NCBI RefSeq assembly: GCF_000247605.1
Contig: NC_016894.1
Location: 1,426,001-1,490,000, forward strand
DNA length: 64,000 nt
DNA from: Acetobacterium woodii DSM 1030
Lineage (GTDB): Bacteria; Bacillota; Clostridia; Eubacteriales; Eubacteriaceae
Direction of reading: 5' to 3'
Under the pieces are notes generated by a model, which worked only from the letters and a program-made list of their open reading frames with translations, made no database searches and was not told the DNA's origin. Position 1 is the stretch's first letter. Each line of letters starts with the position of its first letter. Positions 1-64,000 of this stretch are shown here, piece by piece. Both the position numbers and the translations under genes were made by a program.

Positions 1-1
1 G

Positions 2-1303
2 ATTAGTAAGGAGTTTGGTCTGGGTGATCCGGAGGCTTTTGTTTTTAATATGAGTGTGGGTTATAATCTCTCCGGAATTAAGTCCCCAGCGATCGACAAT
101 TTTATTGAAGGTCTAAAAGATGCCAGGCAAACGACTATTTGGCAAGCATGCCAAAAATGGGCTTTAGAAAATATTTCGCGGTTTGAAAATATTGATGAGA
201 CCTATGTGAAGCAAATAACCAGCCAGGTTAGCCGTTCCGTGACGTTGTCAACCATGCATGGTTGTCCGGCCGATGAAATTGAAGCAATTACCACCCATCT
301 AATTGAAGCCAAGCAGTTACATACCTGTGTCAAATGTAATCCGACGTTGCTGGGTTATGAAAAGGTTCGAAAAATATTGGATGAAATGGGTTATGACTAT
401 ATTGAAGTTGATGCGGCGCAATTTGATATCGATCTTAAATTTGACGAGGCCGTTGCGATGCTCACCCGTCTGATTGAAAAAGCCGATAAAGCTGTATTGA
501 CATTTGGTGTCAAACTGTCCAATACGTTACCGGTAAAAATAAACCGCAACGAACTCCCCGGGGATCAGATGTATATGTCCGGTAAATCATTATTTCCGTT
601 AACGATCGGCGTTGCGGAAAAAATAGCGCAAGCATTTAATGGAAAACTACCGATTTCTTTTAGCGGCGGTGTTGATAAAAATAATATCAAAGCGATTTTT
701 GCAGCGGGGATTTGGCCGCTTACCATATGTACCGTTTTATTAAAAGGATTGGGTTTAGATCAAATGGCAGTGATCTCAGAAAAATTAACGGATTTGACTT
801 CTGTTGACGAGCGGATCACTGATCTCAAGAAGGTGCAGACGATGTTTAGTCAGGTTACAAGTGACGAAAATTACCAAAAAAGTCCTGCAGCCCGTAAAAA
901 ATATGATCAATCACCAGGTTTTACCGACACACACAACAAAGGCCTTGAATGCCGAAGCTTGTGCAAAAATTGCGTTCGAACTTGTCCCAACAGAGCGAAT
1001 GAAATAGTGCAACTGGCTCAAACAGCGGTCATTGTTCATCTTGATGGCAGCTGCAATGAATGTGGCAACTGCGCTTGCGGTTGCCTTGAGCCTTGTCAGC
1101 CTTACCAGGATCGGTTGACTTTCTTTGAAAATAAATTAGATTTTCAAAACAGTCAGAATCAGGGTTTTTGTAAGATTGATAAGCAGTGGCTGGTGCGATG
1201 GCAGCAGGAAGAAAAGCAGACCGAATTTGACGCAATTCCGGACCCGGTCAAAGTAGTGGTGGATGGCTTTATTAAGCAACACCCATATTACCTGTCATGT
1301 TGA
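2..1303 (+). CDS. ygfK: YgfK-like iron-sulfur oxidoreductase, C-terminal part (5' end outside window)
   Basis: The frame is open from base 2 through the first internal ATG at 50 with no stop or ribosome binding site, so the true start lies upstream. The visible 433 residues begin inside the dihydroorotate-dehydrogenase-like domain; FNMSVGYNLSGIK, TLSTMHGCP and NPTLLGYE match my recollection of E. coli YgfK. They end with a two-cluster ferredoxin domain (cysteines in CRSLCKNCVRTCP and CNECGNCACGC). In E. coli YgfK, about 1030 residues, a GltD-like FAD/NAD(P)H module of some 400 residues separates these parts. Here only about 50 residues join them, so the nucleotide-oxidising half is missing. 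YgfK belongs to the anaerobic purine/urate gene set and is often labelled putative selenate reductase; its reaction is unproven. The stop overlaps hyuA by 7 bp. Confidence 0.85.
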   Translation: MSKEFGLGDPEAFVFNMSVGYNLSGIKSPAIDNFIEGLKDARQTTIWQACQKWALENISRFENIDETYVKQITSQVSRSVTLSTMHGCPADEIEAITTHLIEAKQLHTCVKCNPTLLGYEKVRKILDEMGYDYIEVDAAQFDIDLKFDEAVAMLTRLIEKADKAVLTFGVKLSNTLPVKINRNELPGDQMYMSGKSLFPLTIGVAEKIAQAFNGKLPISFSGGVDKNNIKAIFAAGIWPLTICTVLLKGLGLDQMAVISEKLTDLTSVDERITDLKKVQTMFSQVTSDENYQKSPAARKKYDQSPGFTDTHNKGLECRSLCKNCVRTCPNRANEIVQLAQTAVIVHLDGSCNECGNCACGCLEPCQPYQDRLTFFENKLDFQNSQNQGFCKIDKQWLVRWQQEEKQTEFDAIPDPVKVVVDGFIKQHPYYLSC

Positions 1304-2646
1304 TTATAAAAAAGGGTGATCTGGTTGGCGATCAGATCAGTCATGAAGATATTGCCATTAAAGGAAATAAAATCGTTAAAATCGCGCCGGATATTCAGGC
1401 AACCAAAGATGATACCGTGATTGATGCGTCAAACTGTTATGTTTTTCCCGGGTTTATCGACGCGCATACCCATTTTGCGATGACTAACGCCCTGGCAACC
1501 ACCGCCGATGATTTTAGTACAGGGACAAAAGCAGCAATTTTGGGTGGAACCACCACCGTCATTAATTTTGCGACGCCGCCAGCAAGCGGCTCATTAATTG
1601 AGGGTTTTAACCAGGCACTGGATAAAGCCAGAGATGTATCCAGTTGTAACTACCGCTTTCATATGGAGATTACTCAGTTCGGCGAAAATCTGGAAAGTGA
1701 AATAAAAATGATGAAAGCACTGGGGGTAAGTTCCTATAAAGTGTATCTGGCTTATGCTTTTCGCTTGAATGATGGTGACATCTATCGGACTTTAGCAGCA
1801 GTTAAGCAGGTGGGCGGCGTGCTGGGGGCCCATTGCGAAAATGGTCAGCTCATTGATGTGTTGGTTGAGAAATATCGTAATAAAGGCGCGTTATCGCCAG
1901 CTTCACACCCGTTATGTCATCCGGCGGAAATTGAAGCGGAAGCCATTAATCGTCTGGCCTATATTGGAAAGATGGTTGATTATCCGGTACATGTGGTTCA
2001 TTTAAGTTCTCAACTGGGCCTTGCTGAAATTCGTGCGGCTAGAAAAGCCGGTGGCGAAATCACGGTCGAAACTTGCCCGCAATATTTATTGCTTGACGAT
2101 TCTTGTTATCATCTGCCGGGGTTTGAGTCGGCAAAATATATGTTTTCACCCCCCGCACGAAGTTTAACAGATCAGCAGGCTCTGCGGGAGGCCATTATAA
2201 ATGGCGAGATTCAGACGATTGCGACCGATCATTGCAGTTATAATTATCAAGGCCAAAAAACCTTGGGGCGAAACGATTTTATAAAGGTGCCAAACGGGAT
2301 TCCCGGAGTTGAACAACGGCTGCCGCTGATGTATACCTTGTTTGATCAAACCGCCGGTTTGGGCCCGGTTGAATTAGTTCGGCTATTAAGTGAAAATCCG
2401 GCGAAACTTTATCATTTGTATCCACAAAAAGGAATACTGGCGGTTGGCAGTGATGCCGATATCGTTGTTTATCAAAAAAATGGCGAATTTCAGATAACGG
2501 CCGAAAATCAGGCCGAAAATGTTGATTACACTCCTTATGAGGGTTTTCGGGTCAAAGGCCAGGTGAAAGAGGTCGTGTTAAATGGTGTGCAGGTTGTTAA
2601 AAACGGTCAATTGATTTTAGAAAATGGTGGCATCTATGCCAAATGA
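1297..2646 (+). CDS. hyuA: Dihydropyrimidinase / D-hydantoinase-family amidohydrolase
   Basis: This 449-residue cytosolic amidohydrolase opens cyclic amides such as hydantoins or dihydropyrimidines. The binuclear metal ligands of the family are all visible: H57 and H59 (DAHTHF), the carbamylatable K148 (SSYKVY), H179 (GAHCEN), H235 (VVHLSS) and D311 (ATDHC). Length and order fit E. coli HyuA, which sits in the same urate/purine cluster. The ATG lies inside the last codons of the ygfK-like gene (7-bp overlap), indicating translational coupling. In this context the substrate is probably a cyclic ureide from purine breakdown, which is inference. Allantoinase is the closest alternative label. Confidence 0.9.
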   Translation: MLIIKKGDLVGDQISHEDIAIKGNKIVKIAPDIQATKDDTVIDASNCYVFPGFIDAHTHFAMTNALATTADDFSTGTKAAILGGTTTVINFATPPASGSLIEGFNQALDKARDVSSCNYRFHMEITQFGENLESEIKMMKALGVSSYKVYLAYAFRLNDGDIYRTLAAVKQVGGVLGAHCENGQLIDVLVEKYRNKGALSPASHPLCHPAEIEAEAINRLAYIGKMVDYPVHVVHLSSQLGLAEIRAARKAGGEITVETCPQYLLLDDSCYHLPGFESAKYMFSPPARSLTDQQALREAIINGEIQTIATDHCSYNYQGQKTLGRNDFIKVPNGIPGVEQRLPLMYTLFDQTAGLGPVELVRLLSENPAKLYHLYPQKGILAVGSDADIVVYQKNGEFQITAENQAENVDYTPYEGFRVKGQVKEVVLNGVQVVKNGQLILENGGIYAK

Positions 2647-2851
2647 GGGCGCTCTTTTTGGTTAAAAAGGCAATCACTTAATTTCCTAAATGCGGTAAAA
2701 AATGGTGCCCAGTAAAAAAACTGTGAGATCAATGTTATTCGAATTGGAATTGACGATGTAATCAGATTTTATCAAATTTGGATTTGGTCAAAGAACGTGA
2801 GCATGAGCAATGATTTTAAAAATAAATATTTACATTAAGGGAGAAAAGTTA

Positions 2852-4042
2852 ATGGCGTTTAAAGATTATTTACAGGCACTAAAAAAATTGGAGTATCAGA
2901 ATTTATTCGAGAATGACTTTTTTCTGACCTGGGATAAAAGCGATGATGAACTGAAGGCTATTTTCGCTGTTGCGGAGGCGTTAAGAGCGTTGAGAACAAA
3001 CAATAAGAGTGCGAAAATTTTTGATTCGGGGTTAGGTATTTCATTATTCCGGGATAATTCAACACGGACACGGTTCTCATTTGCATCAGCCTGTAATCTG
3101 CTGGGCCTTGAAGTTCAGGATTTTGATGAAGGAAAATCGCAGCAGGCACATGGGGAAACCGTTAAAGAAACGGCGAACATGATCTCTTTTATGGCAGATG
3201 TTATTGGTATTCGTGATGATATGTACATCGGCAAAGGCCATACGTATCAAAAAGCTTTTGCTGATTATGTTAATGAAGGTTATCAAGATGGTGTGCTCGA
3301 ACAACGACCAATCATTGTTAATCTTCAATGCGATATTGATCATCCAACCCAAATCATGTCGGACACCTTACATATTATCAACGAAATGGGGGGAATCGAA
3401 AATATAAAAGGTAAAAAAATTGCCATGACCTGGGCGTATTCACCATCCTATGGGAAACCACTTTCAGTTCCTCAAGGAGCGATCGGATTATTTACCCGAT
3501 TGGGTGCAGAAGTCGTGTTGGCTCATCCCGAAGGTTATGAAGTCATGGCCGAAGTGGAAGAAATCGCCAAGAAAAATGCGATTGCCTCGGGAGGATCTTT
3601 TACAAAGACCAACGATATGACCGAAGCCTTTAAGGATGCCGATATCGTTTATCCTAAAAGTTGGGCACCATTTGCAGCGATGGAAAAACGAACAGCTTTT
3701 TACGGGGAGGGAAAATTTGACGAAATCGACAAACTTGAAAAAGAACTGCTAAAACAAAATGCGAAACATAAAGATTGGACCTGCACCGAAGCATTAATGG
3801 CTACCACTAAAGATGGCAACGCGCTTTACCTGCATTGTTTACCGGCCGATATCACTGGCGTCAGCTGTGCAGAAGGCGAAGTTGATGCCAGCGTTTTTGA
3901 CCGTTACCGCGTGCCTCTTTATAAAGAAGCCAGTTACAAGCCATACATTATTGCCGCGATGATTTTTATGCAGAAAATAAAAAATCCCGCAGAAAAATTA
4001 CAAGAACTCTGGGATCAAGATCAAAAAAGACTCGATAAATGA
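2852..4042 (+). CDS. ygeW: YgeW-type knotted carbamoyltransferase
   Basis: A 396-residue protein of the aspartate/ornithine carbamoyltransferase superfamily. The carbamoyl-phosphate loop STRTR is at residues 70-74, with HPTQ and HCLP motifs further on. The length equals that of the E. coli YgeW family. The start at 2852 is chosen because AAGGGAG lies just upstream and MAFKDY is a family-like N-terminus; an in-frame ATG at 2810 has no good ribosome binding site. In purine degraders a carbamoyltransferase plus carbamate kinase can release carbamoyl groups as carbamoyl phosphate and recover ATP. The acceptor for YgeW is not firmly known. Neighbours ygeY, carbamate kinase and dpaL support that role. 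Confidence 0.92.
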   Translation: MAFKDYLQALKKLEYQNLFENDFFLTWDKSDDELKAIFAVAEALRALRTNNKSAKIFDSGLGISLFRDNSTRTRFSFASACNLLGLEVQDFDEGKSQQAHGETVKETANMISFMADVIGIRDDMYIGKGHTYQKAFADYVNEGYQDGVLEQRPIIVNLQCDIDHPTQIMSDTLHIINEMGGIENIKGKKIAMTWAYSPSYGKPLSVPQGAIGLFTRLGAEVVLAHPEGYEVMAEVEEIAKKNAIASGGSFTKTNDMTEAFKDADIVYPKSWAPFAAMEKRTAFYGEGKFDEIDKLEKELLKQNAKHKDWTCTEALMATTKDGNALYLHCLPADITGVSCAEGEVDASVFDRYRVPLYKEASYKPYIIAAMIFMQKIKNPAEKLQELWDQDQKRLDK

Positions 4043-4171
4043 AACATCAGCAAGCGCTTGATTATAGAATAACAACCGGGTAATTGAGGAACCGGACAAA
4101 CAGCAACAATTGTTTGATCTTTATGAATTTCACAATTGCCGATCACCAACTCATTAAATGGAGGATAAAAA

Positions 4172-5398
4172 ATGTCAAAAAAAAATATTGATTTTGACGC
4201 TGTAAAAAAAGCAGCGTTAGGATATCAGGATGATATGACTAAGTTTCTTCGGGATCTGGTCAAACTTTACGGTGAAAGCTGTGGTGAAAAAAATAAGGTT
4301 TATCGAATTAAAGAAGAAATGGAAAAACTTGGTTTTACTAAAACGGAAGTTGATCCGCTGGGAAATATCCTTGGCTACATGGGAACGGGCAAAGAATTAA
4401 TTGCCTATGACGCTCACATTGATACGGTCGGGATTGGCGAACGATCAAACTGGACCTTTGATCCTTATGATGGTTATGAAGATGAAACGACCATCGGTGG
4501 ACGTGGCACCTCTGATCAACTGGGCGGAATTGTTAGTGCCGTTTATGGTGCTAAGATCATGAAGGATCTTGACCTCTTAAGTGATCGATACCAGGTATTA
4601 GTTACTGGCACCGTTCAAGAAGAAGATTGTGATGGAATGTGCTGGTTGTACATTATTGAAAAAGATGGCATTCGACCTAAATTTGTTGTTTCAACCGAAC
4701 CTACCGATGGACGGATACATCGCGGCCAGCGGGGGCGGATGGAAATTCGAGTTGAGGTAAAAGGGGTTTCGTGTCACGGCTCGGCACCAGAACGTGGCGA
4801 TAATGCGATTTACAAAATGGCCGATATTTTACAGGAAGTGCGGGACCTTAATGGAAAACTGGCCAATGATGACTTTCTGGGAAAAGGCACCCTGGCCGTA
4901 TCGGAAATTTTTTATACCTCACCTTCCCGTTGTGCCGTTGCTGACGGATGTGCCATTTCTATCGATCGGCGCATGACCGTCGGGGAAACCTATGAAAGTT
5001 GTATTCAGGAAATTGCCGAACTGCCCAGTGTTAAAAAATATGGAGCAAAAGTAACCATGTACAAATATAATCGTCCTTCCTGGACCGGCGAAGTGTATGA
5101 ACAGGATTGCTTTTTCCCAACCTGGGTTCTTCCGGAAGAAGCTCCGGAAACCCAGGCAATGGCAGCAGCATTTCGAAACTTATATGAAGAACCGGTTATT
5201 GATAAATGGACATTCTCAACCAATGGTGTCGCCATTATGGGACGTCACAATATCCCGGTTGTTGGTCTGGGACCGGGTAAAGAAGCTCAAGCCCATGCCC
5301 CAAACGAAATAACATGGAAAGCGGATCTGGTCCGATGTGCGGCGATTTATAGTGTTTTACCGATGATTTATGAACAAAATGAAATAGCGAACAAATAA
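4172..5398 (+). CDS. ygeY: YgeY-type M20 family metallohydrolase
   Basis: A 408-residue M20 peptidase/amidohydrolase. Metal ligands are visible at H82 and D84 (AHIDTVG), D115 (GTSDQLGG), the E150/E151 pair (TVQEEDCDG) and a late histidine in EAQAHAPNE. The dimerisation-domain loop, including the conserved histidine ([13 protein letters not shown]), is intact, in contrast to the M20 gene at 9263. TGGAGG precedes the ATG. In the E. coli cluster YgeY is associated with selenium-dependent purine catabolism. It probably cleaves an amide intermediate and not a peptide, but the substrate is unknown. Confidence 0.9.
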
Positions 5399-5438
5399 AA
5401 TCAAATGATCATAAGCAGTGATTAAGCATAAAAACGAG

Positions 5439-5470
5439 CCACAGGAAACTAAAAAATAAGTTTCTTGTGG
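5439..5470 (+). terminator. Hairpin between ygeY and carbamate kinase
   Basis: CCACAGGAAACT and AGTTTCTTGTGG form an almost perfect 12-bp stem around an A-rich 8-nt loop, followed by TTTATAT. The U-run is weak, so this could attenuate or protect the ygeY message and need not be a full terminator. Confidence 0.5.
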
Positions 5471-5532
5471 TTTATATCATTCAGTCTGGTTTATTCGGAT
5501 GATCAGCATAAACAAAGTGAAGGAGTCGACTA

Positions 5533-6465
5533 ATGAAAAAACGTATTTTAGTTTCACTGGGCGGAAATGCGCTTGGTACGGACTTCGATGGATTGATTGA
5601 GACCGTTGGGGTAGTTGCCGAACCGATTGCGGATTTAATCGAAAAAGGATATCAAATAGTAATTTGTCATGGTAACGGTCCTCAGGTTGGGATGCTTAAA
5701 ACATCTATTGATTACGGCAATAAGCAAAGCAAACAAAAGATTATGCCGCTTTCTGAATGTGTTGCCATGAGTCAAAGTTACATTGGTTACCATCTTCAGA
5801 ATGGCATCCAGAATCAGCTTCGTAAAAAAGGAGTGAAAAAGTCGGTAGTGACCGTCATTACCCGATCGTTGGTTGATAAAAACGATCCCCGGTTTAAAAA
5901 TCCAACTAAACCGGTGGGAGCCTTTTTCAGTAAAGAAGAAGCGGAAGGATTGGAAAAATTGGGGAAAAATATGATTGAAGATTCTGGTCGGGGTTATCGG
6001 GAAGTGGTTCCTTCGCCAATGCCTCAAGCCATTCTGGAAAAGGAATCCATTAATGCGCTCATTGATTCCGGATCAATCGTGATCGCCGGCGGCGGTGGCG
6101 GAATTCCCATTTATGAAGAAGATCAATGGTATCGCGCCATTGATGCGGTCATCGACAAAGATTGGGTATCGGTGATGATCGCCGCTGATTCATCCTGTGA
6201 CAGTCTGGTTATTTTAACCGGGGTTGAAAAAGTGGCGATTCATTTTAATCAATCCGATGAATGTTGGCTGGATCAATTGACCATCAGCGAAGCCGAAAAA
6301 TATATCGCTGCGGGCGAATTTCCCGAGGGCTCAATGCTGCCTAAAATAAAGGCGGCCATTGAATTTGCCAAATCCGCTCCCGGCAGAAAAACCCTCATTA
6401 CCTCGCTTTATAAATTAATAGAAGGGTTAGAGGGAAAAACAGGAACATGGATTGTTAATGATTAA
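5533..6465 (+). CDS. arcC: Carbamate kinase
   Basis: A 310-residue amino acid kinase family protein that interconverts carbamoyl phosphate + ADP with carbamate + ATP in the cytosol. Diagnostic segments are SLGGNALG at the N-terminus, CHGNGPQVG near residue 50 and the glycine-rich AGGGGGIP near residue 190. The length is typical for ArcC/YqeA. GAAGGAG precedes the ATG. Beside ygeW and the hydantoinase, the likely job is ATP recovery from ureido groups of purine rings (inference from context). No arginine deiminase gene is present nearby. Confidence 0.95.
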   Translation: MKKRILVSLGGNALGTDFDGLIETVGVVAEPIADLIEKGYQIVICHGNGPQVGMLKTSIDYGNKQSKQKIMPLSECVAMSQSYIGYHLQNGIQNQLRKKGVKKSVVTVITRSLVDKNDPRFKNPTKPVGAFFSKEEAEGLEKLGKNMIEDSGRGYREVVPSPMPQAILEKESINALIDSGSIVIAGGGGGIPIYEEDQWYRAIDAVIDKDWVSVMIAADSSCDSLVILTGVEKVAIHFNQSDECWLDQLTISEAEKYIAAGEFPEGSMLPKIKAAIEFAKSAPGRKTLITSLYKLIEGLEGKTGTWIVND

Positions 6466-6568
6466 TTCCGGGATTACAGCATTGTTCACTGCGAATTTCT
6501 CAGGGGAATGATTGCTTTAAACAAATTGATGGTGTATATTTGATAAAGAAATAAACAGTGAAAAATAA

Positions 6569-6739
6569 TAGGTAATTGTAAAATTAAAAAACGTCGAACA
6601 ACGGTTGCTTTGGGTGCAGTTTTCACAAACAATTTTGTAACGTGTCGGCGAACAATTCATCGAACTGTCCGCCGTACCGTGTAGAAATTGTTTCGTGAGA
6701 AACTGGGCCCAAAGCTCACGGCATTTTCGAAATTGCCTA
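6569..6739 (+). mobile_element. MITE-like foldback element, copy 1 (171 bp)
   Basis: A 171-bp near-palindromic element starting TAGGTAATTG and ending AAATTGCCTA. Its left half folds onto its right half: the segment from about 6610 pairs with that ending about 6712, around an apex at GTTCAT/CGAAC... No open reading frame. Flanks are AT-rich; any target duplication here is decayed. The right end lies 26 bp before the regulator ATG at 6766. The rest of the 300-bp gap (6466-6568) holds only AT-rich sequence. Homologous copies are at 10553, 25053 and 31375. Confidence 0.85.
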
Positions 6740-6765
6740 TTGGAAATAAATAATAGAGGTGAACC

Positions 6766-7464
6766 ATGACACGCGTATCAAAAGATTTAAAACGCTATAT
6801 TCCTTTTGTTGATTTTTTAGGCAAGACCTTAGGGGAAAATTACGAGGTTTTCCTGTACGATTTAAAGGGTCCGGAACATCCCATCGTTGCGATCGCCAAT
6901 GGCCATTTAAGTGGACGAAAGGTGGGCTTTTTAATGAAGGATGTCATGATCAAAATGCTCAAAAAAGAACAGAAAAATAATGAAGATGCTGACGATTATC
7001 TGATTCGCCATGATGCCATTGGTCGTGATGGGCGGCGTTTTAAATCATCAACCAAGCTTATTCGTAATGATTTTGGGGAACCGATTGGAGCGCTTTGTGT
7101 CAATTTTAATCTGGAACCGATGATTGCAACTCAGGAATTTTTTGAAAGTATCGGAGCCGAAACAACAAACTTAAGAAATCTTGATGTGAACAAGGTGATT
7201 TTTGCCGGTGAAGTTTTTTCAGACGGCAACGCCGGCTCTTTGGAATCGATTTATGAACATTTTATCGACAAAAATCCCAATATTCAGCTTAACAAAGCGC
7301 ATGATCGGCAAAAAATTGTGAGTGCTATGTATAAAGAAGGTTTCTTTCAGTTACGGGGAGCCGTATCTTTTTGTGCTGAAAAATTTGAAATCAGTGAGCC
7401 CAGCGTTTATCGTTATATTGCGCGGGCCAAAAGTGAACAGGATGAACTGGAAAATAATGAATAA
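6766..7464 (+). CDS. YheO/DauR-type transcriptional regulator (PAS-like sensor + HTH)
   Basis: A 232-residue protein. The N-terminal half (YIPFVDFLGKTLGENYEVFLYD ... AIANGHLSG) matches the YheO-like PAS domain. The C-terminal half (about 165-225; AVSFCAEKFEISEPSVYRYI) is a helix-turn-helix of the DauR/YheO kind. It lies just upstream of dpaL (12-bp gap) and within the purine cluster. The position matches regulators found near ygeX-type genes, so it probably senses a catabolic intermediate and controls this cluster. The ligand is unknown. GAGGTGAACC supplies the ribosome binding site, placed directly after MITE copy 1. Confidence 0.8.
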   Translation: MTRVSKDLKRYIPFVDFLGKTLGENYEVFLYDLKGPEHPIVAIANGHLSGRKVGFLMKDVMIKMLKKEQKNNEDADDYLIRHDAIGRDGRRFKSSTKLIRNDFGEPIGALCVNFNLEPMIATQEFFESIGAETTNLRNLDVNKVIFAGEVFSDGNAGSLESIYEHFIDKNPNIQLNKAHDRQKIVSAMYKEGFFQLRGAVSFCAEKFEISEPSVYRYIARAKSEQDELENNE

Positions 7465-7475
7465 ACGTAAAGGAA

Positions 7476-8714
7476 ATGATGAAAATGAAAGATGGATTTT
7501 ATATTACTGATATCCCTAAAGTTAAAGATGGTGCAAATGTAAAAGCGTTTTTAAGTGTCGAAAAGGGGAGAAGTGTGATTGACTATCACCGCAGTTTTCC
7601 CGCATATCAGGAAACCCCATTGGCTGAGCTTAAAGAACTGGCCCAAAAACTGGGACTGGCAGGATTTTTCGTTAAAGATGAATCGTATCGTTTTGGTTTA
7701 AATGCTTTTAAGGTATTGGGGGGGAGCTACAGCATCGGTAGGTGGCTGGCCCAAAAACTCGAAATGAAGGAAACGGAGTTAACCTACAAAAAATTGACAG
7801 ATCCCCAAACAAAAAAACAGCTTGGTGATTTGACATTTGTAACGGCAACCGATGGCAATCATGGTCGCGGTGTCGCCTGGACGGCTCGGGAATTAGGTCA
7901 ACAATCAGTCATTTATATGCCGAAAGGGAGTGCCACAGAACGGCTCGAAAATATTCGGGCGGAAGGTGCAGAGGCATCGATTACGGATATGAACTACGAT
8001 GAAGCGGTTCGTTTAGCTAACAAAATGGGTGAAGATAAAGGATGGATTATGGTTCAGGATACAGCTTGGGAAGGTTATCAGGAAATTCCCCGTTGGATTA
8101 TGCAAGGGTATGCAACGATGGCTTTTGAAGCGATCGAGCAGCTTGGTCAGGTGGTCCCGACCCATGTCTTTTTGCAGGCCGGGGTAGGCAGTTTGGCTGG
8201 TGCTGTTTCAGGCTTATTGGCTAATTTTTACGGCGAAAGCAAACCAATCATTACCATTGTCGAACCAAATAAAGCCGATTGTATCTATCAAACAGCCGCC
8301 GCAAAGGATGGAAAACTCCATTTTGTTACCGGCGATATGGATACGATTATGGCTGGTTTAGCTTGTGGAGAACCAAATCAGATCGGTTGGGATGTCATTA
8401 GTGAATGTGATGAATTTGCGGTTTCCTGTCCGGATTGGGTGGCCGCAAAAGGGATGCGTGTCCTCGGGAACGCAGTCGGCAATGATCCTAAAGTTATTTC
8501 CGGTGAAAGCGGGGCAGTTACGGCAGGCTTTGTGGCAGCAGTAATGAGCCGTCCCGATCTAAAATGGTTAAAAGACGAATTAAAACTTGACGAAAACGCC
8601 AGGGTATTATGTTTTAGTACTGAAGGCGATACCGATCAGGAGCATTACCGAAAAATTGTTTGGGATGGCTTATATCCCAGTGACCGTGAAGCAACTGGAA
8701 ATTATGACAAATAA
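7476..8714 (+). CDS. dpaL: Diaminopropionate ammonia-lyase (YgeX family)
   Basis: A 412-residue PLP enzyme, fold type II. The PLP lysine is K79 in FGLNAFKVLGG. TTDGNHGRG-type (ATDGNHGRGVAW), QAGVGSLAG and SGESGAV phosphate/substrate loops are present and align closely with E. coli YgeX. The family converts 2,3-diaminopropionate to pyruvate and two ammonia. In the purine/urate cluster it supplies pyruvate carbon to central metabolism. AAAGGAA precedes the double ATG; Met 1 or Met 2 could be used. The gene follows the YheO-type regulator closely and ends at a bidirectional terminator. Confidence 0.93.
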   Translation: MMKMKDGFYITDIPKVKDGANVKAFLSVEKGRSVIDYHRSFPAYQETPLAELKELAQKLGLAGFFVKDESYRFGLNAFKVLGGSYSIGRWLAQKLEMKETELTYKKLTDPQTKKQLGDLTFVTATDGNHGRGVAWTARELGQQSVIYMPKGSATERLENIRAEGAEASITDMNYDEAVRLANKMGEDKGWIMVQDTAWEGYQEIPRWIMQGYATMAFEAIEQLGQVVPTHVFLQAGVGSLAGAVSGLLANFYGESKPIITIVEPNKADCIYQTAAAKDGKLHFVTGDMDTIMAGLACGEPNQIGWDVISECDEFAVSCPDWVAAKGMRVLGNAVGNDPKVISGESGAVTAGFVAAVMSRPDLKWLKDELKLDENARVLCFSTEGDTDQEHYRKIVWDGLYPSDREATGNYDK

Positions 8715-8732
8715 ATAACGTTCAGAAAAAAA

Positions 8733-8769
8733 TTCCCCGCAGAAATTACTTCTCAGGGGAACTTTTTTT
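8733..8769. terminator. Bidirectional terminator between dpaL and the M20-dimer gene
   Basis: TTCCCC and GGGGAA form a stem flanked by an A-run on the left (8726-8732) and seven Ts on the right, so it can stop transcription from both convergent genes. It overlaps the last codons of the minus-strand gene ending at 8746. Confidence 0.75.
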
Positions 8770-9270
8770 GAGCAGATCAATTTGTTTAATGGTACCTGTT
8801 GTCCCCGGAGCTTCTGCCAGACCGGCTGAAAGTGCCTGTTGCAAAAGTTCTTTAGCATCATCAGCAGAAACAAAAGACTCTGACAAGGTAACCGTAAAGA
8901 GACAATTTTCGGCCATGACATTGCTGCTGTCGCCGCCACAGATGGTTGTGAAGGTTGGCTTGCCGTTGGGCAATACGGTAAGGTGAGCATTAATCAATTG
9001 GATCGTTTCAGCCGCAGCAATGATGGCATCGGCCCCAAGCCAGGGAGTAGAACCGTGCACCCGAAGGCCCTGGATGGCGATTTCATAGGATAATATATTG
9101 ATATCGGGAGCAGTATCGGTATCGGGAGCAGTACCGGTATCGGGAGCAATATCGGTATCGGGAGCAGTACCGGTATCGGGAGCAATATCGGTATCGGGAG
9201 CAATATCGGTATCGGGAGCAATATCGGTATTGAGAGCAGTATTGATATCGGGAGCGGTTAGTTTATTCAT
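8746..9270 (-). CDS. Free-standing M20 dimerisation domain with N-terminal hexapeptide repeats
   Basis: A 174-residue protein. Residues about 5-58 are a low-complexity stretch of hexapeptides of the form DTDIAP/DTGTAP. Residues about 62-135 resemble the dimerisation (lid) domain of M20 peptidases: YEIAIQGLRVHGSTPWLGAD with H72, then CGGDSSNVMAENC, the usual GG..NV.P..C strand. No metal-binding catalytic domain is present. The ATG at 9270 is chosen because AAAGGAAAGG lies just upstream; longer in-frame extensions run inside the previous gene. It overlaps the end of the complete M20 gene by 8 bp, so the two are translationally coupled. A decayed fragment of a second peptidase is the alternative reading. 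Confidence 0.6.
   Translation of the reverse strand: MNKLTAPDINTALNTDIAPDTDIAPDTDIAPDTGTAPDTDIAPDTGTAPDTDTAPDINILSYEIAIQGLRVHGSTPWLGADAIIAAAETIQLINAHLTVLPNGKPTFTTICGGDSSNVMAENCLFTVTLSESFVSADDAKELLQQALSAGLAEAPGTTGTIKQIDLLKKSSPEK
9103..9256. repeat. 18-bp tandem repeat, about 8.5 units, in frame
   Basis: Units start at 9103, 9121, 9139, 9157, 9175, 9193, 9211 and 9229, plus a partial one at 9247. They follow ATCGGGAGCARTAYCGGT with few changes. The 18-bp period keeps the minus-strand frame and encodes six-residue repeats. Units directly abut with no spacers, so it is a microsatellite-like array and not CRISPR. Confidence 0.95.
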
Positions 9271-10441
9271 GAATATCCTTTCCTTTCGGGTTAAAAACAA
9301 GTTGCTTAGCCAGCCGTTTGGAAATTGCCGTAACCTCAAGAATGGAAGCGCAGTCCACCCATTCATTAGCAACATGAAGGGTACTGCCTTTGGGACCATA
9401 AGACATGGTGTTAGAATTTCCGGTCAGGGCGGCAACAACCGCACTATCGGTATAACCGGCAAAGACTTCAGCTTGTGGTTCTTGTCCGGTGATCTCGTGA
9501 ACAACGGTTTGTAAGGTATGAAACAGAATCGAATTCTGGTTGGTTTCAATAAAGGGTTTTTGCGTGATAATGCGATAATCACCGTTAATTCCCGGATATT
9601 TTACCTCGGAATCTGTTATAATAGTTTCAATCAGGGCAATGGCTTTGTCCGGGGTAAGCGGCGGAGAAAGTCGCATATCCAGGGTTAAGGTGCAGTTGTT
9701 TAAAACGGTATCCGAGGCATCCTGACTGCTTATTTTTCCAAAGCAAACAGTGCTGGGTCCAAAACATTGGTCGAGCGGCAAAGCCTTGAGTTTAAGACGG
9801 ATATTATGGATGGCTTGGGACATCGCTTGAATTGTATCGGAAACATCAGTGGGACTGGTGAATGTTAAATCAAAAAATATTTTTCCCTTATGCGCTTGCC
9901 AGATGACACCACCGGAAGGTTCATGGTCGAGAACGTAACTGTTGGCTGTAATATAGCCGCTGTTGACGGCCTGAAGGCTTCCTTGCATGTGGTCACCCTC
10001 TTCGTCGGCAGAGGCAATAAAAATATAATCCCGAATCGGTAGGATATTGTTATCTTTGGCATAGCGGACCGTATCGCGAAAGGCGATCATGCCAGCGGCA
10101 AGCCCGGATTTCATATCGGCGGAGCCGCGGCCGTAAAGTCGACCCTCCTTAAAGATAGGAACAAAAGGAGGTGTATCCCAGCCTTTTCCTTCCTGGACAA
10201 CATCCATGTGGTTAATGTTTACATAAGCAGGATCTTTGATTTTTCCCGCCAAGATGCAAACAACATTAAAACGATCGGGTGTAATGGCATCTTGAATAAC
10301 TGTAAGGCCAGTCTGGTAAGTTAGCCAATAGGTGATAAAGTTACCAATATGCTTTTCATGAGTTCCCGGATTGGTACTTTTTATAGAAATCAGTTGTGCG
10401 GTGAGTTGCAGCACTTCGTCGTCGTAATCAAATAACATCAT
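9263..10441 (-). CDS. M20/M25/M40 family metallopeptidase with shortened lid domain
   Basis: A 392-residue M20 hydrolase of the ArgE/DapE/RocB-like group. Catalytic-domain residues are intact: H78 and D80 (NINHMDVV), D109 (GRGSADMKSG), the E147/E148 pair (SADEEGD), E174 and a C-terminal metal histidine (GSTLHVANE). The lid domain is abnormal: where relatives have the loop with a conserved histidine (GKxAHAS.P..G.NA), this protein reads LTFTSPTDVSDTI, so about ten residues and the histidine are gone. The downstream coupled gene encodes a lone lid domain that still has that loop. It is convergent with the purine genes; the substrate is unknown. The start is one of two adjacent ATGs at 10441/10438. 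Confidence 0.85.
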   Translation of the reverse strand: MMLFDYDDEVLQLTAQLISIKSTNPGTHEKHIGNFITYWLTYQTGLTVIQDAITPDRFNVVCILAGKIKDPAYVNINHMDVVQEGKGWDTPPFVPIFKEGRLYGRGSADMKSGLAAGMIAFRDTVRYAKDNNILPIRDYIFIASADEEGDHMQGSLQAVNSGYITANSYVLDHEPSGGVIWQAHKGKIFFDLTFTSPTDVSDTIQAMSQAIHNIRLKLKALPLDQCFGPSTVCFGKISSQDASDTVLNNCTLTLDMRLSPPLTPDKAIALIETIITDSEVKYPGINGDYRIITQKPFIETNQNSILFHTLQTVVHEITGQEPQAEVFAGYTDSAVVAALTGNSNTMSYGPKGSTLHVANEWVDCASILEVTAISKRLAKQLVFNPKGKDIHE

Positions 10442-10552
10442 TAACCTTCTTTACAATGTAATAATAAAAGTTTACCACATCTTGCATTATGCTGCATTAG
10501 TAAAATAAAGAAAACCATTTTTGTTAAGTTTAAATTCAAAAAATAGCGATAA

Positions 10553-10711
10553 TAGGCAATAGCGAAAGTGCTGTGAGCTTTGGACCCAGTTTCGCACGAA
10601 ACAATTTCTACGCGGTATGGCGGACAGTTCGCCTACACGTTACAAAATTGTTTGTGAAAACTGAACACAAAGCCACGGTTGTTCGACGTTTGTGCGATTC
10701 GCAAGTGCTTA
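10553..10711 (-). mobile_element. MITE-like foldback element, copy 4 (inverted, 12-bp apex deletion)
   Basis: This 159-bp copy is in inverted orientation. Compared with the 171-bp copies it lacks exactly the 12 bp at the hairpin apex (between two CGAAC repeats), a simple slippage deletion. Flanking AATAGCGATAA (10542) and AATGGCGATGA (10714) suggest an 11-bp target duplication with two changes. The element ends 33 bp before the MobA-like gene ATG. It fills most of the gene-free stretch 10442-10744; the remainder is AT-rich with no evident gene. Confidence 0.8.
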
Positions 10712-10744
10712 ATAATGGCGATGAAGAAGAAAGGAGAATGATGG

Positions 10745-11692
10745 ATGACATTTAGCAAGAAAAAAACCGGCGGACTTATTTTAGCCGCCGGAAGTGGATC
10801 AGATAACGAATTCGAACCCTTAGTTAAAATTGGGAATATCAGTGTTTTAGCGCGTATTTATAAAACCTTTAAGAAAGCCCAAATTGACCCGATTGTTGTT
10901 GTAACCGGGGAACTGGTTGAAGAAGTGGAAAGTGAACTGCCACCGGGTTTCGTCATTTTTTTACATAATGACAATTATCAAAATTCGGAAATGTTTGATT
11001 CGGTGAAAATTGGTCTTGATTATCTGAAGGATAAGTGTGAGCAAGTGATATTAACCCCGGGCGATATCCCGATGTTTACCAAGGGTACAATCGAGCAACT
11101 GATCCAGTCTCAGGCGGCGATTGTTTCGCCCGTTTACCACGGAAAACCCGGACATCCAATTTTGATTAATTCGCGTTATATCAATAAAATATTGTCATAT
11201 ACCGGAGCTGGGGGGCTCAATAAAGCGATTTTGAGTTTGAATCAAAAACAAACCTGGATTAATGTGGCGGATGAAGGTATTCTTTATGATGGAAACGATA
11301 AAGCAGATTTAAGTCGGCTTGTTAGTGGGCATAATCAACAGATCGATCACGTCGATATTACCATTCGTTTAAGCAAAGAAAAGATATATTTTGATGTTCG
11401 GACAAAAATGCTGTTGCTTTTAATTTCAGAAACAGAGTCAGTTAAAAAAGCTTGTGAGAAAATGGGCATTTCAAATAGTACCGCCTGGAGTATGATTAAC
11501 CAGGTTGAAACAGCTCTTGGTCACACCATTGTGCAAAGACGTCATGGGGGCAGTTTTGGTGGTAAATCTTCGATAACCGATGAAGGCTTGTTATTCCTGG
11601 AAAAATATGATTGGTTGGTGGAGAGTGTCAGAAAATTTGCCAATGATGAATACGAACGGATTTATCATCCGCAATCAAATCAAAAAGATTGA
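10745..11692 (+). CDS. MobA-like nucleotidyltransferase fused to ModE/LysR-like winged helix
   Basis: A 315-residue two-domain protein. Residues about 8-195 are a MobA/MocA-like nucleotidyltransferase: GLILAAGSGS, VVVTG, TPGDIPMF and HGKPGHPILI. Residues about 215-300 are a ModE N-terminal-like helix-turn-helix (LLLISETESVKKACEKMGIS, followed by VQRRHGGSFGGKSSITDEG). Similar MobA-like proteins (YgfJ) accompany selenium-dependent molybdenum hydroxylases and probably finish their cofactor (MCD formation). The fused DNA-binding domain suggests it also couples cofactor status to transcription. Placed directly upstream of the xanthine dehydrogenase gene, which supports that role. AAGGAGAATG precedes the start. 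Confidence 0.8.
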   Translation: MTFSKKKTGGLILAAGSGSDNEFEPLVKIGNISVLARIYKTFKKAQIDPIVVVTGELVEEVESELPPGFVIFLHNDNYQNSEMFDSVKIGLDYLKDKCEQVILTPGDIPMFTKGTIEQLIQSQAAIVSPVYHGKPGHPILINSRYINKILSYTGAGGLNKAILSLNQKQTWINVADEGILYDGNDKADLSRLVSGHNQQIDHVDITIRLSKEKIYFDVRTKMLLLLISETESVKKACEKMGISNSTAWSMINQVETALGHTIVQRRHGGSFGGKSSITDEGLLFLEKYDWLVESVRKFANDEYERIYHPQSNQKD

Positions 11693-11824
11693 ACTGAAGC
11701 AAGTTTTATTTGGAATAACTTGCTAGTAAAGGGATGAGCCTTTATAATTCAGGGAGATGATAAATTATTATTAATTCCTGATAATAAGTTGATCAGTAAC
11801 CGAATGACGAGGGGGAGGCCCAAG

Positions 11825-14404
11825 ATGTTTAAAGTTAATATTAATGAAATCGAATATATGAGCGAAAAAGATAAAAAATTATTGCCTTATCTGCGAGATG
11901 ATCTGCGGCTCACATCCGTAAAAGATGGCTGCAGCGAGGGTGCTTGCGGCACCTGCATGGTTTTGATAGACGGTCAAGCAACCAGAGCATGTACCCAAAA
12001 ACTGTCAAAGCTCGAAGGGAAAAAAATCATCACGATTGAAGGTTTGCGACCGGAAGAAATGGCAGTTTACGAACATTGTTTTGCTGAAGCCGGGGCAGTT
12101 CAATGTGGCTTTTGTATTCCGGGAATGGTTATTGCCGCAAAAGCCTTACTGGATGTCAATCTCAAACCCTCCAAAGCGGAAGTAAAATATGCGATTCGCA
12201 ATAATATTTGCCGTTGTACCGGTTACGTTAAAATTGAACAAGCGATTTTGATGGCTGCCGATTTTTTTAGAGAACAGAAAGCCATTCCCGAAGCCGCGAC
12301 GGCGGCTAGAATCAATACCCGCTTTAAACGCGTTGATGCGATTGAAAAAACGAATGGAACCGGTATTTATGTCGATGATATTGTGGTTCCGGGAATGCTA
12401 TATGCAAAATGCCTGCGGTCAAAATATCCACGGGCAAGAGTGAATAAAATCGATTTAAGTAAAGCATTGGAACATCCTGATTGTGTCAGAATTCTTACCG
12501 AAAAAGATGTACCGACCAAAAAAATTGGACATCTTGCTCAGGATTGGGATGTGATGATTGCTGAAGGAGGGACGACCCGTTATGTCGGGGATGCCTTGGC
12601 ACTGGTAGCAACCAATAACAAAGAGACACTGGATGAAGTGATTGCTCTGATTGAAGTTGATTATACCGAGCTCAAACCAGTTACCTCGCCGACCGATGGT
12701 CTGGCCGCTGATGCCCCCTTGGTGCATTCTACCGGGAATGTTTTTAGAAAAGAAATCCTCAATTTTGGAAATGCCGATGCCGCCATTAAAGAATCTAAAT
12801 ATGTGATCACAAAAAAATATCATACCCCTTTTCAGGAACATGGCTTTATGGAACCGGAATGTGCCATCGCGATACCGGAGGGTGAGGACGGGTTACGGTT
12901 ATATACCAGTTCACAATCAATTTATGATGAACAACGGGAGATCTCAAATATGCTCCAAATTCCGAAAGAAAAGGTTCATTGCCAGGCTCAACTTGTGGGC
13001 GGAGGGTTTGGTGGTAAGGAAGATATGACCGTTCAACATCATGCGGCTTTAATGGCCTGGTATACCAAAAAGCCGGTTAAAGTAAAATTTTCCCGACAGG
13101 AAAGCCTGAATTATCACACCAAACGGCATCCCATGGATATTGAAATGACAACCGCTTGCGATGAAAATGGCAAACTCACGGCCTGTAAAGCGGTACTGAT
13201 TGCCGATACCGGGGCCTATGGTTCATTGGGCGGACCGGTTCTGCAACGTGCCTGTACTCACGCCGCAGGCCCATACAACTACCAGAATCTTGATATTATT
13301 GGGATGTCGGTGTACACCAACAATTGTGTTGCTGGAGCCTTCCGGGGATTTGGGGTAACCCAAAGTTGTTTTGCTACGGAAAATAATATCAACCTATTGG
13401 CTGAAATGGTCGGTATGTCGGCTTGGGAATTCCGCTATCAAAATGCTATTCGGCCGGGGCAGGTCCTGCCAAACGGACAACTTGCCGATGAAAGCGTGGC
13501 CATGGTCGAATGTCTTGAAGCCGTGAAATCGGCTTATGAATCCAGCCCGTATGCCGGGATCGCAATCGGCTTTAAAAATAGCGGGACCGGAGTAGGACTA
13601 AACGATACCGGTCGCTGTATGCTTTCAATTGAGGCTGGCAAAGTTCATATTCGCACTTCGGCTGCTTGTATGGGGCAAGGGATTGCCACGATGTGTACAC
13701 AGATGTTGTGTGAAACAACCGGTCTTGATCCGGCACTGGTTTTGGTTGAACAACCGGATACCATTCGCACCCCTGATTCCGGAACCAGTACGGCTTCGAG
13801 ACAAACGGTTATTACCGGCGAAGCAACTCATCGGGCTGCAGAAAAATTACAACTTGAACTGGCCCAGGGAAAAACATTGACAGAACTTGAAGGCCGGGAA
13901 TTTTTTGGTGAATTTTCGCCAATAACTGATCCAATGGGTTCAAAAAAAGATAACCCTGTCAGTCATGTCAGCTATAGTTATGGGGCCCAGGTAGTCATTA
14001 TTAATGAAGAAGGCCGAGTTGAAAAAGTGGTGGCGGCCTATGATATTGGAACACCTGTGAATATTCAGTCAGCCGAAGGTCAGATTGAAGGTGGTATTGT
14101 GATGGGCTTGGGTTATGGATTAACTGAAGATTTTCAGGTGATTGATGGTTATCCTCAAACTAAATTAGGGACATTGGGGTTAATGCGGTCAACCGAGGCA
14201 CCAGAGCTGTCGGTCGAACTGGTTCAAGCCAAAGGGAAAACACCTTATGCGTTTGGCGCCAAAGGTGTTGGTGAACTTTGTTTGATTCCAACAGCACCCG
14301 CCTGTTCTCATGCTTATTATCGTTTAGACGGTAAACTTAGAACCTCTTTACCACTCCAAGATACCTATTACAAAAAAAGAAAAAGTAATTCTGGTCTAAT
14401 TTGA
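11825..14404 (+). CDS. xdhD: Selenium-dependent xanthine dehydrogenase-type molybdenum hydroxylase
   Basis: A 859-residue protein fusing a [2Fe-2S] domain to a molybdopterin domain. Plant-type cluster cysteines are C36, C41, C44 and C56 (CSEGACGTC); the second cluster has C94, C97, C129 and C131 (CGFC, CRC). The Mo domain shows GGGFGGKED, GAFRGFGVTQ and AFGAKGVGE. There is no FAD domain, as in the XdhD/Se-dependent group, so a separate electron partner is needed. Expected reaction is hydroxylation of hypoxanthine/xanthine or reduction of urate. Selenium would be a labile ligand, not selenocysteine; no in-frame TGA was noted. Start at 11825 follows GAGGGGGAGG; an ATG at 11789 lacks such a site. 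Confidence 0.88.
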   Translation: MFKVNINEIEYMSEKDKKLLPYLRDDLRLTSVKDGCSEGACGTCMVLIDGQATRACTQKLSKLEGKKIITIEGLRPEEMAVYEHCFAEAGAVQCGFCIPGMVIAAKALLDVNLKPSKAEVKYAIRNNICRCTGYVKIEQAILMAADFFREQKAIPEAATAARINTRFKRVDAIEKTNGTGIYVDDIVVPGMLYAKCLRSKYPRARVNKIDLSKALEHPDCVRILTEKDVPTKKIGHLAQDWDVMIAEGGTTRYVGDALALVATNNKETLDEVIALIEVDYTELKPVTSPTDGLAADAPLVHSTGNVFRKEILNFGNADAAIKESKYVITKKYHTPFQEHGFMEPECAIAIPEGEDGLRLYTSSQSIYDEQREISNMLQIPKEKVHCQAQLVGGGFGGKEDMTVQHHAALMAWYTKKPVKVKFSRQESLNYHTKRHPMDIEMTTACDENGKLTACKAVLIADTGAYGSLGGPVLQRACTHAAGPYNYQNLDIIGMSVYTNNCVAGAFRGFGVTQSCFATENNINLLAEMVGMSAWEFRYQNAIRPGQVLPNGQLADESVAMVECLEAVKSAYESSPYAGIAIGFKNSGTGVGLNDTGRCMLSIEAGKVHIRTSAACMGQGIATMCTQMLCETTGLDPALVLVEQPDTIRTPDSGTSTASRQTVITGEATHRAAEKLQLELAQGKTLTELEGREFFGEFSPITDPMGSKKDNPVSHVSYSYGAQVVIINEEGRVEKVVAAYDIGTPVNIQSAEGQIEGGIVMGLGYGLTEDFQVIDGYPQTKLGTLGLMRSTEAPELSVELVQAKGKTPYAFGAKGVGELCLIPTAPACSHAYYRLDGKLRTSLPLQDTYYKKRKSNSGLI

Positions 14405-14412
14405 AATAAAAC

Positions 14413-14530
14413 ATACAAAACCCGTATCGACAATGACCTAAGAGTCACATTGATTAAGCATTGTCGGTACGGAAAATTTATTTTGTCGACGGTCTGGGGT
14501 ACCTATTAGGTGCTCTTTTTTTTGCAAAAT
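14413..14530 (+). terminator. Palindromic repeat plus terminator downstream of xanthine dehydrogenase gene
   Basis: CCGTATCGACAATG (14422) pairs with CATTGTCGGTACGG (14459) with one mismatch. A tail TTTGTCGACGGTCTGGGG follows at 14482-14499, then a short GTACCT/AGGTGC hairpin and a run of Ts. The stem start and tail recur in the element at 50240-50385, so this looks like an interspersed repeat joined to a terminator. Confidence 0.65.
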
Positions 14531-14563
14531 AGTGAGCTATTCAAGAAAAGTGGTTTAGAAAAG

Positions 14564-14627
14564 TTGACATAAATGAGGGGTAGGTATACAATAATGATGC
14601 AAATGATTTGTATTTGCATCATTATTG
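14564..14627 (+). promoter_or_regulatory. Promoter and 16-bp palindromic operator of the zinc transporter operon
   Basis: TTGACA (14564-14569) and TACAAT (14587-14592) are separated by 17 bp. A perfect inverted repeat, CAATAATGATGCAAAT (14589-14604) and ATTTGCATCATTATTG (14612-14627) with a 7-bp spacer, covers the -10 and the start region. Position and symmetry fit repression by a Fur/Zur-family protein, and such a gene ends this operon. It differs from the B. subtilis Zur box as I remember it. Confidence 0.75.
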
Positions 14628-14646
14628 TGTGAAAGAGGTATAATTT

Positions 14647-15528
14647 ATGAAAAGAATTGTTTCTGTTATGATGATTGGATTGATACTGACAGTCGGTGTG
14701 ATGTTATCAGCAACGGCGTGTAGCAGTGATGCTAAAGTTCAATCGAATGGTGATAATAAAAAGACTGTTATCGCAGTGACGATTGTGCCGGAACAAACTT
14801 TTGTAGAAGCAGTTTGTGGTGACTTAGCAGAGGTTGTTACATTGGTTCCGCCTGGAAATAGTCCGGAAAATTATGAACCAACTCCCCAGGAGATGGAGAA
14901 ATTCAGTCAGGCCTCACTTTATTTTACGATTGGGGTACCAACAGAAGAAGCTAATATTCTGCCCAATGTCGGGGATTTAAAAGTGGTTTCATTACAAGAT
15001 GCAGTTAAAGCAGTTTATCCGGAACGATTGTTTGAATCCGGAGAACGGGATCCTCACATCTGGCTTTCGCCAAAACGCGTCGAAGTGATGGTTAAAACCA
15101 TTGCTCAGGAGATGAGCACCTTAGACCCGGATAATCAAGCGACTTATGAAAAAAATGCCGAAGCTTATATTGCCCAGCTAAACGAGTTAGACCAGAACAT
15201 TAAAACGGTATTAGCACCGGTCCAGAATAAAAAGTTTATTGTGTATCATCCTGCGTTTGGTTATTTAGCGGATGATTATGGGCTTAAGATGATTGCGTTA
15301 GAAGAAGAAGGAAAAGAAGCAACTCCGCAGCAATTGCAGAGTATCATCGATCTGGCGAAAGCTGATAACATCAAAGCAATTTTTTATCAGGAAGAAATCG
15401 ACAGCAGTCAGTCCCAGGCATTTGCCGAAGAATTGGGGGGAAAAACGATTCAGTTGGCACCTTTAGCAGCAAATTATATTGAAAATTTACAGAACATGGC
15501 GAATACAATGGCAGAGGTTATGAAATGA
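14647..15528 (+). CDS. znuA: Zinc/manganese-type ABC transporter substrate-binding lipoprotein
   Basis: A 293-residue cluster A-I solute-binding protein. The N-terminus has basic residues, a hydrophobic core and a lipobox-like SATAC with C25, so it should be lipid-anchored outside the membrane. Metal-site regions include DPHIWLSP and YHPAFGYLADDYGL, each with a histidine, and the late EEIDSSQSQ segment. The first histidine of the family (GxDPHxYEPTP) is replaced: this protein reads GNSPENYEPTP. No histidine-rich loop is present. The gene leads a four-gene operon with overlapping ATGA junctions. Zinc is favoured because of the Fur-family neighbour; manganese cannot be excluded. Confidence 0.85.
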   Translation: MKRIVSVMMIGLILTVGVMLSATACSSDAKVQSNGDNKKTVIAVTIVPEQTFVEAVCGDLAEVVTLVPPGNSPENYEPTPQEMEKFSQASLYFTIGVPTEEANILPNVGDLKVVSLQDAVKAVYPERLFESGERDPHIWLSPKRVEVMVKTIAQEMSTLDPDNQATYEKNAEAYIAQLNELDQNIKTVLAPVQNKKFIVYHPAFGYLADDYGLKMIALEEEGKEATPQQLQSIIDLAKADNIKAIFYQEEIDSSQSQAFAEELGGKTIQLAPLAANYIENLQNMANTMAEVMK

Positions 15529-16292
15529 GAAAAAAGGTCGTGGCAGTCGATCATTTATCAGTTTACTACGGCGAGACTCCGGCAATTGAAGGGGTCTCGC
15601 TGGATGTATATGAAGGAGAATATTGGGGTATTATTGGTCCTAACGGCGGAGGCAAAACAACCCTGTTAAAATCATTGTTGGGAATTATTTCACCGGCCGA
15701 AGGATCGGTGAAAATTTATGGGGAATCAATTGCCAAAAATAGAACCTTGTTAGGTTATGTGCCGCAAGTTGCTTCATTGAATAAAGCGTTTCCGATGACG
15801 GTGCTTGAAGTCGTCTTAAGCGGGCGTATTCAACCCCAGCTGCAGCCATTTTTTCGTTATTCAAAAGCCGATAAAAAAATGGCTTTTGATTTATTGGGGA
15901 AAGTTGGGATTGCAGATTTGGCTGAACGACAGATTTCGCAGCTTTCGGGGGGAGAATTTCAGCGGATGTTGATTGCCAGAGCGTTGGCGGTTAAACCGAA
16001 ACTTTTATTGTTGGATGAACCCACCGCCAGCGTCGACGCGGCATCCAGGGATCAAATCTATGCCCTGCTTAAGGAACTGAATCAAGAAATGACAATCATT
16101 CTGGTGACTCACGATCTGCTCGCGATATCATCGCATGTGGGGAAATTAGCATGTTTGAATACCCGGCTTGTTTATCATGGCGAACCGGAATTGACTGACG
16201 AAGTGGTTAATCATCTGTATGGCTGTCCGGTTGATCTGATTGCCCATGGGGTTCCGCATCGAGTGCTGAAACAACATGGCGAGGGGTGCTAA
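15525..16292 (+). CDS. znuC: Metal ABC transporter ATP-binding protein
   Basis: A 255-residue ABC ATPase that powers the metal importer. Walker A is GPNGGGKTT (residues 38-46), the signature is LSGGEFQRM, Walker B is LLLLDEPTASVD and the H-loop is VTHD. Its ATG overlaps the znuA stop (ATGA), giving tight coupling. Length is normal for ZnuC/AdcC-like proteins. Confidence 0.92.
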   Translation: MRKKVVAVDHLSVYYGETPAIEGVSLDVYEGEYWGIIGPNGGGKTTLLKSLLGIISPAEGSVKIYGESIAKNRTLLGYVPQVASLNKAFPMTVLEVVLSGRIQPQLQPFFRYSKADKKMAFDLLGKVGIADLAERQISQLSGGEFQRMLIARALAVKPKLLLLDEPTASVDAASRDQIYALLKELNQEMTIILVTHDLLAISSHVGKLACLNTRLVYHGEPELTDEVVNHLYGCPVDLIAHGVPHRVLKQHGEGC

Positions 16293-16293
16293 A

Positions 16294-17154
16294 ATGCTAA
16301 GTGCTTTATGGGAATATCAATTTTTACAAAATGCTTTTGTCGCAGGGATTCTCGCCAGTATTGTATGTGGCATGATCGGCGTGATTATCGTTGAAAAAAA
16401 ACTGGTGATGATGAGTGGCGGAATTGCGCACACCGCTTATGGCGGGGTGGGATTAGGTTATTTATTGGGTTTTGAACCGATTATCGGGGCGTTTGTTTTT
16501 TCGGTCTGTGCTGCGTTGGGAATCGGTTATATTAATAATAAAGGCGGCACCAGTTCGGATGTCATTATCGGCTTGTTCTGGTCGATGGGGATGGCTTTGG
16601 GGATTCTCTTTATAGCCTTAATGCCGGGTTATCCGCCGGATCTAAGCTCTTATCTTTTTGGTAATATTTTATCGGTAACGCGCGGAGACCTTTATTTGAT
16701 GATCGCTCTAACGCTGATTGTCGTTTTTGTGGTGGTTGTTTTTTTTAATCATTGGAAGACCTATTTGTTTGATGAAGAATTTGCGGCGATCTTAGGAATC
16801 AAGACAAAGTTGTTTGAATATGTGTTGTTAATTCTGGTCGCCATGACGGTAGTTGTTCTGATTCGGGTAGTGGGGATTATTCTGGTTATCGCCTTGTTGA
16901 CAGCCCCCGCCGCATCGGCCGGATTATTGAGTTTGAATTTTAGGAACCGGATGATTTACGCAATTATTATTGGGATTATTTTTTGTTTGACTGGCATGTG
17001 GATTTCCTATGAAATGAACATTGCTTCCGGAGCCGCAATCGTTATTTTGTCAGTCTCATTTTATTTTTGTTTGTATTTGGGACGGCAGGTAAAAGTTAAT
17101 ATTCAAAAACGAAGTTGGAAAAGACAATCTTTGAAAAATGAGGAAATTAAATGA
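16294..17154 (+). CDS. znuB: Metal ABC transporter permease
   Basis: A 286-residue, very hydrophobic protein of the ABC-3 family, with roughly eight or nine predicted membrane segments. IAHTAYGGVGLGYLLG and VVGIILVIALLTAPAA are the conserved family segments. The start at 16294 is chosen because GAGGGG lies 9 bp upstream and it follows the ATPase stop by one base; an earlier ATG at 16276 is inside that gene. It forms the membrane channel with the ATPase encoded just before. Confidence 0.9.
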   Translation: MLSALWEYQFLQNAFVAGILASIVCGMIGVIIVEKKLVMMSGGIAHTAYGGVGLGYLLGFEPIIGAFVFSVCAALGIGYINNKGGTSSDVIIGLFWSMGMALGILFIALMPGYPPDLSSYLFGNILSVTRGDLYLMIALTLIVVFVVVVFFNHWKTYLFDEEFAAILGIKTKLFEYVLLILVAMTVVVLIRVVGIILVIALLTAPAASAGLLSLNFRNRMIYAIIIGIIFCLTGMWISYEMNIASGAAIVILSVSFYFCLYLGRQVKVNIQKRSWKRQSLKNEEIK

Positions 17155-17582
17155 AAAAGCCGGATATTCAAGAAAATTTAAAAAAAAAGGGATTGAAGTC
17201 GACTAAGCACCGGATGGCTATTCTCGATATTCTGGTAAAAAAAGATCATCCTATTGCCGCCGAACAAATTTTTTTAGAAATGCAAAAAATGGCGATATCA
17301 ATTAATCTTTCAACAGTTTATCGTAATCTTGAGGTGTTGGCGGAAAAAAATCTGGTCACTAAATTGGCCTTATCAGGAGATGACCGTTACGTCTATGAGT
17401 ACAATCGGATGATTCATCGACATTATCTGATTTGTTTAGGGTGTAAAAAAATATTAGCCCTCGAAGATTGCCCAATTAAAGGTTATGAACAGCAAATTGA
17501 AAGCGAAACAGATTATCAAATTGTTGGTCATAAGCTGGATCTTTACGGCTATTGTCCGAGTTGTCGAAAAAATAATAGCTGA
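17151..17582 (+). CDS. Fur-family metal-responsive repressor (probable Zur)
   Basis: A 143-residue Fur-family protein: an N-terminal winged helix (KSTKHRMAILDIL; STVYRNLEVL) and a C-terminal dimer/metal domain with HRHYLICLGCKK and CPSCRK, the structural zinc cysteines. Its ATG overlaps the permease stop. Being the last gene of a zinc-type transporter operon makes Zur the likeliest assignment, with the palindrome at 14589-14627 as the likely autoregulated target. Fur, PerR or Mur cannot be excluded by sequence reading alone. Confidence 0.85.
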   Translation: MKKPDIQENLKKKGLKSTKHRMAILDILVKKDHPIAAEQIFLEMQKMAISINLSTVYRNLEVLAEKNLVTKLALSGDDRYVYEYNRMIHRHYLICLGCKKILALEDCPIKGYEQQIESETDYQIVGHKLDLYGYCPSCRKNNS

Positions 17583-17591
17583 TCTTTGGGC

Positions 17592-17627
17592 ACTGGTTAA
17601 TGAAAGTAAAAAATATTAACCAGTTTT
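17592..17627 (+). terminator. Terminator of the zinc transporter operon
   Basis: ACTGGTTAAT and ATTAACCAGT form a perfect 10-bp stem with an A-rich loop, followed by TTTATT, 9 bp after the regulator stop. Confidence 0.75.
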
Positions 17628-17752
17628 ATTGGACGTAGGTTATAATGCCCAATCATCGAAGTAAATATTAAAAAAAACTTGACTTAGAGTTTACTCCAGA
17701 TGGTAAAATAATAAAAAGGGATTATTGTACATCCTAAAAATGGAGGACACTA

Positions 17753-18760
17753 ATGAAAACCGTAATTCTAGGGAAAACAAACATTGAAGTTAATAAAAAT
17801 GGCTTTGGAGCATTACCAATCCAACGCATCGAAAAAAAAGACGCAGTTTATTTATTGCAAAAAGCATTTTACAATGGCATTAATTATTTTGATACCGCTC
17901 GTTGGTATTCCGATAGTGAAGAAAAAATGGGAGCGGCCTTTTCATGGATTCGAGATAAAATTATCATCAGCACTAAAACAGCGGCTACGAATGCAGATAG
18001 TTTCTGGAACGATTTAGAGATGAGTCTTAAAAATTTGCAGACCGACTATATTGATATCTATCAGTTCCATAATCCTTCATTCTGCCCCAGACCGGGAGAT
18101 GAATCGGGACTTTATGATGCCATGCTAAAGGCCAAAGAACAAGGCAAAATCCGTTTTATCGGGATTACCAACCACCGCCTTGCCGTTGCCGAAGAAGCGG
18201 TCATGTCCAATCTCTATGATACGCTACAGTTTCCGTTCTGTTATCTTGCCACCGCAGCAGATGTTCAACTGGTAAAAGCTTGCAAAGAAAAAGAAATGGG
18301 GTTCATTGCCATGAAGGCCTTGTCGGGCGGCTTGATCACCGATGCTAAACCAGCTTATGCTTATCTGAACCAGTTTGATCATGTGGCGCCGATCTGGGGG
18401 ATTCAAAAAGAAAGCGAACTGGATGAATTTATATCCTTTCAAGAAAAGCCGCCGGTGCTCACCGAGGCGATGCGATTACAAATTGAAAAGGATCGCCAGG
18501 AATTATCTGGTAATTTTTGCCGCGGATGCGGTTATTGTATGCCTTGTCCAGCGGAAATTGAAATTAGTATGTGTGCAAGAATGAGCCTAATGTTGCGTCG
18601 TGCGCCTCAGGAGATGTTTCTTTCGGAGGAATGGCAGGAAAAAATGAAAAAAATTGAGAATTGTCTTCATTGCAATCAATGCGTTGATAAATGTCCTTAT
18701 GAATTGAATACGCCGAAGTTACTCGAGAAAAATTATGAGGATTATCAGACGTTTTTATAG
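17753..18760 (+). CDS. Aldo/keto reductase with C-terminal two-cluster ferredoxin domain
   Basis: A 335-residue protein. Residues 1-240 are an aldo/keto reductase barrel with the catalytic set in FDTARWYSDSE (Asp, Tyr), ISTKTAA (Lys) and IYQFHN (His). Residues about 250-330 carry two 4Fe-4S motifs: C256, C259, C262, C266 (CRGCGYCMPCP) and C304, C307, C310, C314 (CLHCNQCVDKCP). This fused architecture is common in anaerobic Firmicutes. It implies electron transfer to or from ferredoxin-like carriers, but the substrate is unknown. TGGAGG precedes the ATG. It appears to be a single-gene unit, closed by a shared terminator. Confidence 0.88.
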   Translation: MKTVILGKTNIEVNKNGFGALPIQRIEKKDAVYLLQKAFYNGINYFDTARWYSDSEEKMGAAFSWIRDKIIISTKTAATNADSFWNDLEMSLKNLQTDYIDIYQFHNPSFCPRPGDESGLYDAMLKAKEQGKIRFIGITNHRLAVAEEAVMSNLYDTLQFPFCYLATAADVQLVKACKEKEMGFIAMKALSGGLITDAKPAYAYLNQFDHVAPIWGIQKESELDEFISFQEKPPVLTEAMRLQIEKDRQELSGNFCRGCGYCMPCPAEIEISMCARMSLMLRRAPQEMFLSEEWQEKMKKIENCLHCNQCVDKCPYELNTPKLLEKNYEDYQTFL

Positions 18761-18912
18761 ATTGCATTAAGCGGTATTTTTATTCGTGCTTTTGTCAAGG
18801 CGAATGGTCATCATAAAATAAAAACGATGCCTGTTTTTTGAAGGAAAAGCGAAAATGATAAAGGAATAAAGTAAATTTAGTTGTTGTGATTGATGAAAAT
18901 AATATGAAACAT

Positions 18913-18958
18913 AAAAAGCGATCGGCTTTAATTGATAAAAATTGCCGATCGCTTTTTT
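18913..18958. terminator. Bidirectional terminator
   Basis: AAAAAGCGATCGGC and GCCGATCGCTTTTTT form a long perfect stem with A- and T-runs on both sides. It serves the plus-strand aldo/keto reductase and the minus-strand regulator, whose stop codon it touches. Confidence 0.9.
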
Positions 18959-20504
18959 AATGTAAAACAGCGTCTTTGTTCATTAATTTAAAAATTCGGA
19001 TGGAAAGCTGTAAATCAAAAATGACATCCGAATCAGTCAGATCAATACTGCATAATTCTTCAATTTTTTTCAAACGATAAACGAGGGTGCCTCTTTGGAT
19101 AAATAATTCATTGGCGGTTTTTAATTGTTTGCTATTATTATCAAGGTAAGAAACGAGCGTGGCCAGCAGAGCGGCGTTTTTTTTTGTATCATATTCAAGT
19201 AATTGTTTAATACAGGGGTTAAAATAGTTTTCTACATCACCGAGATTGATAAATGCATAAAGCATACTGTTGACCCGATGTTCTTTAAAGGTGAAAAAAT
19301 TTTCATTAAGCCCCAGATAATTTCCCATATCAATAGCAATGAGCGATTGCCGATAAAGTCTGGCGATCTCGGAGATGCTGTTTTCGCAATTGCTGATGCC
19401 GGCAGAAAGATGATTTTTATCAAGAAACTTTTTCATTAGATTGCTTTCCTGAGCAGGGATACTTTCCAGATGGTCATGGTTAATCAGGACAACAATATTG
19501 TCATCAAAAATTACTGCGCAGGCATGTGAAATAAATTTGACAACGGAGTCGCAGATTTTTTTGAGCTGGGTTGTATTCAGGAAGGTATGTTGAGATCGTA
19601 GGGTCAGGATATAAAAATTATTTTTGGGAAGCCAGTTGACGTTGCGTATACGAGCAGATAATTCGGCATCATTTTTAAACCGTCCTGCCAGAATGTCGAT
19701 GATGATCATTTCCAGGCGATTGTCAGTCAGATGGTTATGATAATTATGCGTTTTATAATATAAAGCCAGTAACTCTCCGAAATAGCAAAGACAGGAAAAA
19801 TCACCATCGCTGATGGAATGATTTTTTTGCATCAGACTAATGATTGCCACACGATTGCCATTTATGATTACATTTTTGGCTGATGCCAGGCTGTCACCAT
19901 GCATGGGATGATTATAGGCGCAGTCATTTTCATTTAATAATGACAAGGCCCGTTTCAGAACCAATGATGAATGCGCATCCAAATCGGCATAGCCTTTTTC
20001 AACGGTTAGCCGCCAGACTTCATCATCCATGGCGTCTTCTTTGGTGAATGCAAGTACTTTCATGGAATTGTCTAAAATCATAATCGGATTGGTAAGCAGT
20101 GAATGGGCACACGCGACTATTTGATGAATGTCGCCATTATTCATCACCAGTGATAAAAGTTCATCGCCCCATTTAAAATAATTACGCATGACATCTCGGC
20201 ACATTTCAAACAATTGCGATAACGAGGTAGCTGAGTGAATAATCAGGGCGCATGGTGGCAGAGTCTCTTTTGCGACGGTTTCACTACGGGTTGCCAAAAT
20301 CAATCGTTCAGAAGGGATATTAACATAAGCCGCTTGATTAAAATCGCTCCAATCAATAAAAACATAACTGACATCTGTCGGAATTTTGCTTTTTTTTGAA
20401 AAACAGACATCGTCAACATAAATATGTTTATTATAGGCTGCGCCTTTTTGACACAAAACACAGGATTTTAAGCCGTCGTACAACATTGCCATGATTACTC
20501 TCAT
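18957..20504 (-). CDS. PucR/CdaR-type transcriptional regulator
   Basis: A 515-residue regulator. The C-terminal 60 residues form the PucR-type HTH (LVSYLDNNSKQLKTANELF, then RGTLVYRLKKIEEL). The middle (about 260-430) looks like the GGDEF-like domain typical of CdaR proteins. The N-terminal 250 residues hold an uncharacterised sensor with MILDNSMKVLAF, as in PAS/GAF-like regions. AAGGAAATAAC precedes the ATG at 20504. It is transcribed away from the SDR/ferredoxin/AOR operon across a 288-bp intergenic region, so it is the obvious candidate regulator of that operon; the effector is unknown. Confidence 0.8.
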   Translation of the reverse strand: MRVIMAMLYDGLKSCVLCQKGAAYNKHIYVDDVCFSKKSKIPTDVSYVFIDWSDFNQAAYVNIPSERLILATRSETVAKETLPPCALIIHSATSLSQLFEMCRDVMRNYFKWGDELLSLVMNNGDIHQIVACAHSLLTNPIMILDNSMKVLAFTKEDAMDDEVWRLTVEKGYADLDAHSSLVLKRALSLLNENDCAYNHPMHGDSLASAKNVIINGNRVAIISLMQKNHSISDGDFSCLCYFGELLALYYKTHNYHNHLTDNRLEMIIIDILAGRFKNDAELSARIRNVNWLPKNNFYILTLRSQHTFLNTTQLKKICDSVVKFISHACAVIFDDNIVVLINHDHLESIPAQESNLMKKFLDKNHLSAGISNCENSISEIARLYRQSLIAIDMGNYLGLNENFFTFKEHRVNSMLYAFINLGDVENYFNPCIKQLLEYDTKKNAALLATLVSYLDNNSKQLKTANELFIQRGTLVYRLKKIEELCSIDLTDSDVIFDLQLSIRIFKLMNKDAVLH

Positions 20505-20674
20505 TTGTTATTTCCTTATCATATTAAAGTATATATACAGAACATACATAATGTATAAAAAATTTGAAAAAAATATGAATTATTCATCTGTTATAAATAT
20601 ATCATAATACAAAATGTATAAAAAGAGAAGAAAAATTGAGAAATATGTAGAATGTAATCGGATTCAGCTACTGC

Positions 20675-20680
20675 TATAAT
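20675..20680 (+). promoter_or_regulatory. Candidate -10 of the SDR/ferredoxin/AOR operon
   Basis: TATAAT lies 112 bp before the SDR start, in the AT-rich intergenic region divergent to the PucR-type regulator. A good -35 at 17 bp is not obvious, which would fit an activator-dependent promoter. Confidence 0.35.
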
Positions 20681-20792
20681 GATAATAATTGAAAGGCCTT
20701 TAAAAAGTGATTCCAGTTAAAAATCAGAATGATTTAACGGCTGGATGATCTCGGAAAGTAAAATTTTTAGGCGAAAAATAGGAGGAACAAAC

Positions 20793-21554
20793 ATGGGTCG
20801 ATTAGAAAATAAGATTGCGGTAGTAACTGGAGCGACATCCGGTATTGGCGAAGCGGTAGCTTTAATGTATGTAAAGGAAGGTGCAAAGGTTGTTCTGGTT
20901 GGACGAAATGAGTCGAAGGGAGCTGCATTGGTCAGTAAAATTTCGGAATCAGGGGGCGAAGGTCTTTTTGTAAAATGTGATTTGCGTAATTATGATGAGA
21001 TTCAAAAACTAAAAGCAGCAGTTGACGCAAAATACGATCACGTTGATATTTTGTTTAATTCAGCCGGAGTATTGGTGCATAAACCATTCCTTGAACAAAA
21101 TAAAGAAGATTTCGATTTGATCTTGGAAACAAATTATCGGGCTTATGTCTGGATGATGCAGACTTTTATTCCCGGTATGGTGGAAGCTGGAAAAGGAAGT
21201 ATTATTAATGTAGCCTCGATTTCAGCCATTTGGCCTGAATTAAATTCTTATTTCTATGGTGCAATGAAAGCCGCTGTAGCAAATATTTCGCGTAATGTTG
21301 CAAAAGAATTTGCCCGAAAAGGTATTCGCGTCAATTGTATTTTACCGGGGCCGATTAATACCGGGATGACGCCTGATTTTATTAAGAACGATAAAGAAGC
21401 GCAACAAGGTATGATTGATACCGTCTGTATGTTAGGACGTTTGGGCGAACCAGATGATATTGCATATCCCGCCGTTTATTTGGGTTCAGACGAATCCTCA
21501 TTTGTAACCGGAACTAATATTACCGTTGATGGTGGTGTTTGTATCAGCAACTAA
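20793..21554 (+). CDS. SDR family NAD(P)-dependent oxidoreductase
   Basis: A 253-residue short-chain dehydrogenase. The cofactor motif is TGATSGIGE (residues 13-21); NSAGV, the catalytic Ser (NVASIS) and the YGAMK tyrosine/lysine pair follow in order, with PGPINT after them. The start at 20793 follows AGGAGG; an earlier in-frame ATG at 20745 lacks a ribosome binding site. It is first in an operon with a four-cluster ferredoxin and an AOR, so it may interconvert an alcohol or ketone whose aldehyde partner is handled by the AOR. Exact substrate unknown. Confidence 0.88.
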   Translation: MGRLENKIAVVTGATSGIGEAVALMYVKEGAKVVLVGRNESKGAALVSKISESGGEGLFVKCDLRNYDEIQKLKAAVDAKYDHVDILFNSAGVLVHKPFLEQNKEDFDLILETNYRAYVWMMQTFIPGMVEAGKGSIINVASISAIWPELNSYFYGAMKAAVANISRNVAKEFARKGIRVNCILPGPINTGMTPDFIKNDKEAQQGMIDTVCMLGRLGEPDDIAYPAVYLGSDESSFVTGTNITVDGGVCISN

Positions 21555-21641
21555 TTTTAAATTTCGATACGGATTCAATGAATTAGAAATGCTAAACAGA
21601 GCTATAAAAAGGGTAATTTAAATAGTGCAAAGGTGGAAAAG

Positions 21642-22169
21642 ATGAGTAATTCTGATGAAAACAAAAAAGAAATACCAAGTGGAGAATATGGCAGACATAT
21701 AATTCAGTATCCAGTCGAAATATCGTTTTGTGCCGGTTGCTCTTCTTGTGAAATAGTGTGCGGTCTTGTGCATGAAGGCGTGTCAAGTCCTTCCGTCAAT
21801 CGAATTTTTCTGGAGCGTGGGGAAAAACAATCTTTAATGCATACCATTTTAACATGTCAACATTGTACAGATCACCCATGTTATGAAAAATGTCCGAAAA
21901 GAGATGAAGCGATGTGCATTGATGAAAATGGCATTGTTTATATTAACGAAGAAAAATGTATTGGTTGCGGACTTTGTGCAAAAGCATGTAAATTTGAGCC
22001 AAGCCGGATTAACTTTGTAAAAAAAGCAGACAAAACAAAAAGAAAAGCACATAAATGTGATTTATGCCGTACACGGGAAAATGGACCTGCCTGCATTGAA
22101 TTTTGTCAGGTGAAATGTATCGGGTTGAGCGATCAGCCGATCCCCAATCAACTGACAGAATCAATTTAA
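21642..22169 (+). CDS. Four-cluster ferredoxin subunit (HycB/DmsB-like)
   Basis: A 175-residue electron-transfer protein with four cysteine groups: CAGCSSCEIVC, CQHCTDHPCYEKCP, CIGCGLCAKAC and CDLC...CIEFCQVKC. This pattern predicts four 4Fe-4S clusters, as in HycB/DmsB/YdhY-type subunits. The ATG at 21642 is preferred because AGGTGG precedes it; a GTG at 21633 is in frame. It is followed by the AOR gene after 14 bp and most likely moves electrons between that enzyme and cellular ferredoxin or another redox partner. Confidence 0.88.
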   Translation: MSNSDENKKEIPSGEYGRHIIQYPVEISFCAGCSSCEIVCGLVHEGVSSPSVNRIFLERGEKQSLMHTILTCQHCTDHPCYEKCPKRDEAMCIDENGIVYINEEKCIGCGLCAKACKFEPSRINFVKKADKTKRKAHKCDLCRTRENGPACIEFCQVKCIGLSDQPIPNQLTESI

Positions 22170-22183
22170 TAAGGAGGCGAAAA

Positions 22184-24235
22184 ATGGATAAATTATACGG
22201 ATACGTGGGAAAAATTGCCCGCATTAATCTGACCGATAGCACGGTTGAAGAAATTAACACTTCGGATTATGTGCCCAAATATATTGGCGGACGAAGTGTA
22301 TGCAATAAGATTTTCTGGGACGAGGTTGGGCCTGGGGTTGAAGCTTTTGATCCGGAAAATAAGATCATTTATATGACGGGACCGACGACTGCTACCGGGA
22401 TTCCAACTGGGGGACGAAGTGTCATGACAGGGATATCACCGAATAGTTTTCCGGAACAGTATTCCTGGAGTGGCATTGGTGGATGGTTTGGGGCCGAAGT
22501 TAAATTTGCAGGTTATGATGGTTTGATCATTGAAGGTAAAGCCGAAGAACCGACTTATTTATATATTGAGGATGGTCAGATTCAATTTTTATCAGCCAAA
22601 AATCTTTGGGGAAAACTAGTCCATGATTCTCAAAATAAATTAGCCGAAATTCATGGCAAGAGTGTAAATAGCATCGTGATTGGCCCTGCCGGTGAAAACT
22701 TAATGCGTAATGCCAGCATCACCACAAGTAACGACAATGTTGCTGCAAAAAGCGGATTTGGCGCTGTTTTTGGCTCGAAAAATCTTAAAGCCATTACTGT
22801 TAAAGGTTCCGGCGAGGTCATCCCGGCTAGTGTTGAAAAAGTGCTGGAATTGCGCAATAAAATGGCAGCACCCTTAATGAAACCGCTGCCGGTTAAACAC
22901 GAACCGGGACACAGTATTGGTCCGGCAAATTTTGCCGAGGCGAAAGGCGGATTTAATAAGGCTTATGTCGCCTGCAGTCATGGTTGTAATCAGCATTGTA
23001 ATATGCTGATGTTGGACATGAAGTCGGCGTTTAAAGAAGAAAAAGTTAATCATGTTGAAAAATGTGTTAGCGTTTTTGCCTTTGGTTTTGAGGAAGATGT
23101 TCCATACGGCGGACCGGGTGATACTTTTGCCACCAAACTGAACCATACTCTTGCCTGCAAGATGATTCCCCGGGAAGTTGGTCCTCCTGACGAATCGGAC
23201 CCACATTTTAAAGAAATGTTTAATTTTCAACGGGGCGATAAACTTGATTTCTGGAAACCTGATTTTGACAAAGGCAGTGTTATCAATGATCTGTGCAATG
23301 AATATGGCGTTGATAAATGGGATGTCATTATCTGGTTATTGACATGGCTGGCGATGGGCAAAAAAGAAGGTGTTTTTGATGATATTGACTTTGGCATGGA
23401 AATAGATGTTGAAAGTGAAGAATTTGTCAAATATATGATGGATATGATTGTTTATCGTAAGGGATATTATGGCGATCTACTGGCTGAAGGAATGGCACGG
23501 GCGATTCGAACACTGGGAAAAGAAAAATTTGGTGATACAATTTATCAGGGCCGTTTTTCACAAATGATGCCCGGAACACGATTGGATCTGCCAATCAGCC
23601 TCGAAAGTGCCTGGGGTCATTGTGTTCACTGGCAGGGACGCGGTTTTGAAGCGTCAATGGAAAAACCAGCCTGGGTAGCTACAAATTTGCATCAAATGAA
23701 TTCGACCCGCGATACCCAGACGATTGCTCATCATCATGATTATTTTGAAAATTATTTAGAGCTTAAGGATGATCCATGCCGAAGCCCGCTTACTGCCCGA
23801 GCAGTTATTATGGGAGAAAATAAGGCCGAAATAAAAGATTCCGTCACCTGCTGTGACTGGCAGAGCCCCGATCTTTTTTGGACCGATATGGAAGCGCAGA
23901 TGTTTGAAGCAGCAACCGGTTTTAAAATGACCGAAAAAGAATTGGATGAAGCGGCCGAACGTTCCAAGTTGTTATTTCGAGCCATTATCATTCGTAATTA
24001 TGGACGTGATCGAAAGATGGAAGTTGATGCTATTTTCCCGATTATGCAATATCCCGACCCTTGGGGAAAAACAGTTACTTGGGATGAATGGAATGACCTG
24101 GTCGATATTTATTATCAAGAACGTGGCTGGGACAAAACAACCGGTTGGCCGACCCGCGAAGTTTATACTAAGTATGGATTATCTTTTGTGGCTGACGAAC
24201 TGGAAAAAATCGGGAAACTGCCAAACTTGAGTTAA
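22184..24235 (+). CDS. Aldehyde:ferredoxin oxidoreductase family (tungsten/molybdenum bis-pterin)
   Basis: A 683-residue AOR-family enzyme. N-terminal GGRSVCNKIFWDE, SGFGAVFGSKNLKAI and the cysteine group CSHGCNQHC (about residue 265-273) place it in the family; a later TCCDW supplies a further cluster cysteine. Canonical AOR has CxxCxxxC, so the CxxxCxxxC spacing here marks a divergent subgroup. AAGGAGG precedes the ATG at 22184. Family reaction: aldehyde to carboxylate with electrons to ferredoxin, or the reverse acid reduction. The dedicated four-cluster ferredoxin upstream suggests a heteromeric complex. The substrate cannot be read from sequence. Confidence 0.88.
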   Translation: MDKLYGYVGKIARINLTDSTVEEINTSDYVPKYIGGRSVCNKIFWDEVGPGVEAFDPENKIIYMTGPTTATGIPTGGRSVMTGISPNSFPEQYSWSGIGGWFGAEVKFAGYDGLIIEGKAEEPTYLYIEDGQIQFLSAKNLWGKLVHDSQNKLAEIHGKSVNSIVIGPAGENLMRNASITTSNDNVAAKSGFGAVFGSKNLKAITVKGSGEVIPASVEKVLELRNKMAAPLMKPLPVKHEPGHSIGPANFAEAKGGFNKAYVACSHGCNQHCNMLMLDMKSAFKEEKVNHVEKCVSVFAFGFEEDVPYGGPGDTFATKLNHTLACKMIPREVGPPDESDPHFKEMFNFQRGDKLDFWKPDFDKGSVINDLCNEYGVDKWDVIIWLLTWLAMGKKEGVFDDIDFGMEIDVESEEFVKYMMDMIVYRKGYYGDLLAEGMARAIRTLGKEKFGDTIYQGRFSQMMPGTRLDLPISLESAWGHCVHWQGRGFEASMEKPAWVATNLHQMNSTRDTQTIAHHHDYFENYLELKDDPCRSPLTARAVIMGENKAEIKDSVTCCDWQSPDLFWTDMEAQMFEAATGFKMTEKELDEAAERSKLLFRAIIIRNYGRDRKMEVDAIFPIMQYPDPWGKTVTWDEWNDLVDIYYQERGWDKTTGWPTREVYTKYGLSFVADELEKIGKLPNLS

Positions 24236-24246
24236 TAGTGATCAAT

Positions 24247-24274
24247 AAGGAATGGAAGAAATAACCATTCCTTT
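24247..24274 (+). terminator. Terminator of the SDR/ferredoxin/AOR operon
   Basis: AAGGAATGG and CCATTCCTT form a 9-bp stem followed by TTAT, 11 bp after the AOR stop. Confidence 0.65.
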
Positions 24275-24317
24275 TATGAAGAGATATTCAAACGAATTGA
24301 AGGGATTTAAGTGGTTT

Positions 24318-24698
24318 TTAACCAATAGCATTTCCGATTAATTTAGCAATAAGACTCAAGTCATATCGACCGGGAAATTCGAAACTCATCTTATTAATGT
24401 AATAACTATATAATTCCAATTCGTTTTCCAGTTCATCCTGATTAAAATTTTTCACCGAGAAAGCGATAAATTTTGAGTAAGGTAAAAATGAAAAAATAGG
24501 AAGTTCAGGATCTTCATAAGTACAAATTATTATCCGCTTTGTTGTGAAAAGAATTTCTGAGGGAACCGGAAATTTTTCTGAAACATAAAATTCAACGACC
24601 CGTTCTTCATCATTTAACATCGCCTGAATATTTTTATGAACGTTGGTATTACTTTTTTTATCGGTAATAATAAAGCGGGAATCCTTAAAATCAATCAT
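24318..24698 (-). CDS. Small protein with bacterial PH-like domain features
   Basis: A 126-residue soluble protein. The central segment (YVSEKFPVPSEILFTTKRIIICTYED) and following strands (FSFLPYSKFIAFSVKNF) look like the YozO/bacterial PH-domain family, which is common in Firmicutes and has no settled function. The N-terminus (about 1-35) is charged with no signal peptide. AAGGAGCC precedes the ATG. It is last in a run of four small minus-strand genes. The family assignment rests on pattern resemblance only. Confidence 0.6.
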   Translation of the reverse strand: MIDFKDSRFIITDKKSNTNVHKNIQAMLNDEERVVEFYVSEKFPVPSEILFTTKRIIICTYEDPELPIFSFLPYSKFIAFSVKNFNQDELENELELYSYYINKMSFEFPGRYDLSLIAKLIGNAIG

Positions 24699-24725
24699 AG
24701 CATTTGGCTCCTTAATTATAAAATA

Positions 24726-24765
24726 AAGTTACTCAATTGATAATTTTAACTGAGTAACTTTTTTT
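24726..24765. terminator. Hairpin terminator between two small minus-strand genes
   Basis: AAAGTTACTCA and TGAGTAACTTT form an 11-bp stem. A run of Ts follows on the plus strand and a weaker one on the minus strand, so it can separate the TM1266-like gene from the PH-like gene. Confidence 0.65.
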
Positions 24766-24774
24766 GATCTGAAA

Positions 24775-25023
24775 TTAGAATATCATTTTTTTTACAATTA
24801 TAGAAGAAAGATTGTTTAGTTCATTCTCCATTTTGCTAATTTCATCGTCTTTATCGGGCAAAAATTCTAAAATAATTAGTCCGGTGATGCTGCACAACTC
24901 TTCCGATGATTCATGTAAACCAAGACGCGTTTTAATAATGCATCCATTTTTTGACAATAACTCCTGTACTTTTAATGCTTCGCTTTCGCGATTACCTACC
25001 TGGATTCCCATAATTTGTCTCAT
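24775..25023 (-). CDS. TM1266-family ACT-like small regulator
   Basis: An 82-residue protein. MGIQVGNRESEALKVQELL, KTRLGLHE and the C-terminal ELNNLSSIIVKKMIF resemble the TM1266 family (ACT/NikR-C-like fold), annotated as putative regulator of iron-only hydrogenase systems. The ATG at 25023 follows AGGAGG at 7 bp. No hydrogenase gene lies in the window, so the functional label is uncertain. MITE copy 2 starts 29 bp upstream of its start codon. Confidence 0.6.
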   Translation of the reverse strand: MRQIMGIQVGNRESEALKVQELLSKNGCIIKTRLGLHESSEELCSITGLIILEFLPDKDDEISKMENELNNLSSIIVKKMIF

Positions 25024-25052
25024 CAAAAAACCTCCTTTTAAAGCTTATCTTT

Positions 25053-25223
25053 TAGGTAATTGCGAAATTAAAAAACATCAAACAACGGTTGCTTTGGGTG
25101 CAGTTTCCACAAACGATTTCGTAACGTGTCGGCGAACAGTTCATCGAACTGTCCGCCGTACCGTGTAGAAATTGTTTCGTGCGAAACTGGGCCTAAAGTT
25201 CATGGCACTTTTGCAATTACCTA
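25053..25223 (+). mobile_element. MITE-like foldback element, copy 2 (171 bp)
   Basis: Same 171-bp element as at 6569 and 31375. Terminal inverted repeats read TTTAGGTAATTGCGAAA and TTTTGCAATTACCTAAA (one mismatch over 17 bp). It is flanked by a 12-bp direct repeat, AAGCTTATCTTT (25041-25052) and AAGTTTATCTTT (25224-25235), consistent with a target duplication. It lies directly upstream of the ribosome binding site of the minus-strand TM1266-like gene. Confidence 0.9.
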
Positions 25224-25283
25224 AAGTTTATCTTTAGTAAAATACCCATTAAAATTAAGTTTAAACCATTTATAAAAAATTGT

Positions 25284-25514
25284 CTAAAATTCTCGTTGCT
25301 TCAGCTCCTGATTAATCAGGATGATCAATTCCTGCAATTTTTCAATTTCGTGGTTAGTGGTTTTTAATTCTTTCAAGACCTCAGCTGCTGGAATATGTTC
25401 ACCAGGTTTTTTCTCAGCAAATCTTTTTTCGTTTTCATAATCTTCCAGCTCATCTTTTAAACGTGCTAATTCGTTGCGAAGTTCAATATCATTTAGATGA
25501 CAATAGCGATTCAT
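25284..25514 (-). CDS. Small coiled-coil protein, unknown function
   Basis: A 76-residue, highly charged protein without membrane segments. Regular hydrophobic spacing in ELRNELARLKDELEDYEN and the C-terminal HEIEKLQELIILINQEL suggests two helices forming a coiled coil or helical hairpin. TTAAGGAGAG precedes the ATG, which supports it as a real gene. Not recognised. It lies between two other small minus-strand genes, and no function is inferable. Confidence 0.55.
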   Translation of the reverse strand: MNRYCHLNDIELRNELARLKDELEDYENEKRFAEKKPGEHIPAAEVLKELKTTNHEIEKLQELIILINQELKQREF

Positions 25515-25587
25515 GATTTAACTCTCCTTAACACTCCTCGGGCAATAAAAGAATGATGTTGCAACATTGAAACAAGGCGACAATTAT

Positions 25588-25839
25588 TTATAATTCGTCT
25601 TTTAAGCACCAGGTGATATTTTTTCCAAGTTCATTGTTTTCACCGGGAATCCAAATGTCAATTTTTAAATTTTCAAGTTTTGTCATCGATTCTGTATCAT
25701 TTAATTCTTTAGCTTTTGCATAAGCTTTTATAATCCAGTTTTTTGTCAACTTCTGGAAATCACCACTCTCGGTCTGGATATATTCATTTCTAATATTTAG
25801 TTTGCCGTCTACCACCATGCTCGAATACCTTAAGGCCAT
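25588..25839 (-). CDS. Small conserved-looking protein, unknown function
   Basis: An 83-residue soluble protein (MALRYSSMVVDGKLNIR ... NITWCLKDEL). The ATG at 25839 is preferred because AGGAGG lies 8 bp before it; the upstream ATG at 25845 is too close to that site. Composition is mixed alpha/beta with no cysteine motif. Not recognised. It is the first of the four small minus-strand genes, divergent from the transketolase operon. Confidence 0.55.
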   Translation of the reverse strand: MALRYSSMVVDGKLNIRNEYIQTESGDFQKLTKNWIIKAYAKAKELNDTESMTKLENLKIDIWIPGENNELGKNITWCLKDEL

Positions 25840-25938
25840 TCTCATTTCCTCCTAAGTTTTGTAATATTACATTGATTCTATTATCTTATATTATATCGTG
25901 ATTTGGCAATACTTTATACAAGATTTTAAAAAAATTAA

Positions 25939-25998
25939 TTGACAAACCAGATATTCGTGCATATACTACTTATAAGAACTAGTCATGACCACTTATGA
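25939..25998 (+). promoter_or_regulatory. Promoter and candidate GntR operator of the transketolase operon
   Basis: TTGACA (25939-25944) and TATACT (25962-25967) are spaced by 17 bp. Just downstream, GTCATGACCAC with palindromic core GTCATGAC (25982-25989), then TATGATAG, matches sites at 29299 and 41783. The operator position over the start region suggests repression. Confidence 0.7.
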
Positions 25999-26100
25999 TA
26001 GGGTGAAGATTCAGGCTGATATTTTCACTAATTCGTTTCTATATTTATCTAAGTCTTGATTTTGAAGGCGGTAATTTATAACAGTTTAAGGAGAGAATCA

Positions 26101-26946
26101 ATGCAAATAGAATCCATTGAGAAAAAAGCGTTTAATATTCGTGAGCACATTATTAATACCGTTATTAATAATGGCGATGGACATGCGGGACCATCTTTAT
26201 CATGCACAGATATTTTGGCAACTTTATATTTTGGGGTTATGAATGTTAATGTTGATGAGCCTAAATGGGAACAGCGGGATCGATTCATTCTCAGTGCCGG
26301 ACATAAATGTCTGGGGCTTTATGGAACCCTAATCGAGAAAGGATATGAAAAAGCCGAGGTGCTAAAAACTTACAACATGTTGGAATCAATTGTGCCGGGC
26401 CATCCGGATATGAAAAAATTCACCGGAGTGGATTTTAGCTCAGGAGCTTTGGGACATGGCTTACCGATTGGTTCGGGAATGGCACTTAGCGCAAAACTAA
26501 AAGGTGATAAAAATCGTGTTTTTGTTCTCATGGGCGATGGTGAGCAGGGGGAGGGTTCCAACTGGGAAGCAGCAATGTTTGCGAGTCATCACGGTTTGGA
26601 TAACCTGGTTGGGATAATCGATCGAAATGGATTGCAAATTAATGGGAGCACGCGGGACGTTTTAGACACCCGTGATTTGAGAGAAAAATATTCAACATTT
26701 GGATGGTCCGTTAAAGTTGTTGATGGGCATAATATCGAGGAGTTATTAAATACCTTTCAATCGATACCATTTCAAAAAGGAAAACCCAGCATGATTATTG
26801 CAAATACGATCAAAAGCAAAGGGATGCCATTTGCTGAAGGCAATGTGAAATACCATCATTGGAATCCGGGGAAAGACTCGCAAGAATCAAAAGATGCAAC
26901 GGATGCACTTGAGCAATATGCAAGAGAAAAAGGATGGAAATTATGA
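26101..26946 (+). CDS. Transketolase, N-terminal (TPP-binding) subunit
   Basis: A 281-residue protein equal to the N-terminal third of transketolase. The ThDP motif runs from MGDGEQGEGSNWEAA to IIDRNGLQ; GHGLPIGSGMAL and the active-site histidine regions are present. The start at 26101 follows AAGGAGAG. Together with the next gene it makes a split transketolase that moves two-carbon ketol units between sugar phosphates. A 4-bp ATGA overlap couples the two. Dedicated split transketolases often serve catabolic pathways, so it may belong to a specific sugar route. Confidence 0.9.
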   Translation: MQIESIEKKAFNIREHIINTVINNGDGHAGPSLSCTDILATLYFGVMNVNVDEPKWEQRDRFILSAGHKCLGLYGTLIEKGYEKAEVLKTYNMLESIVPGHPDMKKFTGVDFSSGALGHGLPIGSGMALSAKLKGDKNRVFVLMGDGEQGEGSNWEAAMFASHHGLDNLVGIIDRNGLQINGSTRDVLDTRDLREKYSTFGWSVKVVDGHNIEELLNTFQSIPFQKGKPSMIIANTIKSKGMPFAEGNVKYHHWNPGKDSQESKDATDALEQYAREKGWKL

Positions 26947-27893
26947 CAATTAAAAAGCTTAATCCACGAGACGTTTTTGGGGAGGTCTTATTAGATCTCG
27001 GGCGAGAAAATAAAAATATTATGGCGGTATCTTGCGATTCAGGATCGGGATCAGGGATGAATCCTTTTAAAAAGGAGTTGCCACATCAATATTTAGAAGT
27101 TGGCATCAATGAGCAGAATGCGATTGGTGTTTGTGCCGGGTTGGCCGAAGGCGGTTTTATTCCAATCGTATCGGCGATTGCTCCATTTATTTCAATGCGT
27201 GCGTTCGAACAAATTCGTAATGATTTGGGTTACGCCAACATGAATGTTAAGGTAATTGGTTCCAGTAGCGGTTTATCTCATTCCGCACTAGGCTCAACGC
27301 ATCAGGCGATTGAAGATTTAACATTGATGCGTGTTGTTCCCAATATGGTGGTATTAAATCCTGGTGACGGTTATGAAGTAGAAATGTCTTTAAAAAAAGC
27401 GATCCGTCACAAAGGGCCGGTTTATATCAGAATGCCACGGCATGCAATGGCTGAACCGCTTGAAGCGACCGAACGAAATTTTGAGATCGGTAAAGGGGAA
27501 GTACTAATGAATAGCGGCGATGATATTGTGATCGCGGTTTCGGGTACTTTATCAGTTGATGGTTTTATGGCTGGAAAAATATTGGATGAGATGGGTTATG
27601 GCGTAAAGGTATTGAATTTTACAACAGTAAAACCGTTAGATACAAAACTTCTTTGTGAAGCCTATAAAAGTGCTAAGTATCTCTTTACGTTAGAAGAACA
27701 TTCGGTGATCGGTGGTTTTGGCAGCGCTGTGCTGGAAGCTTTGGCATCAGTTAAACATGAAGCCCCCATTCATTTAATCGGGATTACCGATGGTTCGATT
27801 AAAACCGGTCCCTATCGAGAATTATTGGAGGCTTATGGACTTACCTGGGAAAAAGTCGCAGATCGTATTTTAAATGAAATCAAAAATAATTAA
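26943..27893 (+). CDS. Transketolase, C-terminal (pyrimidine-binding) subunit
   Basis: A 316-residue protein with the Pyr and C-terminal domains. VGINEQNAIGVCAGLAEGG carries the catalytic glutamate, and HSALGSTHQAIEDLTLMR and EEHSVIGGFGSAV are family segments. The start at 26943 overlaps the preceding stop as ATGA, with AAGGATGG upstream; the ATG at 26934 lacks this spacing. It pairs with the preceding subunit. It is followed after 18 bp by the transaldolase-like gene in the same operon. Confidence 0.9.
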   Translation: MTIKKLNPRDVFGEVLLDLGRENKNIMAVSCDSGSGSGMNPFKKELPHQYLEVGINEQNAIGVCAGLAEGGFIPIVSAIAPFISMRAFEQIRNDLGYANMNVKVIGSSSGLSHSALGSTHQAIEDLTLMRVVPNMVVLNPGDGYEVEMSLKKAIRHKGPVYIRMPRHAMAEPLEATERNFEIGKGEVLMNSGDDIVIAVSGTLSVDGFMAGKILDEMGYGVKVLNFTTVKPLDTKLLCEAYKSAKYLFTLEEHSVIGGFGSAVLEALASVKHEAPIHLIGITDGSIKTGPYRELLEAYGLTWEKVADRILNEIKNN

Positions 27894-27911
27894 AATTAAA
27901 AGGAGAAAATC

Positions 27912-29237
27912 ATGAGGGAAATTAAAAATGTCAGCTGTACATTGAATACGTTATTAGATGACACGGTCGTTGTGATTGATAGTCAAAAAAAGGATGTAAA
28001 CCGAGTTTTGAATCATCATTTGCCATTGGATCAGTATGAAATCTTGTCGAAATATGTAAAAAAAATTGGCGTGACCCAAAGATTTTCAGATGTTATTCAG
28101 ACATTTAAGACACCAGAAAATGAAACACCGGAAGGTTTTAGAGTCGCCTATGAGTTAGCCGCAAATGGCATATTAAAAGCGGATCTAATCAGAGATATCA
28201 GTTATGATAAAAATGGCAAAAAGCGACCAACAAATTTATTATTTTCTGCAGACTCTGCTAATCCTTATGAAATAAAACCAATTAGCAAGATGATCGCAAA
28301 TCTGACGTGTAACCCTGGAATTATCTATGACTTGTTTATTAATAATCCCCAAGCCAATATCGGAAATCAATATAAAACAAGAGATGAAGTAATGGAGGAA
28401 ATTGGACGGATTTTAGGACCCGGCGCTGATATCAGTGTTGAACTTAACGATCCGTTTGGAAAATCGGATACCGAAATTCTTGAAGAAGCCGAAAAATTCA
28501 AAGAAATGCTTTCTGAATATCGGGTGGTCATAAAAGTACCGCACACCGGACCGGTAACAAATGAAAACGTTTCACAACTTCTTTCGGGTGATAAAAAGCT
28601 GAATAAATCATTTTCGGAGGTAACAACCGAGGGTGCTTTTAGAGGACATAATCTGGCGTTGATGCTTGAAGAACATGGTTTTCGCGTCAATTTCACGTTG
28701 ATGTTTGAACCGTATCAGACGGCCTTAGCATTGCAAGCAAAACCATATTTTGTGAATAGTTTTATTCGTCATCGACTAATACAGTCACAGTTAATGGATC
28801 AAAGTTTAAAACAATATCAGGCAACGGGAAATCCTCAGTTTATTGAAAAAATCCGTGATATGTTTATTGAAAAAGATTACCTCAAGGTTGATCAGAAAAA
28901 GATGGATCTGTTAGCCGTAAAAAAAATGGCAGAGGATATCCTGCAATATCATCATTTTAATGATGCTGAAGGTTCGGATGGATTAGATAGCGTACGCCAT
29001 AATTTAAGACTGTTTAAAAATACAAATTTGGATGATTCAAGATTGATTATTTGCAGCATGGAAGGCGACTTTAATTATCCGGATATCGATAAACTATTAG
29101 TAGAAAAAGAATTTGAAGATCTTGTCCATCGCGTCGTTATTACCGCGGAACCAAATTATTTAGCCAGATTTACATCTTGTAATCAGGTGGTATCTTATCA
29201 GCGCCGCTTTATGAATGCCGCCAATGGACAAAAATAA
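27912..29237 (+). CDS. Divergent transaldolase-family protein (441 aa)
   Basis: The protein carries the three transaldolase catalytic residues in order: D114 (SADSANPYE), E177 (ISVELN) and the Schiff-base lysine K208 (VVIKVPHTGP). LTCNPGIIYDLF corresponds to the TTNPSLI motif and VNFTLMFEPYQTALAL to CNLTLLFSFAQA. It is longer than normal transaldolases (about 220-330 residues), with about 105 extra N-terminal residues and a 40-residue insertion after the lysine. AAGGAGA precedes the ATG. It is third in the split-transketolase operon. Likely a C3-transfer or aldol enzyme on a non-standard sugar phosphate; the substrate is unknown. Confidence 0.75.
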   Translation: MREIKNVSCTLNTLLDDTVVVIDSQKKDVNRVLNHHLPLDQYEILSKYVKKIGVTQRFSDVIQTFKTPENETPEGFRVAYELAANGILKADLIRDISYDKNGKKRPTNLLFSADSANPYEIKPISKMIANLTCNPGIIYDLFINNPQANIGNQYKTRDEVMEEIGRILGPGADISVELNDPFGKSDTEILEEAEKFKEMLSEYRVVIKVPHTGPVTNENVSQLLSGDKKLNKSFSEVTTEGAFRGHNLALMLEEHGFRVNFTLMFEPYQTALALQAKPYFVNSFIRHRLIQSQLMDQSLKQYQATGNPQFIEKIRDMFIEKDYLKVDQKKMDLLAVKKMAEDILQYHHFNDAEGSDGLDSVRHNLRLFKNTNLDDSRLIICSMEGDFNYPDIDKLLVEKEFEDLVHRVVITAEPNYLARFTSCNQVVSYQRRFMNAANGQK

Positions 29238-29282
29238 CAAAAAATAATTAAAGTGATGATATGTTTTTTTATAAGGTTGTGT

Positions 29283-29316
29283 TATACTGATCCTAGGTGG
29301 TCATGACCTATCATAT
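29283..29316 (+). promoter_or_regulatory. Candidate promoter and GntR operator upstream of aldolase 1
   Basis: TATACT (29283-29288) resembles a -10; no clear -35 is visible. GTGGTCATGACCTATCATA follows, with palindrome GGTCATGACC at 29299-29308. It shares GTGGTCAT with the sites at 25982 and 41783 (reverse strand there). Confidence 0.6.
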
Positions 29317-29360
29317 TCATGTATGATGGCATGAAATTTATTTGAAAAGAGGTGATGATC

Positions 29361-30209
29361 ATGAGTTATGTCAATATGAAAAAAATTCTTGATAACGCTC
29401 GAAAAAATCATTACGCAGTTGGTGCATTTAATATTGTCAATTATTTAACCGCAAAAGCAGCGGTTGAGGCAGCGGAAGAACTTGAGCAACCAATTATTCT
29501 GCAAACTTCGGTGAAAACAGTTAAAGCGTTTGGAATTACTGAAATGATGAGTTTTTTAAAACCAATTGCGGAGCAGGCCAAAGTCGAAGTAGCCATTCAT
29601 TTAGACCACTCAACCGATGTTGCCTTCACAAAAGCTTGTATCGATGGAGGTTGGTCTTCGGTGATGTATGATGGTTCGCAGTTAGCGTTAAAAGACAATA
29701 TAAAAAATACCAAAGAAATTGTCGCTTATGCAAAACCCAAACAAGTAACGGTAGAAGGTGAATTAGGTGCGATTGTCGGCGTTGAAGATGATATTGTGGT
29801 ATTAGCGGGGAATCACGCTCATGCCAAACCGGATGACTGCCGTGTTTATTTAAAAGAGACTGAAATCGATGCTTTTGCACCAGCGGTGGGAACCGCCCAC
29901 GGGGTATATAAAGGTGAAATTAACATTGATTACGATCTATTTGACGAGATCAATCAATTTTCATTTTGTCCATTAGTCCTCCATGGAGGAACTGGCTTAA
30001 CCGATGAAATGTTTCACCGGTTGATTGCGCTTGGGGCATCCAAGGTCAATATTTCAACGGCCATTAAAATTGCCTATGTTCAAGGGATGGCGACCTACAC
30101 TAAATTGAATGTCGATCAGAATGATCCCTTAAAATTGGATGCATTTACCAAAGAACAAGTAAAAAAAGTAGTAACTGAGCACATCCGCTTTTTTAGCTTA
30201 CGAAATTAA
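29361..30209 (+). CDS. fba: Class II fructose-bisphosphate/ketose-bisphosphate aldolase, copy 1
   Basis: A 282-residue zinc aldolase. Metal histidines are in HLDHSTD, GTAHGVYKG and VLHGGTGL; the aspartate in DHSTD is the catalytic acid/base position. It splits ketose-(bis)phosphates to DHAP plus an aldehyde. The ATG at 29361 follows AGAGGTG. The N-terminal half is almost identical to copy 2 at 41908, while the rest has diverged (IVVLAGNHAHAKPDD versus IFVKEGAGAHAKPKD). It has its own candidate operator and lies between the transketolase operon and acoA. Confidence 0.88.
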   Translation: MSYVNMKKILDNARKNHYAVGAFNIVNYLTAKAAVEAAEELEQPIILQTSVKTVKAFGITEMMSFLKPIAEQAKVEVAIHLDHSTDVAFTKACIDGGWSSVMYDGSQLALKDNIKNTKEIVAYAKPKQVTVEGELGAIVGVEDDIVVLAGNHAHAKPDDCRVYLKETEIDAFAPAVGTAHGVYKGEINIDYDLFDEINQFSFCPLVLHGGTGLTDEMFHRLIALGASKVNISTAIKIAYVQGMATYTKLNVDQNDPLKLDAFTKEQVKKVVTEHIRFFSLRN

Positions 30210-30293
30210 TAAAAGCATCAAGATTGACAAGTTATCAAATAATTATTGACGAGCAAAGTGGCTGATGATGAATAAAATACAAGGAGAACAATT

Positions 30294-31343
30294 ATGAAAA
30301 ATTCTAAGTGCATTGAAGAATTAAAAAAAGAATTTGATGCTTATACAGATATGTATCTTCCTGAAGGTTTAGGTCGGGAAGAACAACTTAAAATGTATAG
30401 CACGATGTGGGTGATGCGTAAGTTTGAAGAAGCAGTTAAACCGCTTTGGATGGCAAATAAAGTTCATGGCTATTATCATCCTTATATTACAGAAGAGGCC
30501 ATTGGAACCGGTATTATCTCGCAATTAAAAAAAGAAGACTATATTGGTTCGACACATCGAGGCCATGGTCATTTAATTGCTAAAGGTGGCGATATCAACA
30601 AAATGATGGCAGAACTTTTTGGTAAAGAAGAAGGTTATAATCATGGTCGTGGTGGATCAATGCATATTACGGATATGAGTGTCGGAATGCTCGGTGCCAG
30701 TGGGATCGTCGGGGCGGCAGTTGCACCGGCGGTTGGAAGTGCTCTAAAAAGTTGGATTAAAGGAACCGATGACGTAACGGTTGTTTTTTTTGGTGATGGC
30801 GGAGCAAATGCCGGTTCAGTATCAGAATCGATGAACATGGCGGCGGCATGGAAACTTCCGGTTATTTTTGTCTGTGAAAATAATCAATGGGCGATTGCAA
30901 CTGATTATACGCGGATAACGGGGGAACCGGATCTTTATAAACGTGGCATCGGATTCGGAATTCCAAGTTATCGATGTGATGGTTTTAATATTTATCAAAT
31001 TTGGGAAACGGCCAAAGCTGCGATTGAACGAGCGCGAGCTGGAGAAGGACCTACTTTTATTGAATGTAAAACAATGAGAATGCTCGGACATCATGCGACT
31101 GATGATAGCTGGTACCGTGATATGTCGGTTTGTGATAAATACTGGGAAATTGAACCCATTAAAAGAATGGGTGAGTTCATGATTGAAGAAAATATTGCAA
31201 CGCAAGAAGAATTAGATGCAATTGAACAGGAAGCAATCAAAAAAGTTGAAGCATCGATTGAATATGCAGATACCCAATGTCATGAACCTTCTCTCGATTC
31301 TTTTTATGATTACATTTATACTGATGGCGAAGTAATAAAATAA
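30294..31343 (+). CDS. acoA: Acetoin dehydrogenase E1 alpha subunit (TPP-dependent)
   Basis: A 349-residue E1-alpha. The ThDP motif is FFGDGGANAGSVSESMNMAA (GDG from residue 167) ending in NNQWAI; STHRGHGHLIAKGG and YNHGRGGSMHI are typical of AcoA/PdhA-like enzymes. With E1-beta, E2 and E3 downstream it would decarboxylate or cleave acetoin (to acetyl-CoA and acetaldehyde) or a 2-oxo acid. Acetoin is favoured because of the AcoABCL gene order and separate lipoate ligase. AAGGAG precedes the ATG. The next gene is separated by a MITE, unlike the tight spacing elsewhere in the operon. Confidence 0.85.
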   Translation: MKNSKCIEELKKEFDAYTDMYLPEGLGREEQLKMYSTMWVMRKFEEAVKPLWMANKVHGYYHPYITEEAIGTGIISQLKKEDYIGSTHRGHGHLIAKGGDINKMMAELFGKEEGYNHGRGGSMHITDMSVGMLGASGIVGAAVAPAVGSALKSWIKGTDDVTVVFFGDGGANAGSVSESMNMAAAWKLPVIFVCENNQWAIATDYTRITGEPDLYKRGIGFGIPSYRCDGFNIYQIWETAKAAIERARAGEGPTFIECKTMRMLGHHATDDSWYRDMSVCDKYWEIEPIKRMGEFMIEENIATQEELDAIEQEAIKKVEASIEYADTQCHEPSLDSFYDYIYTDGEVIK

Positions 31344-31374
31344 GCGTTGCATATTTGGTGAGATTATAAAAATA

Positions 31375-31545
31375 TAGGTAATTGCGAAATTAAAAAATAT
31401 CGAACCACGGTTGCTTTGGGGATAGTTTCCACAAACAATTTTGTAACGTGTAGGCGAACAGTTCATCGAACTGTCCGCCGTACCGTGTAGAAATTGTTTC
31501 GTGCGAAACTGGGCCCAAAGCTCACGGCATTTTCGCAATTTCCTA
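31375..31545 (+). mobile_element. MITE-like foldback element, copy 3, between acoA and acoB (171 bp)
   Basis: A 171-bp copy in the same orientation as copies 1 and 2. It is flanked by a perfect 11-bp direct repeat, TTATAAAAATA (31364-31374 and 31546-31556), which is a clean target duplication and suggests a recent insertion. It lies 29 bp before acoB, inside an otherwise compact operon. Confidence 0.93.
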
Positions 31546-31574
31546 TTATAAAAATAGATTAGGAGATATTAATT

Positions 31575-32549
31575 ATGTCAATCATAACACTTAGAGAATC
31601 GATCACGCAGGCATTAAGAGAAGAAATGAGTTTAGATGAAAATGTTTTTATTATGGGTTGTGATGTCGGTCTTCGCGGAAATCCATTTGGAATAACCAAA
31701 GGTCTGATGAAAGAGTTTGGCGAAAAGCGGGTTATTGATACCCCTATTTCGGAAGCTGCATTTACGGGATTAGGGGTCGGTGCTGCGATCGCTGGGATGC
31801 GTCCGTTAGTTGAAATTCTTTATGCAGATTGGATTACGCTGCCAATGGATAACATTGTTAATACAGCCGCAAAAACAAGTTATATGTTTGGTGGTCAGGC
31901 GAATGTACCAATTGTTATCCGAGCACCTTTTGGAGTAGGCGGGGGCGTTGCGGCGCAACATTCACAAAATAATGAAAACTGGTTTGTTCATGTTCCTGGT
32001 TTAAAAGTTATCACCCCTTCAACTCCATACGATATGAAAGGGATGTTAAAATCGGCAATTCGGGATAACGGACCAGTCATTTGTTTTGAACATAAACGGA
32101 ATTATTCAATAAAGGGTGAAGTGCCTGATGGCGAATACCTGGTTCCGATTGGCAAGGCCAATATTCGTAAAGCCGGAACCGATTGTACGATTGTCGCCTA
32201 TTCCTATATGACTTACGTAGCTGAAGAAGCCGCTAAAGAACTGGAAAAAGAAGGCATCAGTTGTGAAGTCATCGATTTGCGTTCTTTATTGCCACTGGAT
32301 TACGACACGGTGATGGAATCGGTCAAGAAAACAAGCCGTGTTGTTGTTGTAACTGAAGCCCCATTGCGTGGATCGATTGCAGGTGAAATCGTCGGTGAAA
32401 TCATTGACCGTGGTTTTGATTTGCTGGATGCACCACCCCAACGTGTTGGTAGTAAAAACTCTCCAGTAGCATACAACGAAGGTCTGGAAGCGATGTGCAC
32501 ACCCAAAAAAGAAGATATTATCGCAGCAGTACGAAAAACATTTGAGTAA
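31575..32549 (+). CDS. acoB: Acetoin dehydrogenase E1 beta subunit
   Basis: A 324-residue E1-beta with the pyrimidine-binding domain. The catalytic glutamate region is DTPISEAAFTGLGVGAA; GGGVAAQHSQN contains the active-site histidine and VVVTEAPLRGSIAGE is C-terminal. It forms the heterotetramer with AcoA. TAGGAG supplies the ribosome binding site immediately after the MITE target duplication, so the insertion spared translation signals. Confidence 0.88.
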   Translation: MSIITLRESITQALREEMSLDENVFIMGCDVGLRGNPFGITKGLMKEFGEKRVIDTPISEAAFTGLGVGAAIAGMRPLVEILYADWITLPMDNIVNTAAKTSYMFGGQANVPIVIRAPFGVGGGVAAQHSQNNENWFVHVPGLKVITPSTPYDMKGMLKSAIRDNGPVICFEHKRNYSIKGEVPDGEYLVPIGKANIRKAGTDCTIVAYSYMTYVAEEAAKELEKEGISCEVIDLRSLLPLDYDTVMESVKKTSRVVVVTEAPLRGSIAGEIVGEIIDRGFDLLDAPPQRVGSKNSPVAYNEGLEAMCTPKKEDIIAAVRKTFE

Positions 32550-32569
32550 ATTGTGAAGGAGTGTTTATT

Positions 32570-33796
32570 ATGGCTAAATTAATGAATATGCCAAAGATCG
32601 GCGTTAACATGACTGACGGTACGATTACGGAATGGTATGTAAACGAGGGTGACGAAGTAAAGTTTGGCGAAATGGCGCTGGCGGCGGAAACCGACAAAGA
32701 CGTTCAGGATATTCCTGCAGATCAGACAGGGACAGTTTTAAAAATTATGGCGCAAGTGGGCGATAACGTAGAATGTCATAAACCGCTGGCAATTGTGGGT
32801 ACCCCTGGCGAAAACATCGACAGTTTATTAGCTGAAATAAGTAATGGCGGAATTCCGACGGCATCTGCGGAAGTAGTTGCAGCTGCACCGGTTCAATCAA
32901 CTGAAGTTGCACAAGCACCTTCAACCGGACGCGTTCCCGTTTCACCATTAGCTAAAAAAATGGCCAAAGATTTGGGAATCGATCTAAGTGATGTTAAATA
33001 TACCGGTGTTCGGGTTACAAAGTCTGATATTTTAGCTTATGAAAAACAACCGGAAGAATCAGCAGCCGTCGTTTCGCCGATAGCTGTTAATCCCGTTTTA
33101 CCAGATCAAGGGATTCGAAAAACAACACCATATACCGGCATGCGCAAGAAAATTGGCAGCCGCCTGACAGAAAGTGTTGTAACCAAACCGTGGGCAGCGC
33201 TTTCAGTGGCAGTTGATATGACGAAAGCTATCGAATGGCGAAAACGCGTTAATGAAATTGCTGATGTAAAGGTTGGTTTTAATGAAATGGTAGCCAAAGC
33301 CTGTGCGCGGGCTTTACAGGAATATCCGATGATGAATGCACAACTGGCAGCAGAGGGCACGGATATTTATGAAATGGAAGAGATTAACATTGGGATCGCG
33401 GTAAATACTGATCGGGGCTTAATGGTTCCGGTGCTGAAGAATGTTGCAACCAAAGGGGTAGTAGAACTGGCAAAAGAATTTGCTGGTTTAGTTAGCCGCA
33501 CAAAAGAACAAGCGAATATCCAAGGCGATTTATCGGGAGGAACGTTTACGATCAGTAATCTGGGTGCCCGGGGAATTTCAAGTTTCCGAGCCGTTATTAA
33601 TCCCCCGGAATGTGGAATTCTGGCTTTAGCCGCCACGATCAAAACCCCGGTTGTGATTGACGATGAAATTGTGATTCGACCAATGATGAATATTACGTTG
33701 AGTTTTGATCACCGGATCGTTGATGGGGATTACGCAGCACAGTTTGTCGCCTATATTGGCAACCTGCTGGAAGACCCGATGAAAATCTTAATGTAA
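32570..33796 (+). CDS. acoC: Dihydrolipoamide acyltransferase E2 component
   Basis: A 408-residue E2. Residues 1-78 form a single lipoyl domain with the lipoylated lysine K43 (AETDKDVQD). A peripheral-subunit-binding domain follows near 130-165 (VSPLAKKMAKDLGIDLSDV). The catalytic domain ends with FDHRIVDGDYAAQF, the conserved His-Arg-Asp-Gly site. Linkers are Ala/Pro-rich. The start at 32570 follows GAAGGAG. It transfers the acyl group to CoA for the E1 encoded upstream. The K43 context ETDKD differs from the usual ETDKA. Confidence 0.88.
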   Translation: MAKLMNMPKIGVNMTDGTITEWYVNEGDEVKFGEMALAAETDKDVQDIPADQTGTVLKIMAQVGDNVECHKPLAIVGTPGENIDSLLAEISNGGIPTASAEVVAAAPVQSTEVAQAPSTGRVPVSPLAKKMAKDLGIDLSDVKYTGVRVTKSDILAYEKQPEESAAVVSPIAVNPVLPDQGIRKTTPYTGMRKKIGSRLTESVVTKPWAALSVAVDMTKAIEWRKRVNEIADVKVGFNEMVAKACARALQEYPMMNAQLAAEGTDIYEMEEINIGIAVNTDRGLMVPVLKNVATKGVVELAKEFAGLVSRTKEQANIQGDLSGGTFTISNLGARGISSFRAVINPPECGILALAATIKTPVVIDDEIVIRPMMNITLSFDHRIVDGDYAAQFVAYIGNLLEDPMKILM

Positions 33797-33860
33797 AAAT
33801 AACGTTAAGATAACCGGGAGAACTAACGATGACCCGATGATTCAGTACAGGAGAAAAAGC

Positions 33861-35258
33861 ATGAGTAAGTTTGATCTAGTTGTTATTGGTGGTGGACCAG
33901 GTGGTTATGTGGCAGCTATTTATGCGACGCAACAGGGCCTGAACACAGCTTTAGTAGAAAAAGCTGATCTTGGGGGAGTCTGTTTAAACTGGGGATGCAT
34001 ACCTACAAAAGCTCTGGTTCATAACGCAGAAATCCTTCGTACCGTTAAAGAAGCAAATAAATATGGAATTGATTTGAATACCAATGAAATAAAAGCTGAT
34101 TATTCAGCTGCTCAAAAGCGCAGCCGGGAAGTCAGCGGTAAGCTGACCATGGGAATTAAAAGTCTGATGAAAAAAAATAAAGTGACCGTGATTCAGGGTG
34201 AAGGAAGTTTGCTTAGTGGAACCAAGGTAAAAGTAATGCCTACCGGTGAAGTGCTGGAAACAAAAAACATAATTCTTGCCACTGGTTCCCATGCCTTTAA
34301 AATTCCTCAATTTGATTACAGTAATCCTAATATTATGACGGCTCGAGAAGCGCTGGAGTTAACAGAAATAAACCCCGGAGATAAAATTACGGTTGTTGGA
34401 GCTGGCGCCATCGGGATGGAATTTGCTAGTATCTGGGCGAGTTATGGAGCGGCGGTAACCGTTGTCGAAATGTTACCGCGCGTTTTACCAAATGAAGATG
34501 CAGATGTATCAAAGGAAATTCAGCGAGCTTTTAAAAAACGTGACATCGCTGTAAAAGTTGATAGTAAAGTTACTTCGGTGGTTGCCGAAGGTAAGGGCTT
34601 CAACCTTATCATCGAAAAGAAGGGTAAAACGGAGTCAATCCCATGTGACAAGATTCTCGTTTCGGCTGGTGTTCGGGCAAATGTTGAGAATATTGGTCTG
34701 GAAGCAGCCGGCGTGAAACTGACCGAACGGGGATTGGTTGAAGTAAACGATCAGTTATTGACAAGCTGCCCATCGGTATATGCAATTGGCGATGTGACCG
34801 GAAAACTGGCATTAGCACATGTTGCCTCAGCTCAGGCATTGGCGGCTGTTCATGCGATTCTCGGTAAACCGGTGAAACAATTTAATTATGCGAATATGCC
34901 TAGATGTACTTATACCTATCCTGAAGTAGCCAGTGTTGGATTAACCGAAGAACAAGCTAAAGCAGCAGGTTATGATGTCAAAGTGGGAACATTTCCGCTG
35001 GTTGCTAATGGAAAATCAGTGGCAATGAATGAAACAACGGGTTTTGTTAAAATCGTTGCTGACAAGAAATATAACGAGATCCTGGGAACCCACCTGGTGG
35101 GGGCGCACGTGACGGAATTAATCAGTGCGGCAACTGCTTATATTGATCTTGAGTTTACGGCAGACGACATCGCGCAGGTTGTGCATCCTCATCCCTCCGT
35201 ATCGGAAGCGATTATGGAAGCTGCACATGCCGTAGTGGGACAGGCCATTCATATCTAG
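33861..35258 (+). CDS. acoL: Dihydrolipoyl dehydrogenase E3
   Basis: A 465-residue flavoprotein disulfide reductase. FAD site VVIGGGPGGYVAA at residues 7-19; redox-active pair C41/C46 in GGVCLNWGCIPTK; NAD site VVGAGAIGMEFAS; C-terminal HPHPSVSEAI carries the catalytic histidine. There is no N-terminal lipoyl domain. The start at 33861 follows AGGAGAAAAAGC. It reoxidises the E2 lipoamide with NAD and completes the AcoABCL complex. Confidence 0.92.
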   Translation: MSKFDLVVIGGGPGGYVAAIYATQQGLNTALVEKADLGGVCLNWGCIPTKALVHNAEILRTVKEANKYGIDLNTNEIKADYSAAQKRSREVSGKLTMGIKSLMKKNKVTVIQGEGSLLSGTKVKVMPTGEVLETKNIILATGSHAFKIPQFDYSNPNIMTAREALELTEINPGDKITVVGAGAIGMEFASIWASYGAAVTVVEMLPRVLPNEDADVSKEIQRAFKKRDIAVKVDSKVTSVVAEGKGFNLIIEKKGKTESIPCDKILVSAGVRANVENIGLEAAGVKLTERGLVEVNDQLLTSCPSVYAIGDVTGKLALAHVASAQALAAVHAILGKPVKQFNYANMPRCTYTYPEVASVGLTEEQAKAAGYDVKVGTFPLVANGKSVAMNETTGFVKIVADKKYNEILGTHLVGAHVTELISAATAYIDLEFTADDIAQVVHPHPSVSEAIMEAAHAVVGQAIHI

Positions 35259-35320
35259 TGAAGGTAAACGAGGTAACTATTTATTATTATAGTATTGATT
35301 TGATGACGATTAAGGACAAA

Positions 35321-35362
35321 GTGAATATTGGAGCACCGTTATAACAGGTGCTCACTATTCAC
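35321..35362 (+). other. Hairpin upstream of lipoate ligase gene
   Basis: GTGAATATTGGAGCACC and GGTGCTCACTATTCAC pair with a small internal bulge around a 9-nt loop. No U-run follows, so it more likely stabilises or processes the operon transcript than ends it. Confidence 0.5.
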
Positions 35363-35400
35363 GCGTGACAAAGGCTTGAAATGAATGAGGTAAGCTGGTT

Positions 35401-36390
35401 ATGTTATTTTATTACAGTGAATCAACAGATCCATATTATAATCTCGCATTAGAAGAATACATCTTTTCTAATATTGAATTGGAAGAATCCTTTTTTATGC
35501 TCTGGCGGAATGATAATGCCGTTGTAATTGGACGAAACCAAAACGCGATCAGAGAAATCAATTTGGACTTTGTCAGAAAAATGAATACCAAAGTAATACG
35601 GCGTAATACCGGTGGCGGAGCGGTTTATCATGATTTGGGAAATTTAAATTATTCATTTATCCAAAATTGTGAAAATGGTCGAAAGATTGATTTTTCGCAA
35701 TTTGCCGTTCCGATCATTGAAACGCTTGATCAGTTAGGAATCAAGGCTGAATGTAATAATCGAAACGATTTGGTCATTGATGGACGCAAATTTTCCGGTA
35801 CCGCTCAAATGATGAAAAATGGGAAGGCATTGCATCATGGAACTTTATTATACAATTCGAATTTGGATTTTCTGCGACAATCTTTATCAGAAAAAGCCGA
35901 TAAGATTGAAAGTAAAGGGGTTAAATCAGTGCGCAGTCACATTACGAATATCGTTGAACATATGTCTAACCCAATTTCCATCAAACAGTTTAGTAACTGT
36001 TTAATGGCCAGTATTACAAAAAAAAATAATTCCTATCCGTTATCTTTGAACAATAAAGATTTTAAAGTGATTCAACAACTTCAGGAAACAAAGTATTCGA
36101 CATGGGAATGGAATTATGGTAAATCACCCCGATATGAAATGCTGAAAACCCGGAATTTTCGCTGCGGAGAGCTGACAATCGCAATGAATGTTTTACAGCA
36201 GGGAATCATCGATTTTATTTCTATTACCGGTGAATTTTCAGGGAATCAGGACATTCATCAATTGGAGAAACTGCTAAAAGGAAAGATATTAAAGGAATCG
36301 AAATTATTGGAAGTACTTAGTTATTGCAACGTAAACGACTTCATTTCGGGCATAACGGCTGAAGAATTTACAAATATCTTGGTGTTTTAA
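35401..36390 (+). CDS. lplA: Lipoate-protein ligase
   Basis: A 329-residue LplA-family ligase: RRNTGGGAVYHDLGNLNYSF and DLVIDGRKFSGTAQ are the lipoate/ATP-binding segments, and the C-terminal third is the accessory domain found in LplA. It activates lipoate with ATP and attaches it to E2 lysines. Its place directly after acoL indicates it serves this complex, and that the cell salvages lipoate instead of relying only on synthesis. GAGGTAAG precedes the ATG. Confidence 0.92.
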   Translation: MLFYYSESTDPYYNLALEEYIFSNIELEESFFMLWRNDNAVVIGRNQNAIREINLDFVRKMNTKVIRRNTGGGAVYHDLGNLNYSFIQNCENGRKIDFSQFAVPIIETLDQLGIKAECNNRNDLVIDGRKFSGTAQMMKNGKALHHGTLLYNSNLDFLRQSLSEKADKIESKGVKSVRSHITNIVEHMSNPISIKQFSNCLMASITKKNNSYPLSLNNKDFKVIQQLQETKYSTWEWNYGKSPRYEMLKTRNFRCGELTIAMNVLQQGIIDFISITGEFSGNQDIHQLEKLLKGKILKESKLLEVLSYCNVNDFISGITAEEFTNILVF

Positions 36391-36653
36391 ATAGTTTAAA
36401 ATAGTCATTATCACTCAATTTAGATTATCAATTTAAAAGAATTGAATAGATGGAAATTTATACAATTTTGTTATAACGAAAATTCACATCGGTCAAAAAA
36501 ATCAAGAGCCAATGGTGTATAGTATAAAAAACATAAATCGTAAAATAAAAAAACTGATTTTTATACAAAAGAAAACGTTTAATAAAGCAAATTTAATTGA
36601 AAAAAGATGCATTCCAAATGTATTTTTTAATAAAAAAAAGGTGGTAAGAACGG

Positions 36654-38159
36654 ATGAAGGAGTATATTTTAAGTATTGATCAGGGGACGACCAGTATTCG
36701 AGCAATTTTCTTTAATCATGATGGTGACATCGTTGGCGTACATGCAAAAGAATTTAGTCAGTTTTATCCAGATTCAGGGTGGGTTGAACAGGACCCCATG
36801 GAAATGTGGTCAGTTACAGGTGAAGTTATTGAAAAAGCAATGGCTAAATCTAACATAAAAGAAGATGAGATCGTTGCAATTGGAATTACCAATCAACGCG
36901 AAACATCGATTGTTTGGGATAAAAATACAGGCGAACCGGTTTACAATGCTATTGTATGGCAGGACCGAAGAACCGCAGAATATTGTGATCAACTTAAAGC
37001 GGATGATCCGGAGATCGAAGCTGTGGTTAGAAACAAAACGGGATTGATGATTGACTCATATTTCTCAGGGACAAAAGTCAAATGGATACTCGACAACGTC
37101 GAAGGGGCAAGAGCAAAAGCCGAAAAAGGTGAACTCCTTTTTGGAAACGTTGACACCTGGATTATGTGGAAACTTACCGGTGGAAAAACGCATGCGACAG
37201 ACTATAGTAATGCATCTCGGACATTGATGTATAACATTCATGATTTGAAATGGGATGAAGAGTTATTAAAGGTTTTAAACGTCCCAGCAAGTATGTTACC
37301 AAAAGTCCAGGAAAGCAGCGGACAGTTTGGTGTCACAGCAAAGATATTTAAACGGGAAATTCCGATTACCGGTGATGCCGGCGATCAACAAGCCGCCACA
37401 TTTGGTCAATGCTGTTTTAAAAAAGGAATGGCTAAATTTACTTATGGGACAGCTGGCGTTATGACCGTCAATATTGGGGAAAAACCATTTTTGTCAAATA
37501 ACGGTTTAACAACAACGATTGGTTGGGGAATTAATGGTAAAGTTGAATATTTATTGGAAGCGGTTGCTTTTTCCGCCGGTTCAGCCATTCAATGGTTGCG
37601 TGATGAAATGGACATGCTTGATGAATCACCAGATTCAGAATATTTTGCTTTAAAAACAAAAAAAGAACGTAATTGTGGCGTGTATTTTGTTCCCGCATTT
37701 ACCGGTTTATGTGCACCTTATTGGAACTCTTATGCAAGAGCTGCTATTGTTGGGATTGAACGCGGGACAACTAAAAACAACATTATCAGAGCGGTGCTTG
37801 AGTCTTTGGGATATCAGACCCGCGATATGTTCGATGCGTTTTCAGAAGATTTAGGCGAAAGACTATCCATTCTCAAGGTTGATGGTGGAGCCTGTAATAA
37901 TAACTTGTTGATGCAATTCACTTCGGATATTGTCAATGTCGATATTGAAAGACCGGACAACACCGAAACAACAGCTGCCGGGGTCGCATATTTAGCAGGA
38001 CTAGCAGTTGGATTCTGGGAAAGTCAGGATGAAATAGTACAAAAAAGAACAGTCGATCAGGTATTCCATCCGCAAATGGATGAAGAACTGCGATCCGATT
38101 TGTATAATGGTTGGAAACGAGCCATTAATTGTAATTTAGAATGGGCAAATGATCGTTAG
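36654..38159 (+). CDS. glpK: Glycerol kinase, copy 1
   Basis: A 501-residue FGGY kinase with IDQGTTSIRAIFF at the N-terminus, QWLRDEMDML, GLCAPYWNSYARA and DGGACNNNLLMQF as in glycerol kinases. It phosphorylates glycerol to sn-glycerol 3-phosphate. It leads a plus-strand unit with GlpA, GlpB-like and DUF1667 genes. AAAAAAGGTGG supplies the ribosome binding site. An AAAACGTTTA segment 72 bp upstream is cre-like. No facilitator gene is seen. A paralogue of similar length is at 58407-59897. Confidence 0.95.
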   Translation: MKEYILSIDQGTTSIRAIFFNHDGDIVGVHAKEFSQFYPDSGWVEQDPMEMWSVTGEVIEKAMAKSNIKEDEIVAIGITNQRETSIVWDKNTGEPVYNAIVWQDRRTAEYCDQLKADDPEIEAVVRNKTGLMIDSYFSGTKVKWILDNVEGARAKAEKGELLFGNVDTWIMWKLTGGKTHATDYSNASRTLMYNIHDLKWDEELLKVLNVPASMLPKVQESSGQFGVTAKIFKREIPITGDAGDQQAATFGQCCFKKGMAKFTYGTAGVMTVNIGEKPFLSNNGLTTTIGWGINGKVEYLLEAVAFSAGSAIQWLRDEMDMLDESPDSEYFALKTKKERNCGVYFVPAFTGLCAPYWNSYARAAIVGIERGTTKNNIIRAVLESLGYQTRDMFDAFSEDLGERLSILKVDGGACNNNLLMQFTSDIVNVDIERPDNTETTAAGVAYLAGLAVGFWESQDEIVQKRTVDQVFHPQMDEELRSDLYNGWKRAINCNLEWANDR

Positions 38160-38187
38160 AGATAAATAAAAATATAACTTGAACTAT

Positions 38188-38226
38188 TGGGAGCGGCTTA
38201 TATGTGGCCGATATAAACGCTCCCAA
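38188..38226 (+). other. Strong hairpin between glpK and glpA (copy 1 operon)
   Basis: TTGGGAGCG pairs with CGCTCCCAA and, inside it, TTATAT pairs with ATATAA. No proper U-run follows. It lies between glpK and glpA and could set their expression ratio by processing or protection. Confidence 0.6.
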
Positions 38227-38259
38227 ATTAAAATTTTAAAAAGGTATGGAGGTGACACC

Positions 38260-39759
38260 ATGAAAACAGATGTTTTAATCATTGGTGGCGGTGTAATTGG
38301 TGCTTCTGTTGCTCATCAGCTTGCTAAGTATAATCTGGATATAATTTTGGTTGAAAAAGCGAACGATATCTGTATGGGGACGAGTAAAGCAAACTCAGCA
38401 ATGATTCATAGCGGTTTTAATATTGATGGTGGCACATTAAAAGGCCAGTTAGTATTAAAAGCAAATAAAGTGATTAAGCAATTATGCCAGGATTTAAACG
38501 TCGGTTTAGTTAAACCACTGGGTTCGATAACTGTTGGATTTGAAGAAAAAGACTTGGAAAAAATGAAAAAAACCATGGAAAATGGGATCAAAAATGGTAT
38601 TCAGGGGATGAAACTACTCAATCAGAAAGAATTGCATGAGATGGAACCCCACTTAAATCCAGATTCAAAATATGGTTTATTCGAGCCGGAAACCGGGATT
38701 ATTAATCCCTTTGAATATACCGTGGCGCTTGCCGAAAACGCTGTTATTAATGGCGTAAAAGTCTTGTTGGATACGGAAGTTCTGGATATTATGATTGAAA
38801 ATAAAACTGTAAAAGGTGTTAAAACAAATAAAGGTGATATCGAAACAAAAGTGATTATTAATGCCGCCGGATTATATGCAGATAAAATAGCGGCAATGGT
38901 CGAAAACATTGATTTCGAAATCAAACCCCGAAAAGGGCAATATTTTTTATATGACAAAAAATGGCGTGATATCTTAACCTATACGATTTATTCAGCACCA
39001 ACAAAAGTTTCTAAAGGGATGATCGTCGTACCGACCATCGACGGCAATATATTAGCGGGATCAAATGCCGAAGCCGTTGACGATAAAACTGATTTAAAAA
39101 CAACCACACAAGCATTGGATCAGATCTACACCAGTACAATCTCGCATCTGTTTCCGGAACTGCCCAGAATGGGGGATGTGATTACGACATTCACCGGACT
39201 GAGAGCCTCAAGTACCAATGAAGATTTTATCATTGAACCGGCAAAAACAGTGAAAGGTTTTATCAATGTAGCGGGAATCCAGTCGCCGGGATTAACCTCG
39301 GCACCGGCCATTGCTGAAATGGTTGAAGGTTTAGTGAGAGAACAAAATATGAATTTGGATTTTTCTGCAAAAGTAAATTATCAAAAAGGGCGAAAGCCAC
39401 CGATTATGCTTAAAGATTTATCCTATCAAGAAAGAACCGCCTTAATTGAAGAAAATCCGGATTATGGTGAAATTGTTTGTCGCTGTGAATCAATCAGCAA
39501 AGGCGAAATTATCGATGCTGTCCACCGACCGATTCCGGCGACGAATCTTGATGCCGTCAAACGACGCGTTAGAGCTGGCATGGGACGATGTCAGGGGGGC
39601 TTTTGTGGACCTAAGGTGGTGGCGATATTAAGTCAAGAACTTGTGATTTCACCACTTGAGGTGACTCAAAAAGGAAACAAATCGTTTGTTCTGACGGCTA
39701 AGAATAAAGAACTATCTTTAGATGAAGGAGATAGAAATTATGAAAAAATTAGCGTATGA
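38260..39759 (+). CDS. glpA: Glycerol-3-phosphate dehydrogenase GlpA-type FAD subunit, copy 1
   Basis: A 499-residue DAO-family flavoprotein. The FAD motif is IIGGGVIGASVAHQLA at the N-terminus. The C-terminal 90 residues are a Bfd-like [2Fe-2S] domain with CRCESISKGEI and GMGRCQGGFC. It oxidises glycerol 3-phosphate to DHAP. No membrane segment or amphipathic anchor is evident, and no glpC gene is present, so a soluble complex with the next two genes is likely. The ATG at 38260 follows GGAGGTGAC; longer starts cover the intergenic hairpin. Confidence 0.9.
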   Translation: MKTDVLIIGGGVIGASVAHQLAKYNLDIILVEKANDICMGTSKANSAMIHSGFNIDGGTLKGQLVLKANKVIKQLCQDLNVGLVKPLGSITVGFEEKDLEKMKKTMENGIKNGIQGMKLLNQKELHEMEPHLNPDSKYGLFEPETGIINPFEYTVALAENAVINGVKVLLDTEVLDIMIENKTVKGVKTNKGDIETKVIINAAGLYADKIAAMVENIDFEIKPRKGQYFLYDKKWRDILTYTIYSAPTKVSKGMIVVPTIDGNILAGSNAEAVDDKTDLKTTTQALDQIYTSTISHLFPELPRMGDVITTFTGLRASSTNEDFIIEPAKTVKGFINVAGIQSPGLTSAPAIAEMVEGLVREQNMNLDFSAKVNYQKGRKPPIMLKDLSYQERTALIEENPDYGEIVCRCESISKGEIIDAVHRPIPATNLDAVKRRVRAGMGRCQGGFCGPKVVAILSQELVISPLEVTQKGNKSFVLTAKNKELSLDEGDRNYEKISV

Positions 39760-41014
39760 CTTAGTCATTATTGGGGGCGGTCCGGCAGGTCTTGCCGCCG
39801 CCTTGGAAGCGAAAAAAAATGGGGTGCAAAAGATTCTGATTTGTGAACGGGCACCTTATTTAGGCGGGATTCTCAATCAATGTATTCATAATGGCTTTGG
39901 CCTGCAATATTTTAAGGAGGAGCTGACCGGACCCGAATATGCAAGCCGTTTTATTGAAGACGTAGAAAATTCTGACATCGATGTGAAACTCGAAACAATG
40001 GTCATGGAAATTCTTGAAGATAAAAAAGTAATTGCAGTGAATCGAAAAGATGGCATGGTTCAGATTGATACGAAGGCATTGATTCTGGCAATGGGATGTC
40101 GTGAACGAACTCGGGGCGCAATTACCATACCAGGGAGCCGTCCGTCCGGAATTATGACTGCCGGCACAGCGCAAAGTTATGTTAATCTGGAAGGTTACAT
40201 TCCCGGCAAAGAAGTGGTTATTCTCGGTTCTGGGGACATCGGTCTGATTATGGCAAGGCGATTAACACTTGAAGGCGTTAATGTAAAAGGGGTTATCGAA
40301 TTGATGCCTTATTCGACCGGACTAATACGAAACAAGGTACAATGCCTTGACGATTTTGACATTCCCTTGTTATTGAGTCATTCCATCATTGAAGTGCATG
40401 GAAAAGAAAGACTGCAAGGGGTCACGATTGCAGAAGTTGATAAAAATCTTAAACCGATCGAAGGCACTGAGCACTATGTGAGTTGCGATACCTTGCTGCT
40501 ATCCGTTGGCTTAATTCCCGAAAATGAGTTGTCCAATAATTTAGGATGTGAAATGGATAAGGTGACCAGAGGTCCGGTTGTAAATGAAAAACGGATTACA
40601 AATATACCTTGGGTATTTGCCTGTGGAAATGTTCTTCACGTTCACGATTTAGTTGATAATGTAACCCAGGAGGCTGAAATTGCCGGCAAAGCAGCAGCTG
40701 ATTTTATCAATAATAAAATGAATAAAGAAGAAAAGGATGTTATCATCACGCATGATAATAATATTGGGTACATTGTCCCTCAGCATATTGATGCGTTAAA
40801 TAATACGGAACAAATGATTAAGTTTTTTCTGCGGGTGAAAAATCCGGATGAGAATGTTCGCTTAATCGTTAAAGATAATTTTGATAAAACATTGCTAAAT
40901 TTTAAAAAATCAATCGTCGAGCCGGGCACCATGGTGACATTCAATTTACCAAGAGAGTTTGTGACGAAGGATACTTCATCAATTGATATCACAATTTCTA
41001 AGGAACAAGCCTAA
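39740..41014 (+). CDS. GlpB-like FAD/NAD-dependent oxidoreductase, copy 1
   Basis: A 424-residue two-nucleotide-site flavoprotein: GGGPAGLAAALEAKKNG at the N-terminus for FAD, and VVILGSGDIGLIMARRL for NAD(P). It shows CRERTRGA and VFACGNVLHVHDLVD. It overlaps the GlpA-type gene by 20 bp; the start at 39740 follows GAAGGAG. Together with GlpA-type and DUF1667 proteins it probably passes electrons from glycerol 3-phosphate to a soluble acceptor such as NAD. The acceptor is not proven. Confidence 0.85.
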   Translation: MKKLAYDLVIIGGGPAGLAAALEAKKNGVQKILICERAPYLGGILNQCIHNGFGLQYFKEELTGPEYASRFIEDVENSDIDVKLETMVMEILEDKKVIAVNRKDGMVQIDTKALILAMGCRERTRGAITIPGSRPSGIMTAGTAQSYVNLEGYIPGKEVVILGSGDIGLIMARRLTLEGVNVKGVIELMPYSTGLIRNKVQCLDDFDIPLLLSHSIIEVHGKERLQGVTIAEVDKNLKPIEGTEHYVSCDTLLLSVGLIPENELSNNLGCEMDKVTRGPVVNEKRITNIPWVFACGNVLHVHDLVDNVTQEAEIAGKAAADFINNKMNKEEKDVIITHDNNIGYIVPQHIDALNNTEQMIKFFLRVKNPDENVRLIVKDNFDKTLLNFKKSIVEPGTMVTFNLPREFVTKDTSSIDITISKEQA

Positions 41015-41033
41015 TAAGATGGAGGTGAAAAGC

Positions 41034-41402
41034 ATGGAATCAAAGAAATTTATATGTATTGGATGTCCAAAAGGGTGTAGTCTGGAAGTACAGCATCATG
41101 AAAAAAAAATTCATGAAATCAGTGGCTACAATTGTAAAATAGGACTAAAATATGCTGAAACGGAATTTACAGAACCCAAAAGGACCATCACGACTACGGT
41201 CAAATTAAAATCAGGGCTCTTGCCTTTCGTACCGGTTAAAACAAGAGATCCGGTTAATAAAGAAAAGATGTTTGAAGTTATGAACGTGATTAGAAAATTG
41301 GAAATTGAATCACCGGTCAAGGTTGGCGATATCGTTGTATCAAATATTGCCGGAACAGGTGTTGATCTGGTCTGCACCCGAAATATCAAAAGGGTGTCAT
41401 AG
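41034..41402 (+). CDS. DUF1667 protein, copy 1
   Basis: A 122-residue protein with CIGCPKGCSLEV and a further Cys in GYNCKIGLKYA, a likely metal or cluster site, followed by VPVKTRDPVNKEKMFEVM typical of DUF1667. It always sits beside GlpA/GlpB-like pairs in anaerobic Firmicutes as far as I recall, so it is likely the third, small electron-transfer subunit. GGAGGTG precedes the ATG. Function not established. Confidence 0.85.
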   Translation: MESKKFICIGCPKGCSLEVQHHEKKIHEISGYNCKIGLKYAETEFTEPKRTITTTVKLKSGLLPFVPVKTRDPVNKEKMFEVMNVIRKLEIESPVKVGDIVVSNIAGTGVDLVCTRNIKRVS

Positions 41403-41745
41403 TAAAAAAGTGTGATCAGAAAAATGATGATATGCGTTTAAAAATGCTGGAATTTTTAATTGGCGTCTGATCAAAATAATAAAGTAGGATATTAAAAAAA
41501 CGCATTTCATTAGCAATGCGTTTTTTGAATTTATGCCTGAGCATGGGCCTAATCTATATGATAAAAGTTATCCTTTACAAATTGCTATCAGCTGGTCAGT
41601 AAGGTTGAAAACATAACCAGGTAAAATTGTAATAGGGTGATTTTGTATCAGCAGTACGTTTGAATCCAGCTAACAGATAAAAAATCGAACTAAAAATGTT
41701 ATGAAGTAGATTAATAATTAGCTTAGATTTTTTCAATAATCGTGC
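41403..41745. other. Gene-poor stretch between glp copy 1 and aldolase copy 2
   Basis: Apart from the terminator at 41495-41526 I see no gene, repeat or RNA motif here. The sequence is AT-rich up to the promoter/operator region at 41746-41797. A further 110 bp of apparently unstructured leader separates that from the aldolase start. Confidence 0.5.
41495..41526 (+). terminator. Terminator of the glp copy 1 operon
   Basis: AAAAAACGCATT and AATGCGTTTTTT form a perfect 12-bp stem with an 8-nt loop and terminal U-run. Confidence 0.88.
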
Positions 41746-41797
41746 TATAATAAATATAGAGTGATCATAACTGATCATAGTTGAATATGACCACTAT
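41746..41797 (+). promoter_or_regulatory. Candidate promoter and GntR operator of aldolase 2 operon
   Basis: TTAGAT (41723-41728) and TATAAT (41746-41751) are 17 bp apart. Two TGATCATA repeats (41762, 41772) and TATGACCAC (41786-41794) follow; the last is the reverse complement of the GTGGTCATA shared with the promoters at 25982 and 29299. Confidence 0.6.
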
Positions 41798-41907
41798 AAA
41801 ATGGAGATAATCAAGAAATTGCGAAGGCTAGAATGCTCGTTATTGACGCGGGTTAGTAAACTTGAATTCGCAGTTATTTAAGCGATTATTAAAGGGAGAT
41901 GATGATT

Positions 41908-42756
41908 ATGAGTTATGTTAATATGAGAGAAATTCTAGAAGATGCCAGGAAAAATCATTACGCAGTTGGAGCATTTAATATTGTCAATTATTTAACCGCA
42001 AAAGCAGCGGTTGAGGCAGCGGAAGAACTTGAGCAACCAATTATTCTGCAAACTTCGGTGAAAACAGTTAAAGCGTTTGGAATCACTGAAATGATGAGTT
42101 TTTTAAAACCAATTGCGAAACAGGCCAAAGTTGAAGTAGCCATTCATTTAGACCACTCAACCGATGTTGCCTTCACAAAAGCTTGTATCGATGGGGGATG
42201 GTCTTCGGTGATGTATGATGGTTCGCAGTTAGCGTTAAAAGATAATATAAAAAATACCAAAGAAATTGTCGCTTATGCAAAACCTCAACAAGTAACGGTA
42301 GAAGGTGAACTGGGTGCGATTGTCGGCGTTGAAGATGATATTTTTGTAAAAGAAGGAGCTGGTGCCCATGCGAAACCAAAGGATTGTCGGCGCTATTTAG
42401 ATGAAACCGGTATTCAGGCTTTTGCACCGGCAATTGGAACAGCCCATGGAGTGTATAAAGGTGAGATAAATATTGATTATGATCTTTTTGAAGAAATTAA
42501 TGGATTTTCAAAATGTCCGCTGGTTCTTCACGGGGGAACCGGATTAACTGATGAAATGTTTCACCGGCTGATTGGGCTTGGGGCGTCTAAAATCAATATT
42601 TCCACCGCCATCAAGATTGCCTATTGTCAGGGGATGGCGGCTTATCTAAAAACCCATCCGGAACAAAATGATCCTTTGAAGTTAGATGGATTTGTGAAAG
42701 CAGAAGTTAAAAAGGTGGTAACGGAACACATTCAATTTTTTAGTCAGATGAATTAG
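41908..42756 (+). CDS. fba: Class II fructose-bisphosphate/ketose-bisphosphate aldolase, copy 2
   Basis: A 282-residue zinc aldolase, paralogue of the gene at 29361. It has the same zinc histidines (HLDHSTD, GTAHGVYKG, LHGGTGL). Residues about 12-145 and the underlying DNA are almost identical to copy 1, whereas residues after about 145 differ at many positions. GGGAG precedes the ATG at 41908; an ATG at 41899 is too close. It leads a likely operon with PHP, HAD, DeoC-like and kinase genes, so it may act on a sugar bisphosphate from that pathway and not only on fructose 1,6-bisphosphate. Confidence 0.88.
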   Translation: MSYVNMREILEDARKNHYAVGAFNIVNYLTAKAAVEAAEELEQPIILQTSVKTVKAFGITEMMSFLKPIAKQAKVEVAIHLDHSTDVAFTKACIDGGWSSVMYDGSQLALKDNIKNTKEIVAYAKPQQVTVEGELGAIVGVEDDIFVKEGAGAHAKPKDCRRYLDETGIQAFAPAIGTAHGVYKGEINIDYDLFEEINGFSKCPLVLHGGTGLTDEMFHRLIGLGASKINISTAIKIAYCQGMAAYLKTHPEQNDPLKLDGFVKAEVKKVVTEHIQFFSQMN

Positions 42757-42766
42757 GAAGGAAGCA

Positions 42767-43708
42767 ATGATGAAACTACAAACGAATTATCCGGTTGATC
42801 TACACAGCCACACAACACGATCGGATGGTGGTGATACACCAACCGAATTTATCAACAATGCGGCTGCATTAGGAATGAAGGTCATTGCCATTACCGATCA
42901 TGATGTCATTCCGCCAGATCGCATTGAAGTCAATGGGGTGATGGTCGATCCTATTTTGTATGCTCAAAAAAAAGGGATGAAGCTGCTACCTGGGATTGAG
43001 TTTTCCTGTGAAACTCAGGTCGAAGATGTGCACATTGTGGTATTGGGGTGTGATTATTCCAATCCGGAAATTTTGAAAATAAATAGAAAAATAATCGAAA
43101 GTAAAATATATTCTTATCAAAAATTATTAGCTGTTTTAGCAGAGCAGGGGTACCCCATTACATGGGAGGAGGTACTTAATTATGATGATATTCCGAGAAA
43201 ACCCGAGGATGTCCAAAAGAAAATCATATTCAACCTTATGGCTGAAAAAGGATATGTAAAAACTTGGTCTGAGGCCAAATTACTGGTTCGAAACAATCCT
43301 GATTTTGCGGTGAAACGAGAAAAACCCGAGGGCATCGAGATCATAAATCTCGCTCATAAAAGTGGCGGCGTGGCCATCCTGGCGCATCCTTATTTGATTG
43401 ATGAGACCGTAAAAACCCGACTGGGAATGATGAGCCGGGCGGCGTTTATTGATATGCTTATCGATGGCGGTTTGGATGGGATTGAAGCATCCTATACTTA
43501 TGATAAAACAACTTATAATGGTAGTATGACTAAGGATGAGATCATTCAAAAAGTGAAAAACGATTATTCGGATAAAGTGAAGATTATTTCCGGGGGATCT
43601 GATTATCATGCCGATTATAAAAAGACCGATAAAAAAGTGAGAAGTATCGGCGAGTGTGGTGTTACACTGGAGTATTTTGAAAATAATGAAGTATTGATGA
43701 ATCTTTAA
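42767..43708 (+). CDS. PHP-domain phosphoesterase
   Basis: A 313-residue protein of the polymerase-and-histidinol-phosphatase superfamily. Metal motifs: DLHSHTTRSDGG (residues about 11-22), ITDHDV, GIEFSCE, LAHPYLI and a late SDYHAD. It resembles YciV/RNase AM-type and other small-molecule PHP phosphoesterases. It is larger than the usual 280 residues because of a helical insertion near 85-150. It lies 10 bp after aldolase 2. A role removing phosphate from a pathway intermediate is inference. Confidence 0.8.
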   Translation: MMKLQTNYPVDLHSHTTRSDGGDTPTEFINNAAALGMKVIAITDHDVIPPDRIEVNGVMVDPILYAQKKGMKLLPGIEFSCETQVEDVHIVVLGCDYSNPEILKINRKIIESKIYSYQKLLAVLAEQGYPITWEEVLNYDDIPRKPEDVQKKIIFNLMAEKGYVKTWSEAKLLVRNNPDFAVKREKPEGIEIINLAHKSGGVAILAHPYLIDETVKTRLGMMSRAAFIDMLIDGGLDGIEASYTYDKTTYNGSMTKDEIIQKVKNDYSDKVKIISGGSDYHADYKKTDKKVRSIGECGVTLEYFENNEVLMNL

Positions 43709-43752
43709 TTAGATTTATCAATATCTATGTAAACGTTTAGGAGGAAACGTAC

Positions 43753-44427
43753 ATGATTATAAAAAACAAAGAATCCCAGTTTTATCAGTACATTATTTTT
43801 GATTTGGATGGAACTTTGGTGGATACTTGCCCGGATATCATTGAATCCGTGAAGTATCTTATCAACCGTTACGGATTTGACCAAAAAAGTGATACATTTA
43901 TTCGAAACTGTATTGGTGGCGGCGCCAGAAATGTGCTCCTAAAAGCGATCGGTGAAGAGCACGAAGCATTGATTGACAGAGAAATTTTGCCTTTATTTGT
44001 CGATCATTATACAGAAAACTGTGATAAAAAATCTTTTGCTTATTCCGGAGTAGTCGAGATATTGGAGTACTATAAGTTACAGGGGAAAGCGATGTCGGTG
44101 GCAACTTTTAAAATTCGAAGCGCTACGATCAAAATATTAAAAACCTTGGGTCTGTTTGATTATTTTGATATGCTCGTGACCGCCGATGATGTAAATAATC
44201 CCAAACCCCATCCTGATTGTATTAATGCGATTTTAGACTATTACCAATGTAAAAAATCTCAGGTCATTCTTATTGGTGATACAAAAACCGATTATTTGAC
44301 AGGAACGAATGCCGGCATTGATGTTTGCGGAGTGACATATGGATACGGGGATTCGGAAGTTTTAAACAAACTGAAACCGGCTTACGTGATTGATGAGATC
44401 GAAGAACTAAAAGAAGTTGTGTTATGA
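43753..44427 (+). CDS. HAD-superfamily phosphatase (phosphoglycolate phosphatase-like)
   Basis: A 224-residue HAD hydrolase with motif I FDLDGTLVDT, a motif II-like threonine (SVATFK), the motif III lysine near NPKPHPD and motif IV LIGDTKTD. It belongs to the Gph/PpaX-like group and removes phosphate from a small sugar or acid phosphate. TAGGAGG precedes the ATG; a cre-like TGTAAACGTTTA (43728-43739) overlaps that region. Neighbouring DeoC-like and kinase genes suggest a detoxifying or pathway role. Confidence 0.82.
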   Translation: MIIKNKESQFYQYIIFDLDGTLVDTCPDIIESVKYLINRYGFDQKSDTFIRNCIGGGARNVLLKAIGEEHEALIDREILPLFVDHYTENCDKKSFAYSGVVEILEYYKLQGKAMSVATFKIRSATIKILKTLGLFDYFDMLVTADDVNNPKPHPDCINAILDYYQCKKSQVILIGDTKTDYLTGTNAGIDVCGVTYGYGDSEVLNKLKPAYVIDEIEELKEVVL

Positions 44428-44547
44428 AAAATTAGGGAATTGTGAAATCAATAAAGCTAACCGTTTTTTTGTTTTCCGTTAAACAGACAGCAAATACGGA
44501 GGGCGTTTCACAATGACTAATTATAAAAAAAGAGGAGGCAATTTATT

Positions 44548-45270
44548 ATGGTAGATTTATCAAAATTCGACAAAAAAGCGTTGGGAAAATGTTTTGATCA
44601 CTCCGTGTTGCCCAAAAACACCACAGAAGCTGATATTCGATCCGGTTGTCGAGAAGCGGTCGCTTATAACTGCGCGGCTTTTTATTCAGCGACACCATAC
44701 TGGACACCAGTGGTTCTTGAAGAATTGGCAGGAACAGATCTAGAGATCGGAACCGGTTTGGACTTTCCTTTTGGGGCATCATCCGCAGTCGTGAAGGCAT
44801 TTGAAACGGAACAGGCAGTAAAAGCCGGTTGTACGGTTTTGGACATTGTTATGAATGTCGGAGCATTAAAGGACAAGAAATATGATGTAATTAAAGACGA
44901 ATTGGAGGCCTTTAAAAAAGCCGCTCAGGGACACATTACCAAGTGTATTATGGAAGTTTGTTATTTAACCGATGAGGAAATTGCGACGGCCTGCAAACTT
45001 ATTGCCGAAGTTGGAATTGACTATGCCAAAACATCAACCGGACAATTCGAAGGTCCCAGTATGGAACAGTTTTTGGTGATGAAAAAAACCTTGACCGGAA
45101 CTGCGGTTAAACTTAAAGTTGCCGGTGTGAAATTTCCCCGGCCTCAAAACGCCTATGCTTTTTTGTTAGCCGGTGCTGACTTGATTGGTACACGTGCGGC
45201 CATTGCCATCATTGATGCCCTTGATCAAATGCGAGAAATCGGGTTAGTACCACAATACGTGGGCGATTAA
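44548..45270 (+). CDS. deoC: DeoC-like aldolase, paralogue 1
   Basis: A 240-residue protein of the DeoC/FbaB-type class I aldolase family. Schiff-base lysine lies in DYAKTSTGQ; the catalytic aspartate is in LDIVMNVGAL; the second lysine in KLKVAGVK. The usual KAAGGIRT loop is changed to KVAGVKFPRP in all three paralogues, so the substrate may not be deoxyribose 5-phosphate. AGAGGAGG precedes the ATG. It heads a tandem array of three. Confidence 0.78.
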   Translation: MVDLSKFDKKALGKCFDHSVLPKNTTEADIRSGCREAVAYNCAAFYSATPYWTPVVLEELAGTDLEIGTGLDFPFGASSAVVKAFETEQAVKAGCTVLDIVMNVGALKDKKYDVIKDELEAFKKAAQGHITKCIMEVCYLTDEEIATACKLIAEVGIDYAKTSTGQFEGPSMEQFLVMKKTLTGTAVKLKVAGVKFPRPQNAYAFLLAGADLIGTRAAIAIIDALDQMREIGLVPQYVGD

Positions 45271-45293
45271 CAAATCTGTTGAAGGAGAATTGA

Positions 45294-46013
45294 ATGATTG
45301 ATTTTAAAAAAATGACAAAATGGGATATAGGAAAATGTTTTGATTATGCAATTTTACCGAAGGATACAACCGAAGCGCATATTCGCAGCGAATGCAAGAA
45401 AGCCATCGCATATAATTGCAAGGCATTTTGTTTTTCATCGTCATACTGGACAAAAGTTGTCGCCGAAGAATTACAAGGAACCGATCTGCTGATTGGTGCC
45501 GCCATCGGATTTCCGTTTGGCCAGCAAAGCAGTGCGGTTAAAGCGTTTGAGGTGGAAGAAGCAGTACGGATGGGAGCGACTGTCTTAGATAGTTGTATGA
45601 ACGTTGGTGCATTAAAAGATAAAAAATATGCTGAGGTTTTACAGGAATTTAAGGATTTTAAAAAAGCGGCTGGTCCGGCAATGACTAAAATGATTCTGGA
45701 TACCGAATTTCTAACCGATGAAGAAATTGCAACCGCCTGTAAACTTATTGCAGAGGCAGAACTGAATTGGGCCAAGTCAGCTTCTGGTCAATGGCAAGGT
45801 CCCAGTATGGAGGATGTATTGATAATGGTTGATACCTTAAAAGATACAAACGTTAAGGTTAAAGTTTCGGGGGTGAAATTTCCCCGACCGCAAAATGCTT
45901 ATGCGTTTTTACTGGCGGGAGCAGAACTCATCGGATCACGATCGGCACCAGAAATAATTGACGCATTGGATATGATGCGAAAAATAAAGCTGATTCCGGA
46001 ATATGAAGGGTAA
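45294..46013 (+). CDS. DeoC-like aldolase, paralogue 2 (altered active-site segment)
   Basis: A 239-residue paralogue with the Schiff-base lysine in NWAKSASGQ, where the other two copies have KTSTGQ. The aspartate sits in LDSCMNVGAL. The segment TKMILDTEF replaces the KCIMEVC of paralogue 1. The changes flank the lysine, suggesting altered substrate or a non-catalytic partner role. GAAGGAG precedes the ATG and the gene is 23 bp after paralogue 1. Confidence 0.75.
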   Translation: MIDFKKMTKWDIGKCFDYAILPKDTTEAHIRSECKKAIAYNCKAFCFSSSYWTKVVAEELQGTDLLIGAAIGFPFGQQSSAVKAFEVEEAVRMGATVLDSCMNVGALKDKKYAEVLQEFKDFKKAAGPAMTKMILDTEFLTDEEIATACKLIAEAELNWAKSASGQWQGPSMEDVLIMVDTLKDTNVKVKVSGVKFPRPQNAYAFLLAGAELIGSRSAPEIIDALDMMRKIKLIPEYEG

Positions 46014-46095
46014 GTTTAGACAAATCAGGAAAACAAAAAATTGAACCGACAGCAAAGATCAAATATTTGATTTGTTAAAGCTAAAGGAGGAGACT

Positions 46096-46815
46096 GTGGT
46101 TGATTTATCAAAAATGACAAAGTGGGAGATAGGTAAGCTTTTTGATTATTCGGTGTTGCCAAAGAATTCGACCGAGGCAATGATTCGTCAAGGCTGCCGG
46201 GATGCGATAAAATATAATGCCAAGGCATTTTGCTTTTCATCATCGTATTGGACAAAAGTTGTTGTTGAGGAATTGCAGGGAACTGATTTAATGATTGGTG
46301 CTGCCATTGGGTTTCCATTTGGACAGCAAAGCAGTGCGGTAAAAGCGTTTGAAACGGAGGAAGCGGTACGAATGGGAGCCACTGTACTTGATAACTGCAT
46401 GAATGTCGGCGCTTTAAAAGATAAAAAATATGATGAAATGAATAAAGAATTTAAGGAGTATGTCAGTGCCGCAGGTGGGATGATGACAAAAATGATCATC
46501 GAAACATGTTTGTTGACAAAGGAAGAAATAGCGGTTGCCTGCAAGTTGGTAGCTGAAGCTGGAATCGATTGGGTTAAAACCTCAACGGGTCAATATGCGG
46601 GGCCATCGGTTCAGGACGTGATGATCATGGTTGATACGTTAAAGGACACTCAAACAAAAGTTAAGGTAGCCGGTGTAAAAGCACCGCGGCCTCAAAATGC
46701 GTTTGCCTTTTTTGCGGCCGGCGCAGAGCTGATTGGAACTCAGGGGGCAGCCGAAATATTGGATGCCGTGGAGGACCTTCGAAAAATTGGTTTATGTCCT
46801 GCTTATGTAGGGTAA
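46096..46815 (+). CDS. DeoC-like aldolase, paralogue 3 (GTG start)
   Basis: A 239-residue paralogue with lysine in DWVKTSTGQ and aspartate in LDNCMNVGAL. The GTG at 46096 is chosen because AAAGGAGG lies just upstream and the resulting N-terminus VDLSKMTKWEIGK lines up with the MVDLSKFDKKALGK of paralogue 1. The more upstream ATG at 46072 precedes that site. It is closest to paralogue 2 over residues 45-110. Probably forms homo- or hetero-oligomers with the other two. Confidence 0.78.
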   Translation: MVDLSKMTKWEIGKLFDYSVLPKNSTEAMIRQGCRDAIKYNAKAFCFSSSYWTKVVVEELQGTDLMIGAAIGFPFGQQSSAVKAFETEEAVRMGATVLDNCMNVGALKDKKYDEMNKEFKEYVSAAGGMMTKMIIETCLLTKEEIAVACKLVAEAGIDWVKTSTGQYAGPSVQDVMIMVDTLKDTQTKVKVAGVKAPRPQNAFAFFAAGAELIGTQGAAEILDAVEDLRKIGLCPAYVG

Positions 46816-46858
46816 GATAAACAATTAAAAGTAAATGGTCATTTTATCTTACTTTAAA

Positions 46859-46872
46859 TGAAAACGTTTAAA
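46859..46872 (+). promoter_or_regulatory. Cre-like site upstream of FGGY kinase
   Basis: TGAAAACGTTTAAA matches the cre consensus TGWAANCGNTNWCA at 13 of 14 positions. It lies 26 bp before the kinase start; related AAACGTTTA segments occur at 36572 and 43731. CcpA control is inference. Confidence 0.4.
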
Positions 46873-46897
46873 TTTATTCGAAAAAGGAGAAATTTTG

Positions 46898-48418
46898 ATG
46901 GGCAAATATTTAGTAGGTATTGATGGCGGCACGACAGGTTGTAAAACAATTGTATTTGACTTAGATGGAAAGATGATTGGAACAGATTATCGCGAGTATC
47001 CTTGTTACTATCCCAAACCAGGTTGGGTTGAGCAAACGGCAGAAGACATTACTCCGGCTTTATTCGCTTCATGTAAGGCCGCCATCGAAAAATCTGGAGT
47101 AGATCCTAAAGAAATCTTGGCGGTTGGATTTTCAAGTCAGGGATCGGTTATCGGGTTATTGGATGATGAAGGAAAATGTATTCGTCCATTTGTTGGATGG
47201 CAGGATCTACGGAGCGGCGAAAAAGAAATTAAATGGGTCACGGAGAGAATGCCGCGGGAAGATTATTATCAATTAACCGGGGACCCTTTGGGGAATATTT
47301 TTAGTCTGACTAAATTAGTGTGGTTAAAAGAAAATGAACCGGAAAATTGGGCCAAAACAGCCATGTTTTCAACCCATCAGGATTATTTTTTGAAAGAATT
47401 TGGTGCGGATGGTTATTATACGGATTTGTCATCAGCCAGTCGTGATGGAATGTGTGATGTCAATAATAATAGATGGGCAATGGATATTTTTGAGATGCTT
47501 GAAATTCCGGTTGAAAAACGTCCGGTTATTATTACGGAACCGGGAAAAGTTGTCGGGCATATTCCCGCAGCTGTAGCTGAAAAAACGGGTTTGGCTGAAG
47601 GGACACCACTGTGCATGGGTGCTCATGATCAAAACTGCTGTACGTTTGGTGCCGGCGCCGTCGATGATGGGACCGCGGTGATGGTGATCGGAACATTTGG
47701 CTCGTGTTTTGTGGTATCAGATAAGCCCATTCGAGATCCGCAAAGCCGTTTAGTTGTTAAAGGGAATCACGGGGTCGAAAATTGGACCATTGAAGCATTT
47801 TCAAATACGGCGGCATCAAGCTATCGTTGGTATCGGGATACGTTTTGCGATCTGGAAAAAGCCGCCGGGGCATTAACCGGAATTGATCCCTATGAATTAA
47901 TCAATGCTCAGATAGCTAACGTTTCTCCGGGAGCAAATGGCATTACCTTCCTTTCTTATTTGCAGGGCGCTTCTGGTTCGCGAATTAACAGCAATGCTCG
48001 AGGAACTTTTGTCGGAATGTCACTGGGAACAACGAAAGCTGATATGGCACGTTCGGTTATGGAAGGAATCTGTTATGAAATGAATGATATTGTGCGGGCT
48101 GAAGAAGCAGCAGGCATTAAAATTGAAAGCATTCGGATTACTGGCGGGGCGGCAAAATCGCCGTTGTGGTGTCAGATGTTGGCCGATGTTTTCCAGAAAC
48201 CCGTTCATATTCTACAAACCAGCGAAACCGGCTGTTTAGGAGCGGCTCTTTACGCTGGGGTCGGTATTGGCGTTTATGAAAGCTGTAAAGCGGCAGCGGA
48301 TCATGCTGTTCATATCTCAGACACGTACCAGCCGAATCCTGAAAACTTTGAAGCTTATGAAGCGGCTTATAATCGTTTTGTTAATGTGTATGAAGCATTG
48401 GATAAAAAAGTTTTTTGA
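46898..48418 (+). CDS. FGGY-family carbohydrate kinase, substrate unknown
   Basis: A 506-residue FGGY kinase. N-terminal IDGGTTGCKTIVFDLDG binds ATP phosphates; GWQDLRS, MGAHDQNCCTFGAG and ITGGAAKSPLWCQMLADV follow the xylulokinase/L-ribulokinase-like order. It is not close to the two glycerol kinases here. The ATG at 46898 follows AAAGGAG at 8 bp. Next to three DeoC-like aldolases, an aldolase and a GntR regulator it most likely phosphorylates the sugar or ketose that enters this pathway. Xylulokinase is the default label but is unproven. Confidence 0.82.
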   Translation: MGKYLVGIDGGTTGCKTIVFDLDGKMIGTDYREYPCYYPKPGWVEQTAEDITPALFASCKAAIEKSGVDPKEILAVGFSSQGSVIGLLDDEGKCIRPFVGWQDLRSGEKEIKWVTERMPREDYYQLTGDPLGNIFSLTKLVWLKENEPENWAKTAMFSTHQDYFLKEFGADGYYTDLSSASRDGMCDVNNNRWAMDIFEMLEIPVEKRPVIITEPGKVVGHIPAAVAEKTGLAEGTPLCMGAHDQNCCTFGAGAVDDGTAVMVIGTFGSCFVVSDKPIRDPQSRLVVKGNHGVENWTIEAFSNTAASSYRWYRDTFCDLEKAAGALTGIDPYELINAQIANVSPGANGITFLSYLQGASGSRINSNARGTFVGMSLGTTKADMARSVMEGICYEMNDIVRAEEAAGIKIESIRITGGAAKSPLWCQMLADVFQKPVHILQTSETGCLGAALYAGVGIGVYESCKAAADHAVHISDTYQPNPENFEAYEAAYNRFVNVYEALDKKVF

Positions 48419-48582
48419 GATTATCTGGTTATCCTTACTGGAATATGGAATTAAATACGAATGGTATTTATTCACAATTTGCGCAATTAAAATAACTGAA
48501 AATAAGTTGATCGCTCTTTTAATTCGATAAGGTCTATGATAAAATAGAGATAATCATCAAAATATGTGGCTCAAGGAGTTTT

Positions 48583-49332
48583 ATGGAAGGAAGTATTGAT
48601 ATGTACAAAATTAAGCGAGAAAACCCGAAACCATTGTACATTCAATTGGAAGAGTTGATTCGTAACAATATTGAAGAAGGAATTTGGAAGCCGAATACGG
48701 CCATCCCTTCGGAGAGTGAAATGAATCGTTTATTTGGGGTAAGTCGAATGACGATTCGTTCGGCATGTTCTCAATTGGTACAAGATGGCGTTCTTTACCG
48801 GGTACCGGGAAAAGGCACATTTGTAGCTGAACCTAAAATCATGACGGAATCACTGGCTTATATGGGCTTTAGAGAGCAATTGGAACGAATGGGATATGAA
48901 ATTACCACGGAACTTTTAAATGTTACCGAAAAAGATGCATCTTTTGGTGTCGCGAAGCGTTTGCAAATTCCTCAGGGCGCGCCAATTCTAGAAATCGAAC
49001 GGTTGCGTTTTTTAAAAGGCGAGCCGATCAGTCTTCATTATTCCAGAATTCCTTATGATTTGTGTAAAAATTTAAGCGATCGCGCTCTTGAAGAAGAGCA
49101 ACTTTGTGTACTTTTGGAACGGGAGTACAATCTTAAACCAAGTCGAGTTATGGAAACCTTTGAATCGGTTACCGCATCTGAAAAAGAGAGCAAGCTTTTT
49201 AAGGTATCTCATGGTTATCCGCTGCTTGTTTTAGAGGATATCCTTTATGATAAAGATGATAAGCCTTTTGAGTATTCAAAAGTTATTTTTCGGGGCGATA
49301 AAATTAAATTAAAATATGAATACCGTAATTAA
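48583..49332 (+). CDS. GntR/HutC-family transcriptional regulator
   Basis: A 249-residue regulator. Residues about 8-75 are a GntR winged helix (LYIQLEELIRNNIEEGIW; PSESEMNRLFGVSRMTIRSA) and residues 95-245 a UTRA ligand domain (ILEIERLRFLKGEPISLHYS). ATG at 48583 has AAGGAG at only 4 bp; an ATG at 48601 with AAGGAA at 8 bp gives a 243-residue protein and is equally credible. It closes the sugar block and is the best candidate for binding the GTGGTCAT-containing sites. The ligand is probably a sugar phosphate (inference). Confidence 0.88.
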   Translation: MEGSIDMYKIKRENPKPLYIQLEELIRNNIEEGIWKPNTAIPSESEMNRLFGVSRMTIRSACSQLVQDGVLYRVPGKGTFVAEPKIMTESLAYMGFREQLERMGYEITTELLNVTEKDASFGVAKRLQIPQGAPILEIERLRFLKGEPISLHYSRIPYDLCKNLSDRALEEEQLCVLLEREYNLKPSRVMETFESVTASEKESKLFKVSHGYPLLVLEDILYDKDDKPFEYSKVIFRGDKIKLKYEYRN

Positions 49333-49344
49333 AAAAATGTGTTT

Positions 49345-49383
49345 AAAAAACGTTGCCGATAGTTATCATTGGCAACGTTTTTT
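49345..49383 (+). terminator. Terminator of the GntR regulator gene
   Basis: AAAAAACGTTGCC and GGCAACGTTTTTT form a perfect 13-bp stem with a U-run. Confidence 0.92.
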
Positions 49384-49563
49384 GTTTTAAGACACTCAAA
49401 AACAACCATTGCCTGGTTGGTGATCGATACGGTTGAAAATAAGAAAATGAAAATAGTTTTGCCGAAAAAAGATTAATGGATAAACCTTTTCATCTTGCTT
49501 TTAATGTGGTAAAATTTATAAAATATAAAAATTAAAGAAACGTAAAGAGTAGGTGTAAATGCT

Positions 49564-50208
49564 TTGAAAAAAACGAGTCAGTTACCATATCGTATTGATC
49601 AAGAAGAATTATTTCAGCGGATGCGTATTTCAAAAGATCGGCCTAAATATAAGGAATTTGAACGAAGTTATCAGAGTTTGTTAGAGACTTTACCGGATTT
49701 ATTAGAGATTCAGGCACTGCATGTCTTAAAAAGAAACAATGAGGATAAAAAAATTCATAAAGGTCTTTGTGAAGTGAGTCACATTGTTTATTGTATGGTG
49801 ACATTAGGACCAAAAATTAGTGAGGTGTCCACGAAGTATTTTATGGATAAAGATTTTTTAAAAGGCCTGATGATTGATTCCATGGCGGATATATTACTTT
49901 TTAATGCATCTAACGATTATTATGAAACCGTTAAAAAGGATGTTTATGAAGATCAGGGATATGCCTTGACATTACGTTATTCGCCCGACGACAATATCAT
50001 TCCCATGCAGGTGCAGAAAACAATATTGGATCATGTCAATGCCGAAGAGCTGCTTCCGGTTGGCATAACCAAAGGGTTTATGTATAATCCGGTGAAGACA
50101 TTAGGATATGTTTATGGTGCCGACAAAAGCATCGAATTAGCAAAAAAAGATCATGATTGTATAATGTGTTCCAACATTACCTGTGAATATCGAAGCATCG
50201 ATGTCTAA
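49564..50208 (+). CDS. MetH-activation-domain-like protein (TTG start)
   Basis: A 214-residue protein resembling the vitamin B12-dependent methionine synthase activation domain as a stand-alone unit. YCMVTLGPKISEVSTKYF, GYALTLRYSPDD (compare the R.SPGY of MetH) and the C-terminal cysteines in CIMCSNITCEYR are the recognisable parts. The C-terminal C..C....C.YR pattern is typical of versions found in acetogens and related anaerobes. No ATG fits; TTG at 49564 follows AGTAGGTG. The protein would reactivate or bind a corrinoid protein, but none is encoded nearby. Confidence 0.7.
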   Translation: MKKTSQLPYRIDQEELFQRMRISKDRPKYKEFERSYQSLLETLPDLLEIQALHVLKRNNEDKKIHKGLCEVSHIVYCMVTLGPKISEVSTKYFMDKDFLKGLMIDSMADILLFNASNDYYETVKKDVYEDQGYALTLRYSPDDNIIPMQVQKTILDHVNAEELLPVGITKGFMYNPVKTLGYVYGADKSIELAKKDHDCIMCSNITCEYRSIDV

Positions 50209-50212
50209 TAAA

Positions 50213-50414
50213 AGGTTTCTACATTTTTGTAGAAACCTGAGGTTGGTGGCTAAAACACCCGTACCGACCATTATTAATCGTTTGTTTGCTGCAGAATCGG
50301 ACAGGCTAAGGCCGTGTTCGCTCTGATGCAAACAACCTGATTAATAATAGTCGATACGCCAGTCTACTTTGTCAACAGTCTGAGGTTTCCACTTATTTTG
50401 TGGGAACCTTTTTT
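50213..50414 (+). repeat. Composite palindromic repeat with terminal hairpins
   Basis: Three nested parts: hairpin GGTTTCTACA/TGTAGAAACC (50213-50237); a 100-bp foldback whose stem CGTACCGACCATTATTAATC (50260) pairs with GATTAATAATAGTCGATACG (50339) at 18 of 20 positions; and a terminator GGTTTCCAC/GTGGGAACC with TTTTTT (50384-50414). The CCGTAYCGAC start and TTTGTCRACRGTCTGRGG tail are shared with 14422-14499. Confidence 0.75.
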
Positions 50415-50422
50415 AAATTGCT

Positions 50423-51613
50423 TTAGTCATCATTCAGGACGGGTTCCAGAGTGGTATCTTTAAAAAAAGTATTGGCATTAAAAAGATATAAGACATCGGT
50501 AATCTGAGCGTCAGTAATCAGCGCATCAATACTGTCATAGTAATAACGCGGGTCAACGACGGTAATTTCACTGTAATAGGGAGTCAAAAAAGGGATCAAT
50601 GAATTGGCATAAGAATCTTTGATGACTAACAAACATTTGCCATTATTGACGGGGTTTTTTATTTTTACAAGGGGATGATTCCCATTTAGAAAAACGGCAT
50701 ATTTATCCTTACCTTTTAACATTTCGCTAGCATAGAGGGAAGGGGATTTTTTTTGCTCTTCAACATAATTGACAACGGAAAAGTCATCTTCACTATTGGG
50801 AATATAAACATTTATCGTATCACCGGTTAACATGAAATATCCGCTTTTAGACGCTAAGGCGCCGGAAAAAGAGTGCGTAACAGGATAAACCGTATAAGCT
50901 TCGGCGCTTGGTGGAGTGATCCCTAAAGAGGCGGAGATCCCCTGAAAAGAGAGCCAGGCACCCAGGGTTGTCCAGTGGTGATCCGTTTTATAGAATAATA
51001 ACTGGTCTTTATTTTCATTTAGGGTTGGTCGGGAATCAAGAAAACGGATGTTTTCATTTAAACCGGCAACAAAGTTGTCAATATAAGTGTTTTGATCGAG
51101 TACCGGAGCATTAGCCGGTAGTTTTTCGGCATTGATGCTGATAGCGTTAGGGACTAACATAAAGTAGTGCCGTAAATCGGGATGTTTTTCGGCAAAGTTG
51201 TTGATGGCTGTTTTTGTTTGATCGATGGCATCGTCTGGTAACGGTTCAAAATTTTCAATGAGGGTTGAATTTTTTCCTAAATATACGCCATTAGAAATAT
51301 TTTTTCCGATTAAACGATCGGTTGTGGTTTTCGTATAAATCCAAAAATCACGGCCAATTAACTGATCGGCTGAATATTTTTGCATTTTTTTCATATATCG
51401 TCCATCGATGATGCTGTCGATCGAAAAACGGGGAAATTGGGTTAAAATTCGGTTTTCATTTTCGGATAGTTTGGTGTCAGGAAGGAATAATGAAAGCAGT
51501 GAAAAAAAGACAATAATGCCAATAAAAAGCAATCCCAACAGATTAAGGTATTTTTTGTAAACTAACGAGTGATGATAATGTTCATGTTCACGGTATTTTT
51601 TTGTTTTGTTCAT
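50423..51613 (-). CDS. DHHW-family (AlgJ/AlgX-like) membrane-anchored O-acyltransfer protein
   Basis: A 396-residue protein with one N-terminal membrane segment (YLNLLGLLFIGIIVFFSLLSL) and an extracytoplasmic SGNH-like domain. The DHHW motif is in YKTDHHWTTLGAW. Such proteins work with MBOAT partners to move acyl groups to exported polymers, as AlgJ/AlgX do with AlgI. The ATG at 51613 follows TAGGTG; a GTG at 51622 is in frame. It is last of four minus-strand genes, 9 bp after the MBOAT gene. Confidence 0.82.
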   Translation of the reverse strand: MNKTKKYREHEHYHHSLVYKKYLNLLGLLFIGIIVFFSLLSLFLPDTKLSENENRILTQFPRFSIDSIIDGRYMKKMQKYSADQLIGRDFWIYTKTTTDRLIGKNISNGVYLGKNSTLIENFEPLPDDAIDQTKTAINNFAEKHPDLRHYFMLVPNAISINAEKLPANAPVLDQNTYIDNFVAGLNENIRFLDSRPTLNENKDQLLFYKTDHHWTTLGAWLSFQGISASLGITPPSAEAYTVYPVTHSFSGALASKSGYFMLTGDTINVYIPNSEDDFSVVNYVEEQKKSPSLYASEMLKGKDKYAVFLNGNHPLVKIKNPVNNGKCLLVIKDSYANSLIPFLTPYYSEITVVDPRYYYDSIDALITDAQITDVLYLFNANTFFKDTTLEPVLNDD

Positions 51614-51622
51614 TTTATTCAC

Positions 51623-53023
51623 CTAGAATCTAAAGTATAAAAAGGGGTTGTAGGTTTCGGTTATCAGGTAAGCGATCGACAAAAATAACAGCAGACAATT
51701 TAAACCCAATCCAAATGGGATAACCCAGTTTTTTTCGCGATGGATTAATTTAGTAAACTGCTGATGAACAACTGGCGTCGAGAAGACTCCACAGATAACC
51801 AATAAAATAAAACTGGTTGCTAAATAATAAAGTCCGGTTGTGTCAATTAGGGCAGCGCCAGCTGAAAAAAACATGATTTTGAGATACGATAAGGCAAAGC
51901 TAAAATCTGGACTGGCAAAGAAAACCCACCCGATCATAACCAGAAGGAGGGTATAAAAATGCTGGAAAAATCGGGGTACTTTGGTCAGCAATTCGCCTAA
52001 AAATATTTTTTCGGCAAAAAGAATGAGCCCATAAAAAACGCCCCAAATTACAAAATTCCAGCTGGCACCATGCCAAAGCCCGGTTAAAAACCAAACGATA
52101 AAGAGGTTAAAAAATAATCGCGGAATCGTAACCCGATTTCCCCCAAGCGGAATATAAAGGTATTCGCGAAACCAGGTGCCAAGGGAAATATGCCAGCGAC
52201 GCCAGAACTCAGAAACACTTCTGGAAATATAAGGATAATTGAAATTTTCCAGAAACTCAAAACCAAACATTTTACCCAGACCAATAGCCATATCTGAATA
52301 ACCGCTAAAATCAAAATAGATTTGAAAGGTAAAAGCGATAATGCCAATCCAAGCACTTAAAACGGATAATTGCCCGATTTCCATGGCTGAGATAAGGGTC
52401 CAGACATAACCGATATTATTGGCAAGCAGGACTTTTTTGGCAAGGCCCTGGATAAACCGTTCAACCCCTATTCCGAATTTTTCCTGACTGATATCCCGGT
52501 TGGTGAGCTGATCATTGATATCTTTATAACGAACGATCGGCCCGGCAATGAGCTGGGGAAACATGGTCACATATAGACCAAAAGAAACGATGTTTTTTTG
52601 AACCGGTACTTTTTCTAAATAAATATCGATGATATATGAAAGTATTTGAAAGGTATAAAAAGAGATACCAATCGGTAAAGTCAGTGGGGTATAAGGGATT
52701 CCCAGATTGAAAAGCTGATTGATATTGTCCAGAAAGAACCCCCAGTATTTAAAAAAGAACAAAATGCCTAGATTGACAATGAGGGTGACAATAAAAATAC
52801 GCTTACGCAATAAATGAGGCTGCTTTTCCATGAGGATACCCATTAAAAAGTCGAACGCAATGGTAAAAAGCATCAAAAAAACATAAACGGGTTCGCCCCA
52901 GGCATAAAAAAATAAGCTGACCAGAAGTAAGATCAGATTTTTTAGCTGTTTGGGGACGATCATATATAGGCCAAGAGCCACGGGGAGAAAACTGAATATA
53001 AATAAAATACTGCTAAAAACCAT
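51623..53023 (-). CDS. MBOAT-family O-acyltransferase (AlgI/DltB-like)
   Basis: A 466-residue polytopic membrane protein with about ten segments. The MBOAT histidine is in LTGLWHGASWNFVIWG; YPYISRSVSEFWRRWHISL is the other conserved family segment. It carries acyl groups, typically acetyl, across or into the membrane for transfer to a secreted glycan or teichoic polymer. ATG at 53023 follows AAGGAG at 5 bp. Which polymer is modified is unknown. Partners are the DHHW, DUF4358 and SGNH genes around it. Confidence 0.9.
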   Translation of the reverse strand: MVFSSILFIFSFLPVALGLYMIVPKQLKNLILLLVSLFFYAWGEPVYVFLMLFTIAFDFLMGILMEKQPHLLRKRIFIVTLIVNLGILFFFKYWGFFLDNINQLFNLGIPYTPLTLPIGISFYTFQILSYIIDIYLEKVPVQKNIVSFGLYVTMFPQLIAGPIVRYKDINDQLTNRDISQEKFGIGVERFIQGLAKKVLLANNIGYVWTLISAMEIGQLSVLSAWIGIIAFTFQIYFDFSGYSDMAIGLGKMFGFEFLENFNYPYISRSVSEFWRRWHISLGTWFREYLYIPLGGNRVTIPRLFFNLFIVWFLTGLWHGASWNFVIWGVFYGLILFAEKIFLGELLTKVPRFFQHFYTLLLVMIGWVFFASPDFSFALSYLKIMFFSAGAALIDTTGLYYLATSFILLVICGVFSTPVVHQQFTKLIHREKNWVIPFGLGLNCLLLFLSIAYLITETYNPFLYFRF

Positions 53024-53039
53024 AGTCACTCCTTGCTGA

Positions 53040-53504
53040 TTAGTTGTTCATGCCTTTAACAAAGGTGCTTTTTAATTGTGGTGCTTCGGGAGAAACACAA
53101 TAAAAAACGGTGTTATCAATTATTTTTAACTCATAGTCATCGAGTAGGGCAACCTGTTCGGGACCATATCCGGCAAAACTTTCTTGTTGTTTCGCGAGTC
53201 GAGTGTCGATGGCGTCTTCAACGAGATCCAGTTGTTCAGTGTTTTTGGTTTTAATCACAAGGAGTTCGGAAACATCCATATAATTTGCGGGGACATAAAT
53301 CAACACTTCTTCAAAGTCGTTAAGGTTAAGACCGTAATAACGTTTTAGCGCTTTACCATCACCTTTTACCATGCCATTGAGATTTTGGGATACGGTTAAG
53401 AGTTCGGTTTCAATCTGTGATAGCGGCGGTGGTGTAGTCGAACCGCAACCGCAACAGGGAAGGGCCAATAATAAAATAAACAGAAAAGAATATATTTTTT
53501 TCAT
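53040..53504 (-). CDS. DUF4358 lipoprotein
   Basis: A 154-residue exported lipoprotein. The N-terminus MKKIYSFLFILLLALPCCGC ends in a lipobox with several adjacent cysteines. The mature part (YYGLNLNDFEEVLIYVPANY; ELLVIKTKNTEQLDLVEDAI) matches DUF4358, a family that accompanies MBOAT/DHHW operons in Firmicutes. It lies 16 bp upstream of the MBOAT gene, and its role in acylation is inferred from this association only. Confidence 0.75.
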   Translation of the reverse strand: MKKIYSFLFILLLALPCCGCGSTTPPPLSQIETELLTVSQNLNGMVKGDGKALKRYYGLNLNDFEEVLIYVPANYMDVSELLVIKTKNTEQLDLVEDAIDTRLAKQQESFAGYGPEQVALLDDYELKIIDNTVFYCVSPEAPQLKSTFVKGMNN

Positions 53505-53516
53505 GAGCGTCCAATT

Positions 53517-54275
53517 CTATAATAAATTTTTAAGATCGCTGTTATTAACAAGCGTGTCCAGCCAAAGTGGATAAAATTCCGGGAGGACATGGATACCATC
53601 TTGATTATGATATTCTGGGTTGCGTTTTAAAACATCATAGGTGTTGATATAAGTAACATGTTTACGTTGGGCCATTTCTTCAAGGGCCGCATTATAGCTT
53701 TCAATCTGGTTGAAAATGGGATCATCCTGAAGGACTTCATCAGTAACCGGGAAGATGCTGCAGATATAGATCCGCGCGTTTGGTAATTTTAATTGGACCA
53801 AATCAATGAGGTTTTCATAAGAACTGATGTATGAATCCATGGTAGTGTAAGGATGACTGATATCGTTGAGACCTAACTCAAAAAAAACATGATGCGGCGC
53901 AAGATCAATTAGTTTTTGAATGTTGTCCACGCTGTTTTCAGTTGATTCCCCCAGCACAGCGACCAGTGAAGAGGCGTTTAAAAAACCGTAAAGGCCTAAG
54001 CCTTCGGCGATGGAGTCCCCAAAAATAACGGAAGAACCAAAGAGGGCCGAATAGTCGTTGGCATCGACAGCTTTGCGTTTCATGTAATCAATTTTTTCTT
54101 CCAGCGTATAAAGATCCCGTGTTTCTAAGGAAACCAGGATTTCAACCCCAGTATCTAAAGTTGAGTTTTTATGAAAGTCAATTTGATATATTATAAAAAA
54201 GAGGATAATACTAAGGATAACGAGGATAATAATAATGCGGTTCCCAGTTAAATATTGTTTTATTTTTTCTGCCAT
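53517..54275 (-). CDS. Membrane-anchored SGNH/GDSL hydrolase
   Basis: A 252-residue protein with an N-terminal membrane helix (IIIILVILSIILFFIIY) and an outside SGNH domain: GDSIAEG (block I Ser), LGLNDISHPY (block III Asn) and NQDGIHVLPEF (block V Asp/His). It is an esterase or acyltransferase acting on cell-envelope polymers. AAAGGTG precedes the ATG at 54275. It heads the four-gene minus-strand acylation operon. Confidence 0.85.
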   Translation of the reverse strand: MAEKIKQYLTGNRIIIILVILSIILFFIIYQIDFHKNSTLDTGVEILVSLETRDLYTLEEKIDYMKRKAVDANDYSALFGSSVIFGDSIAEGLGLYGFLNASSLVAVLGESTENSVDNIQKLIDLAPHHVFFELGLNDISHPYTTMDSYISSYENLIDLVQLKLPNARIYICSIFPVTDEVLQDDPIFNQIESYNAALEEMAQRKHVTYINTYDVLKRNPEYHNQDGIHVLPEFYPLWLDTLVNNSDLKNLL

Positions 54276-54398
54276 GATAAGCACCTTTGTATGTAATTTG
54301 CATGGTTAAACTTACCATAATGATAGTTGCAATTCAATGTCTGTTTTGTAACAAATTAATATTTTAGTTGTTACGAGTGTTAGCTAAGTGACGTAAAA

Positions 54399-54436
54399 AG
54401 AGCCTGAAAATAATATTTATTATTTTCAGACTCTTA
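54399..54436 (-). terminator. Terminator of the minus-strand glp operon
   Basis: GAGTCTGAAAATAAT and ATTATTTTCAGGCTC (minus strand) form a 15-bp stem with one mismatch, followed by TTTTT. It lies 13 bp after the DUF1667 gene. Confidence 0.85.
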
Positions 54437-54449
54437 AAAAATGATGAAA

Positions 54450-54812
54450 TTAGCATTTATCCATTGTTCGGGTAGCGACGACATCGATACCGAGATTTAA
54501 AAGATTTTTGATCACTACGTCACCGGTTTTGATGGGCGCTTTTACGACAACTTGGTTGATAACTGCCATCGCGTCAAAAATCTGACCTTTGGGAATAGGT
54601 TCTGCCGTTTTAACAGGAAGACGAGGGAGCATGGCATTTTCAATCACTACCGTCGTCGGGATTACCCGAGTTGGATTGGTCATTTCATTAATGGCATATT
54701 TAGGACCTCGTTTACAGGAGTTGCCGGTTACCTCGTAGGTACCGTCGGCTTTTTCTTCAATGGTCATTTGGCACCCAATGGGGCAAACGATACAGGTCAT
54801 ATCTTTTTTCAT
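54450..54812 (-). CDS. DUF1667 protein, copy 2
   Basis: A 120-residue paralogue of the protein at 41034. CIVCPIGCQMTIEE and NSCKRGPKYA provide the likely metal/cluster cysteines; PTRVIPTTVVIE and GQIFDAMAVINQ match. It overlaps the GlpB-like gene by 4 bp. It is the last gene of the minus-strand glycerol operon and likely the small electron-transfer subunit of this second complex. Confidence 0.85.
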   Translation of the reverse strand: MKKDMTCIVCPIGCQMTIEEKADGTYEVTGNSCKRGPKYAINEMTNPTRVIPTTVVIENAMLPRLPVKTAEPIPKGQIFDAMAVINQVVVKAPIKTGDVVIKNLLNLGIDVVATRTMDKC

Positions 54813-56077
54813 TTTTTTGCCTCCTCTACGACAAAGCGGATTTCTCCGGCAGGATACTGTGCAAGGACATCTTTAGTGATTTTAAAATTCACCATTTCTG
54901 CAGGTAACAATTTCTTTTCTTTTTTGGTAGCGATTAATTGGTCGCCAATATAAGCGTTGACAACTTTATCTTTAAATACTTTTCGAACGCGCATATAAAA
55001 GGTGACGTTTTCTTCGACATTTTTTATCGCAACTTGTTGCGGAACTACATAACCAATGCCGTCGCCATTAGTTGTTGTAAAGGTAATTTCAGTATTCAGA
55101 TCACCGTTAATGTATTTGGCCGCCCCTTTACCAGCGAGCACAGCTTCTTCACTGACAAAATCGACGAGATCATGAACATGGACAACATTACCACAGGCGA
55201 AAACCCCAGGCATGGATGTTTGCCGAAGTTCACCAACGATCGCACCGTTAGTGCGGTTATCCATAACAACGCCAGCATTGCGGGTAATTTCGTTTTCTGG
55301 AATTAAACCGACTGAAAGTAAAAGGGTATCGCAGGGGATAAACTCTTCGGTACCGGGAATCACTTTTAAACCTTCGTCAACCTGGGCGACAGTAACACCT
55401 TCTAAACGATCCTTGCCATGAATAAACGTAATGGTATGGCTTAGTTTTAAAGGAATATCATAATCATCCAAACACTGAACAATGTTTCGAACCAACCCAT
55501 TTGAGTAGGGCATCAGTTCACAAACGGCTTGAACATGGGCACCTTCAAGCGTCATGCGGCGGGCCATAATCAGTCCGATATCGCCGGAACCGAGGATGAC
55601 CACTTCTTTACCGGGCATATAACCTTCCATGTTAATAAAACGTTGTGCTGTACCGGCAGTAAAAACACCTGAAGGACGGTAGCCGGGAATACCAATGGCA
55701 CCGGAAGTCCGTTCGCGACAGCCCATCGTCAAAATAACAGCTTTTGATTCGATAACCATGTAGCCATTTTCTTCATTGATCAGGTGAATCGATTTAAGCT
55801 CGCCATTGTCATGCAAATCAAGAACCATGGTATTTAACATATAGGGAATACCCAGATCTTTAACTTTTTGGATATAACGTTCGGCGTATTCAGGACCGGT
55901 TAATTCTTCATTAAAGGTATGCAGACCAAATCCGTTATGGATACATTGATTAAGAATACCACCTAATTCACGGTCTCGCTCCAGAATCAGGACATTTTCA
56001 GCTCCATCATTTTTGGCTTCTACGGCAGCGGCTAAACCAGCAGGACCACCACCTAAAATAACAACATCATAAATCAT
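54809..56077 (-). CDS. GlpB-like FAD/NAD-dependent oxidoreductase, copy 2
   Basis: A 422-residue flavoprotein: VVILGGGPAGLAAAVEAKND for FAD, VVILGSGDIGLIMARRM for NAD(P), CRERTSGA and VFACGNVVHVHDLVD. It is clearly paralogous to 39740-41014. It lies 2 bp after the GlpA-type gene and overlaps DUF1667. A soluble GlpA/GlpB-like/DUF1667 glycerol-3-phosphate dehydrogenase is inferred. Confidence 0.85.
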   Translation of the reverse strand: MIYDVVILGGGPAGLAAAVEAKNDGAENVLILERDRELGGILNQCIHNGFGLHTFNEELTGPEYAERYIQKVKDLGIPYMLNTMVLDLHDNGELKSIHLINEENGYMVIESKAVILTMGCRERTSGAIGIPGYRPSGVFTAGTAQRFINMEGYMPGKEVVILGSGDIGLIMARRMTLEGAHVQAVCELMPYSNGLVRNIVQCLDDYDIPLKLSHTITFIHGKDRLEGVTVAQVDEGLKVIPGTEEFIPCDTLLLSVGLIPENEITRNAGVVMDNRTNGAIVGELRQTSMPGVFACGNVVHVHDLVDFVSEEAVLAGKGAAKYINGDLNTEITFTTTNGDGIGYVVPQQVAIKNVEENVTFYMRVRKVFKDKVVNAYIGDQLIATKKEKKLLPAEMVNFKITKDVLAQYPAGEIRFVVEEAKK

Positions 56078-56079
56078 GA

Positions 56080-57549
56080 TTATGCTTCCTCCTTAACGGA
56101 TTTTGTATGACCGGAAAGAATATAGGTCGAATCCTGTTGGTCATACATAATTTCATCCAATGAACAGTTGAGTTCACGGGCTAGAATTTCAACGACTCGG
56201 GGCGAACAGAAACCACCTTGACAGCGACCCATTCCTGCCCGCGTTCGTTTTTTAACCGATTTAACCGTACGAGCACCGGCACTACGATGAATGACATCGA
56301 TAATTTCGCCTTCGGTAATAGTTTCGCAACGGCAGATAACTTTACCGTATTTGGGATCTTTTTTAATAACTTCGGCTTTTTCAGCGTCGGTCATTTCATC
56401 GAAACGGAGATGCTTACGGACTTTGGGATTATAATTATCATTTTCTTCAAGATCGGGAATCAGTGGTTTTACAATTTCTTCCACGACATAGTGAGCAACG
56501 GCCGGAATTGAAGTGAGTCCCGGTGATTCATAACCAGCTACATTTATAAATCCTTTTACGGGTGATTCTTCGAGAATAAAATCACCATCGGTGGTTGTAA
56601 AGGTATCTTTAATGGGGGTGTTTCGCAAGCCGGCATACGATCGGATGATCTTATTAAAAGGCAGCGACGGACAATTTTTAAGGGCATTTTTTTTGATATA
56701 ATCTAAGCGCTCGCTGGTGGTTGAAACATCGCCTTTATCAACCGGTTCAGCATCGGGACCGATTAAAAGGTTACCATGAACAGTCGGAGCGACTAAGATA
56801 CCTTTTCCTTTTTTGGATGGACAGGGAAAGATAACATTGTTAACTAATGATCCGGCTTCTTTATCAAAAATGAAGTAATTACCTTTTCTGGCCAGTAATT
56901 GGAAATAAGGTTCGCCAACCATTTCATAGATATCGTCGGCATAAACACCAGCGGCATTAATAACGAATTTAGCTTCAATGTCGCCGACATTGGTAATAAT
57001 TTTAAAGTGATCAGTTAGCTTTTTAATATCCGTAACGAGGTGATTTAATTTAAGGGTTACACCATTGTCGACAGCATTTTCGGCCGCATGCACACAAAGT
57101 TCAAAAGGTGAAACAATACCGGCACTAGGAGCATAAAGAGCACCGCAAATATCTTCATTCAGATTCGGTTCCATGGCATGAACTTCTTCTTTAAAAAGAA
57201 TTTTCATACCGGGAACACCATTGACCAGACCATTTTTATAAAGTTCGTGGATCGTCGCCATTTCGTATTCGTCATGGGCAACAACCAAAGAACCGCAACG
57301 TTTAAAGGGAACATCCAGATCATCACAGACCTTGTCATACATCAGATTTCCAGTGGTGTTGAATTTTCCTTTCAACTTATAAGATGGGGCATCATAACCA
57401 GCATGGACAATAGCAGAATTGGCCATCGTTATCTGATTTCCAACATCGTTTTCACCATCCAGCAAAACAATATCCAGTTTGTAACGGGTTAATTCCCGAG
57501 CAATGTAGGAACCGGCAATACCAGCTCCAATAATGGCGATATCATACAT
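56080..57549 (-). CDS. glpA: Glycerol-3-phosphate dehydrogenase GlpA-type FAD subunit, copy 2
   Basis: A 489-residue DAO-family flavoprotein with IIGAGIAGSYIARELTRY for FAD and a C-terminal Bfd-like [2Fe-2S] domain (CRCETITEGEI; GMGRCQGGFC). The ATG at 57549 follows AAGGAGG; a longer frame reaches back into the leader hairpin and is rejected. A GlpP-type leader terminator lies directly upstream at 57573-57633. It oxidises glycerol 3-phosphate to DHAP. No membrane subunit gene is present. Confidence 0.9.
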   Translation of the reverse strand: MYDIAIIGAGIAGSYIARELTRYKLDIVLLDGENDVGNQITMANSAIVHAGYDAPSYKLKGKFNTTGNLMYDKVCDDLDVPFKRCGSLVVAHDEYEMATIHELYKNGLVNGVPGMKILFKEEVHAMEPNLNEDICGALYAPSAGIVSPFELCVHAAENAVDNGVTLKLNHLVTDIKKLTDHFKIITNVGDIEAKFVINAAGVYADDIYEMVGEPYFQLLARKGNYFIFDKEAGSLVNNVIFPCPSKKGKGILVAPTVHGNLLIGPDAEPVDKGDVSTTSERLDYIKKNALKNCPSLPFNKIIRSYAGLRNTPIKDTFTTTDGDFILEESPVKGFINVAGYESPGLTSIPAVAHYVVEEIVKPLIPDLEENDNYNPKVRKHLRFDEMTDAEKAEVIKKDPKYGKVICRCETITEGEIIDVIHRSAGARTVKSVKKRTRAGMGRCQGGFCSPRVVEILARELNCSLDEIMYDQQDSTYILSGHTKSVKEEA

Positions 57550-57572
57550 AATTAATTCCTCCTTAAGGATTA

Positions 57573-57633
57573 CAAAATAAAAAGCCATACAATTTTCTTA
57601 AATGAAAGATTCATTTAAGAAAACAGTATGGCT
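57573..57633 (-). promoter_or_regulatory. Leader terminator before glpA, candidate GlpP antitermination site
   Basis: On the minus strand AGCCATAC and GTATGGCT close a long stem with an inner TTCTTAAATGAA/TTCATTTAAGAA-like arm, followed by TTTTTATTTTG. It lies between glpP and glpA, so most transcription would stop unless GlpP bound to glycerol 3-phosphate relieves it. The outer stem (GGAGAGCCATACT...GTATGGC) resembles that at 59984-60043. Confidence 0.72.
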
Positions 57634-57659
57634 CTCCGGTGCCTTGTATTTAGTTTAGT

Positions 57660-58271
57660 TTATTCTTGCAGTAATAATTTTTGCTCATCTCGAATAAGCT
57701 GTATTTTATCCCACAATGGTTTGTGAGAAGTGCTGGCCGATATGGCGCCAGCAGCAAGACACGAACGAACTTCTTCTTCTGTCTCTATGAATCCTCCGGT
57801 AACAATTGGAATATTGACTTCTTTCTTAACTGCTGTTATCAGTTTTGGAACTAAGCCGGGTAGAATTTCAATAGCATCCGGTCTAATTTTTTTGGCCGAA
57901 TTAATTGAAATATCCATTGCCGAAGAATCTAATAAAAATAAACGTTGAACAGTCATCAGACCTTCTTGTTTGGCCCGCGTGATAATATTATTTTTGGTCG
58001 TAATGATTCCTGTCGGATTAATCTCATCTTTTAGATATTTAATAAAATAATTGTCCTGAGAGTAACCTTTGATAAGATCTAAATGGGTAAAAACGTATTT
58101 ATCAGCTTTGGTGCAGAGTTCAACCATTTTTTTAAGATTAAAAACATTGCCGGTCAACAAAAAGATAATTTGTGATTTAGACTGAAGGGCATCATAAATA
58201 TCTTTAGGATTACGAACAGCAACAATAATGGGGTTTTCCTGAAACATGAGAAGACATTTTCTCGTTGACAT
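57660..58271 (-). CDS. glpP: Glycerol-3-phosphate-responsive antiterminator GlpP
   Basis: A 203-residue TIM-barrel-like RNA-binding regulator. FTHLDLIKGYSQDNYFIKYL, GIITTKNNIITRAK, VQRLFLLDSSAM, IEILPGLVPKLI and VTGGFIETEEEV align closely with B. subtilis GlpP. ATG at 58271 follows GGGAGG; a longer frame to 58379 has no such site. GlpP senses glycerol 3-phosphate and prevents termination in leaders of glp messages. It is embedded in the operon it likely controls, between glpK and glpA. Confidence 0.9.
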   Translation of the reverse strand: MSTRKCLLMFQENPIIVAVRNPKDIYDALQSKSQIIFLLTGNVFNLKKMVELCTKADKYVFTHLDLIKGYSQDNYFIKYLKDEINPTGIITTKNNIITRAKQEGLMTVQRLFLLDSSAMDISINSAKKIRPDAIEILPGLVPKLITAVKKEVNIPIVTGGFIETEEEVRSCLAAGAISASTSHKPLWDKIQLIRDEQKLLLQE

Positions 58272-58354
58272 TAAGCGCCTCCCTATTTGGATCATATTTT
58301 TCAAACCCATTATAACACAATCGTAAAAATAGGAAAGAGAAAAATCAAGTTTGC

Positions 58355-58375
58355 CAGGGTGTCGTTGACACCCTG
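58355..58375 (-). terminator. Short hairpin after glpK (minus strand)
   Basis: CAGGGTGTC and GACACCCTG form a perfect 9-bp stem with a 3-nt loop between glpK and glpP. The following U-rich stretch is interrupted, so termination would be partial. Confidence 0.55.
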
Positions 58376-58406
58376 ACAAGAGTTAAATAGTTTTTAATAG
58401 CGCAGA

Positions 58407-60362
<1,956 letters not shown>

Positions 60363-60392
60363 ATGAAACGAATCTTAATTTCAGAATGGTAG
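60363..60392 (+). CDS. Nine-codon upstream reading frame overlapping the dnaE start
   Basis: ATG AAA CGA ... TGG TAG follows CGGAG at 11 bp and ends 4 bases past the dnaE ATG at 60386, in another frame. dnaE itself lacks a clear ribosome binding site, so translational coupling is possible. Could be chance. Confidence 0.3.
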   Translation: MKRILISEW

Positions 60393-63300
60393 AAACGATG
60401 GAAAAACAATTTACACACCTTCATGTACATAGTGAATATAGTCTTTTAGACGGTTTTGGACGCATTAATGAGTTAGTTAAAGCGGTGGCTGAAAGTGGCA
60501 TGGATAGTATCGCGATTACTGACCATGGCGTTCTTTTTGGGGCGATTGATTTTTATAAAGCCTGCCTGAAAGAAGCAATCCATCCGGTGATCGGGTGTGA
60601 AGTTTATGTGGCCCCGCGAGGATTGGCGAAAAAAGATCCCGTTTATGATAAGGAACGGGCGCATCTTATTTTGTTAGCAGAGAACAACATCGGGTATAAA
60701 AATCTCATGAAGATTGTATCAAAAGGTTTTATTGATGGTTTTTATTATAAACCCAGAGTTGACCATGACTGTCTGCGTGAGAATCGTGAAGGCATTATTT
60801 GTTTGTCGGCTTGTATTGCCGGAGAAATTCCGCAATTAATTCTAAAAAATGATATTGATGGTGCTGAAGAACGTTGTCTGATTTATCAGGATATTTTTGG
60901 GAAAGATAATTTCTTTTTGGAAATTCAGGATCACCGTTTACGGGAAGAAGCTTTAGTTAATGAACGGATGATGCAATTGTCAAAAAAATTAGGGATTCCG
61001 TTGGTTGCCACAAATGATGTTCATTACGTGCGTAAAGAGGACAGTGAAAATCATGATATTTTATTGTGCATCCAAACCGCCGCAACGGTTCAGGAAGACA
61101 AACGGATGCGCTTTCCCAATAATGAGTTTTATTTAAAAAATTGTGAAGAAATGAGTAAGCTTTTTGCGGATGTACCGGAAGCAATCGAAAATTCAAACCG
61201 GATTGCTGAGCGTTGTCAGGTCACCTTTGATTTGGAAAAAACGCATTTGCCGCAGTTTGAGTTACCGCCCAATGAAAATGCCAAAGAATACCTTAAAACC
61301 CTTTGTCGACAAGGGATGGCAGCCAAATACCAGAATCTTTCTAAAGATCTGGACGAACGATTGGAATATGAATTAGAGACGATTCATAACATGGGTTTTG
61401 ATGATTATTTTTTGATTGTTTGGGATTTTATTAAATATGCGAAAGATCGTCAGATTATGGTTGGCCCCGGTCGTGGCAGTGCCGCCGGAAGTCTGGTTGC
61501 ATATTGTCTGGGGATTACCACCATCGATCCAATTAAGTATCAATTGCTGTTTGAACGGTTTCTGAACCCCGAGCGGGTAACGATGCCGGATATCGATGTC
61601 GATTTTTGTTATGAACGACGTCAGGAAGTGATTGATTATGTTGTGGCCAAGTATGGGGAAGACCGGGTTGCCCAAATTATTACATTCGGAACCATGGCGG
61701 CCCGGGGGGCGCTGCGAGATGTTGGTCGGGCCTTAGATATGCCTTATAACTTAGTTGATCGGGTGGCCAAAGAGATCCCTATTCATCCCGGGGTAAATAT
61801 CACAATTAAAGATGCTTTAAAAGAAAATCCGGAACTTAAAAAAATGGCTGAGTCGGATGCCGAGATTGCCAAACTAATAAGAACGGCGCAGTCGATTGAA
61901 GGTTTAGCGCGACACGCGTCGACGCATGCCGCCGGAGTCGTCATATCCGATTTGCCACTGGTGGAATATATTCCCCTTTATCGTAACAATGATGTTATCA
62001 CCACCCAATTTACAATGGGGTTGCTGGAAGATCTGGGTTTGCTTAAAATGGACTTTCTCGGGCTTAGAACGTTAACCGTTATTCGCGACGCACTTGAAAA
62101 TATCGAATCTACCACCGGCCAAAGGCTGGATCTTGATCATTTGGAAATGAATGACGCGAAAGTTTATGAAATGCTCTCAAAAGGTGATACCTTAGGGGTT
62201 TTTCAATTGGAAAGTCGGGGCATGCAGCAGTTTATAAAAGATCTCCAGCCGGAAAATTTCGAAGATATTATTGCCGGCATTTCGCTTTATCGTCCCGGCC
62301 CAATGGAACAGATTCCCCGTTATCTTGAAAATAAAAAAAATCCCGAAAAGGTTACCTTTGACCATCCGATTTTAGCGAAGATCCTTAATGTGACTTATGG
62401 CTGTATGGTTTATCAGGAACAGGTCATGCAAATTTTTCGTGATGTAGCCGGTTTTTCGATGGGAAGAAGTGATTTAGTTCGACGAGCCATGTCCAAGAAA
62501 AAGATTAGTGTAATGGAAGCCGAAGGTTTGGTTTTTATTCATGGTGAAACTGGTGAAGATGGAAAAATTCTGGTTGAAGGGGCTATTCGACGGGGGGTAC
62601 CCGAACCGGTGGCAAAAAAAATCTTTGAAGAAATGAAAGATTTTGCCAAGTATGCGTTTAATAAATCCCACGCCGCGGCTTATGCGGTTGTTGCTTACCA
62701 GACAGCCTGGCTGAAGTGTTATTATCCGACCGAATTTATGGCTGCTTTAATGTCAAGCATTATGGATGATGAAAAAAAAGTTGCTAAATACATTGAAGAT
62801 TGCCGGAAAATGGGTATTCATGTATTACCGCCAAATATTAACGCCAGTTATGAAAAGTTTAGCGTTTCCGGCAGTTCCATTTGCTTTGGTTTGGGTGCCG
62901 TTAAAGGACTTGGCAAAAATGCGATTGCCGCAATTATTGAGGCTCGCAAAGCTAAGGGAAATTTTCTTAGCCTCCGGGATCTCTGCGAACGAGTTGATTT
63001 GAAGTCACTTAATAAACGCAGCATTGAAAGTCTGATTAAGGGTGGAGCATTTGACACGATTGGAAGCAGTCGGGCACAAATGCTGGCGGTTGCCGAATTA
63101 GTGGTCGATCAAGTGCAACGCGAAAAAAAAGATCGGATATCGGGGCAAATGTCACTTTTGGATATGGCCGGAATGGGTGATTCAAAAGCAATGACGAGTC
63201 TCAAAGAAGATCATTTTCCGCAAAAACAACCATTTTCTAAGGAAGAACGATTAGCGCTGGAGAAAGAAGTTTTAGGATTGTATGTTACCGGCCATCCGTT

Positions 63301-63946
63301 GGAAAAATATGAAGATATTCTTAAGAAAACAGTCACGTTATTTTCGAATAGCATCGATAGTTATCAGGATTTAAAAGATGCGGGAATTCGCGATGGGCAA
63401 TCGGTTAGCGTTGGCGGTTTGATTATTGAAATGAAAACAATGATGACAAAAAAGGGTCAGATGATGTGTTTTTTAACATTGGAAGATTTATATGGACGGA
63501 TTGAAGTAGTGGTATTTCCGAAAACCTATGACGAATACCGACGTTATTTAAAGGCTGATCAGCCAGTAGTGATCAAAGGTCGGATAAATTATAATGAAGA
63601 GGCTCGAACAACGGTCATTGCGGCACAGATATTTCCGATTGGCGAACCGCAGGAAAATCATGAAAAAAGCGTTGTAAAAGAAGTTACATCAAAATATGAA
63701 ACGACGAATAACCTTAAAAACCGGGAAAAGTTAATCTTGAGTTTAGATAATTTTACAGAAAAACACTTGATAAAAACAATTAAATCGATTCTAATTAAGT
63801 ATCCGGGAGTGATCCCCGTGATATTATATATAAAAAATGAGCAAAAACAGTTTGGAGCCAATAAAGATTTATGGGTCACCCTTAGCGAACCATTGATTGA
63901 AGAGTTGGGTCAAATTTTAGGAATAAAAAATGTGGAGGTAAAATAA
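60386..63946 (+). CDS. dnaE: DNA polymerase III alpha subunit DnaE
   Basis: A 1186-residue replicative polymerase of the DnaE1-like type. N-terminal PHP domain ([22 protein letters not shown]); catalytic core with [14 protein letters not shown] and the acidic [12 protein letters not shown]; thumb and fingers, tandem HhH (NINASYEKF onwards) and a C-terminal OB fold ([15 protein letters not shown]). The start is either 60386 or 60398 ([10 protein letters not shown], closer to family N-termini). Neither has a strong ribosome binding site. pfkA follows within 3 bp, a common order in Firmicutes. Confidence 0.96.
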
Positions 63947-63948
63947 AT

Positions 63949-64000
63949 ATGCGAATTGGGATTTTGACTAGCGGTGGGGATGCACCGGGAATGAACGCAG
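63949..64000 (+). CDS. pfkA: 6-phosphofructokinase, first codons (3' end outside window)
   Basis: ATG at 63949 follows TGGAGG and encodes MRIGILTSGGDAPGMNA, the classic ATP-binding N-terminus of bacterial PfkA. It is cut by the window edge after 17 residues. It follows dnaE by 2 bp, the dnaE-pfkA order seen in many Firmicutes. Confidence 0.93.
   Translation, partial: MRIGILTSGGDAPGMNA

What the first reader, a model, noticed from the sequence alone, without database searches (positions are those of the whole stretch)
6569..31545. Four copies of a 171-bp foldback MITE, each ending about 30 bp upstream of a start codon
Copies at 6569-6739, 25053-25223 and 31375-31545 are all exactly 171 bp. 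The copy at 10553-10711 is inverted and 12 bp shorter at the apex. Each is one long imperfect palindrome with ends TAGGTAATTG/CAATTACCTA; two have clear 11-12-bp flanking direct repeats. They contain no gene. In all four cases one end lies 26-33 bp before an ATG, just beyond the ribosome binding site, in front of a regulator, a MobA-like gene, a TM1266-like gene and acoB. Orientation relative to the gene varies. Either insertion targets AT-rich leader sequence, or copies kept there have been recruited as 5' leader hairpins.
Basis: partly seen in the sequence, partly recalled or inferred. Interest (0 to 1): 0.75.

Follow-up and report, generated by a model that had tools for sequence, protein, structure and literature searches.

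The report
Mobile DNA that targets ribosome-binding sites
A small mobile DNA element, and larger transposons that share its ends, insert at one fixed position just in front of the ribosome-binding signal of genes and leave the gene's start intact; we found no earlier description of this kind of target choice in the papers we could search.

Summary
The genome (4.04 Mb, Acetobacterium) carries at least 109 near-full-length copies of the 171-bp foldback element, mostly flanked by 10-12-bp target duplications. The site is set almost to the base: in 91 of 109 copies a Shine-Dalgarno-like box (GGAG, GAAAGG, GAGG, AAGG) lies at one register 4-6 bases past the duplication, against 1.7% of random intergenic positions. 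Within their own gaps 79 of 102 copies fall 12-24 bases from a start codon, 13.5 expected.

The likely mobilizer is an IS of about 1.7 kb with the same outer 15 bp and a distant IS1182-like DDE transposase (about 490 aa). This genome has two broken copies; open ones occur in related species. In Clostridia and Halanaerobium, 29 of 30 IS sites with resolvable ends have the box beside the transposase-5' end. Boxes without a start codon are also used, one at a tRNA gene, which points to recognition of DNA sequence. Six orthologous loci show the empty site of one window copy. Recruitment as leader hairpins is unproven. No transposition was observed.

The parts
6569..6739 (+). MITE copy 1 (171 bp)
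6756..6759 (+). GAGG Shine-Dalgarno-like box beside copy 1; ATG at 6766
10553..10711 (-). MITE copy 2 (159 bp, apical deletion, eroded ends)
10732..10736 (+). AGGAG box beside copy 2; ATG at 10745
25053..25223 (+). MITE copy 3 (171 bp)
25041..25052 (+). target duplication of copy 3, left; right one at 25224-25235 (11 of 12 identical)
25031..25036 (-). AGGAGG box of the minus-strand TM1266-like gene, 4 bases beyond the duplication; ATG at 25023-25021
31375..31545 (+). MITE copy 4 (171 bp)
31364..31374 (+). target duplication of copy 4, left; right one at 31546-31556 (11 of 11 identical)
   Evidence: uninterrupted in six orthologous loci
31561..31566 (+). AGGAGA box, 4 bases beyond the duplication; ATG at 31575
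4085..4140 (-). weak match to one end of the element (18 bits), perhaps a decayed copy
   Evidence: weak

Best explanation
The 171-bp elements are MITEs moved in trans by DDE transposases of an uncharacterised IS group distantly related to IS1182. Shown: the MITE and the four Acetobacterium ISs compared share the outer 15 bp (TAGGTAATTGCGAAA, the IS right end); both kinds have target duplications of mostly 10-13 bp; both sit at a near-fixed register from a Shine-Dalgarno-like box. Inferred: the transposase makes a staggered cut of 10-12 bp in an AT-rich stretch and captures target DNA chiefly where a GGAG- or GAAAGG-type box lies 4-6 bp beyond one cut, reading the box as DNA sequence. Box and start codon lie outside the cut, so the ribosome-binding site is left intact and the target can be used again (tandem insertions at one box are seen). 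Full ISs place their transposase-5' end next to the box; the main MITEs, whose two ends are nearly alike, go in either way round. Aiming at the outer edge of a signal found at most genes gives many low-cost sites. The leader hairpin is most likely a by-product.
For: Register: 91 of 109 copies strict and 103 of 109 loose, against 1.7% and 9.5% of random intergenic positions under the same either-side rule. Distance: 83 of 109 lie 12-24 bases from duplication to start codon; same-gap null 13.5 expected, 79 of 102 observed. Duplications: flank identity .578/.597 at 10/11 bases against .354/.353 for shuffled pairs. Relatives: 35 of 42 MITE copies in six other genomes have a box hexamer at 5 of 6 or better, null 14% (some are orthologous pairs). 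Empty site: six orthologous loci and one paralogue lack copy 4. Partner: IS in L186 with the same 15-bp right end, a 12-bp duplication and GAAAGGG at the register. Family: 29 of 30 IS sites with resolvable ends have a box on the transposase-5' side (offsets 2-9 allowed; null 7.2% per side). Motif rather than start codon: in the top score bin SD sites are occupied 33 of 107 and other intergenic sites 7 of 26; one IS sits at the GGAG 5' end of a tRNA-Ser gene. Fold: model pLDDT 83, best PDB matches Tn5 and piggyBac transposases, TM about .33.
Against: No transposition was observed. No open transposase of the group is in this genome (two broken copies), and G010 and G018 have many MITE matches but no transposase hit at E 1e-5. 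Below the top score bin SD sites are used more than equally scoring other intergenic sites (22 of 106 against 2 of 35; 10 of 118 against 4 of 98; 11 of 140 against 4 of 263; 8 of 164 against 2 of 551), so something besides the motif, selection included, may add to the SD preference. The 14 MITEs with the IS-left-like CGTTT end are not oriented (6 against 8), unlike the ISs. Six of 109 copies and one of 30 IS sites (L282) have no box. Control ISs of other kinds (nine rows, ends found by script and some doubtful) have a box word on 3 of 18 sides, about 1.3 expected.
Confidence: 0.88

Rival explanations
1. Selection only: insertion is random and only copies just upstream of the ribosome-binding site survive.
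For: No copy lies at any of 2187 scored sense-strand coding motif sites, so purifying selection probably acts. Short IS-gene distances are common for many IS families (PMC9208149, passages).
Against: Selection against harm gives a broad safe zone, not a register fixed to a base or two: 63 of 109 have GGAG exactly 5 bases past the duplication. Same-gap null 13.5 expected, 79 of 102 observed. Boxes without a start codon are used. ISs are oriented.
Confidence: 0.04
2. Recruitment: the hairpins were kept at these places because they serve as 5' leader regulators or mRNA stabilisers.
For: Predicted SD accessibility is higher filled than empty (mean .50 against .40; higher in 62 of 102; Wilcoxon p .0013); 36 core pairs are 98.6% paired over 109 copies.
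Against: The same placement is seen for full ISs and at sites with no gene start. Element orientation does not depend on the gene (56 against 47, p .43). Double changes in the stem are few (7 pairs, 12 cells; slid controls 1-7 pairs, 2-9 cells).
Confidence: 0.06
3. Recognition through expression: the transposase is guided by nascent mRNA, an R-loop, the ribosome or anti-SD complementarity rather than by reading duplex DNA.
For: Both boxes are parts of the complement of the 16S rRNA 3' end (recalled). SD sites are favoured over equally scoring other intergenic sites below the top bin.
Against: In the top bin the rates are alike (33 of 107, 7 of 26). A tRNA 5' end and boxes with no start in reach are used.
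Confidence: 0.08

Closest known systems
IS1182 family (NCBIfam NF033551; e.g. IS1272)
   Same: All 23 transposases scanned match NF033551 at E 1e-5 or better; DUF772 and a DDE_Tnp_1 region.
   Different: 60.7, 60.8 and 69.5 bits in the three scored singly, cut-off 270; best E of the 23 is 4e-24. IS1272 replaces inverted repeats and leaves no duplication (PMC5678879, passages). Three transposases of the genus above the cut-off (L131, L130, L135; 338-387 bits) were looked at as controls: the shared segment of L131/L144 and the ends found for L130 and L144 have no box; the ends found by script for L131 gave one box word but disagree with the shared segment; L135 gave no ends.
Bacterial MITEs (RUP, ERIC, YPAL and others)
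   Same: Short, non-coding, terminal inverted repeats, duplications, moved by an IS transposase (PMC2229807 and PMC10969869, passages).
   Different: RUP uses TA targets and YPAL sites lie at or near dyads (PMC2229807). The term 'Shine-Dalgarno' occurs in neither review, 'ribosom' once and in another sense.
Safe-site elements: Tn7, group IIC introns, yeast Ty1/Ty3
   Same: Target choice that spares host genes (recalled; Tn7 and attTn7 also).
   Different: Other enzymes and targets; here the target is a short and very common translation signal.
Tn5-type DDE transposases
   Same: Best structural match of the model (Foldseek E 1.7e-5).
   Different: TM about .33 and 10% identity; other ends and target rule.

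Membership tests
MITE | short, non-coding, terminal inverted repeats, many copies | tested here: met
   171 bp; consensus ends share 15 bp; 109 copies examined
MITE | target site duplication | tested here: met
   flank identity peaks at 10-11 bases; 92 of the 103 copies with a box have 10-12 bases
MITE | ends shared with an autonomous element | tested here: met
   15 of 15 bp with four ISs; 21-22 bp at 95% with the two clade-B ISs
MITE | empty sites in relatives | tested here: met
   six orthologous loci without copy 4; copy 1 empty in G015 but poorly aligned there; copies 2 and 3 not tried
MITE | mobilisation by that transposase | not testable with these tools
   needs an assay
IS1182 family | transposase above the curated NF033551 cut-off (270 bits) | tested here: not met
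   60.7, 60.8, 69.5 bits in the three scored singly; the other members' bits were not shown
IS1182 family | DUF772 and DDE_Tnp_1 domains | tested here: inconclusive
   DUF772 above cut-off in 3 of 3 scanned; DDE_Tnp_1 above cut-off in 1 of 3
described RNA family (Rfam) | match at gathering score | tested here: not met
   0 matches in the window

The most novel reading that the evidence does not exclude
Beyond reading DNA: this transposase group senses the Shine-Dalgarno signal in its living context (nascent mRNA, R-loop or an anti-SD-like nucleic acid), which would be the first transposon tied to the signal for translation initiation; and about a hundred genes of one acetogen now share a mobile 5' leader hairpin that could act as a common post-transcriptional control.
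Probability: 0.08. Interest if true: 0.95.

Novelty: new variant of a known kind. Interest (0 to 1): 0.82.

Why it matters
It adds a rule of target choice: a transposon group that aims, nearly to the base, at the ribosome-binding site, a signal in front of most genes, without destroying it. That would explain how more than 100 copies are borne in a compact genome, and gives a system for asking how a DDE transposase reads a target box. Related ISs and two MITE subfamilies differ in which box they favour, which makes specificity open to test. For annotation, hairpins in front of many acetogen genes should not be called riboregulators without tests.

Tried and rejected
Rfam: no match. A PF01609 search of 19 genomes: the 30 loci returned had no pair of MITE-like ends, only single 12-mers with 2 mismatches; six of their transposases scanned are IS1182, IS1380 or IS1634. 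The partner came from an end pattern that excludes MITE continuations. End-only fragments in L118, L104 and L042: no transposase seen by eye in the ORF lists (no family scan). PDB sequence search: no hit at E 1. Covariation in the hairpin: inconclusive. Promoter-like sites: 3 found against 1.4 (sd 1.2) in shuffles at the IS left end, 1 against 1.2 around copy 4. The first empty-site alignment left minus-strand loci unturned and was redone.

Literature: ten searches of the held open-access library, judged by listed titles and abstract starts, gave no paper on insertion aimed at Shine-Dalgarno sites. Passages were read in PMC5678879, PMC9208149, PMC3196728, PMC10969869, PMC2229807 and PMC4227781; no whole paper. 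ISfinder and most subscription journals were out of reach, so an earlier description cannot be excluded.

Weak points: gene starts come from my own caller, which has an RBS term; the register test does not use it. 7 of 109 insertion points fall inside a called gene. The median of 28 bases to the start codon is over the 82 copies with a called start 8-28 bases past the duplication, a window set beforehand. Stretches were chosen around copies, so occupancy rates are inflated in every class. One search listed 100 of 104 hits and 100 of 101, so a few copies may be missing; 43 matches, one partial dropped. I gave it 54 loci and left out records of the same sites (such as L275, L276, L284, L330, L349) and fragments; 32 transposase rows had ends and 27 had none; three of the 32 form one tandem array, counted as one site. 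L296 has a box but no ends and is not counted; the 6 copies without a box were dropped before the Fisher tests.

Full report
Check of the observation. The four copies exist at the stated places with the stated lengths and distances to ATG. Copy 4 folds far better than shuffled sequence on both strands. The window lies at 1426001-1490000 of one 4,044,777-base contig.

Copy number and mobility. Two core patterns hit 104 and 101 times, with no hit of the reversed control. In 86 fetched stretches plus the window there are 109 near-full copies (over 100 bits), 73 of them 171 bp by model match, with mean pairwise identity .908. In the genus 18 of 19 genomes have a match. Identity between left and right flank peaks at 10-11 bases. 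For copy 4, six orthologous loci and one paralogue show the uninterrupted site before AGATTAGGAGA.

The site. After excising each copy with one duplication, a Shine-Dalgarno-like box sits at one register: GGAG five bases past the duplication in 63 copies, GAAAGG four past in 19, GAGG or AAGG six past in 9; 12 are shifted and 6 have none. Random intergenic positions pass the same strict test in 1.7% and the loose test in 9.5%; copies pass in 91 and 103 of 109. The information lies mainly at positions 5-9 past the duplication, with an AT-rich duplicated stretch. Element end to start codon is 23-33 bases, median 28, in the 82 copies with a called start near. Given each copy's own gap, 13.5 of 102 would be expected at 12-24 bases from duplication to start; 79 are. 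In relatives 35 of 42 copies have a box hexamer at 5 of 6 or better, null 14%.

Motif or gene start? Of the 25 copies listed with no called start near, 21 still have a box; some are missed genes, but L049, L053, L066 (6099), L097 and L125 show no plausible start in the printed bases, and L081 lies inside a called gene. Over all scored sites the top bin is used alike at SDs (33 of 107) and at other intergenic sites (7 of 26), while lower bins favour SDs; no copy lies at any of 2187 sense-strand coding motif sites. I read this as DNA-motif targeting plus purifying selection, with room for a further SD-linked factor.

The mobilizer. The end pattern led to L186: an IS of 1678 bp with ends TAGGCGTTTGC (left) and TAGGTAATTGCGAAA (right, read inward), a 12-bp duplication, then AAAAGAAAGGG, and a 490-aa transposase. 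Matches, fragments included, occur in 10 of 19 genus genomes; this genome has one frameshifted copy (itself beside a GAAAGG box) and one 5'-truncated copy. The outer 15 bp equal the MITE ends in all four ISs compared, and 21-22 bp match at 95% in the two clade-B ISs. The model (pLDDT 83) is closest to Tn5 and piggyBac transposases, at low TM.

Breadth. Relatives came from 33 loci of a scan of named genomes and from 20 of 391 genomes of the class. Of 30 IS sites with resolvable ends, 29 have a box on the transposase-5' side; L282 has none; L224 has box words on both sides; a one-sided null gives 7.2%. Identity to the reference transposase goes down to 34%. The IS in L345 sits at the GGAG that begins a tRNA-Ser gene. 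G013, which has no MITE match, has ten copies with open frames at eight sites, three of them in tandem at one box. Control ISs of other families have a box word on 3 of 18 sides, about 1.3 expected; their ends were found by script and some are doubtful.

Specificity. The consensus of the two MITE subfamilies differs in three bases of the left end (TAAT to CGTT) and three others, yet GAAAGG at the register is used by 9 of 14 CGTTT-end copies and 10 of 89 main copies (Fisher p 4e-5). The two clade-A ISs of Acetobacterium (L186, L217) and the sister L279 stand at GAAAGG, the 11 clade-B sites of G013, G003 and G016 at GGAG. Against a simple end rule: the G003 and G016 ISs also have a CGTTT left end and yet use GGAG, and CGTTT-end MITEs are not oriented. 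The transposase clade is therefore the better candidate for the determinant.

Leader function. Predicted SD accessibility rises modestly on insertion (.40 to .50; higher in 62 of 102). This shows tolerance, not recruitment. Of 82 copies at called starts 66 lie between genes in tandem, 23 of these in gaps of 60 bases or less, so many elements became hairpins between neighbouring genes.

Verdict. A MITE family and its IS group with a conserved, nearly base-precise preference for Shine-Dalgarno boxes. The kind (MITE, DDE IS) is known; the target rule was not found in the literature searched.

Noticed in passing
L230:3830-3961: The IS left end holds an inward-facing terminator-like hairpin and an inverted repeat that would hide the transposase's own SD in read-through transcripts; it resembles safeguards of IS10 and IS50 (recalled).
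   Followed up: partly
L223; L042:2903-3253: Reuse of one target: three ISs in a row in G013 and two MITEs in a row in this genome, separated by the duplication or a stretch of its length.
   Followed up: partly
L345:1145-1233: An IS of the group is inserted just upstream of a tRNA-Ser gene whose 5' end supplies the GGAG box.
   Followed up: yes
L131 and L144 (G000:C1:658109-661852 and 3782551-3786294): Two copies sharing 1874 identical bases of an IS1182-family IS (387 bits for L131) in this genome, with no box beside the shared segment.
   Followed up: partly
window 4085-4140; L118:296-352; L104:367-422; L042:5317-5384: Matches to one end of the element only, perhaps decayed copies.
   Followed up: partly
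window 10745-11692: One gene joins a MobA-like NTP transferase domain with a LysR-type HTH.
   Followed up: no
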